Both the position numbers and the translations under genes were made by a program. Shown here one piece after another: positions 1 to 32,518 of a stretch of 32,518 nt of DNA (positions are counted from its first letter, which is position 1; each line of letters opens with the position of its first letter). Location of the stretch: positions 1-32,518 of IMG/VR virus record IMGVR_UViG_3300026078_000069; one strand, given 5' to 3'. This DNA is from a virus. The notes beneath the pieces were generated by a model. That model was not told where the DNA came from and did no database searches. It saw only the letters and a list, made by a program, of their open reading frames with translations.

Positions 1-203
1 ATATTCCGTGCCCGATCTGTCGACCTAATGATGCGATCGAGTGGTGGTATGGCTGCTTTAAGGGTACGTGCGAAGTTGGCGACGAGCGCGACTGGGAAAC
101 GATCAACGCCGAGCATCGTGCGAATGCCACCAGCCTCGTCAACGATATTCGCGCGAACCGTGGATTTCCTGCCGCGCCCGAGAGAGAAGGAAACAACATA
201 TGA
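1..203 (+). CDS. C-terminal part of a small cysteine-rich phage protein
   Basis: An open frame enters from the left edge (first full codon at base 3) and stops with TGA at 201-203, so only the last 66 residues are visible. The peptide has a CPIC motif followed by a second Cys pair (C-x4-C) about 12 residues later, which looks like a small zinc-binding module. The start lies outside the window. Its stop overlaps the next start as ATGA, the coupling used throughout this operon, which supports it as a real gene. No family is recognised; a nucleic-acid-binding role would be a guess. Confidence 0.6.
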   Translation, partial: IPCPICRPNDAIEWWYGCFKGTCEVGDERDWETINAEHRANATSLVNDIRANRGFPAAPEREGNNI

Positions 204-688
204 ACGATTTCTTGATCCATGCCGCTCGTTTGCAGGATGCTGGAATCGTCAGCCTGTGGATCAGCCTTGGCTCTAACAAGGATGGCACGAGACTCATGCA
301 CGTCAGTCCGGCTGCCACGGTGACACACGAGCTAGCGGCACGCTTTCCGACACGGACCTTTGAACTCGACGGCACTGACCGTGTGCTATCGGATTTGAAG
401 GCCGAACTAGCGTTCGATGACGACGGACCCACGGCAGAGAAAGTCCAAGCGGCAATAGCTGCGCATCCGTTGCTTGCGGATGACCTGAACGAGTGGTTCG
501 AAGATTGGCAACGGATGCCGCGCCTTGACAACGAAGACGTTGCACAGCATCCGGGCGACGCCGCGCTAGTCGAGCGCGTCACGCAGCGCGCCCTCGGCAT
601 GATGCGTGGTTTTGAGTTGGCTCGCGAACAGCAAGCCAGTGGCAACGCGTCCACGCCGAGCAAGCAGAGCAAGGAGGGGGAGACGTGA
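200..688 (+). CDS. Hypothetical phage protein, 162 aa
   Basis: ATG at 200 overlaps the preceding stop as ATGA and has a GAAGGA ribosome site 8-9 bases upstream, so it is chosen over an in-frame start at 68 that would run through the previous gene. The protein is soluble and acidic, with no membrane segment. Its middle is rich in Asp, Glu and Trp, and its tail is rich in Ser, Lys and Gln. No domain is recognised. It belongs to the left-hand operon that leads into the integrase. It ends GTGA with the next gene, so the two are probably translated together. Confidence 0.7.
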   Translation: MNDFLIHAARLQDAGIVSLWISLGSNKDGTRLMHVSPAATVTHELAARFPTRTFELDGTDRVLSDLKAELAFDDDGPTAEKVQAAIAAHPLLADDLNEWFEDWQRMPRLDNEDVAQHPGDAALVERVTQRALGMMRGFELAREQQASGNASTPSKQSKEGET

Positions 689-963
689 AATTCAGAATTT
701 GGTGCGATGAGTATCATGCCGGACCGGAAGACGGTCGCGTGATCGACGAAAACTCTCCTTGCGTTGCCATTGAAAAATGGGCCGAGCGCAGAGATCAGCA
801 ATCCGCCGAATATCGGATTGCCAGTGGCAATACTGTTGTCGTGCATGTGAAAGACGAGGAGACCGGCCAATACTACGGCGAATACGAAGTCGTCGGCGAG
901 GCCGTTCCTACTTACCACGCGAAGTGGGTGCGCGATCTGTCGCAGACGAAGGACCCCGCCTAA
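685..963 (+). CDS. Hypothetical phage protein, 92 aa
   Basis: The GTG start at 685 overlaps the previous TGA and is preceded by a very strong ribosome site, AAGGAGGGGG at 671-680, ending 4 bases before the start. The protein has alternating polar and beta-rich segments (a central TVVVHV strand followed by an acidic YYGEYEVVGE stretch), suggesting a small beta-rich fold. It has no signal peptide, membrane helix or metal-binding motif. Function is unknown. The next gene begins inside its stop codon (TAATG). Confidence 0.75.
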   Translation: MKFRIWCDEYHAGPEDGRVIDENSPCVAIEKWAERRDQQSAEYRIASGNTVVVHVKDEETGQYYGEYEVVGEAVPTYHAKWVRDLSQTKDPA

Positions 964-1076
964 TGCGCACCTGGCTACCCTACCTGTCCCCGCTTTGGTC
1001 CGTTGCGTGGTTTATCCCCTACACGCGCACGTCGAAATCGATTTACGGACTGCTTTTGATTGGGAGTAGAGTATGA
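963..1076 (+). CDS. Very small hydrophobic protein, 37 aa
   Basis: This short frame starts at ATG 963, overlapping the preceding TAA as TAATG, and stops at 1074-1076, overlapping the next ATG as ATGA. It therefore exactly fills the space between two coupled genes, which is the main support for it. The peptide is rich in Trp, Tyr, Leu and Pro, with a hydrophobic first half (WLPYLSPLWSVAWFIPY) and a second hydrophobic patch near the end (IYGLLLIG). That is compatible with a small inner-membrane peptide. There is no recognisable family. It could also be only a translational bridge between neighbours. Confidence 0.5.
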   Translation: MRTWLPYLSPLWSVAWFIPYTRTSKSIYGLLLIGSRV

Positions 1077-1318
1077 AAGTGACAATGCAAGTTGAACTGA
1101 AGCCATTCGTAACGCCAAATTTCGTTCTAGCGGTCGTCAAACCAGGCAGGCGCGAGGACGGTCTAAAGGAAGTGCCGTCTTACCCTCTAAGCGACCTAGA
1201 TACAGAAACGCTAGACAAACTGTGTCGCGACTTCAGAGACGAAGTATTCCGCAAGGCCGGTAAGCCAAAGCCGCGTACATGTAAGCGCTGCGATAGCAAT
1301 TCGGACCCCCAACCATGA
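1073..1318 (+). CDS. Hypothetical phage protein, 81 aa
   Basis: ATG at 1073 overlaps the preceding stop (ATGA). The upstream GGGAGTAGAGT supplies a modest ribosome site. The N-terminal half looks beta-stranded (VTMQVELKPF, NFVLAVVKPG). The C-terminal half is helical with Leu-Asp-Thr-Glu repeats, and the tail is basic with a C-x2-C pair. No known domain is recognised. It ends ATGA into the next gene, as a member of the same translation-coupled operon. Confidence 0.7.
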   Translation: MKVTMQVELKPFVTPNFVLAVVKPGRREDGLKEVPSYPLSDLDTETLDKLCRDFRDEVFRKAGKPKPRTCKRCDSNSDPQP

Positions 1319-1710
1319 CCACAGACACGCCACAGATTAAGCGGTACGACATGGTCTTGCGCTCCCGCGGCATGGAAAGCTGGCAAGACCTCGAACAACA
1401 TCCGGAAGGCGACTATATGCTCCACTCCGACCACGTTGCAGCCCGCGCGGCAGACAAGGCAGAGATTGAGCGGTTGCGCCTCAGTGAATGGCATTGGCAG
1501 CAACAGGCCGAGAAAGCCGAAGCCCGCATCGCAGAACTGGAGAAGGATGCGGAGCGGTGGCGATATCTTCGCGACAGTGGCGATGACAGCATCTATGCGA
1601 TGCGGTTTGACCTTGATGGCGATGTGTCCGTTTCCGGCAACGACCTGGATGTATCCATCGACGCCGCCATCGCCGCAGCGAAACCCAACCCCCAAGGTGA
1701 GCGGGCATGA
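1315..1710 (+). CDS. Phage protein with central coiled coil, 131 aa
   Basis: The start ATG 1315 overlaps the preceding TGA. The middle (about residues 44-85) is a heptad-like run of Ala, Glu, Lys and Leu containing EKAEARIAELEKDAERWRYL, a strong coiled-coil candidate. It is followed by a short RYLRDSGDD motif and a beta-rich, Asp-rich tail. Proteins with this layout (a short N-terminus, a coiled coil, then a W-R-x-L-R-D segment) are common small accessory proteins in phage early operons, usually of unknown role. Its stop overlaps the next start. Confidence 0.7.
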   Translation: MTTDTPQIKRYDMVLRSRGMESWQDLEQHPEGDYMLHSDHVAARAADKAEIERLRLSEWHWQQQAEKAEARIAELEKDAERWRYLRDSGDDSIYAMRFDLDGDVSVSGNDLDVSIDAAIAAAKPNPQGERA

Positions 1711-1967
1711 GAGTGCGTTGCGAAAACTGCGATTGGATCGGCGGCGAGGCTGAATTGTTGCGCGCGTCGCATCCGTTTGAACCTACGAACACGGTTACTG
1801 GATGCCCTAGGTGCAAGGATGTCGAATCAACGATTGGCGTCTGCGATGAACCGGGGTGCGACGAGTTCGTTAGCTGCGGCATGCCGACCGAAAACGGATA
1901 TCGGACGACTTGCGGCAGGCATATGCCAACGCCTCGCGGAATGAAACATGCGCCTAGCGCGTCCTAG
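1707..1967 (+). CDS. Small multi-cysteine zinc-ribbon-like protein, 86 aa
   Basis: ATG 1707 overlaps the preceding stop. The peptide carries several metal-ligand pairs: C-E-N-C near residue 5, C-P-R-C near residue 33, then C-D-E-P-G-C and a closing Cys/His set (CG..H). Two zinc knuckles followed by a treble-clef-like pair are plausible, which suggests nucleic-acid or protein binding. The exact family is not recognised. It is followed by only 23 bases before the next gene, so it lies in the same operon. Confidence 0.7.
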   Translation: MRVRCENCDWIGGEAELLRASHPFEPTNTVTGCPRCKDVESTIGVCDEPGCDEFVSCGMPTENGYRTTCGRHMPTPRGMKHAPSAS

Positions 1968-1990
1968 CCCCCACATCCGAGGAATGAGGA

Positions 1991-2206
1991 ATGAGTGATT
2001 TCCTTCCGCCAGAGACGATCATTGAACTGACCGCACGCAAGCGCTGGTCAGCGCAGTGTCGTGCATTGGCGGCAATGGGTATCCCCTTCCGCCCGAACGC
2101 CGTTGGTCGCCCGCTGGTGAAGCGCGTAGACTATTTTGGCAATGAGAAGCCGGCGCGCAAAGCGCGTGAGCCGGATTGGAGCGCGATCCGTGGGAAGGCT
2201 GCGTGA
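1991..2206 (+). CDS. DUF4224-type small protein, possible excisionase (71 aa)
   Basis: ATG 1991 follows a GAGGAATGAGGA ribosome site. The first 50 residues match the DUF4224 pattern recalled from many prophages: Leu-Thr followed by R-K-R-x-S-A-Q, a Leu-x2-x-G-I-P-F turn, and G-R-P-L-V at the wing. This resembles a small helix-turn-wing DNA-binding module. DUF4224 genes commonly sit directly upstream of tyrosine integrases. Here the gene overlaps the integrase by 17 bases, which makes it the best positional candidate for the recombination directionality factor. That role is inference; no experiment is known to me. Confidence 0.75.
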   Translation: MSDFLPPETIIELTARKRWSAQCRALAAMGIPFRPNAVGRPLVKRVDYFGNEKPARKAREPDWSAIRGKAA

Positions 2207-3179
2207 GTCGAACAAGTTCCTACCGCGCGGTATGGTCAAGCGCGGGAAGGTCTATAGCTACAAGTTCAGGCGTGACGGCAAGCAGCACTGGTTGCGCCTG
2301 GGCGGAGACTATGGCGAAGCGCTGCGCAAGTATGCCGAGCTGGTCGGCGAGGCGCACGAGCCCGCAGGAACGGTTGCCGAGGCATTGGCCAAGTACCTTT
2401 CCTTGCGCCATGACAAGCTCAAGCCCGAGACGCGCAAGGGATATGCGCGCAGCGCGAAGCGCATCATTCCCGTTTTTGGCGCTCTGGCGCTCGACGAACT
2501 GAAACGCGAGCACATCTACAAATACCTGACCGAGCGCGGCAACGTGGCGGCGAACCGCGACCGCGCGCTGCTGTCAGCGATGTATACGCATCTTCTGAAC
2601 GCCGGAGAGTTTCGCGGGGACCATCCGTGCAAGGGCATGCATTTCCGCAACGCAGAGCAGCCCAGGCAGCGCTACGTGACGGACGCCGAGCTGACCGCGA
2701 TCATTGCCGCCCTTCCCCGCCGACTCGCGCAGATGGCCCACTGGAGCTATCTGACGGGCATGCGCCAAGCAGATGTTCTGGCGCTGCGTATCACGCAGGC
2801 CAACGAGGATGGCGTGATCTACAAGCCAAGCAAAGGCGGCAAGCCGATACTGATCGAGTGGACGGACGATCTGCGGGAGGTATGGAAGGCAGCGAAGGGC
2901 GATCGCATCGGGTCGCAGCCGTTATTCCCAACGCGTGACGGCAAGCATTACACGGCGGACAGCTTCCATTCGACCTGGCAGCGCTGGCGCGTGAAATTGC
3001 CGGTCGATGATCTGAAGTGGCATGATCTGCGCCGCAAGACTGGCAGCGATTCAGCGAGTGACGCAGACGCCGCACAACGGCTCGGGCACAGCGATGAAAA
3101 GGTGACTCGAAAGCACTATCGCGCGAAGCCGACTGCAGTGACTCCGCTTGCTACTATCCGCAAACAGGTCAAGCAATAA
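2190..3179 (+). CDS. int: Tyrosine-family site-specific integrase (329 aa)
   Basis: This recombinase integrates and excises the phage at its attachment site. The catalytic set is visible: Arg192 in TGMRQADVLALR, His278 and Arg281 in WHDLRR, His300 in LGHS, and the nucleophile Tyr310 in RKHY. An N-terminal arm-binding region and a SAM-like core-binding domain (about residues 60-150) precede the catalytic domain. GTG 2190 is preferred because the product then begins with the MGR-x-R-x5-LPRGM pattern usual for this family, with a GGAG ribosome site before it. A TTG at 2136 and an ATG at 2232 are alternatives. The gene's 3' end holds an arm-type repeat (3148-3157) and attP follows directly. Confidence 0.95.
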   Translation: MGRLRESNKFLPRGMVKRGKVYSYKFRRDGKQHWLRLGGDYGEALRKYAELVGEAHEPAGTVAEALAKYLSLRHDKLKPETRKGYARSAKRIIPVFGALALDELKREHIYKYLTERGNVAANRDRALLSAMYTHLLNAGEFRGDHPCKGMHFRNAEQPRQRYVTDAELTAIIAALPRRLAQMAHWSYLTGMRQADVLALRITQANEDGVIYKPSKGGKPILIEWTDDLREVWKAAKGDRIGSQPLFPTRDGKHYTADSFHSTWQRWRVKLPVDDLKWHDLRRKTGSDSASDADAAQRLGHSDEKVTRKHYRAKPTAVTPLATIRKQVKQ

Positions 3180-3218
3180 TGCGGGTTGTAGCCGATCGAT
3201 TTTGTTGAATAGTAGCAA
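3148..3218. repeat. Left-arm pair of integrase arm-type sites
   Basis: TTGCTACTAT occurs at 3148-3157 on the + strand, inside the last codons of int. Its reverse complement AATAGTAGCAA is at 3208-3218. The two are therefore inverted relative to each other and lie left of the tRNA core. They match the right-arm copies over TGCTACTAT. Confidence 0.7.
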
Positions 3219-3254
3219 TTTCAAAATGCCAATTTCACTTTACTGATCAATGCG

Positions 3255-3266
3255 ATATGCGCATAT
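3255..3266. promoter_or_regulatory. 12-bp perfect palindrome beside the att core
   Basis: ATATGCGCATAT is a perfect palindrome, with further matching GC bases outside a one-base mismatch on each side. It lies 10 bases before the tRNA segment. It may be a dimeric protein site in the attP complex or an integrase-gene operator. Function is inferred from position only. Confidence 0.4.
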
Positions 3267-3276
3267 TGCCGGGCGT

Positions 3277-3323
3277 GACTGTTAATCACTGGGTCGGCGG
3301 TTCGAGTCCGTCTCGGGGAGCCA
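3277..3323 (+). other. tRNA-Asn 3' fragment (attachment core)
   Basis: The stretch GACTGTTAATC (anticodon loop with GTT), a TTCGAGT T-loop with a paired stem, and TCGGGGAGCCA ending in CCA are the 3' part of a tRNA-Asn. The partner 5' acceptor strand (expected near TCCCCGA) and a D-arm are absent upstream, so this is not a complete tRNA gene. Integration would restore the host tRNA 3' end. Confidence 0.85.
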
Positions 3324-3331
3324 ATAACGAC

Positions 3332-3368
3332 AAGGCCCGCAGCGTTTTCCGCTTGCGGGCCTTTTGCT
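3332..3368 (+). terminator. Rho-independent terminator downstream of int and the att core
   Basis: AAGGCCCGCA pairs with TGCGGGCCTT across a short loop with extra GCG/CGC pairing, followed by TTTTG on the + strand. It would end the integrase operon. It sits 9 bases after the tRNA CCA, so it may also act as the tRNA terminator after integration. Confidence 0.75.
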
Positions 3369-3393
3369 ACTATTCCTGCTGACTGCTACTATT
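3364..3393 (+). repeat. Right-arm pair of integrase arm-type sites
   Basis: TTGCTACTATT at 3364-3374 and TGCTACTATT at 3384-3393 form a direct repeat with a 20-base period, two helical turns, as expected for cooperative integrase arm binding. The first copy overlaps the T-run of the terminator hairpin. Confidence 0.7.
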
Positions 3394-3567
3394 TTTCCGA
3401 CAGGCCGACTCAAAGCCGCACAAACCTACCCTTCCGGCGTAGGAAATCTCCTACAGGATGGCGCGGGAATCGCCCATGTCGACGAGAGCGTCGACACCCC
3501 TACCCTACGCCTACCCGGAAGCAGTGCCGCAAGCGGCGGACGGCGATGGATCGCTTAGCTATGCCGG

Positions 3568-4284
3568 TTACTGCGCTCTTGCTGTAAAGGCGTAGGACAC
3601 GCGCGACTGCGGACAATTTCCGGCCGTGCCGCCAAAGCACAGTTGGTCGCCGTTGGCGTTGGTATCGGCGAAATTGATGTAGTACGTCTGTCCAATCGTC
3701 ACCCGGCAACTACCAGTTGTAGTGCTGACCAAGATGCTGTTCAGTCCGCCGTAGACCATCGCGCAGATCACGCTTGGCGCACCTGGAGTCAAGCCACCTG
3801 GCGCAGTGCTCAGGGAGATCGTACCGCCGTCGCCGTAGCTGTTGTTGGCCGTGAACTTGATCAGCCCTGATGCGGCTGGCGTGAACGCCAGCGATATGTA
3901 GTATCCAGAATCAATCTGGAATGTCGGTGATTGTCCGAGGTACGAATAGTTAGGGAACGATTTGTTGCCAAACACGATTCCCAAGTCGGTCAATGGGCCA
4001 TAGTAATTTGTACCGACTGGCCATGCCGTCATTGATCCGGCGCATTGGCGCTGAAAAGTCTTACCACCAAGCGCTGTACTGACTTGCGATGCACTGCAGC
4101 CAGTTGGCGGGGGCGGCGGGGGCGGTGTGCCGCCCGTCGGGCATGTAACAGACAACACAGTACTTGGAATTGCTACGTTGCCAGTCGCGCCGTTGCAGTT
4201 GACCGTCTGCGCCGTCGCGGTGAGTGTGAATAGCGCAGCGATAGACAGATAAAAGGCGACCATGAGGAAAGTAATGCGCTTCAT
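3568..4284 (-). CDS. Secreted protein with Sec signal peptide and proline hinge (238 aa)
   Basis: The first 25 residues are a clear signal peptide: MKR, a hydrophobic core, then A-T-A cleavage before Gln26. The mature part begins with a short Cys-containing domain (Cys30, Cys48), followed by a seven-proline hinge (54-60) and a beta-rich domain of about 175 residues with six more Cys, suggesting disulfides. It is exported and probably acts in the periplasm or outside the cell. The ATG overlaps the stop of the spanin-like lipoprotein (ATGA), so it is tied to the lysis operon, yet it lies next to attP where lysogenic-conversion genes often sit. No family is recognised; an adhesin, pre-pilin-like or exclusion role cannot be told apart. 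Confidence 0.75.
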   Translation of the reverse strand: MKRITFLMVAFYLSIAALFTLTATAQTVNCNGATGNVAIPSTVLSVTCPTGGTPPPPPPPTGCSASQVSTALGGKTFQRQCAGSMTAWPVGTNYYGPLTDLGIVFGNKSFPNYSYLGQSPTFQIDSGYYISLAFTPAASGLIKFTANNSYGDGGTISLSTAPGGLTPGAPSVICAMVYGGLNSILVSTTTGSCRVTIGQTYYINFADTNANGDQLCFGGTAGNCPQSRVSYAFTARAQ

Positions 4285-4511
4285 TTGCTTTTACCCTTCG
4301 GTGAGTTAATCGGTTTCCAGCCACACAGCTTGGCGCCCTGATCGTTGTAATCGACGATGGCTTTCTTTGTTTCTGGCGTGAGCATGTCTTGAGATCGCGA
4401 CCAATAAATCGGCCGCGCAAGAAGGCAGAAGTCGAGCTCGGTCTTCGCCGGGACTGCACCACATCCGGCAATGATGGCGAAGACGGCAATCAGCGTTAGT
4501 CTCTGGACCAC
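4281..4511 (-). CDS. Outer-membrane lipoprotein, probable o-spanin (Rz1-like, 76 aa)
   Basis: A short hydrophobic leader ends in the lipobox I-A-G-C with Cys17, so the product is predicted to be a lipoprotein of about 60 mature residues. It contains a Cys-x-Leu-x3-Pro-Ile segment and a C-terminal LCGWKP motif. A lipoprotein that begins inside the preceding small membrane-protein gene (overlap 4496-4511) is the typical two-gene spanin layout, in which inner- and outer-membrane subunits join to fuse the membranes at lysis. The mature part is not strongly proline-rich as in lambda Rz1, so the assignment rests on lipobox and position. Confidence 0.7.
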   Translation of the reverse strand: MVQRLTLIAVFAIIAGCGAVPAKTELDFCLLARPIYWSRSQDMLTPETKKAIVDYNDQGAKLCGWKPINSPKGKSK

Positions 4512-4741
4512 TTGTCTGCCTCCTTATCGATTTGCTCCGGTGACATTGCGTCAATCCTGCGTTTTACTTCGTTGCTCTTGGTGATCGCATCCGCGGTGAC
4601 CTTGGCGGCCTTGGCGGCGTCGGCATTGCTCGCCGATTTCTCGCCCTTGCGAAATCCGGCGGCCAGGGCGAGCAGAACGGCGAGCAGAACGGCGCCGAAT
4701 TCGATGGCGTAGACCTTGAGTTTCCCGAGCCAGGTAAACAT
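4496..4741 (-). CDS. Small inner-membrane protein, probable i-spanin (Rz-like, 81 aa)
   Basis: ATG 4741 overlaps the stop of the hydrolase gene (TGATG). One strong membrane helix (about residues 11-29, EFGAVLLAVLLALAAGF) is followed by a charged helical region rich in Ala, Lys and Asp, able to form a coiled coil in the periplasm. That is the architecture of an i-spanin, although 81 residues is short compared with lambda Rz (about 150). The overlapping downstream lipoprotein supports a spanin pair. A class III holin is a less likely alternative. Confidence 0.6.
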   Translation of the reverse strand: MFTWLGKLKVYAIEFGAVLLAVLLALAAGFRKGEKSASNADAAKAAKVTADAITKSNEVKRRIDAMSPEQIDKEADKWSRD

Positions 4742-5394
4742 CAGACGCCCTGCTTCCGAGAAAGCTGAATCGAACCGTAGATGGCGAGCGCTCCACCGAC
4801 GAACGCGGCTACATGCCACAATGTTCGCAGTGTCGTTGACGGCGAGTTCGCCAGATCTGGCGCGTATTGAGCAACCGTCGATTGGATTTGTGGCGCAACG
4901 GTAGAAGCAGCCGCAACCGCTCCACCGATCGCAGTAACACGCTTGTGCAAAGGTGTTGGCGGAACGTCAGCAATACCGGCCCGGCGCAGCCCTTCGTCAA
5001 GCTCCCACTGCTTGAAATAGGCGTCAAACGATCCCTGCTCCTGGACCGTCATCGCATGCAGTAGGTTGTAGCAGTCCTCGTAGCCGTGAAGGTTGATCGG
5101 CTTGTCAGCCTCAAATCCGGTGCGATTGCAGACGGCAACGACATACGCTTTCGTATCATTCTCGGATGACGGAGCCCAGCGCTCGATGACGCCGCGAACG
5201 GTATTGATTCCTGCGCGATCTGCATAGGCAATGAGATTTCTGACGGCCGCACGAAATCCGAATGTGTTGTCCTTGAATGTGCAAAACACACCGGCAGAGC
5301 CAACATTCTGCTCGCCAGTTTGGCCCTCCCACGGCGGCTGTGACGGCCGCAGGTTCAAAGGATTGTGCAGCGTTACGCCAATGGGTATCGTCAT
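4741..5394 (-). CDS. Putative peptidoglycan hydrolase with C-terminal membrane segment (217 aa)
   Basis: Residues 9-140 match the pattern of phage lysozyme-like proteins: a His-Asn-Pro-x-Asn-Leu opening, G-V-F-x-T-F with F-G-F-R-A, then I-x-R-W-A-P-x-S-E-N-D-T followed by Tyr. This layout is recalled from muramidase or transglycosylase-like virion and endolysin proteins and would cut the glycan strands of the cell wall. The C-terminus has a hydrophobic Ala/Gly stretch (153-168) and a likely membrane helix (192-210), unusual for a soluble endolysin. ATG 5394 is chosen for its ATGA overlap with the gene before it. It lies directly upstream of the spanin pair, as in a lysis cassette. Confidence 0.7.
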   Translation of the reverse strand: MTIPIGVTLHNPLNLRPSQPPWEGQTGEQNVGSAGVFCTFKDNTFGFRAAVRNLIAYADRAGINTVRGVIERWAPSSENDTKAYVVAVCNRTGFEADKPINLHGYEDCYNLLHAMTVQEQGSFDAYFKQWELDEGLRRAGIADVPPTPLHKRVTAIGGAVAAASTVAPQIQSTVAQYAPDLANSPSTTLRTLWHVAAFVGGALAIYGSIQLSRKQGV

Positions 5395-5738
5395 TTCCGG
5401 CTCCAATCAGCAACAGGGCCACTCGCTGGCCGAGAACGTGCGTTGAGGACAGATTCAAGTGCAGACACGCGCGAGCGCAATTCGCTGATCTGCTGATTCG
5501 TGGCATCCACATCGCGCTTGGCGTCTGAGCGCCGATACATCTCATCGCGAAGCGTATTTTTCAGCTCAGTGATGGCGCTTCCCGTTTGTTCCGCCTTAGT
5601 GGTGAGCACCGCCTGGTTTGTATTTGTCGCTTCAACCGTATGGCCAAACCAACCCATGAGGCCGACGCCAATCAATAGCGCACCGGTCTGCAAATGGCGC
5701 TCAAAAGCGCTGCCACGGTATTTTTCTTCGTCTGTCAC
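5391..5738 (-). CDS. Membrane protein with coiled coil, holin candidate (115 aa)
   Basis: GTG 5738 is preferred over an upstream TTG at 5753: it lies just after the stop of the fibre gene and has GCGGGA as ribosome site. One membrane helix (roughly residues 19-35, LQTGALLIGVGLMGWFG) is followed by about 70 residues of helical, heptad-like sequence containing ISELRSRVSALESVL. The product is probably anchored in the inner membrane with a coiled-coil domain. Its place just before the hydrolase and spanin genes makes it a holin candidate, but coiled-coil membrane proteins of other function also occur here. Confidence 0.55.
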   Translation of the reverse strand: MTDEEKYRGSAFERHLQTGALLIGVGLMGWFGHTVEATNTNQAVLTTKAEQTGSAITELKNTLRDEMYRRSDAKRDVDATNQQISELRSRVSALESVLNARSRPASGPVADWSRK

Positions 5739-5739
5739 T

Positions 5740-6549
5740 TTAGTGTCCCGCAAGTGTTCTTATCTCAGCCCAGTTACGGCCGTTTCCGCTATTGCGCAGC
5801 CACGTGATTTCTGTCGAGGTGAGAAAATCACCCTTTATATAGCCCCAGCGCGAGCACCCAACATCGGCTTTGAAAGATCCGCTGTTTGCGCCACCAATGC
5901 TGAAATTTATTGAGCTTTGTGTAGCCGTGACTAGCGCTACTGACGAGACGATGGGTGTGCCACCATCGATCTGCATGCGCAATTTCCCGTCTGCCGAGTC
6001 GCGCCATAGGCAGTAGAAATGCCAATTCGTTGTATCCGGCAGCGTGCCATCCGCCGTTACCCAAGTACTGTTTGATGAATCTCCACCATAGGCAGAGAGA
6101 CCGCCAGTCGTCTTCATCCACCAAAAAAATCCGCCATTTGGCGCAGGACCGCCTGCATATGTTCCGCCGCCGCACACACTTACTGTGTTGGCGTGGAATT
6201 TCATCCATCCAAACAGGCAATATTTTTGTGGCCCAGGAGATGAAGCCGGAACATCAAGGCCGTCATTTGTCGATCTCGTCTTCGATAGATATGAATTGTT
6301 AGCTGAACCCGCATACCACGCGAGATCGCCACTTCCGCGAAGTCCAGTTTCTGTGCCATTTGTGCCGGTAACTGAAAGATTATTTCCGTTTGCTCCGCCT
6401 GTTCGAGTTCCGCTAGATTCCGTAAGATCCCAATAGTCACCCTGACCACCACCCGCTATTGCAATCTTGTTGTAAATCGAAAGTGCCGTCGGATCGACGG
6501 TTGCGGCATGCGACATCATCATCATCTGCATGGCAATAGGCGTGCGCAT
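5740..6549 (-). CDS. LamG/concanavalin-like tail fibre or receptor-binding protein (269 aa)
   Basis: After an unusual Met-rich start, the protein reads as a lectin-like beta-sandwich: repeated Gly/Ser/Asn-rich strands and Trp/Tyr/Phe motifs such as FGWMKFHA, GGFFWWMK and WHFYCLWRDSADGKLRMQID. The last follows the pattern of LamG domains, which bind sugars at the cell surface. It follows the collagen-like fibre gene at once (TAGATG), suggesting that it is the distal binding module or a separate tip. It has no enzymatic motif. The family call rests on the strand pattern and context. Confidence 0.65.
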   Translation of the reverse strand: MRTPIAMQMMMMSHAATVDPTALSIYNKIAIAGGGQGDYWDLTESSGTRTGGANGNNLSVTGTNGTETGLRGSGDLAWYAGSANNSYLSKTRSTNDGLDVPASSPGPQKYCLFGWMKFHANTVSVCGGGTYAGGPAPNGGFFWWMKTTGGLSAYGGDSSNSTWVTADGTLPDTTNWHFYCLWRDSADGKLRMQIDGGTPIVSSVALVTATQSSINFSIGGANSGSFKADVGCSRWGYIKGDFLTSTEITWLRNSGNGRNWAEIRTLAGH

Positions 6550-7442
<893 letters not shown>

Positions 7443-7443
<1 letters not shown>

Positions 7444-7769
7444 CAGTACGCCCTCAACACAGCTATCGCGCGCATTGTGTTTAGAGTCGCGGCCACAGCA
7501 CGCGCAGTAGTGAAGTAGAGGTTTCCGCCCTCGATTACATCGTCGGTTGTGAGGTTCTTTGGGGGTGACGATCCACCGCCAGTAATGACCGTCGTATTGC
7601 CGACAACCGTTGTCGTCGTGTTCGGTCCGTAGATGTTCAGCACCTCGCGCGGATCGAGCACGCGGCCCTTGTACGTCAGATTGACACCCAACTCCGCGCC
7701 AACACCATCCGTGTCAACGGTGACGTAGCTTGAGGGTTTTCCGTAGACGGGGACACGGACGCGGGCCAT
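7443..7769 (-). CDS. Small tail-fibre assembly or base protein (108 aa)
   Basis: ATG 7769 is chosen over a TTG at 7799 that lies inside the 18-bp repeat. The protein begins [10 protein letters not shown], followed by a beta-rich N-terminus ([18 protein letters not shown]). It then has a Thr/Gly-rich linker and a short C-terminus with the common fibre-neck motif [20 protein letters not shown]. That motif is widespread in phage fibre proteins. The ribosome site is poor (CTGGA directly next to ATG), notable because the 18-bp repeat lies 24 bases upstream. It is first in the fibre-lysis gene block. Confidence 0.65.
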
Positions 7770-7793
7770 TCCAGAATTGCACAGGAACGGCGT

Positions 7794-7811
7794 CAACAAT
7801 CAAGGCTTCAA
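7794..7811 (-). repeat. 18-bp dispersed element, copy 1 (before fibre and lysis genes)
   Basis: On the - strand it reads TTGAAGCCTTGATTGTTG. Its first TGA is the stop codon of the 1506-residue virion protein. The next ATG (7769) lies 24 bases beyond its end. Confidence 0.85.
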
Positions 7812-10800
7812 CGTTTGTAAAGAGGTCCTTTGGGGACTTGTTCACGCAACCCGGGCACGCCCATCTTCACATCCTCAACGATGTTTCGAGGATTGCGGAA
7901 CCCTTGATGTGGGTCGTGCGCCGCCGCGTACTGTTGAACCGCAAGCGGAACAACCATGCTGCGAAGCTGATTGCCCATATTCTCAGCCAAGCCGCTGCGG
8001 TGGTGGTACTTCTGCGCCTTGTCCGCGGTTTCCATCCAGCGGGCCGGCTGATCGATGTATGGGACGTCAAGGCGCGCCATCGCCACAGCGTTGTCGGCCA
8101 GCGCATGCAGACCGGCATCAATGGAGTCCTTCTCTTTGCCGTAGTAGCTCTCGAATACGCGACGGAAGCCAGCGCCAGCCTGAACAATCTGCGTCGGCGC
8201 ACCGTGGAACGCCTCGGTACCAAGGTCGAACCCGCCAAAACGTCCCGTGTTCGCACGAATATCCTTGCCTTCGGCGTCCTTCTCCGGTTTCTTGTCTTTC
8301 GTCAAACCACCCAACACACCAGGGCCGAGCAAGTAGCCGATGGCCGCAAGGCCAATACCAACACCCTGCTTGTTGATGTTCTTCATGATGTAGTCGGCGC
8401 GCTCTGGCGTGATTTCCTTGCGCATTTCCAACAACGCTTTCGGCAAGCCTACGGTGTAACTGGTCGCTTCCTTGGCGATGTTCAGCGGGATCTTGCGGAT
8501 TGGGAAGATCGACTTGAACGCGAACGCCAGCGCCTTTTCGCCAGAGCCGCCACGCTCCAACTGCATCAGGAAATTGTTGATCTTGTCCGCAATGGCGTTT
8601 TTGCCCTGCATCTTCGCTTCAAGCGCATCCGCGTAGGCTTTTGCGCCGAGCATCGCTTCCGTGCTTGGCCGAGTCATGTACTCGACCACATCCGCATCCG
8701 ACATGCCTTGCTTCACCAGGGAATCGCGCAGCGCGTTACCGCGGAGCGTGTAGGAACGATAGAACTCCGGCTGCGAGGCAAATTCCTTGACCATCGCATG
8801 CGTGCGACCCGGGATACTGGTCAGCGTGCGGAATCCTTCACGGTATTCGCCCTGTTTGAACGAACTCGCAAGGTCGCCCATGAAATCGGTAAATTCGCCC
8901 GTGTGGTGTTCCTTCGTACCGAACTGCGCATCCAGATTGGACTGACCGTAGCGCAATTGCTCCAACGCACCTTTGAACGCCTTCCCGTGGCCTTTGATCG
9001 CCTGCAGCTCAGCTTGGAAGTTCAATCCCTGCCCGTGCCGCGGTGCTTGCTCTGCAATCTTCGACAGTCCGGGGATATGGCGCGCGAAAGACCCTACGGC
9101 GCCCTCCACGACCTTCGACAGATTCGTTCCGACAACCGCATAGGCCAGCTTCGGATAGACGTGCAGCGACGACAGGATCGCGCCCATGTGCAGGTTGTGC
9201 GCAATGTCCATCGTCTTGACGGGTAGACTTTCTGAGGCGCGCCGCTGTTTCGCGGCCATGCTTTCCAATTCGCGCTGCACCTTGTCGCGCTCGATCTGCA
9301 GCTTTCGCGTTTCCTCGTTGTAGACGATGGGTTCGCGCTTGGCTTTCTCAAAGTCGCCCGACTCGATACGACCGCGCTTCTCGTTGATCTGCTTCTGCAA
9401 CTGCTTCTGCCGAGTCACATTGCGCTGTGCGTCACCGGACAGGATGGACGCGATCTGTTCGCGCGACAGCCCGGTCGCTTCGCCGATATCGCCATGAATC
9501 GTGGCGATAGCATCCTTATCACCCGCCAATTCACGCGCCATCTGCTTGATGAGCGAACGGATATCATCGGCACGCGAGAATTTCGCATCCCGGCTCATCG
9601 TCGCGGGCTGCGCTTCGAGTCGCTTGGCGATGTCGAGCAGCTTCGCGCGCAGGTCCGCGTATTTTTCCGCAGGTTTTCGTCCGCTAGCACGCTGCGCCAG
9701 CTTCTTTTCTGCCTCGGCAAGACGGGTCGTCAGTTCTGCAATGCGCTCCTGCACACCAGCCGACAGCCGCTCTTTGCCGCTCAACGCTTGGATGTAGCGA
9801 GTCCACTTCGTGCGCAGTCCTTCGCGCGTGAACGTCTGTTGCCGAGCAATACCCGCTTGCGCCCACTCGTATCCGGCGTTCCGGTTCGCCTGCTCGTACT
9901 GGTTGAAAGCGTGGTCCACACGTTGCAAGTCGGCAAGCGCCGCCATATGTCCACGTTCATCGCCGGATTTCTGCGCTTCCAACGCACGGTTTACGGCTTC
10001 GTCGCGGGCATTCTCAAGATGCACCGCATGCAGCGCCATGATGTTCTGTTCTTCCGCAGTCAGCGGGCGTCCTTTGTCGGCCAATTCTTCCGTCAAGCGC
10101 TGGCCGATGCCGGGGTCCTTCGCTATCCGTTCGCGCGCCGTACCCTCGACGTTCTGTACGCTGCGCTTGCCTTCGGCCTGCACTGGCTCTTTGCCACGCA
10201 CCTGCTGCGATTCCTCGCGCATGGCGTTCTTTGTGCCGACGAGGTTTTCTGACGCCTCCTGCGGCTTCACTGGCTCGCTCGTAGGCTTCGGCGGCTCCGC
10301 GACCGGCTTGGCCTCGGCCTGCGTCTGCTCGTCCTTCCGCGGCGTTGCCACGCGCCCTGCGGCGGTCTGGAACGTGAGCCCCGGACCTTCGGCTAGATGC
10401 TGCAGATTCGACAACGCAAGGTCTTTCACAAGCCGCTCGTTGGACTTCGCCCAATCCGCAGGGAGGCCCATCTTATCGAGCCCATTCAACACGCGATCTT
10501 TGATCTTTCCCCACACCGAATCCGCCACGTCAGGATGCGACATGACGTACTCGGCGCTATGGCCGATCAGTTCCTCATTCACTGCGCCGGGCTTGGTGTT
10601 CGGATGAATCGCATCCTGCGCTTCGGCCAGCACTGGATGTGCGAGCGCGCCATCGGCGTCTTTCTTGCCCGCCAGTGTGCGCAGGTAGTTTCCGAGCCGT
10701 TCAACGCCGTTGTCGCCGAGGATGTTGCGCAGATTGGAATGGATCGCCTCGTGCGCGAGCACCGGGACAATACGGCCTTTCGGGGTGTTCTCAGGAACGA

Positions 10801-12328
10801 CCGTTGCTGAGCCGTCCTGCGAGTAGCCGCGCACACTGCCCTTGTCCTGTGACGACAGTTCGCCCGTGGTGTCCGCCAGAGGTGTGTTGTTCAAGTCCTC
10901 GCGGGACTGGAACTGCACACCGTTCTTTTCGAGCTTGGCGACCTGCTTTTCGCCCAACTCGTTGACTGCTTCGGCGCGACCGGATGCGGCGGATTCGTGG
11001 TTGTCGCCTTCCGGTTCGGCACGGCGGAACGGAACGGCTTCGTCCGCGGCCGGCCGCTCAGCCTCTACGGCTCGGACGGCGCCTTCTGGAATTTCTGCAG
11101 TTCCCGGTTCACCAACGCTTTCGCCTTGGCCGCGTCCTTCTGGCGCAGGCTCGCCGCCCACATCTGCCAACGGGTTTGGCACACCGCGATCAGGTAGCGT
11201 CCGAGTAGCTGTGGCGGAAGTTGCCAGTTCATCGGCCGGAATTGTACTCCTTACCGCTTCTGCAATCGGCTCGGCCACCTGAGTCTGACCTTCAGCATTA
11301 TCAGCCGCAGGTACAGGTTCGACACGATCCCCGCTAGGCGCCACATCGCTAGGAATTGCTTCTCGTCCACCTTGTTCCCCAGGAATTGCGGTGTCGATCA
11401 TGTCGCGCATACGTGCGATGAAATCCGCCCTTTGCTCTGGCGTCGCAGCGGCAAACGCTTCATGCAAAGGGGTCGCCGCCGCCCCGACCTGAGGGGGTGA
11501 ACGTTCCGGGACCGAGGCCGGATTCAGGGCTTCTTGGGGCGGCGGCGGTTGAACTGGTTCTTGTCCGGTCAGACGGCGCGTGACCGCATCGGCAACGTTC
11601 GTGACGGGATCAGGCGGTGTTTCCGTGCCGGCGCGCTGGCCGAGCGTGTCAGCAACGGCCTGTGTACGCGCCGCGGCGCGTTGCGCGGGCGATTCGGACG
11701 GGACCATGCCGGCGCCAGCGATCGAGCCGCCGACATCCGCGCCAATGGCGTAGGGGTCGAATACTTCGCCACCCTGCAGCGCGCGCGAGCCCGCACCAAG
11801 TGCCACGTTGGCCGGCGTCTGCAGCAACGCGCGTTGCAGGAAGTTGCGACCGAGGCCACCAATGCCCATCGACGCAAGTGTCTGCCCAGTACCAAGGCTG
11901 AGCGCCTTGTACGCATCCGGCAGATTGCCGCCGTCATTCAACTTCTGCGTTGCTTGGTCGCCGATGTTGTTCAGGCCGAACGTTGGCAGGTTCCCCACGA
12001 ATCCACCAACAGCTTCCGCAATCTTTCCTGCCGGCGTGGTCGGAGCCGCTGGCGCATTTTCCTGTACCCAATCGTTGAACGACTTTGCGCCGCCAAACAG
12101 TTGACCTTCGTTAGCCTCGCGGATGGCATCCGGCTCAAGCGGGTTGACCACGCGATTTGCGCCTGACAGCGCCAACGCCAAGGTGTTCGCTGTCCCACTG
12201 GCCGCCCTGCGGAGTGACCCCGCAACCTGGTCCGTGACTGACGGCTCGTCAACTGGCGTGAACTTCGACCAGTCGACCGGCGCCGAGTCATCCTCAACCG
12301 GCTTGAACTGGCTCCAATCGACGGTCAC
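7808..12328 (-). CDS. Giant internal virion/ejection protein with zinc metallopeptidase motif (1506 aa)
   Basis: The size and place (last of a series of internal proteins in a podovirus) point to an ejected virion protein. The N-terminus has two V-D-W-S-x-F-x-P-V repeats within 30 residues and a low-complexity Pro/Ala/Glu region to about residue 480. A metallopeptidase signature HEAIH is at 526-530 in a hydrophobic context (VPVLAHEAIH), with NEELIGH near 584 as a possible third ligand. Residues of about 740-1060 are mostly helical and Lys/Glu/Ala-rich with coiled-coil character. The C-terminal 400 residues hold hydrophobic segments (near 1325) like those in large polyvalent phage proteins. 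Presumably it crosses or remodels the envelope during DNA entry. Confidence 0.8.
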   Translation of the reverse strand: MTVDWSQFKPVEDDSAPVDWSKFTPVDEPSVTDQVAGSLRRAASGTANTLALALSGANRVVNPLEPDAIREANEGQLFGGAKSFNDWVQENAPAAPTTPAGKIAEAVGGFVGNLPTFGLNNIGDQATQKLNDGGNLPDAYKALSLGTGQTLASMGIGGLGRNFLQRALLQTPANVALGAGSRALQGGEVFDPYAIGADVGGSIAGAGMVPSESPAQRAAARTQAVADTLGQRAGTETPPDPVTNVADAVTRRLTGQEPVQPPPPQEALNPASVPERSPPQVGAAATPLHEAFAAATPEQRADFIARMRDMIDTAIPGEQGGREAIPSDVAPSGDRVEPVPAADNAEGQTQVAEPIAEAVRSTIPADELATSATATRTLPDRGVPNPLADVGGEPAPEGRGQGESVGEPGTAEIPEGAVRAVEAERPAADEAVPFRRAEPEGDNHESAASGRAEAVNELGEKQVAKLEKNGVQFQSREDLNNTPLADTTGELSSQDKGSVRGYSQDGSATVVPENTPKGRIVPVLAHEAIHSNLRNILGDNGVERLGNYLRTLAGKKDADGALAHPVLAEAQDAIHPNTKPGAVNEELIGHSAEYVMSHPDVADSVWGKIKDRVLNGLDKMGLPADWAKSNERLVKDLALSNLQHLAEGPGLTFQTAAGRVATPRKDEQTQAEAKPVAEPPKPTSEPVKPQEASENLVGTKNAMREESQQVRGKEPVQAEGKRSVQNVEGTARERIAKDPGIGQRLTEELADKGRPLTAEEQNIMALHAVHLENARDEAVNRALEAQKSGDERGHMAALADLQRVDHAFNQYEQANRNAGYEWAQAGIARQQTFTREGLRTKWTRYIQALSGKERLSAGVQERIAELTTRLAEAEKKLAQRASGRKPAEKYADLRAKLLDIAKRLEAQPATMSRDAKFSRADDIRSLIKQMARELAGDKDAIATIHGDIGEATGLSREQIASILSGDAQRNVTRQKQLQKQINEKRGRIESGDFEKAKREPIVYNEETRKLQIERDKVQRELESMAAKQRRASESLPVKTMDIAHNLHMGAILSSLHVYPKLAYAVVGTNLSKVVEGAVGSFARHIPGLSKIAEQAPRHGQGLNFQAELQAIKGHGKAFKGALEQLRYGQSNLDAQFGTKEHHTGEFTDFMGDLASSFKQGEYREGFRTLTSIPGRTHAMVKEFASQPEFYRSYTLRGNALRDSLVKQGMSDADVVEYMTRPSTEAMLGAKAYADALEAKMQGKNAIADKINNFLMQLERGGSGEKALAFAFKSIFPIRKIPLNIAKEATSYTVGLPKALLEMRKEITPERADYIMKNINKQGVGIGLAAIGYLLGPGVLGGLTKDKKPEKDAEGKDIRANTGRFGGFDLGTEAFHGAPTQIVQAGAGFRRVFESYYGKEKDSIDAGLHALADNAVAMARLDVPYIDQPARWMETADKAQKYHHRSGLAENMGNQLRSMVVPLAVQQYAAAHDPHQGFRNPRNIVEDVKMGVPGLREQVPKGPLYKR

Positions 12329-13320
12329 AGCGGCACCGGCTGCCCGTTCTGCACCACGTAGGTCTTGCCGTCAGGGCCGCGGAGTTTCTGGCCTTCTTTG
12401 TATGGGCTCGCGGCAACTTGGGTGGGAGCCTGCGGTGCGGATTGCGGCGCAGGAGAACTGCCGGAGAACGCACCTAGCACTCGGCCAAGCATCGACGGCT
12501 CGGGCGGTGGCGCTCCTAGCGTGCTGTCCACGTCATCGAACTTGTGTGCATCGGCGTAGGCCATCGCCGCATGATCCGCGTTCGCATACTCCGGGTGTCC
12601 GCTCTGGATACCCTGATACCGGAACTGTTGGAAGTTGCGGTAATCCTGGTCGTCCGGGAACAGCCGCGCTGCTTCGTCCTTCGTCAGTGTCGTGGGCTTG
12701 ACGGCAGGCTTCTGCGGCAATCCAACGCCCATGCCACGCTTCGCTGCCAGCGCGTTCGAGGCAGACGCCTGCGCGTTCTTCTCGCCGATCATGGCGCGGC
12801 CAAGGTCGGTCGGCGTCATCGTCTGACCGGTTGCATCGGCGTATGGATTGAATGATACGTTGTCAGCCACATGCGTGACCTGCAGCGGCTTCATGTCACC
12901 GACAGCGATCTGCCGGTTCATGCCGATGTCATCGCCACGCATTGCCGCATCGAGCGCGCTGTGCTGCGCCGCAAGCTTGCCCTGTCCGATCTGAGCCTCA
13001 GATGCGATGTTCGGGTTGTATCCTGCGCTGAAATTCGCGCCGAGAAAGGCGGCGGTCATCGGATCGACGCCGGAATCCTTGAGATTGCCAACGTAGCGGA
13101 TCCGTGCGTCGTTCTCTGCCTCGGCCTTCACTGCCTGCGCTACCCGCATACGCTCCTGCGCCAGCGCGTCACGCATGCGCGCGCCCTGGTAGGCGCCTTG
13201 CATCATCGCGGCATCGCGGCGTGCGCCGTTGCCCATGAGCGCGGCGCCGAGCGATCCCCAGCCATTGCCGGCGCCAGAGCCATAGCGGTTTTGCATGAGC
13301 TCACCATAGGAAACTGGCAT
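12325..13320 (-). CDS. Internal virion protein (331 aa)
   Basis: The ATG lies one base after the preceding stop, and the stop overlaps the next gene. The N-terminal 120 residues are Ala/Gly/Met-rich and helical. The middle contains KDEAARLFPDDQDYRNFQQFRYQG in outline. The C-terminus ends in the YKEGQKLRGPDGKTYVVQNG motif often seen at the ends of phage structural proteins. It has no membrane helix or enzyme motif. By position it is one of the ejection proteins that form the DNA-delivery channel or core; assignment is by context. Confidence 0.7.
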   Translation of the reverse strand: MPVSYGELMQNRYGSGAGNGWGSLGAALMGNGARRDAAMMQGAYQGARMRDALAQERMRVAQAVKAEAENDARIRYVGNLKDSGVDPMTAAFLGANFSAGYNPNIASEAQIGQGKLAAQHSALDAAMRGDDIGMNRQIAVGDMKPLQVTHVADNVSFNPYADATGQTMTPTDLGRAMIGEKNAQASASNALAAKRGMGVGLPQKPAVKPTTLTKDEAARLFPDDQDYRNFQQFRYQGIQSGHPEYANADHAAMAYADAHKFDDVDSTLGAPPPEPSMLGRVLGAFSGSSPAPQSAPQAPTQVAASPYKEGQKLRGPDGKTYVVQNGQPVPL

Positions 13321-13321
13321 G

Positions 13322-14056
13322 TCAGCTTCCGCCCTTTAAATAGCCGTATGGACCATAGCTGCCGGAGTTGATCAGCGTGCTCAGATAGTCAGGCGTCTGT
13401 GCGCCGGAAAGCTGATTCGCGTAGTCGTATTGGTTGCTCGAACCGGCGCCGCTTGCTGCGCCCAATAGGCTTGACCATCCGCCGCTTCCGCCATAGGCAC
13501 CTGCAGCGCCGTTAAGCAGTCCGCTTCCCACGTCAATCCACGGATTGCGCCGAACAGATTGCAGCTTCAGTTGGTCGAGAAAGTTTTGACCTGACGCCTT
13601 GCGCGCGATCAACCCAAGGTCATTGCCATAGTTGTCGATGTTGACGCGGTTGTTCTGCCGCTGCTGAGACGGCGCATTGATGCTCGACTGCAGGTCTGCC
13701 TGTTGATTTCCGAAATTCGTAATGCCCTGCGCCGCATTCGCGCCCGCCGTCTGATACGCCTGTGACACGGCGCCCGGAACCTGAAACACCTTTTGCGCCT
13801 GCCCAGCGTTCGCCTGCAGCACAGCCTGATTCGCAGCGAGCCCCGCGGCCTTTTCCTTCGTGTCAGTTTGCTGACCCTGCTGCTGGATCATCTGCGCCGT
13901 GCGCGCATCCGCTTGGTGCTGGAGGTTCTGCTGATTGCGAATCTGTTGCGCAAGCGCGTTGTCCTGCTTCTTCGCAGTCTGCTGCGTATTGTAGTAGCTC
14001 GCACCCGCGCCAAGCGCAGACAGCGCCAGAGGGACCCAAATCGCTTCCGACCCCAT
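13322..14056 (-). CDS. Glutamine-rich internal virion protein with N-terminal membrane-like segment (244 aa)
   Basis: ATG 14056 has GGAGGG seven bases upstream and follows the previous stop by one base; a longer in-frame version would run through the previous gene. A hydrophobic segment near the N-terminus (WVPLALSALGAGASYY) is followed by about 130 Gln/Ala-rich helical residues and a Gly/Tyr/Ser-rich tail. This is the shape of small podovirus ejection proteins such as P22 gp7 or T7 gp14, which insert in the envelope at infection. The similarity is architectural. Confidence 0.7.
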   Translation of the reverse strand: MGSEAIWVPLALSALGAGASYYNTQQTAKKQDNALAQQIRNQQNLQHQADARTAQMIQQQGQQTDTKEKAAGLAANQAVLQANAGQAQKVFQVPGAVSQAYQTAGANAAQGITNFGNQQADLQSSINAPSQQRQNNRVNIDNYGNDLGLIARKASGQNFLDQLKLQSVRRNPWIDVGSGLLNGAAGAYGGSGGWSSLLGAASGAGSSNQYDYANQLSGAQTPDYLSTLINSGSYGPYGYLKGGS

Positions 14057-14057
14057 C

Positions 14058-14720
14058 TCAATACCCTCCGTATCCGCCGTAGCCGCTACCACCGTAGCCG
14101 CCGCCATTGGTTCCAGAACCTGGTCCGAACAGCGGTGAGTAGACCTGCCCGTAGCCGTATAGCATCGCGTTCCGCGCCGTCTTCCGGTCCTGACTCTGTT
14201 GGTAGATGTCGTTGAAGTTGGAGAACGTGTCACCCAACTGGTTCGCGGTCGCCGTGCCCTGACCGGAAAGCAGGTTGTTTTGCAGTCCAAGCGCCGCCTG
14301 CTGGCTAATCGTCGTCGTGTCCGCACCGCTTTGCGCGAGGCCGAGCAACGTGTTTCGTGTCGTCTCGTCCTGGTTGCGCAGATTCGCCGCAGCCTGCTGC
14401 CCATAGTTCGAGGCTTGCAGTAGTCCCTTGTCGTAGTCCTGCGACAACTGCGTTCCTTCGGCCGCCTGCTGGCTTCCGCCAACAAGGCCAGAACGGGCAA
14501 GAGCGAATTTCAGATTCCGCTGTGCGATCGTATTCTGCCGGTTCAGATCGCCCGTGTAGTAGTTCGTCGTGTCCTGCTGCAGTTTGCTGTACTGCGCCTG
14601 CCGCTTTGGATCAGAGAAGATGCTGTTGATCGAGGCCGTCGAGGCAGCGATCTGCGCCTGCCGATCCTTTTCGGCCTGATTTGCCGCGTCTTGCGCGGAA
14701 TTGCTGCTGCCACCGCCCAT
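14058..14720 (-). CDS. Glutamine-rich internal virion protein with Gly-Tyr tail (220 aa)
   Basis: ATG 14720 overlaps the preceding stop (TAATG), with GAGGA as ribosome site. The body is helical and rich in Gln, Asn and Ala (for example ANLRNQDETTRNTLLGLAQS). The C-terminus is an aggregation-prone Gly/Tyr/Ser repeat (GGYGGSGYGGYGGY). It resembles other small ejection or core proteins of podoviruses. It is followed after one base by a similarly Gln-rich protein, so the two may be ancient duplicates or partner subunits. Confidence 0.7.
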   Translation of the reverse strand: MGGGSSNSAQDAANQAEKDRQAQIAASTASINSIFSDPKRQAQYSKLQQDTTNYYTGDLNRQNTIAQRNLKFALARSGLVGGSQQAAEGTQLSQDYDKGLLQASNYGQQAAANLRNQDETTRNTLLGLAQSGADTTTISQQAALGLQNNLLSGQGTATANQLGDTFSNFNDIYQQSQDRKTARNAMLYGYGQVYSPLFGPGSGTNGGGYGGSGYGGYGGY

Positions 14721-15208
14721 TACACAGTCCTCGAGTAGAGCGCTACATCTTGGCCTTGCAGGCCGTACTTGAACCACGTTCCCTCGCGCTTGAGCTTCAA
14801 TCCCCGCTCGTACCACTCCAATGCCTTCGTCCGGGACGCCAAGGCGTTCGTCTGCAGGCGCCGAGCGCCCATCTCGAACAACCCCTCCATCATCCAGCGC
14901 GAGGCTTTCGTGATCGCGCGCCAGCCGTCTTTCCAGCCATCGCACGATCCGACCATCCACGACTGCCACACGCCGGGAAGGACTTCGTGGTAGCCGCCCG
15001 CACACGCCGGGAGGTTGTCCGGCCCAAGCAACGTGAACTTCATGCCAGGCGTGTTCATGAAACCGATCGCCGCAACTTCCGGATCAAACTTCTCTGCCGG
15101 ATAGAACGCCATGTACTGCTCGATTTCGTCGGGCCGCATGCGCTCGCACAGGTAAAGCAAGTGCCAAGCACTGCAGGCGATCAGGTTGGATGGCGGTTTC
15201 GCGGGCAT
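14720..15208 (-). CDS. T7 gp13-like GNAT-fold internal virion protein (162 aa)
   Basis: Residues of about 50-160 follow an acetyltransferase-like pattern: a beta strand (MKFTLLGPDNLPACAGGYHEV), a W-x-S-W-M-V-G strand, a long helix, then L-x-T-N-A-L-A-S-x3-A-L-x-W-Y-E-R-G-L-K, the typical GNAT end. T7 gp13 and relatives have this fold and are needed for assembly of the internal core, with acetyl transfer not shown. It opens the internal-virion gene block. Its ribosome site is weak, and copy 2 of the 18-bp repeat ends 25 bases upstream of its ATG. Confidence 0.75.
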   Translation of the reverse strand: MPAKPPSNLIACSAWHLLYLCERMRPDEIEQYMAFYPAEKFDPEVAAIGFMNTPGMKFTLLGPDNLPACAGGYHEVLPGVWQSWMVGSCDGWKDGWRAITKASRWMMEGLFEMGARRLQTNALASRTKALEWYERGLKLKREGTWFKYGLQGQDVALYSRTV

Positions 15209-15233
15209 GAGGTGCAGCGTTCCAGAAATAGGC

Positions 15234-15251
15234 CAACAATCAAGGCTTCAA
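15234..15251 (-). repeat. 18-bp dispersed element, copy 2 (before internal virion genes)
   Basis: It is identical to copy 1 over all 18 bases. The first TGA in it is the stop codon of the gene before (15248-15250). The next ATG is 25 bases further on. Confidence 0.85.
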
Positions 15252-15754
15252 GCGGTCGGACGCGCATCGCGTAGGTAGGTCGTCACCGAGTACAGCGTCC
15301 ACTTCGCCGAGGCGTCAAACTTCACACGAAACGAGAATGACGGAGCGAACAAAGACATTGGAATAAATGTGCCGGGAAGTGTGTCAGCGTCAATGTTCCC
15401 AGCGGATGCAAACGCGCTCTTGTCGCGCTCGTCATAACCAATATCCACTGTCGCCAAAGCCTGTGATGATGTAACCAGATCGAAGCCAACGAGTAGCTTT
15501 GACGGGCCGGGCTGTCCATAGTCAAGCCACGGCCACTGAATCGTCGAGTTGAAGCTAGACACCCTCGTTAGATCGCCCGTGTAGTCAGTGTTTGCAGACT
15601 GATCGACCATCAACACATCATCGCCGGAGCGGATGTAGAGGTTCTCCGCCTCCTGCGCAAAGCCATCGACAGAGAATGGGAAGGTATACCGGCTCCACGC
15701 ACCAACTTCGCCAGTGCGGCTCAGGGTGTAAACGAAAACGGTCGTGTCAGTCAT
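15248..15754 (-). CDS. C-terminal-like segment of a tail nozzle protein (168 aa)
   Basis: The protein opens with TVFVYTLSRTGEVGAWSRYTFPF, followed by LYIRSGDDVLMVD and a W-P-W-L-D-Y-G-Q-P-G strand. In phages with a P22 gp10 or T7 gp12-like nozzle this pattern is recalled as the last part of the long beta-propeller protein, not as a separate chain. It lacks any N-terminal domain of its own. It starts ATGA with the preceding gene and ends inside repeat copy 2. I infer that it completes the nozzle formed with 17254-18606 and 18603-19739. Confidence 0.6.
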   Translation of the reverse strand: MTDTTVFVYTLSRTGEVGAWSRYTFPFSVDGFAQEAENLYIRSGDDVLMVDQSANTDYTGDLTRVSSFNSTIQWPWLDYGQPGPSKLLVGFDLVTSSQALATVDIGYDERDKSAFASAGNIDADTLPGTFIPMSLFAPSFSFRVKFDASAKWTLYSVTTYLRDARPTA

Positions 15755-16344
15755 GCGGGGTCGAACTGAAATTGAAGACGGTTGCCACGGTTCATGCCGA
15801 TTTTTGTAAGGCCAAATCCAATCGGTACGGCACCAAGGATGTATTCGATCGTCCAGCGGTCTCGCTGCATTCGAGTACAGAGATTCCCAGCATTCACATA
15901 GGCAAGAATGATGTCATTCGTACCAAGCAATGTTTCCAAGCCACGCTTGTCATCCATTGCAACACGTGGGTTGGTGTAGGACCCGGAAAACGATAAGAAT
16001 GTCTGCGCGTGCGCCACCGGGTCGTACCACCAAAGTTTCATCACGCCGCCCTGCACGAATGACACACACGGATTCATGTTTTGGTCGAACGTGCCTGAAA
16101 TTTCCGTAGTCCCAGCCTGAGTGAAAAGAACCACCGGGCTACCTAAACTTGGCGCGCTGACGCTAACCGTTCCAGTGCTGGTGTCCAGCGTGAAGGTCCA
16201 CGTCTGAACCTGCAGTCCTTGCGATGAGTCCTGAAGCGCTATGCCACCTAACTCATAGTCAAAAGTCGGACTTGTAGTTTGGTCATCCGGAGGCAAAAAA
16301 GAAGCCGGCTCAGGTGACGTCGAAAGGACGTTCTGCGGCATCAT
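15751..16344 (-). CDS. Phage tail-associated beta-rich protein (197 aa)
   Basis: ATG 16344 overlaps the preceding stop (ATGATG), so a longer start at 16437 is rejected. The protein is beta-rich: VVLFTQAGTTEISGTFDQNM, a GGVMKLWWYD strand, then VAMDDKRGLE and DIILAYVNAGNLCTRMQRDR. I recall this as a conserved tail-region protein of podoviruses related to Bcep22 and BPP-1, without a known function. It sits between pieces of the nozzle, suggesting that it is a component of the tail. It has no signal or membrane segment. Confidence 0.65.
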   Translation of the reverse strand: MMPQNVLSTSPEPASFLPPDDQTTSPTFDYELGGIALQDSSQGLQVQTWTFTLDTSTGTVSVSAPSLGSPVVLFTQAGTTEISGTFDQNMNPCVSFVQGGVMKLWWYDPVAHAQTFLSFSGSYTNPRVAMDDKRGLETLLGTNDIILAYVNAGNLCTRMQRDRWTIEYILGAVPIGFGLTKIGMNRGNRLQFQFDPA

Positions 16345-17243
16345 GGCAGGATGTGTTCCGCCCACGAAACGCGTACAACAAACGTCAATTGCTCCGTGTT
16401 GTCCTTGTTGAGAGTCGGAGACAGACCGATCTGACATTCTCCCAATGTCGTTGGAAGCACGAAAGAATTAATCCCGATTGTTTGATTTATGAGGGAAACG
16501 CACGTGATGTCAACGTAGAAGTTTCCATTGGCGTACGTACTCGCTGTTACACTTGAGGCCAGAAGGCTAGTCCCGGAAGGGGCTGACGTTATTGGTTGAA
16601 CCGAGCCCGTACTCCACGCTGTTCCACCTCCGGACGGGCCGGCCTTACTTCCAAGCACCGACGCCCAAAGGGCTGACGTAACTGATGCAGCTCGCAATGT
16701 CGTCGTGTAGGTCCCGGCGCCGATGGTTGCGCTACCGGTTACATCTGTCAGCGGAGGGTATAGGCGAAGCTCATAGGTGACATTCACGTACTCGTCGGCC
16801 AAGACCGAAATGGTGGTTGGATTACCCGAGCCATCCAAGATCAACTGCCGCGAGAACAGGCCGCCCGTTGCCGTTTGCTTGCCAACGCCAACCTCTGAGA
16901 AGTTGTATGCAGTATTGCCGTGAGCGGCTGGCGTAAATTGCCACGTCTGAACCAGCGAAGAATAGTATGGTGTCGTGGTTTGCGCTGTAGGAACTGAGTT
17001 GATGACGTTCGATGTTCCGCACACGTACGAGTTCAGTGCGGTGTCGGCAGACGTTGGTGTTGAGTTTCCGACGCCAAGCTGGCTGCAGCTTATCCAGCTA
17101 TTTGAGTTACCTACTTGGTCTAGCCCTTGCGTGAGAATTTTGTTTTTGAACCACCCCGTGGAGCGGCGCAAAACTCCATCGGATGAAAACACATCCACTT
17201 TGTAGAAGCCGGCCATTCCAAACTTGTGCTGAATCGCGTTCAC
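16341..17243 (-). CDS. Phage tail protein (300 aa)
   Basis: GTG 17243 is used: GAGGG lies upstream and the previous stop is 10 bases away. Longer in-frame starts run over the neighbour. The opening (HKFGMAGFYKVDVFSSDG, WFKNKILTQGL) and later LFSRQLILDGSGNPTTISVL with EYVNVTYELR form a pattern recalled from conserved phage tail proteins. The product is Ser/Thr/Gly-rich and beta-stranded with no enzyme motif. It is probably a virion surface or tail-hub component. It is one of two genes lying between nozzle-like segments. Confidence 0.7.
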   Translation of the reverse strand: MNAIQHKFGMAGFYKVDVFSSDGVLRRSTGWFKNKILTQGLDQVGNSNSWISCSQLGVGNSTPTSADTALNSYVCGTSNVINSVPTAQTTTPYYSSLVQTWQFTPAAHGNTAYNFSEVGVGKQTATGGLFSRQLILDGSGNPTTISVLADEYVNVTYELRLYPPLTDVTGSATIGAGTYTTTLRAASVTSALWASVLGSKAGPSGGGTAWSTGSVQPITSAPSGTSLLASSVTASTYANGNFYVDITCVSLINQTIGINSFVLPTTLGECQIGLSPTLNKDNTEQLTFVVRVSWAEHILP

Positions 17244-17253
17244 TGTAGTTCCC

Positions 17254-18606
17254 TCAGAAAAAGTCGGCGTCACCGGGGACGCCAGGAAAGGCAAGCCAGT
17301 ACTGGCCCGCGGCGGGGTAGTACGTTGCGATTGGGCTGAGTCCCAAATTGGCTGCGTAAGCAATCGCCTGCTGCACAAGAGGATCGATCGGAACTCCAAC
17401 GTCGCCAGATTCAAGATTTCCCGACCCGCCAGAAATACCCATCGATCGCACACCAAGCGCAGACAGGAAAAACAGATCGTTTGATATCGGCGAGAGCGCC
17501 TTGTGCTGCACAGAACCTACCGGTATTGCATCGAGCAGCGCGGCGTTTTTCGGATCTTCATCGACCTGCCACATCTGGAAACCTTGCGAGTTGAAAGCGA
17601 CCAAATTAGAGCGATACAACCCAAGCGCCTGTACCGGCGTGTTCCCGTAGTTCTGCAGTCCATATGGTAGAAATCCCGCGTCCGCGATAGACGTCCAGTC
17701 TGTTGCGTCAGACGTGGCGCTGAACCGGATCACATCGTTGTCCGCTGCGTAGATTTTTGAAGCCGCAATCGCCACGTACTTCGACTGCGGACAGTTCGAG
17801 TCAGTGATTTTCGGCGTGACGCAGGTCCAGGTAATGTTCCCGTCCGTGACCGTCGCGCCAACGGTCGTCGGCCACGTCGGCTGCGTGGAGCCTGAGGTCA
17901 TCAGCGGCGACGCCGTCCATGTCACCATCGTCATTGCGCCGGCGGTCCATGTCACACCGCCGTCAGTAACGGTCGCGCCTACCGTGGTCGGCCAGTTCGG
18001 TTCAGTAGCGCCGGATTTTCCGGCCGCGGCCTGTGTCGCAGTGAAGACAAGCGGCGTCGATGCGGTCGGGATGGTGTAGTTCCACGAGAACGAATCCACA
18101 CCCAATGCGCTGACGCCACTTACGTTCTTGCCATACGCGCCGATTGCTGCAAATGCCGCTCCCGAAGGAGCGCTTGCAGTCACCGTCGACCGCTCCCATG
18201 TATGGCCGTGCTGAGTGGCAACGACATTGCCATCCGAACGCGACACAAGGGCTTTGCTTGAGTCATACCAAAACAACGATACACAGCACGTCGCATCGTT
18301 GTCCGAGGCGAGGCCGTGGAGAATCTGGCAGGTCGCAGTGATCGACTGCCCAACAGTAACCGGGACTTGGTTGGTGTTGACCAGCGAAATACCGGTTCCC
18401 GCGTACTTGGAAAGGTCAGCTTTACCGGGCGTCCCGCTCGGCCCGGTGTCATGGTTCCACACCCATCCTGGCGCAGCGTTCCAACCATTAAGCCCGCTTG
18501 CGAAGTCCGGGTTTGCAGGCGAAGGATTGGCCGTAACCTGACGCACGGTAGGGACAACCGTTGACCCTGGCGCATAGGTAGTGCCAGGCAGCCATGTATC
18601 CGTCAC
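17254..18606 (-). CDS. Tail nozzle middle segment with carbohydrate-binding-like insert (450 aa)
   Basis: The start is a GTG overlapping the preceding stop (GTGA). Residues 1-170 form a jelly-roll-like domain (LSKYAGTGISLVNTNQVPV, then SITATCQIL). Two copies of a W-P-T-T-V-G-A-T-V-T-D-G-x-x-T-W-T motif follow (about 205-260). The last 190 residues look like propeller blades of T7 gp12/P22 gp10-like nozzles (RFSATSDATDWTS, ALGLYRSNLVAFNSQGFQMW, YYPAAGQYWLAFPG). It ends abruptly after that strand. The usual continuation (VFVYT...WSRYTFPF) is found separately at 15248-15754. Confidence 0.7.
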   Translation of the reverse strand: MTDTWLPGTTYAPGSTVVPTVRQVTANPSPANPDFASGLNGWNAAPGWVWNHDTGPSGTPGKADLSKYAGTGISLVNTNQVPVTVGQSITATCQILHGLASDNDATCCVSLFWYDSSKALVSRSDGNVVATQHGHTWERSTVTASAPSGAAFAAIGAYGKNVSGVSALGVDSFSWNYTIPTASTPLVFTATQAAAGKSGATEPNWPTTVGATVTDGGVTWTAGAMTMVTWTASPLMTSGSTQPTWPTTVGATVTDGNITWTCVTPKITDSNCPQSKYVAIAASKIYAADNDVIRFSATSDATDWTSIADAGFLPYGLQNYGNTPVQALGLYRSNLVAFNSQGFQMWQVDEDPKNAALLDAIPVGSVQHKALSPISNDLFFLSALGVRSMGISGGSGNLESGDVGVPIDPLVQQAIAYAANLGLSPIATYYPAAGQYWLAFPGVPGDADFF

Positions 18607-19739
18607 GGCACGATCCTCGGCGTTGATCCGACGCCAGTGCCTACAGGAAGCCGCGGGGGCGACCCCGCCCCTCCTGGATTGGTATAGCCGTCAGGTGGCG
18701 ATGACGGCAGCGAGACGGGCGCAGCGTTGGGGTCGTCCTGTATTGGATCTTCGACATACTCGGTAACCGTCGCCAAGTTCAGCTTCGGCCACGTTGGCTC
18801 AGACGTTCCGCTGCATGGGTTGGTTCCAGCAACCGTTGATGCGGTGTACTTAAACCCATTCGGTGTCGTCGGCTGCACCACATCGCCAAGCGAGCGCTTC
18901 ACGCCAGGCGCCCACGCAACGGGCGTCGTGCTCGGTGATGCCTTGTAATAGTATCCATTAGGCGTCGACGGCTGCACCGTGTCGCCGTCCATGTACTCCT
19001 TTGTTGGCTCCCACGTATTCGGCTGTCGCAGCCAGTAGTGGAAAATCTGCTTGTCATCAAATTCGGCCACGACATACAAATAGCCGAGGAATGGCGCCGA
19101 GAAGTGAATCGCCTTGATGTGTCCCGTAAATGCTGGATCGGGATGCCGAAGAATGTCGATGACGTAGGGGAGGACTTGCGGCGGGTCGCCGCTCGGCGTA
19201 TATCCGCCAACATCAACGAACGAAAGTCCGGCGACAATCTGCATATCCACTTCGCCATCCGGCGTGCGGCCGTAGACGATGTACTGCAGCGCGTTTGGAA
19301 CCAGCGTCCAGCTCAGCGTGACTTTTGAGCCTGCTGGAACGTTGATGACTTGCGCATCCGATACTGGGCCATTCCCCCAAAACGTCACGGCGCAAACACG
19401 GTATGAATACGACCCCGCAGCGAGAGAGCCGCCCGAGCTCTGCGCAATGCTGACACCCGGAGTGCCGACGATGTAACTATTCGTCGTTGCATCGTTCCCC
19501 GAAGTGAACACGTGCATCGTTCCACCAAACGCGCAGAGCCCTTTCGTGTGCGGCGGAAGGCTAAACATGACCCGCGTACCTGGCCTCTGCGTGGGCGCCT
19601 TCGATGGCGAGATGTAGCCGTTTTCCAAGTCATACAGTGTGTCAGGCGATGCGCCTCCACGCGTGCGCATACGGCTCATGCCGGCAGCAGATGCAGTCAG
19701 CGCAACCGCCCGGATGTTGTTGTTCCCCTGCGCCGTCAT
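18603..19739 (-). CDS. Tail nozzle N-terminal segment with repeat modules (378 aa)
   Basis: ATG 19739 overlaps the adaptor gene's stop. The first 110 residues (SPDTLYDLENGYISPSKA, QRPGTRV, TKGLCAFGGTMHVF) follow the N-terminal pattern of gp12/gp10-like nozzles. A fibronectin-like module comes next (SYSYRVCAVTFWGNGPVSDA). Near residues 240-310 there are two to three V-Q-P-x-T-P-N-G-x-x-Y-x-A modules that look like carbohydrate-binding inserts, ending in EPTWP. The tail is Pro/Gly-rich and stops just where the next segment begins. Confidence 0.7.
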   Translation of the reverse strand: MTAQGNNNIRAVALTASAAGMSRMRTRGGASPDTLYDLENGYISPSKAPTQRPGTRVMFSLPPHTKGLCAFGGTMHVFTSGNDATTNSYIVGTPGVSIAQSSGGSLAAGSYSYRVCAVTFWGNGPVSDAQVINVPAGSKVTLSWTLVPNALQYIVYGRTPDGEVDMQIVAGLSFVDVGGYTPSGDPPQVLPYVIDILRHPDPAFTGHIKAIHFSAPFLGYLYVVAEFDDKQIFHYWLRQPNTWEPTKEYMDGDTVQPSTPNGYYYKASPSTTPVAWAPGVKRSLGDVVQPTTPNGFKYTASTVAGTNPCSGTSEPTWPKLNLATVTEYVEDPIQDDPNAAPVSLPSSPPDGYTNPGGAGSPPRLPVGTGVGSTPRIVP

Positions 19740-21091
19740 ACACGCACCGGCATGACCGCAGGTAACGGACGCATGTCACCGCCAGGGAAGTACCGCGCGC
19801 CAGCGTGGGAACCGGCAACAAGGTCACCGATGTACTCGCGGGCTCGCAGTGTTGCCGCCTGGGCGTCAGGCTGCTTGTAGAAACCCTTGGCATCGCCCAG
19901 CGCCGTCAGGTAGATCGCCTGCCAGTCGATCGTCGACAAATCGCTGTCTGCCTCCAATGGCTGTAGGCAGTAAAAAGCCTTGATTCGCAACAGCCATCCT
20001 TGTATCGGCGTCGGCCATAGTTCGATGCAGGACCGAATTTCGTAGTGTGTCGTCGGGCCGGTTTGAATCGCGTTATACATCTCGGGGACAATTCCCCTAC
20101 GCAACGGCCGCCAATTGTTGTCCCCGTTCGATGTCCAGGCGCCGGTCACCCACCGCGGATCCATGACCACCGTGCAAGGCGGAACGGCCGTTTGCTCGTC
20201 GTTCTGATCGATGTCGTAAAAACGCTGACCAGGACCCAACGTCCAGGTAAACCAACGCTCCATGCGGAAGACGTTGTAGTCGCGGAACAAGCGTTCTTGC
20301 GCGTCTTTGAGGAACCGATTGACCAGTGTGGTTGCGTTCGGCGGACAGCGCTTGAGGAAGTCCTCCATGTATCGTTCGTACTCCTGCTTGGCTTCCTGCG
20401 CACCAGGGTGGCCAAGCGCTCCCATCACATTTGCGAGTGCGAGCAACTGAATCGCTGTCGGGTCCGCAGTTGTCGTGTCGCCGTCAACGGAGAACGGACC
20501 GATAGTGACCGAGCCAGTTGCGCCAAGCTCGTAGCGCGAATAGACGACGCGCTGTGCGTCAGCTAGCGCAGCGTTCACCGTACGCGCAATAGCAGGCGGC
20601 GCGCGGCGCACGGTGTCGGCGAGGTATTTCTTGACCTGCTCGTAATACGAGCCTGCGTCTGGCTGGCTCAGGTGTTCTTTTGCCTTAGCGATTGCCAGAT
20701 TCAAAACCGGCTGATAGTCAAGAACCGTTTCGTCACCGCTACTTTCAAGCAACGGAGGAAGCGATGCAGAGCCCTTGTCGAGTTCAAGATCGCGCCACAA
20801 GTCCTGCTGCGCCAGATTGAGGAACCCAGTCAGCATCGCGAAGATGCCAGGGGGCAAGTTAGACCCCATCGCCCCAAAACCAAGCACCGCGCCCATGTCG
20901 AGCACGAGGTCTGCTAATGCGCGCGTCTGTCCACTTCCCAGCGGATCGGGTATGCCGATGCGCGACAGGATTGCAGTACGCAGATCGGCCAGCGTGCGAG
21001 GCGTTGTATTCGTTAGGCTGATAAACCCGAGGCCATCGAACATTTTCTGACGCATCTGAGCGAGCGTCTGCGGTGCGTAGTCTCTGCTCAT
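19736..21091 (-). CDS. Putative head-tail adaptor/connector protein (451 aa)
   Basis: The C-terminal half contains DAQERLFRDYNVFRMERWFTW, followed by a G-P-G-Q-R-F-Y-D-I-D-Q-N-D-E stretch and WRPLRRGIVPEMY then YEIRSCIELWPTP. This series is recalled from podovirus proteins acting as adaptor or tail tube A (P22 gp4/T7 gp11-like). The N-terminal 250 residues are helical and specific to this phage type. It lies just after the head genes and before the nozzle segments, as expected for an adaptor bridging portal and nozzle. The stop overlaps the nozzle gene start. Confidence 0.65.
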   Translation of the reverse strand: MSRDYAPQTLAQMRQKMFDGLGFISLTNTTPRTLADLRTAILSRIGIPDPLGSGQTRALADLVLDMGAVLGFGAMGSNLPPGIFAMLTGFLNLAQQDLWRDLELDKGSASLPPLLESSGDETVLDYQPVLNLAIAKAKEHLSQPDAGSYYEQVKKYLADTVRRAPPAIARTVNAALADAQRVVYSRYELGATGSVTIGPFSVDGDTTTADPTAIQLLALANVMGALGHPGAQEAKQEYERYMEDFLKRCPPNATTLVNRFLKDAQERLFRDYNVFRMERWFTWTLGPGQRFYDIDQNDEQTAVPPCTVVMDPRWVTGAWTSNGDNNWRPLRRGIVPEMYNAIQTGPTTHYEIRSCIELWPTPIQGWLLRIKAFYCLQPLEADSDLSTIDWQAIYLTALGDAKGFYKQPDAQAATLRAREYIGDLVAGSHAGARYFPGGDMRPLPAVMPVRV

Positions 21092-21744
21092 TGGATAGTC
21101 GCCGACAAAAGTCCAAAGCTCACATCCAACGCCTCGGGCTTCATGGTGTAGGTAATGACGATTTGCCGCATGGATGCGCTCTCAAGTGTGAATAACGAGT
21201 CCAGTGCCTCCGGCTTTTCTGTATACAAATGCACCATGTTTCGCAGGGATGCGCTTGACAGAGAAAAACTTGCATCCATCGCTTCTGGCGTCATCGTGTA
21301 AACGTGCACGATGTTGCGAGCCGACGCACTTTGAAGAGAAAAGACAGGATCCATCGCCTCGATATAGCCTTTGAGCAAATACATGTCGTCAACGACGAAT
21401 GTAGAGCCCAGTGCATCGGTGGCATCCACCGGATAGGGCCGGCTTGTGAGGAACATGAGGCCGACAATCGACGCGTGGGTAAACCCAAACGAAACGCCCA
21501 ATGCTTCTGTCGGCATTCCACCCCACGGATTCGGCTGAATAGGACACTCGCAGTCCATATCGAGACGCAGACCGACAAGCGGCGTATTTGGACGAATCGT
21601 TCCTGCCGGTGGGTTTGTGCCTAGATGCAGGCCAAGCAACGGAGCTTGCGGCGTCAGTGCCCCGTTTGGATCAAGGTCGAGCCTCAAGCCAGTAGCCGGA
21701 GTAACCGGCGGGACTGGTGCGTCTTGATTGAGCGTTAGGCCCAC
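21088..21744 (-). CDS. Repeat-containing virion protein candidate (218 aa)
   Basis: GTG 21744 lies a few bases after the terminator and after CGGGGT. The sequence is built from two repeat sets. The first 70 residues hold three units of the type P-L-x-G-L-x-L-x-x-D/N with about 20-residue spacing. The last 110 hold four units of about 24 residues of the type Y-T-x-K-P-E-A-L-D-x-x-F-x-L-x-S-A-S-x-R. Two more degenerate units may lie between them. No family is recognised. Its position between capsid and adaptor genes suggests a virion decoration or spike. It ends ATGA with the adaptor gene. Confidence 0.65.
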   Translation of the reverse strand: MGLTLNQDAPVPPVTPATGLRLDLDPNGALTPQAPLLGLHLGTNPPAGTIRPNTPLVGLRLDMDCECPIQPNPWGGMPTEALGVSFGFTHASIVGLMFLTSRPYPVDATDALGSTFVVDDMYLLKGYIEAMDPVFSLQSASARNIVHVYTMTPEAMDASFSLSSASLRNMVHLYTEKPEALDSLFTLESASMRQIVITYTMKPEALDVSFGLLSATIQ

Positions 21745-21757
21745 ACATACCCCGATG

Positions 21758-21783
21758 AAAAAAGGGCCGGGCTAACCCGGCCC
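21758..21783 (-). terminator. Strong intrinsic terminator after the capsid genes
   Basis: On the - strand GGGCCGGG, loop TTAG, CCCGGCCC, then TTTTTT. It is a perfect 8-bp GC stem with a U-run, placed between the 99-residue protein gene and the tail genes. It would reduce transcription into the tail block. Confidence 0.9.
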
Positions 21784-21789
21784 GATTGG

Positions 21790-22089
21790 CTACGCTGCGA
21801 CTTTCTGAGGCGTGATGTACCGCGAGAGAGCGCCGTAATCACGGAACGTCTCACGCACCGGATTGACCAGCGCGTTGCGGCCTTCGTCGAAGTAGTCGGG
21901 ATATGTCCGCATGAGGCGGTCGTATTCTTCCTCGACACTGACATCCTTGGCGGACGCCTTCTTCGTGTCGAGGACGTGCACATTGGCGTCGCCGTGAATC
22001 TGGCGAAGCACATGTGCCTCGTAATCCGGCACTTCCTTCACGATCTTGAGCGCCGCGCCGCGTTCGACTTGAACGGTTTGGATTTCCAT
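21790..22089 (-). CDS. Conserved hypothetical phage head-region protein (99 aa)
   Basis: The ATG has AAGGA five bases upstream. The first 50 residues form alternating strand and helix (QTVQVERGAALKIVKEVP, DYEAHVLRQIHGD), and the middle is acidic (SVEEEYDRLMRTYPDYFDEG). It is likely a small soluble head-region protein, for example one regulating or stabilising the head, but no known family is recognised. It follows the 85-residue protein by 9 bases and is the last gene before the terminator. Confidence 0.75.
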   Translation of the reverse strand: MEIQTVQVERGAALKIVKEVPDYEAHVLRQIHGDANVHVLDTKKASAKDVSVEEEYDRLMRTYPDYFDEGRNALVNPVRETFRDYGALSRYITPQKVAA

Positions 22090-22098
22090 GTGGTTCCT

Positions 22099-22356
22099 TT
22101 AGTCGATCAGGAGAATGCCGGCGGTTGCCGTCTTGATGTAGTTCGGCAACGTGACCTCGACAAACGAGTTCGCCGGTACGGTCGCCAGCGCCGTGTAGGA
22201 CGCAACGTTGTCCGGCGACTGCGTCAGTGCGATCGGCGAGGCAGTCGGGTTGAACGCCAGGACGTTGCGGCCGGCAACGAACGGAGTCGCACCGCCGCCA
22301 ACGCCTGGGCCAAGGTTGATGGCCGTCGTGACACCGAGAGTGAGAAGCTTTGCCAT
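22099..22356 (-). CDS. Small probable capsid decoration protein (85 aa)
   Basis: This Gly/Ala/Val-rich, beta-type protein (VLAFNPTASPIALTQSPDN, LATVPANSFVEVTLPNYI) follows the coat gene. It shares with that gene an identical 12-base leader (GAGGACACGACA) immediately before its start codon, so both are probably made at high level. Size, location and expression signal fit a head decoration or stabilising protein. No sequence family is recognised, so this is an inference from position. Confidence 0.65.
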   Translation of the reverse strand: MAKLLTLGVTTAINLGPGVGGGATPFVAGRNVLAFNPTASPIALTQSPDNVASYTALATVPANSFVEVTLPNYIKTATAGILLID

Positions 22357-22368
22357 TGTCGTGTCCTC
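22357..22368 (-). promoter_or_regulatory. Translation start leader shared with the coat gene
   Basis: GAGGACACGACA lies directly before ATG 22356 and is identical to the sequence before the coat gene (23429-23440). GAGGA is a strong ribosome site at 7 bases spacing. Confidence 0.7.
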
Positions 22369-23428
22369 AGGCGATGGAAAGAACGGCCATCGAATTGCGC
22401 TTCTTGACCGTCAGCCCGTAGTCGGCAGTGAGGCCGAAGTAATGGGTGTAGCGGTCGTACACGCGATCGGGCTTGCGGTTGATGAGCCAGCGGCCCTTGT
22501 TCGGGCGCAGAATCATGTGCTTCGACTGCAGGAAATAGCAGCGCTTGGCGAAACCGGTGATCGTCGCATCGAGCACGTCGAACGTCGGGTCCCACACGAG
22601 CTCCACGCCCTTGAAGTACAGGCCGCTGGTGCCGCCGCCGGTGTCGGTCGAGGCATCGATGTTCGTGTTCTTGCCACTGCCCAGGATGATCTGACGGTTG
22701 ATCGTCGACAGCGCGTCTTTGCGATACGCGTCGAGGAAGGCCGAGCCGACGAAGATCGCGTCAGGCGACATGCCGCCGTAGGTCATGCACTTGCGCCACA
22801 GGACTTCCATCTGCTGCACGAGGTTGCCAGCGGTGCCGGTGCTGATGCCGATGCTTGCGTTGTTCTGCCAGTAGGCGTTCGTGGACTGATCGATGCCGCC
22901 GACGACGGTCGCCGATGTCGGCGTGGTCGAGACGAGCAGATCGAGGCCGGGGCACGACTTCGTCGACGCAGTGCCGTCCTTGTGAATTTCGAGGTCCCAG
23001 TTCTGCTGGAAACCGTCCTTCAAGGTGGCGTAGTTCTCCTTGAGGCGGTTCACGATCTGGATTTGCTCGGCCTCGGTGAGGACCGCGTTCTTGTCGTCGG
23101 TCAGGACGATGCCGTTGTCGGCCATGTCCGTTTCGTTGACCGCGAAACCATCGTGGGCTTCGTAGTGCTGGAACGGCGCTAGGCGGACGGTGTCCTTGGT
23201 GTTGTAGGTCACCTGGTCGTCGCGCGTGTAGTTCTGGTAGTTCGAGTTGTTCGAGATGCGCACCTTCTCGTTGAAGATGCCGTTGCCGAACACCGATTCC
23301 TGCTTGTTCTTGATGAGCCACGCCGCAAACGGGCGCGCGGTCGTGAACTGGTCGACCGGGTCGTTCTTCGCGTAGGTGTTGAGCTGGTAGTTGGCGCCTG
23401 CGGCCAACTGTGCGGAAGTGATAGGCAC
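22367..23428 (-). CDS. Major capsid (coat) protein (353 aa)
   Basis: The product follows scaffold and portal in the gene order and has the size usual for an HK97-fold coat protein. The N-terminus (AQLAAGANYQLNTYAKNDPV) is a helical arm. A loop with NSNYQNYTRDDQVTYN fits the E-loop region, and the C-terminus (DRYTHYFGLTADYGLTVKKRN) fits a P-domain/A-domain ending. GTG is the start, preceded by the GAGGA leader. The gene has a 171-base non-coding leader containing repeat copy 3. Recognition rests mainly on context, with a family resemblance to podovirus coat proteins of the BPP-1/Bcep22 type. Confidence 0.85.
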   Translation of the reverse strand: MPITSAQLAAGANYQLNTYAKNDPVDQFTTARPFAAWLIKNKQESVFGNGIFNEKVRISNNSNYQNYTRDDQVTYNTKDTVRLAPFQHYEAHDGFAVNETDMADNGIVLTDDKNAVLTEAEQIQIVNRLKENYATLKDGFQQNWDLEIHKDGTASTKSCPGLDLLVSTTPTSATVVGGIDQSTNAYWQNNASIGISTGTAGNLVQQMEVLWRKCMTYGGMSPDAIFVGSAFLDAYRKDALSTINRQIILGSGKNTNIDASTDTGGGTSGLYFKGVELVWDPTFDVLDATITGFAKRCYFLQSKHMILRPNKGRWLINRKPDRVYDRYTHYFGLTADYGLTVKKRNSMAVLSIA

Positions 23429-23440
23429 TGTCGTGTCCTC
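23429..23440 (-). promoter_or_regulatory. Coat gene ribosome-binding leader GAGGACACGACA
   Basis: The 12 bases directly before the GTG start of the coat gene are identical to those before ATG 22356. The GAGGA core at 7 bases spacing explains efficient use of a GTG start. Confidence 0.7.
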
Positions 23441-23599
23441 GAAATAGGAAAGGTCGCGGCCTAGGGCCGGTTTCTCTCCGCGTTCGTGGACACGACTCCA
23501 CCTACGTTGCTACGGGACGCGATCCCCGCTTACGCTGGCGCGGTGCGGATTGTCAGTCCGCACGCGCAATGTGCACGATTCGTTTCAACAATCAAGGCT
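23429..23599 (-). promoter_or_regulatory. Coat gene leader with three hairpins
   Basis: This 171-base stretch holds no convincing gene. It contains repeat copy 3 at its far end and three possible RNA hairpins: 23543-23563 (GTGCGGA/TCCGCAC, 7-bp stem), 23486-23501 (GTGGA/TCCAC) and 23457-23469 (CGGCC/GGCCG). None is followed by a U-run, so they are not terminators. They may be an mRNA-stabilising leader for the coat transcript. Confidence 0.55.
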
Positions 23600-23603
23600 T
23601 CAA
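23586..23603 (-). repeat. 18-bp dispersed element, copy 3 (before the coat gene)
   Basis: It is identical to copies 1 and 2. Its first TGA is the stop of the small cysteine-rich gene (23600-23602). Here the next true start is 157 bases away, unlike the other copies. Confidence 0.85.
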
Positions 23604-23824
23604 CAAGTTGGGTTTTGCGCCCCAAGTACACAGTTGCAAATTCCACTGCCGCCGTTCGCTGGGTTGCATGGACATGCCAGCAGATATTGATTGGGCTGCA
23701 CATTTGTTGGCGGGACTACCCTACCTGGTATGAACGAATTCGGCCAAACCTGCGCGCAAGGGCAAACATAGACTGTCGGAGATACTCCACGCTGGCACTT
23801 TGGACAAATCCATCCGGTATTCAT
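23600..23824 (-). CDS. Small zinc-binding protein between scaffold and coat genes (74 aa)
   Basis: The ATG overlaps the scaffold stop. The sequence opens with C-P-K-C, then C-P-C at residues 21-23, as in a zinc ribbon. A second Cys cluster (CPC near residue 51, then ICNC) comes near the end. I recall small W-x-C-P-x-C proteins at the same place in other podoviruses. A role in virion assembly is possible but unproven. Its stop codon lies in repeat copy 3. Confidence 0.7.
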   Translation of the reverse strand: MNTGWICPKCQRGVSPTVYVCPCAQVWPNSFIPGRVVPPTNVQPNQYLLACPCNPANGGSGICNCVLGAQNPTC

Positions 23825-24891
23825 CGGACGCTCTCAACACCCATCGCAAAAGCTTCGTAATCGTTCTTCGGCTGACGCGTTTGCGTCGTCGCGCTGCCGG
23901 TCGGGCGAAGCGGCACGGCACCGACCGCGGGCTTTGTGGCCGGCGCGGGCGCAGCAGCAATTGCCGGAAGTGCACGATACGCACGCTCCGCAGCGTCCGC
24001 CCACTGGCTCGGGTGCATCGACTGCTGGATGATCTGCAATGTCGGCTGCAGATACGCCATCTTCTGCGCGAACGCAGGATCGGAAGCGCGAAGCCGATCG
24101 CCGACTGACTGCAGCTGCGTCAACGCTTGTGCGCTCGCCTGTTCCTGCTGCTGGCGCTGCTGCTGTTCGGCCTGCTGGCGCTGGGTCAGTTCGCTGGTAC
24201 GTGCCGCGGCCTCGCGCTGCTGGGCGATTTCCAGAGCGCGTGCGCGTGGCAGATCCCCGTCAGCCACTTCCTTTGCCAAGTCGCGATGCTGTTCAAGCGG
24301 ATCGAGCAAGCCAGGCACTTCCCGGCCGATACGCTGACCCAGCCACTTCACTTCCTGCATGAGGCCGTCGAAAACTTCGGTCATGCGCTTGGGATCGCCG
24401 CTGTTGATCGCGGACAAGTAGCCCATGACCGCGCCGAACTGCTGCGGACTGGCGCCGGTCGCTGCGATCGAGCTCTGCCATTCGTCGGCCTTCGCGGCCT
24501 TCGCGGCAAGTTCTTCAAACGCCTGTTGTGTCGGACGCGCGGCAAGCTCGCGGAACCGCGCGGCGCTCTTTTCCTTCAGTCCGAGCGCGGAAACTTCGGC
24601 ATCGATTTCCGCCTTGGCGCGATCTTCGTCCGAGAGTTCTTTATCCCTTAGGTATTCCTCTTCCGTGCGTTCAGCCACTTCCTTAATGCGCGCGTCTTCC
24701 TCCGCAGCCGTATCCGCAGCCGCTTTGCCTTCGTCGGCTTTGGCTGGCGCATCGGCGCTGGCTTCGGCAACGCCGCGCGCGAACGCCTCAACATCGCTTT
24801 CGGCAGGCGCCGGAGCAGCAGCAGGCGCATCGGCTACGGGAGCGGCAGCGGTATCGGGTGTTGCGGTGTCATCAGTTTGGACGGTGTCCAT
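23821..24891 (-). CDS. Capsid scaffolding protein (356 aa)
   Basis: It lies between portal and coat genes, as scaffolds do. The N-terminal 70 residues are disordered and rich in Ala, Pro, Asp and Glu. The body is helical with a Gln-rich segment near residue 240 (QRQQAEQQQRQQQEQ), and the end is Pro/Ala-rich. High Glu/Gln/Ala and low aromatic content are typical of scaffolds, which guide assembly and leave the shell. ATG 24891 overlaps the portal gene end by 20 bases. Confidence 0.8.
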   Translation of the reverse strand: MDTVQTDDTATPDTAAAPVADAPAAAPAPAESDVEAFARGVAEASADAPAKADEGKAAADTAAEEDARIKEVAERTEEEYLRDKELSDEDRAKAEIDAEVSALGLKEKSAARFRELAARPTQQAFEELAAKAAKADEWQSSIAATGASPQQFGAVMGYLSAINSGDPKRMTEVFDGLMQEVKWLGQRIGREVPGLLDPLEQHRDLAKEVADGDLPRARALEIAQQREAAARTSELTQRQQAEQQQRQQQEQASAQALTQLQSVGDRLRASDPAFAQKMAYLQPTLQIIQQSMHPSQWADAAERAYRALPAIAAAPAPATKPAVGAVPLRPTGSATTQTRQPKNDYEAFAMGVESVR

Positions 24892-27199
24892 CGATCATCC
24901 CGTTGTGAGGTACTTGAACAAGGTTTGATCCACCCTGCGGAGGTGGCATCGGAAGTCCGGGTTGGGCGCCGGGACCAACACTTTGCGGCGGCGGAAGCTG
25001 CGGCATCGGGCCCGGCTGCTCGGCCGGTACTTGCGGCAGGAATCGAGCCGGGTCGAGACGGTCGCCAGTGCGCTTGAGTGTTTCGGCGACGAGTTCTTCG
25101 ATGCCATCCGCGATGTCGCTTGGCGCCGACTGGCGAAGCTGGCCAACCTGCAAAATAGCGTTCTGCAGAATCGGCATTGTCGCGGCCCAAGACTGTTGCT
25201 GGGCCGTCGTATCAGGCTTGCCGGACGATCCGCCTTTGACGTTGACGGTCAACAGGATGGTCAAGTCCTCGACCGTGATGTTCTGCGGCCAGAATGCCCA
25301 AGGTCCGGCGATCTGCTGCACGTCATCGCGCTCCATCTTCTGCAACGCAACCTCGGCGCTGTACTGCGCCAAGTCGTCCATCATGGAGTCGATGCAGTCG
25401 CGCATGTAACTCGTGCGCGCGTTCGTTCCGGTCTGCTGAATTTCGGCCTCGGTCGCGGTCTTCGCGGTGCGAACTGAGGCGGCCAGAGCCTCCTGAATGC
25501 CCCACGCCATCTCAAGCATGGCGCGTGTCGGGCGATCGTCGTACAAATTGACGTCGATGGCCGGGTATTTGATCTCGGTCACCGCTTCTCTGATAGACGC
25601 GCCAGGACGTGACGTGCGCAGGGCGATCATTTCGCCAATGCCGCCTGCTTCGAGCTTTGCGGCCTCTTTCGCATCCAGCAAAGTCGCGTCAAACCCCGTC
25701 TTCGGGATCGCGCGGCGGCGATGCTCGGCGCGGTTCGAGTAGATGCGATTCATGTCATCGAGCAGATGACGGGTGCGCGTAATCATCGACTGCGGGTGAC
25801 GCTCGCCGTCAACGCGGAGCATGGACAGCGCGAAGAACGGATAGAACCGCGTCGTTCCCGGGTTTGGCTGATACGGCGCCTTGGCGTACTTGTCGAGCCC
25901 GTCGATCAGCGTCAGGACCGTATTCGCGTCCTTGTTCCAAACCTCCCACACGCACACGTTGCCGTCACCGTTCTGCATCGAGCCGCTGATGCTCGCGCCG
26001 GCGCGGTAGGTGTCGGCATCGACTTCGGAGACATTCGCAAGTGGCCCAATGTCCTTGCGGTCGGTGTTGTCGGCCGGCTTCTGCTGGAAATAGATGCTCG
26101 CCTTCGTCAGATCGCTCTCGACGGTCGGGAACGCTGCCTTTGCTTCATCCATCGACATGAACGTGCGGTGCGCGATCCACGGCGCATCCCGGTATTGCTC
26201 AAGCGAATTCGGGACCGACGCGACTTGGATGTCTTCGGCGTTGACGAAATCGACTGCCAAGCCGCGGGCAACCACAATTTCGACCTTCGCCTGCAATCCG
26301 GCGATCTGCTGCTCAAGACTTGCGCGCAGTTCGTCGACGTTGTTGCCGCCGTCCGCGATTTCTTCCTGCGTGGCAGAAATCCGCTCCAAATTGTCCTGCA
26401 GGTCGGAAAGCTGCGACTGGATGATGGGATCTTGCCCCATGCGCTCCTGCCAACTCGCCTTGAGCCAGCCGATGCCGACTGACAGACACGAGCCCACACA
26501 CGGCTCGGCCTGCGCCTTGAGTCGCGCACGCTTCCACAAACGCTGGATCACGATTTCGAGCGTTTGGCCAAGCTGCTTGGCGTCGTCCTGGCGTTGACGG
26601 TACGGCGCAAGAATCTGCTTTGCGGCAGCGCGAACGGTTTGGTCAAGCCAGCCCTGCACTGCGGATTGCGCGGCCTGCTCTGGCGGCACGCTAGGCTGTG
26701 TTGGCGTACCTTTCGGCACGGTGTGTGTGAGCGCCTGCCCAACACCAACCAACGAAGCCTGTGCGTTTGCCTGCGCCGCAGATGCCGCCGCCTGTTCACC
26801 GACCTGCTGCATCATCTGCTGCGTGTTCGGGTCCGCCATGACCTGCTGCCGCGCCATTTCCATGATTTCGGCCATCGGCGGCGGACTGGTCGAGTCCGCG
26901 GGCATGATGTCCAGATCGGGATCGCGGGCGTACAGGAACGATTTCAGGATATCGACATACGTGCCGGCGATCGGAATATTGACCTCGAACTGGCCCGCAT
27001 CGCCTCGTGCGTAGCGCCGGTCCAGTGCGTATTGCTTGCGAGCCGCCTTGTCGAACTCGCGCGCCTCGTTGATGCGTTTGAGCCACGCCTTAACGTCCGC
27101 GCATTCCTGCGCGTCGTACTTAGGGTCCGAAGACATCGCCGCCGACATAAACTGATCGGCTTCGCTGGGCTGCTGCAGTTGGTCTTCGGGCGTGCTCAC
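24872..27199 (-). CDS. Portal protein (775 aa)
   Basis: The gene sits directly after the large terminase and a small gene, and its product has the size of a podovirus portal (P22 gp1 is 725 residues). Visible features are an N-terminal ARGDAGQFEVNIPIAGTYVD region, an internal Gln-rich insert (about residues 115-190), a long helix with RHPQSMITRTRHLLDDMNRI (the dodecamer stem/crown), and a C-terminal Pro-rich tail with repeated Q-P-G-P motifs. GTG 27199 is chosen since it overlaps the previous TGA. It forms the ring through which DNA is packed and ejected. Confidence 0.85.
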   Translation of the reverse strand: MSTPEDQLQQPSEADQFMSAAMSSDPKYDAQECADVKAWLKRINEAREFDKAARKQYALDRRYARGDAGQFEVNIPIAGTYVDILKSFLYARDPDLDIMPADSTSPPPMAEIMEMARQQVMADPNTQQMMQQVGEQAAASAAQANAQASLVGVGQALTHTVPKGTPTQPSVPPEQAAQSAVQGWLDQTVRAAAKQILAPYRQRQDDAKQLGQTLEIVIQRLWKRARLKAQAEPCVGSCLSVGIGWLKASWQERMGQDPIIQSQLSDLQDNLERISATQEEIADGGNNVDELRASLEQQIAGLQAKVEIVVARGLAVDFVNAEDIQVASVPNSLEQYRDAPWIAHRTFMSMDEAKAAFPTVESDLTKASIYFQQKPADNTDRKDIGPLANVSEVDADTYRAGASISGSMQNGDGNVCVWEVWNKDANTVLTLIDGLDKYAKAPYQPNPGTTRFYPFFALSMLRVDGERHPQSMITRTRHLLDDMNRIYSNRAEHRRRAIPKTGFDATLLDAKEAAKLEAGGIGEMIALRTSRPGASIREAVTEIKYPAIDVNLYDDRPTRAMLEMAWGIQEALAASVRTAKTATEAEIQQTGTNARTSYMRDCIDSMMDDLAQYSAEVALQKMERDDVQQIAGPWAFWPQNITVEDLTILLTVNVKGGSSGKPDTTAQQQSWAATMPILQNAILQVGQLRQSAPSDIADGIEELVAETLKRTGDRLDPARFLPQVPAEQPGPMPQLPPPQSVGPGAQPGLPMPPPQGGSNLVQVPHNGMIDGHRPN

Positions 27200-27339
27200 A
27201 ACTTCCCTCTCAGCGCAATCACGCGTTCATAGTCATGCCGGCGTGATTCCTTACATTCGGATTCAGGCAAGCTCTCGAAATACCGGACGCCTGCGCGCAC
27301 TTGTGCGTCGGTCATAGCCATGATTTCTTCATCGCTCAT
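27196..27339 (-). CDS. Very small acidic protein between TerL and portal (47 aa)
   Basis: ATG 27339 overlaps the terminase stop (ATGA), and its TGA overlaps the portal GTG, so the frame exactly fills the gap between two essential genes. The peptide starts MSDEEIMAMTDAQVRAG and has a helical, highly charged composition (Glu, Arg, Asp) with one Cys. No family is recognised. It may be a small packaging accessory or only a coupling peptide. Confidence 0.65.
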   Translation of the reverse strand: MSDEEIMAMTDAQVRAGVRYFESLPESECKESRRHDYERVIALRGKL

Positions 27340-28937
27340 CGGTAGAACCTCCGACGCTGCGCCGCTTCCTGCTCGTCGCTATAACGGATTGACTCGATGT
27401 GCCGGCGAGTGAATGGGACGATGGGTTTCTCGCGGTCGTCGCTTGGAACGCTTGCGTTCTGCGTCAAATCAAGTCCGCGGCCAATGTTTCCGCAAACGTC
27501 CACGGCATCGTCATATCGGGCAAGTGGGAATGAACAAAGCTGATCGACAAGACGACCGGACCACGATCTTCCACGTGGAACATGGACCGTTCCAGCGCTT
27601 GCGCGCCCTCGAAAACTGGCGACGCGTGCGATCTTGTCGGAAACGCACGGCAGATACTCGATGGCCATAAACACCTGCTTTTCGGCCATCGTCTTCTTCA
27701 ACAACGGTTCGATCGCGCGGCGAATGACACCGGCCTCATCAAACCAAAGACGCGGACGCCATTGCTTCACCATTGCCAAGAATGGCTCTATCGTCTTGTC
27801 CGGCGCTTGCTGGCCTGACCACCAGTCTAAAATCCACAGATGGCCAATTGAATCTAGGCCAAAAACTCCATGCTCGGAAAAGTCGGGGTTTGTTCGCAAC
27901 GTCTTCTCGGTCACCGCAAGATCGCTGGCGCCGTAGATTTCGAGGTTTGCCGGCAGTTCTTCATCGTCATACCAGTTGAACCAACCGCGCTCGAACTGGC
28001 CGCCGCTGTCAGGCTGCGGACGCTGTTGGTACAGACTCGCCCAGGTGCGCCCGTTGGACTCGTAGTTCTGCCAGTGCCGCGCATCGAACCATTCCGGCCA
28101 GAGGTATTCGCCAATCTGGCGTTCAACTGGATCGTCTGCGCGCTCGCACTTCGCTGGTATGTTCAGGACGTGCCACACCTGTCCGTCACGGCAGGAAATC
28201 GGCCCTGATTCGCCGTTGTAGTTCTCGGGGAGAATTGAGCCCGCAAGGTCGTCCATATGCCAACGGGTTTGAATCAGGATCACACTCGCGCGCGGCTTTA
28301 GGCGCGTCATCAAGCTATCCTGATACTCCTGCAGAATCTTGCGACGAATGGTCTCGCTGTCCGCTTCTTCGCGATTAGCAACTGGATCATCGATGATTAG
28401 CAGGTCTGCGCGGGCAGAAGTGATTGCCCCGAGGATGCCAGCAGCCAACAAACCGCTATCGTTCGTAAGTTCCCATTCGGTGACGCCAGCGCTGCCGGCG
28501 CGCAAGACAGGCCGATCCTCCCATATAGCTGACGATTCCGAACTCGACGCCAAAGCACGACAGCGCCGGGACTGCCTCTCGGCAGGTGTAGCTGCATAGC
28601 TGGTAACAATGACCCGATAGCCCGGCTTGCGCGACAGCGCCCAAGCTGGGGCAACTACGGACGCATACGTAGACTTTGCAGAACCAGGAGGTTCAAGGAT
28701 GATGAGGCGGCCGCTATCTGCTTCGATACAGCGCTGGATCGCCTCCATCGTGACAATGTGATGCTTTGCGACCGCAGACTCGATCGGCTGGAACAACCAT
28801 TCGTTCGGATCATCGCTGATCGGAACGCCAGGAATAGTGACAGACTGGCTATAGGCAACAAGCGACTCCCGAGCACGGCGACGCCGTAATAGCTCAATCG
28901 CTGCGGCCTGCGGATCAATGGCGCTTCCATCAGCCAT
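27336..28937 (-). CDS. terL: Terminase large subunit (TerL, 533 aa)
   Basis: This is the packaging motor. The ATPase part has a Walker A-like EPPGSAKST at 82-90, a Walker B LLIIDD (179-184) and a coupling segment LIQTRWHMDDL (221-231). The nuclease part has the expected acidic residues: Asp339 in ASDL, Asp400/Glu401 in WFDEAG, and D-D-A-V-D at 476-480. ATG 28937 overlaps the TerS stop by 8 bases. Length and motifs fit a complete subunit. Confidence 0.93.
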   Translation of the reverse strand: MADGSAIDPQAAAIELLRRRRARESLVAYSQSVTIPGVPISDDPNEWLFQPIESAVAKHHIVTMEAIQRCIEADSGRLIILEPPGSAKSTYASVVAPAWALSRKPGYRVIVTSYAATPAERQSRRCRALASSSESSAIWEDRPVLRAGSAGVTEWELTNDSGLLAAGILGAITSARADLLIIDDPVANREEADSETIRRKILQEYQDSLMTRLKPRASVILIQTRWHMDDLAGSILPENYNGESGPISCRDGQVWHVLNIPAKCERADDPVERQIGEYLWPEWFDARHWQNYESNGRTWASLYQQRPQPDSGGQFERGWFNWYDDEELPANLEIYGASDLAVTEKTLRTNPDFSEHGVFGLDSIGHLWILDWWSGQQAPDKTIEPFLAMVKQWRPRLWFDEAGVIRRAIEPLLKKTMAEKQVFMAIEYLPCVSDKIARVASFRGRASAGTVHVPRGRSWSGRLVDQLCSFPLARYDDAVDVCGNIGRGLDLTQNASVPSDDREKPIVPFTRRHIESIRYSDEQEAAQRRRFYR

Positions 28938-29367
28938 CTAGCGCGCGCTCTCCAGCAGCAATAGCGAGCAAAGCCGAGTCGGGAAGGTCAACGGCCTTCA
29001 CAAGCAGAGGGTTTTCCTTATCCCCCTTCAGAGTCATCGCTTCGCCGTACTTGCGCGGCAATAGCTTCGCTGCAACCCATTTCCGAGCATCGACGCGGAC
29101 GCGTTTGTCATTCGGGTCAAGGTCTGTCCGATCGGCAATCTCAACGATTTCCTCGGCGAACTTCTCTGCACGCGATTCACAGGCGCGCGCGTACATGTCC
29201 GAAAATCCTTTGTGTTCATGCAGCCACAGATCGATTGTTGACCGCGCTGGAAAGTCGTCCTTGTCCGAAATGCTTTTCTTCGACTCACCTTGCGACACAA
29301 GCGCACAGATGCGCTCTGCCAGAATCGGCGTGTACTTTGTCGGTCTGCCGGGGGATTTGTTTGCCAC
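28930..29367 (-). CDS. terS: Terminase small subunit (TerS, 145 aa)
   Basis: It starts with a GRPTKYTPILAERICALV helix-turn-helix region and then STIDLWLHEHKGF, a DNA-recognition pattern typical of TerS. The centre has EEIVEIADR and RVRVDARKWVAAKLLPRKYG, a segment I recall as a hallmark of small terminase proteins of this type. GTG 29367 is the start; the product binds the packaging site and recruits TerL. The gene overlaps terL. Confidence 0.88.
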   Translation of the reverse strand: MANKSPGRPTKYTPILAERICALVSQGESKKSISDKDDFPARSTIDLWLHEHKGFSDMYARACESRAEKFAEEIVEIADRTDLDPNDKRVRVDARKWVAAKLLPRKYGEAMTLKGDKENPLLVKAVDLPDSALLAIAAGERALDG

Positions 29368-29381
29368 GCGATCGCCTAGGG

Positions 29382-29606
29382 TTACGAACCGTCATCGCCG
29401 CCAGTCGTCTGCCCCAGCACGACATTGGCTTTGCGGTCGATGGTGGCCTTCTGGCTCGGCGTGATTGACTTGCCGACTTGCTGCGATGCCCTCGCCTTCG
29501 CGTTTGCCGCGTGGCTCTTGTCAGGCATCGGATACTTGCGATCTTTCGGCAGCCCGAACATGGCATCCGACAGCGCATTGCGGCCTTTCGATGTGAGCGT
29601 GCTCAT
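29382..29606 (-). CDS. Small basic phage protein, DUF6582-like (74 aa)
   Basis: ATG 29606 is chosen because the longer version begins inside the 18-bp repeat. The sequence has LPKDRKYPMPDKSHAANAKA, the pattern (P-x-x-R-K-Y-P-x-x-D-x-S-H-A-x-N-A) seen in small phage proteins named DUF6582. The function is unknown; the name comes from recall. It has no clear Shine-Dalgarno (the sequence before ATG is TGTCTGCAC). Repeat copy 4 ends 24 bases upstream. It is first in the packaging block. Confidence 0.65.
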   Translation of the reverse strand: MSTLTSKGRNALSDAMFGLPKDRKYPMPDKSHAANAKARASQQVGKSITPSQKATIDRKANVVLGQTTGGDDGS

Positions 29607-29630
29607 GTGCAGACAATGCACGAGCCGCAC

Positions 29631-29646
29631 CAACAATCAAGGCTTC
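29631..29646 (-). repeat. Dispersed element, copy 4 (16 of 18 bases; before packaging genes)
   Basis: On the - strand GAAGCCTTGATTGTTG. The two bases at its 5' end differ from the other copies. The second TGA in it is the stop of the preceding gene (29637-29639), showing that the element supplies the stop in another frame. The next ATG (29606) is 24 bases on. Confidence 0.8.
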
Positions 29647-29966
29647 GCAAGTACCTCGGCCAGATGCGCTGCGATGTCCTCGCACACCTGCGCAGCATCG
29701 GGGAATACCGCCTTTGCGCTCGCGTACAGTCCGACAATCATTTTCGGACACTTCCGCGTCCACGCTTGTGTCGTTGGCGCTTCCTCGGGGAGTAGGTAAA
29801 CGTATCGATCAGCGTCGACGAGGATGTACGCGCCAGCCTGGGTGCGATGCCGTATGCCTCGCATGCGACGGATTAGCTCAAGCGCCAGATCGATTTCTCC
29901 TGTGTCGACGCATCTCCCCACAGCCCGAAGGGATCGAGACTGGTATTTCCTTGGACTCAACAGCAT
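29637..29966 (-). CDS. Hypothetical phage protein (109 aa)
   Basis: ATG 29966 has GGGGGAG seven bases upstream; longer starts overlap the nuclease gene without a clear ribosome site. The N-terminal half is basic and helical (DLALELIRRMRGI), the middle beta-rich (GAYILVDADRYVYLLPEE), and the C-terminus helical. No domain is recognised. It overlaps the nuclease-like gene by 10 bases. It is the last gene before repeat copy 4, so it closes the early block. Confidence 0.65.
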   Translation of the reverse strand: MLLSPRKYQSRSLRAVGRCVDTGEIDLALELIRRMRGIRHRTQAGAYILVDADRYVYLLPEEAPTTQAWTRKCPKMIVGLYASAKAVFPDAAQVCEDIAAHLAEVLAKP

Positions 29967-30259
29967 CGCGCTCCCCCGAATAGTGCTATCGCTTGCTCGA
30001 TGGTCTCGACCACATGCACACGGACACCGTGCACTGCAGCATCGGCGTGCCATTTCTCTTGTTCGTCTGTCAGGCGTCTTGCGCTTGGACGTTTTTTGCC
30101 GTCCTTGACCTCTACCCAAGTCACAACGCCGCGCTGGAAGCACACCAAGTCCGGCACTCCATCCCCACACCGACTCAGGTCTACGACATGGACGCCTATC
30201 TTTCGCAATGCGCTCGCGATTTCACCGTGGTTGCGGTCGACGCGGCGCGCGTACTTCAC
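29957..30259 (-). CDS. VRR-NUC / PD-(D/E)XK-like nuclease (100 aa)
   Basis: GTG 30259 overlaps the preceding stop. A short nuclease fold is visible: an early Glu in HGEIASALRK, G-D-G-V-P-D-L-V, and W-V-E-V-K-D-G-K. The G-x-P-D and E-V-K residues are the metal-binding set of PD-(D/E)XK enzymes of VRR-NUC type, which act on branched or nicked DNA. It follows the recombination genes, so Holliday junction or replication-fork processing is plausible. Family assignment is from the motifs. Confidence 0.7.
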   Translation of the reverse strand: MKYARRVDRNHGEIASALRKIGVHVVDLSRCGDGVPDLVCFQRGVVTWVEVKDGKKRPSARRLTDEQEKWHADAAVHGVRVHVVETIEQAIALFGGARCC

Positions 30260-30489
30260 CGTGCGCGCTCTCCTGCGATCGACGATCCGCCAGGGAGTGC
30301 GTGCAGGTAGCGGCCTTCCGTCGTCACCCTAGGCTTCATCAGGTAGCCGCTCTCGCCTCGCATCCTTGGCCAGAGCATCACGGGCGCATAGAACAGCCCG
30401 CAGTCAGCCGCTATTTCCAGGTGCCAAACGCGACCATCGGCCGTGTCTGTGAAGCCGATCCCGGTTCTTGTGCGCTCGCTGTCGTTCAT
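30256..30489 (-). CDS. Hypothetical phage protein (77 aa)
   Basis: ATG overlaps the preceding stop (ATGA), and the stop overlaps the nuclease gene. The peptide has a beta-rich core (GRVWHLEIAADCGLFYAPVMLWPR) and a charged tail (GGSSIAGERAR). There is no metal motif or membrane helix. It is unrecognised; placement suggests a small early protein. Confidence 0.6.
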   Translation of the reverse strand: MNDSERTRTGIGFTDTADGRVWHLEIAADCGLFYAPVMLWPRMRGESGYLMKPRVTTEGRYLHALPGGSSIAGERAR

Positions 30490-30683
30490 CCGTTAGATAC
30501 CCATTCGTCAAAAAAATGGCGCTCAACATCCTCTACAAGCGATGAAATCCTGCTACCAAATTCCCATGCCGGAATATTTGTCGACATCTGCGACTTAAGT
30601 TGCTTCCATTGCTTAACTGTCATCGAAATTCGCATCTCGACAACCACATCATCAGGATTCTGAATCTTAGCTATGGATTTCAC
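30486..30683 (-). CDS. Hypothetical phage protein (65 aa)
   Basis: GTG 30683 overlaps the NinB stop, and the stop overlaps the next ATG. The product is helical and partly basic (MTVKQWKQLKSQMS), with an acidic C-terminus (LVEDVERHFFDEW). No family is recognised. It is a member of the coupled early operon. Confidence 0.6.
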   Translation of the reverse strand: MKSIAKIQNPDDVVVEMRISMTVKQWKQLKSQMSTNIPAWEFGSRISSLVEDVERHFFDEWVSNG

Positions 30684-31111
30684 GCCGCCTTTCTCCCCTG
30701 TTCACCACCGAACTTCACACCATGCTCCGCGCCGAACCACAGCGCGAACTCGATCAACTCGATCATCTGCGGAATCGTCATACGTCGGGTTCGGACGCCG
30801 AGCATGACGAAGCCGCCACCTATCCCCGCCGCTACCCGCTGGTGTTTCTTGAGGCCAGCGGTGCAGATGTCCTTCCAGTCCTCTTTCTCAAGCCATTCCA
30901 TCTTGCCGTCGACCGGCCATTGCACCTGCTCCGCAATGTCAGTCAACACCGCCCACATCTTGTCGTTCTGCTCAAGCGTGCGGGTCGGGATCAATTCCTC
31001 AATGCGCACACGTACAGCGCGGCCAATCTCAAGGAAACGACATGCGAACTTCCAAGCCGCGGCCATGCGATCGCGCGCGTTCTCAGTCCGAAGGATGAAT
31101 ACCTCGCTCAT
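30680..31111 (-). CDS. ninB: NinB/Orf recombination protein (143 aa)
   Basis: ATG 31111 overlaps the DUF1364 gene stop. The length matches lambda NinB (146 residues). Visible motifs are RVRIEELIPTRTLEQNDKMWAVL, W-P-V-D-G-K-M-E-W-L-E-K-E-D-W-K, and MTIPQMIELIEFALWFGAEHGV, the NinB signature. NinB binds single-stranded DNA and helps strand assembly in recombination. It is part of the nin-like region between replication and packaging genes. Confidence 0.9.
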   Translation of the reverse strand: MSEVFILRTENARDRMAAAWKFACRFLEIGRAVRVRIEELIPTRTLEQNDKMWAVLTDIAEQVQWPVDGKMEWLEKEDWKDICTAGLKKHQRVAAGIGGGFVMLGVRTRRMTIPQMIELIEFALWFGAEHGVKFGGEQGRKAA

Positions 31112-31410
31112 TCGACTACCTGTAGATAACCCTGCTTCCAAAGCTCTGTGAACGTCCGCTCATACCCGCGGTTCCAGATTTCCGCCTTTTCCTCGCGGCT
31201 GAACTTGTTGCCATGGTCGAGCTCGCGGTGACACGCGCGGCAACCGCTGGCGAAAAAATGATCGTGCGCCTTGATGCTCGCGCCCTTGCCGTGCCGGGAC
31301 TGGTTGCTGTGGCACGGCTCACCCGGTCCGCCCTCGCACACGCCGTCGATCTGCAGCGTGCATTCCAACTTGTAGGCCAAGTCCAGCAATGGACGGCAGC
31401 GGAAGTTCAC
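31108..31410 (-). CDS. DUF1364/YbcO-like HNH-type nuclease (100 aa)
   Basis: GTG 31410 overlaps the preceding TGA. The sequence has E-C-T-L-Q-I-x-G-V-C, later a Cys-His pair, H-D-H-F-F-A-S-G-C-R-A-C-H, and R-E-L-D-H. These are the zinc- and metal-binding residues of the DUF1364 (lambdoid YbcO) nuclease family. It probably cuts DNA structures in recombination. Its neighbours are NinB and a C4-type protein. Confidence 0.85.
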   Translation of the reverse strand: MNFRCRPLLDLAYKLECTLQIDGVCEGGPGEPCHSNQSRHGKGASIKAHDHFFASGCRACHRELDHGNKFSREEKAEIWNRGYERTFTELWKQGYLQVVE

Positions 31411-31601
31411 TCGAAATCCTCGCCGCCGATGATCTTCAACCGCCGCTTCGGCTCCTGTGATGTCAGGTGGTACGCGCTGCACGACTTGCAGAAGTACGCC
31501 CTGCGCTCCCGGCGATGTCCACGGCGATGCGCCTTTGCGCCGGCCAGCGCGAGCAATGCCTCGGCGCGGTTGTGATAGGGGCGCTTGCCGCAGGTGTTCA
31601 C
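31407..31601 (-). CDS. Small zinc-binding phage protein (64 aa)
   Basis: GTG 31601 overlaps the previous stop. The protein has CGKRPYHN at the start and a later Y-F-C-K-S-C-S-A-Y-H-L-T-S segment, a likely zinc ribbon with Cys and His. A basic R/H-rich centre (AHRRGHRRERRA) is compatible with nucleic-acid binding. I recall similar small C-x2-C-x3-H proteins in betaproteobacterial phages. No function is assigned. Confidence 0.75.
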   Translation of the reverse strand: MNTCGKRPYHNRAEALLALAGAKAHRRGHRRERRAYFCKSCSAYHLTSQEPKRRLKIIGGEDFE

Positions 31602-31804
31602 GGCATCCCCATTGCGTCTTTGTAGGCGCGTATCCAACGGAACGCAGTAGCGCGGTCAAACTCGAAATGATCCGCAACTTCCTTCCACGTCGGAAACGTT
31701 TTGCGGTTATCCATCCACCGCACAAAGCGAATGGCGCGATCCATGAATACAATTCCATTCCCTCTCAAGCGCCCTTTATCCACTGGTTGTTCCAGAGCGA
31801 TCAC
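31598..31804 (-). CDS. Small helix-turn-helix-like protein (68 aa)
   Basis: GTG 31804 overlaps the P-like stop (GTGA), with GAGGGAG upstream. An ATG at 31744 would give a 48-residue product and is a plausible alternative. The C-terminal part contains TWKEVADHFEFDRATAFRWIRAY, a helix-turn-helix like those of small phage regulators. No specific family is recognised. It follows the replication protein. Confidence 0.65.
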   Translation of the reverse strand: MIALEQPVDKGRLRGNGIVFMDRAIRFVRWMDNRKTFPTWKEVADHFEFDRATAFRWIRAYKDAMGMP

Positions 31805-32439
31805 GGCGCTCCCTCTACCGGACCAAGTAGCGCTTCGAGTTGCGAGCACGCCGCGCGCACGACATCAGGAGGGGCTGGACGCCGCGGCGTTGCCTTCGGC
31901 GCCTCGATTTCCGCCACCGGATCGGGAGGTAACTCGCCTCCGCGCATAACGTGGTCTCGCGCCAGCTCGTAGGCATCTTTCAGCATCCGGTCGGCGTGCG
32001 ATTGGTCGGCGCGCGAGAAACGGTAGGTGTCGAGATTCGACCAGACCTGACGCACGAACGGTGAGCACTCTTTCGCGGCGACAGCCAAGCGGGTTTGCGC
32101 GAACGAGGGAATCCCGAAGCACATCGCACGGAACCGCGGCGCGCTCGGAGGAAACTCACCACCAGCCGCCAACGCCTCGCGCATGCCGTGCGCGACCTGC
32201 GAAGGCGTCACGCCAGCGAGAGCAGTCGCCCAAGTGTCAGCGGCCAAGCCGTCAGGGTGCACGCCGAACTGCGATGTCCATGTGTGGCCGTACAGCGCGC
32301 CCATGCGCACCCAAAAGTTATCCAGCAACGACTGCGACGGCTTTGGCAGCTTCGCGCTGCTTTCGATCTGCGATGCTTTGCTCGATTCGCTCGACAACGC
32401 TGAGATTGCGGACGCTGCCGCCGTTGATGCGGTTTGCAT
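31801..32439 (-). CDS. Replication protein P-like (helicase loader, 212 aa)
   Basis: After about 40 Ser/Ala-rich residues, the core begins with LLDNFWVRMGALYGHTW and continues with W-A-T-A-L-A-G-V-T-P-S-Q-V-A-H-G and GGEFPPSAPRFRAMC, a pattern recalled for P-type replication proteins of Burkholderia-type phages. ATG 32439 has AAGGA at 8 bases spacing, although it lies deep inside the upstream gene (122 bases). A TTG at about 32328 would remove that overlap. It likely loads the host helicase onto the origin bound by the upstream protein. Confidence 0.8.
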   Translation of the reverse strand: MQTASTAAASAISALSSESSKASQIESSAKLPKPSQSLLDNFWVRMGALYGHTWTSQFGVHPDGLAADTWATALAGVTPSQVAHGMREALAAGGEFPPSAPRFRAMCFGIPSFAQTRLAVAAKECSPFVRQVWSNLDTYRFSRADQSHADRMLKDAYELARDHVMRGGELPPDPVAEIEAPKATPRRPAPPDVVRAACSQLEALLGPVEGAP

Positions 32440-32518
32440 GGGTTTGATCCTTCAGCGGATACACGTCACGCCAGCCGTTGCGCACGGACTGGTCGAGCAC
32501 GTCGTTGGGTGATTGCCC
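32318..32518 (-). CDS. C-terminus of an O-like replication or helix-turn-helix protein (partial)
   Basis: The frame runs in from the right edge. The visible 66 residues contain D-V-L-D-Q-S-V-R-N-G-W-R-D-V-Y-P-L-K-D-Q, the C-terminal motif usual in lambda O-like or HTH replication proteins of this type, followed by a basic linker and ending at 32318-32320 (TAA). Its N-terminus and DNA-binding part lie outside the window. It overlaps the P-like gene by 122 bases in another frame. Confidence 0.75.
   Translation of the reverse strand, partial: GQSPNDVLDQSVRNGWRDVYPLKDQTHANRINGGSVRNLSVVERIEQSIADRKQREAAKAVAVVAG

Follow-up and report, generated by a model that had tools for sequence, protein, structure and literature searches.

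A genome-specific element at the starts of four late gene modules, a probable set of late promoters in a group of phages almost without described members

In phage lambda, the protein Q acts with a single late promoter. Phage P2 has four late promoters, one per late operon, all of which are switched on by the small phage protein Ogr, a zinc protein with the motif CX2CX22CX4C, at sites of the form TGT-N12-ACA (PMC3931495), and the four late promoters of phage Mu (viz. lys, I, P, and mom) are under the activator C (PMC4461284). At the middle promoters of T4, the box of a phage protein replaces the -35 region and the sigma70 polymerase is kept (MotA/AsiA, PMC7403470). The stoperators of cluster A mycobacteriophages are short asymmetric sites, as many as 30 per genome, which are bound by the immunity repressor and whose consensus differs between heteroimmune subclusters (PMC6550527). 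In the present work, we have analyzed a repeated element in a stretch of viral DNA of 32,518 nucleotides (IMG/VR record IMGVR_UViG_3300026078_000069, positions 1 to 32,518), hereafter the window, and in its relatives.

The window contains the 18-bp element TTGAAGCCTTGATTGTTG on the minus strand in three exact copies and a fourth copy with 2 mismatches, both at its 5' end, so that 16 bases (29631-29646) are identical (Table 1); the copy number and positions of the original prediction are thus confirmed. A scan of the full window allowing mismatches has identified no further place with 3 or fewer mismatches to the 18-mer, and a chance origin is, as had been argued, very unlikely (mean expectation 0.01 copies, and never 4, in 100 dinucleotide shuffles). 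All four copies are oriented with late transcription and each overlaps the TGA stop codon of an upstream ORF, which lies within TTGAAG in copies 1-3 and within CTTGAT in copy 4, in agreement with what had been reported for both features. Each copy also opens a distinct module, as proposed: the modules that start just downstream are those for packaging (29606, the phrog_16160 gene followed by terminase), the coat (23428), virion proteins (15208, phrog_4177), and fibre and lysis (7769). The collagen-like fibre gene of the last module (6550-7443, minus strand) has 9-nt repeats encoding Gly-x-y triplets.

Table 1. Coordinates in the window of the element copies, the predicted promoter parts, and associated genes.
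Feature	Position	Strand	Remark
Element copy 4, GCGAAGCCTTGATTGTTG	29631..29648	-	-35-like TTGATT at 29635-29640
Packaging module, predicted -10 CATTGT	29613..29618	-	6 nt to ATG
Packaging module, first gene, phrog_16160, MSTLTSKGRNAL...	29382..29606	-	predicted leaderless start at 29606
Element copy 3, exact	23586..23603	-	-35-like TTGATT at 23590-23595
Coat promoter, predicted -10 CACATT	23568..23573	-	predicted +1 near 23561
Coat mRNA 5' leader, about 133 nt	23429..23561	-	conserved, structured; hairpin at about predicted +1
Major coat protein gene, phrog_9953	22367..23428	-	
Element copy 2, exact	15234..15251	-	-35-like TTGATT at 15238-15243
p4177 promoter, predicted -10 AACGCT	15216..15221	-	7 nt to ATG
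Gene p4177 (phrog_4177), first of virion-protein module	14720..15208	-	predicted leaderless
Element copy 1, exact	7794..7811	-	-35-like TTGATT at 7798-7803
Fibre promoter, predicted -10 TGCAAT	7776..7781	-	weak, position 2 without A; 6 nt to ATG
Fibre gene start, first of fibre/lysis module	7443..7769	-	predicted leaderless
p109, candidate late activator	29637..29966	-	
Intrinsic-terminator-like hairpin after coat/p22099/p21790 genes	21764..21783	-	

A search with the coat protein has identified 27 loci in IMG/VR and a prophage in Luteibacter sp. SG786, which carries these sites. Described phages are only distantly related (viz. Rhizobium phage RHph_N65, Microcystis phage Mae-Yong1326-1, Myxococcus phages Mx8 and Mx9, and a Bradyrhizobium phage). 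The coat and portal proteins (22367-27199, minus strand) share only 24-28% identity with those of RHph_N65 and Mae-Yong1326-1, as does the coat protein with those of Mx8 and Mx9, and the group is therefore almost without described phages. The nearest relative, G001 (IMGVR_UViG_3300009551_000587), has a coat protein that is 95-96% identical in amino acid sequence, and its DNA is mostly 69-82% identical. The 16-mer of the window is absent from G001 at all four places, and exactly the four homologous places are occupied by a repeat of its own with the core GACCCTTGACCAT (AACCCTTGACCAT at the coat). Absence from close relatives had been named as grounds for giving up a control element; the letters are indeed absent, yet a diverged four-copy element stands at the same four points, which strengthens the idea of a control element. 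The distant prophage G128 (coat 44% identical in amino acids) has its own three-copy element; a site at 15763 with 4 mismatches was not counted, as it has no demonstrable promoter context. Among the 38 IMG/VR viral contigs retrieved by the 16-mer pattern alone, each has the exact 16-mer once and none in multiple copies. Hence, the letters of the 18-mer are a genome-specific element, of which relatives carry their own versions in the same places. The window also has, between the scaffold gene and the coat promoter, a 74-aa cysteine-rich ORF (23600-23824, minus strand); since the element of G001 directly follows a scaffold-like end, this ORF has the look of an addition.

The bases around TTGA differ between genomes and agree between the copies of one genome. 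The flanks read GAAGCC-TTGATT-GTTG at all four sites of the window, GACCC-TTGACC-AT at the four of G001, and TGCCG-TTGACG-CCTTG at the three of G128, and other such dialects are GCC in the Luteibacter group, TCCG in a large group, and CCA at 3 of 3 sites of G016. For 49 sites from 16 genomes, flank identity between loci of the same genome has a mean of 0.648, and when genome labels were shuffled inside each locus the mean was 0.371 and the maximum 0.451, with 0 of 2000 shuffles reaching the observed value. In the window, G001, and G128 taken by themselves, identity within genomes is 0.805 versus 0.364 for the same locus across genomes. In the close relatives G004 and G006, as expected from common descent, sites of the same locus resemble each other more than sites of different loci do. 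That separate loci have changed in concert implies one trans-acting reader for all of them, and from these comparisons the reader of the bases around TTGA is most likely a phage-encoded factor; dialects of this kind could also come from a host factor that is not the same in all hosts.

The sites of the relatives have the arrangement of promoters. At the homologous places in about 25 related phages, the predicted promoter has the form CCnTTGA, a spacer of 16 or 17 nt, and a -10 like nAnnnT, and in the aligned upstream regions CC or CCG is followed by the -35-like TTGA and, after 16-17 nt, by a -10-like hexamer in which position 2 is A and position 6 is T. Across the 49 sites of 16 genomes, from a table for which TTGA was required for inclusion and most genomes' coat sites were selected by the pattern nAnnnT, C at -2 and TTGA are invariant, and each of the two -10 bases (A2 and T6) is present at 80%. 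Where the hexamer was instead placed by its distance from the start codon, the A is found in 20 of 33 sites and the T in 27 of 33. With its selections, the 49-site set thus shows the features of the sigma70 class (a TTGACA-like -35, a 16-18 nt spacer, and A2 and T6 in the -10). A scan of the window for the sigma70 consensus (at least 9 of 12 matches) picked out none of the four promoters, which indicates that their -10 boxes are weak.

The distance from TTGA to the start codon is 34 or 35 nt in 32 of 33 p4177, fibre, and packaging sites, which places the start codon at the predicted +1; the packaging and fibre sites of many relatives were picked inside a 32-37 nt start-codon window. For the window, G001, and G128, the repeat alone served to find the sites, with no distance filter, and all 8 of their leaderless-type sites lie at 34-35 nt. 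Compared with 20 other window genes, these starts are preceded by weaker SD pairing (mean -2.9 versus -5.0 kcal/mol, p=0.0016). Both the geometry and the weak SD pairing fit leaderless starts with +1 as a predicted position, and on this reading the mRNAs of three modules (viz. packaging, p4177, and fibre) should be leaderless. In G004 and G006, the start codon at the packaging site would be GTG, and the promoter is found where p109 begins. One paper has remarked that phage transcripts are often leaderless (PMC5312081), so leaderless late mRNAs are not without precedent.

The coat promoter is placed about 170 nt upstream of the coat gene, with the element copy 158 nt before the gene. The leader that would result is about 126-141 nt long among the relatives and is conserved both in sequence and in structure, with a closing stem and inner hairpins and with a few compensatory changes. 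In nearly all relatives, a 5' hairpin whose stem sequence varies starts no more than about four bases away from the predicted coat start, and its position provides independent support for the predicted coat +1. In nine relatives, the coat promoter is directly preceded by the end of an intrinsic terminator. This conserved structured RNA is present in about 20 relatives, and a similar leader is found in L210, in which p109 was not detected; no Rfam family matches the coat leader. The leader may control coat translation or mRNA stability.

The gene p109 provides a candidate for the reader. Clustering of ORFs from 14 genomes gives it as the only non-structural gene shared by 13 of them, followed by ninB in 12, and it always adjoins the first late promoter. 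It is encoded directly before this promoter in the window, and the exceptions in order are G004, G006, and G011, in which the first promoter is found at the beginning of p109 instead of after it. The gene occupies the position of lambda Q, at the end of a nin-like region just before the late genes. In additional loci fetched with p109 or portal queries, p109 and the promoters are both present. In G014 and G421 (L210), whose record completeness is uncertain, p109 was not detected; both have no promoter before p4177 and have a near-consensus -10, TATGCT, at the coat, and a stronger coat -10 in relatives without p109 is expected if an activator is missing. G014 and G421 may form one clade, so that the two absences are possibly related by descent. 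The pattern of presence and absence fits an activator without proving it.

The protein itself matches no PHROG and, above the cut-off, no Pfam family, and it was not found by tblastn in the phages collection. Its AlphaFold2 model is fairly confident (pLDDT 84); fold searches with it gave no match with E < 0.001 in PDB or in viral models, no recognizable DNA-binding fold, no MotA or AsiA match, and no confident match of any other kind. The best VIA scores (Z 5.4 for a de novo design, followed by Z of about 4.4 for the C-terminal part of DNA polymerase eta) are in the chance range. Between the window and G001, p109 is 48-50% identical, and the coat, portal, p4177, and NinB proteins are 81-96% identical. 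The divergence of p109 correlates with that of the dialects (Spearman 0.53) no better than that of the structural genes (0.53-0.69), and it therefore does not single p109 out; ninB has no such correlation (0.04). Two other small proteins were tried and rejected as the factor: a zinc protein (31407-31637), which was not found in the TCCG group and to whose motif a similar one is present in G014, a genome without the p4177 promoter, and an HTH protein (31598-31849), for which no counterpart was found in G001. The former, on the minus strand, resembles a zinc ribbon (CxxC...HLTS) and has relatives in G001, G003, G004, G006, and the Luteibacter prophage. It is quite possible, if short of probable, that p109 is the factor that reads the late promoters.

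A layout of four late promoters has precedents in P2 and Mu, and it is the element, the geometry, and the candidate protein that differ. The original prediction had called an element used module by module unusual, which calls for some qualification, since P2 and Mu each have four late promoters (PMC3931495, PMC4461284). The likeness to P2 and Ogr lies in one late promoter for each late module; the 60 nt upstream of 11 sites from three genomes contain no TGT-N12-ACA, and Ogr_Delta (PF04606) has no match in 11 genomes, among which the window record may be incomplete (an E. coli control was positive). The arrangement resembles that of Mu and C in having four late promoters with, here, one candidate phage activator, and differs in that p109 has neither a Pfam match above the cut-off nor a confident match to a solved protein. 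The resemblance to lambda is in the location of p109 where Q sits, and the difference is in the four promoters and an element spanning the -35; the Q family (PF06530) has no match in the 11 genomes, with controls positive in 2. The same 11 genomes have no match to the phage sigma factor domain Sigma70_r4 (PF04545; controls positive in 14 of 14) or to T7-type RNA polymerase (PF00940), for which the control genomes were likewise without a match. MotA and AsiA of T4 provide a possible way of working, with the difference that the T4 genes are middle genes and those considered here are late.

That the element is a real conserved regulatory feature that marks a set of late promoters is well supported by these comparisons, and we consider it likely that the promoters are read by a phage factor. 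In this reading, each copy of the 16-18 bp element would form the extended -35 region (about -41 to -24) of a late promoter at which the host RNA polymerase acts with its main sigma factor, and each of the four promoters would serve one module (packaging, coat, virion proteins, or fibre/lysis). Three of these promoters would start at the A of the first ATG and give leaderless mRNAs, and that of the coat would give the 133-nt structured leader. A phage factor would read the bases around TTGA, so that all copies of a genome change together, and p109, produced from the end of the early operon, would turn on the four modules together, either by helping sigma region 4 at the -35 or by replacing it as MotA/AsiA do in T4; help at the -35 would be needed in view of the poor -10 boxes and an extended element straddling the -35. 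Promoter activity, leaderless starts, activation instead of repression, and p109 as the reader are all what we infer. Among the roles suggested originally, the relatives' sites, the promoter geometry, and the concerted change favor a repeatedly used late promoter or activator site.

The stoperator-like role also suggested would make the element an operator over the late -35, where a repressor made by the prophage keeps the late modules off; the dialects would then be immunity types. An integrase-like ORF at 2136-3179 marks the window phage as temperate, and the element is asymmetric, oriented with transcription, located near gene junctions, and genome-specific in concert, as are cluster A stoperators (PMC6550527). 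However, the copies number only four, every one of them is in the late region and has a conserved -35, spacer, -10, and start geometry, and relatives apparently without p109 have a stronger coat -10, as for a missing activator; we consider a repressor site unlikely. Alternatively, the four could be plain sigma70 late promoters used by the host alone, their flanks being kept identical by copying between sites or by a host-specific preference. This would account for TTGACA or TTGAAC with 16-17 nt spacers and for the near-consensus promoters of G014, G421, and L068, but sigma70 does not need the conserved C at -2 or the 6-10 extra identical bases, all copies have changed to different sequences in three genomes, and the window promoters fall below the consensus threshold, so that host polymerase acting alone seems quite improbable.

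The overlap of the copies with stop codons, and the location of three of them just before start codons, could also reflect a signal in intergenic mRNA (a small RNA or protein binding site, or a processing site) and not a promoter. The start-codon spacing and the nAnnnT block instead fit transcription initiation, and the coat copy is 158 nt before its gene, beyond a terminator in relatives and with a hairpin at about the predicted +1, which makes an RNA-level signal very improbable. Least probable is the original suggestion of a linker for module exchange kept by recombination, for which the location of the copies at module borders speaks: a linker should be common to recombining relatives, whereas here relatives differ and copies within a genome agree, and it explains neither the geometry nor the concerted change. 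The concerted divergence of the sites is shared with stoperators, and the four sites, all with promoter geometry, set the late promoters apart from them.

The proposed late promoters described here have as their new features a promoter element that changes as a set from phage to phage and a small unclassified protein that is the best candidate for its reader. More tentatively than its role as reader, p109 may found a new family of late activators characterized by an extended -35, phage-specific dialects, four modules, and leaderless mRNAs except for the coat. For the p109 family, which has so far been without one, this work provides a hypothesis of function. The relatives offer a natural series of matched pairs of sites and proteins in which a change of activator-promoter specificity may be followed, and the system is suited to asking whether late modules run on leaderless mRNAs.
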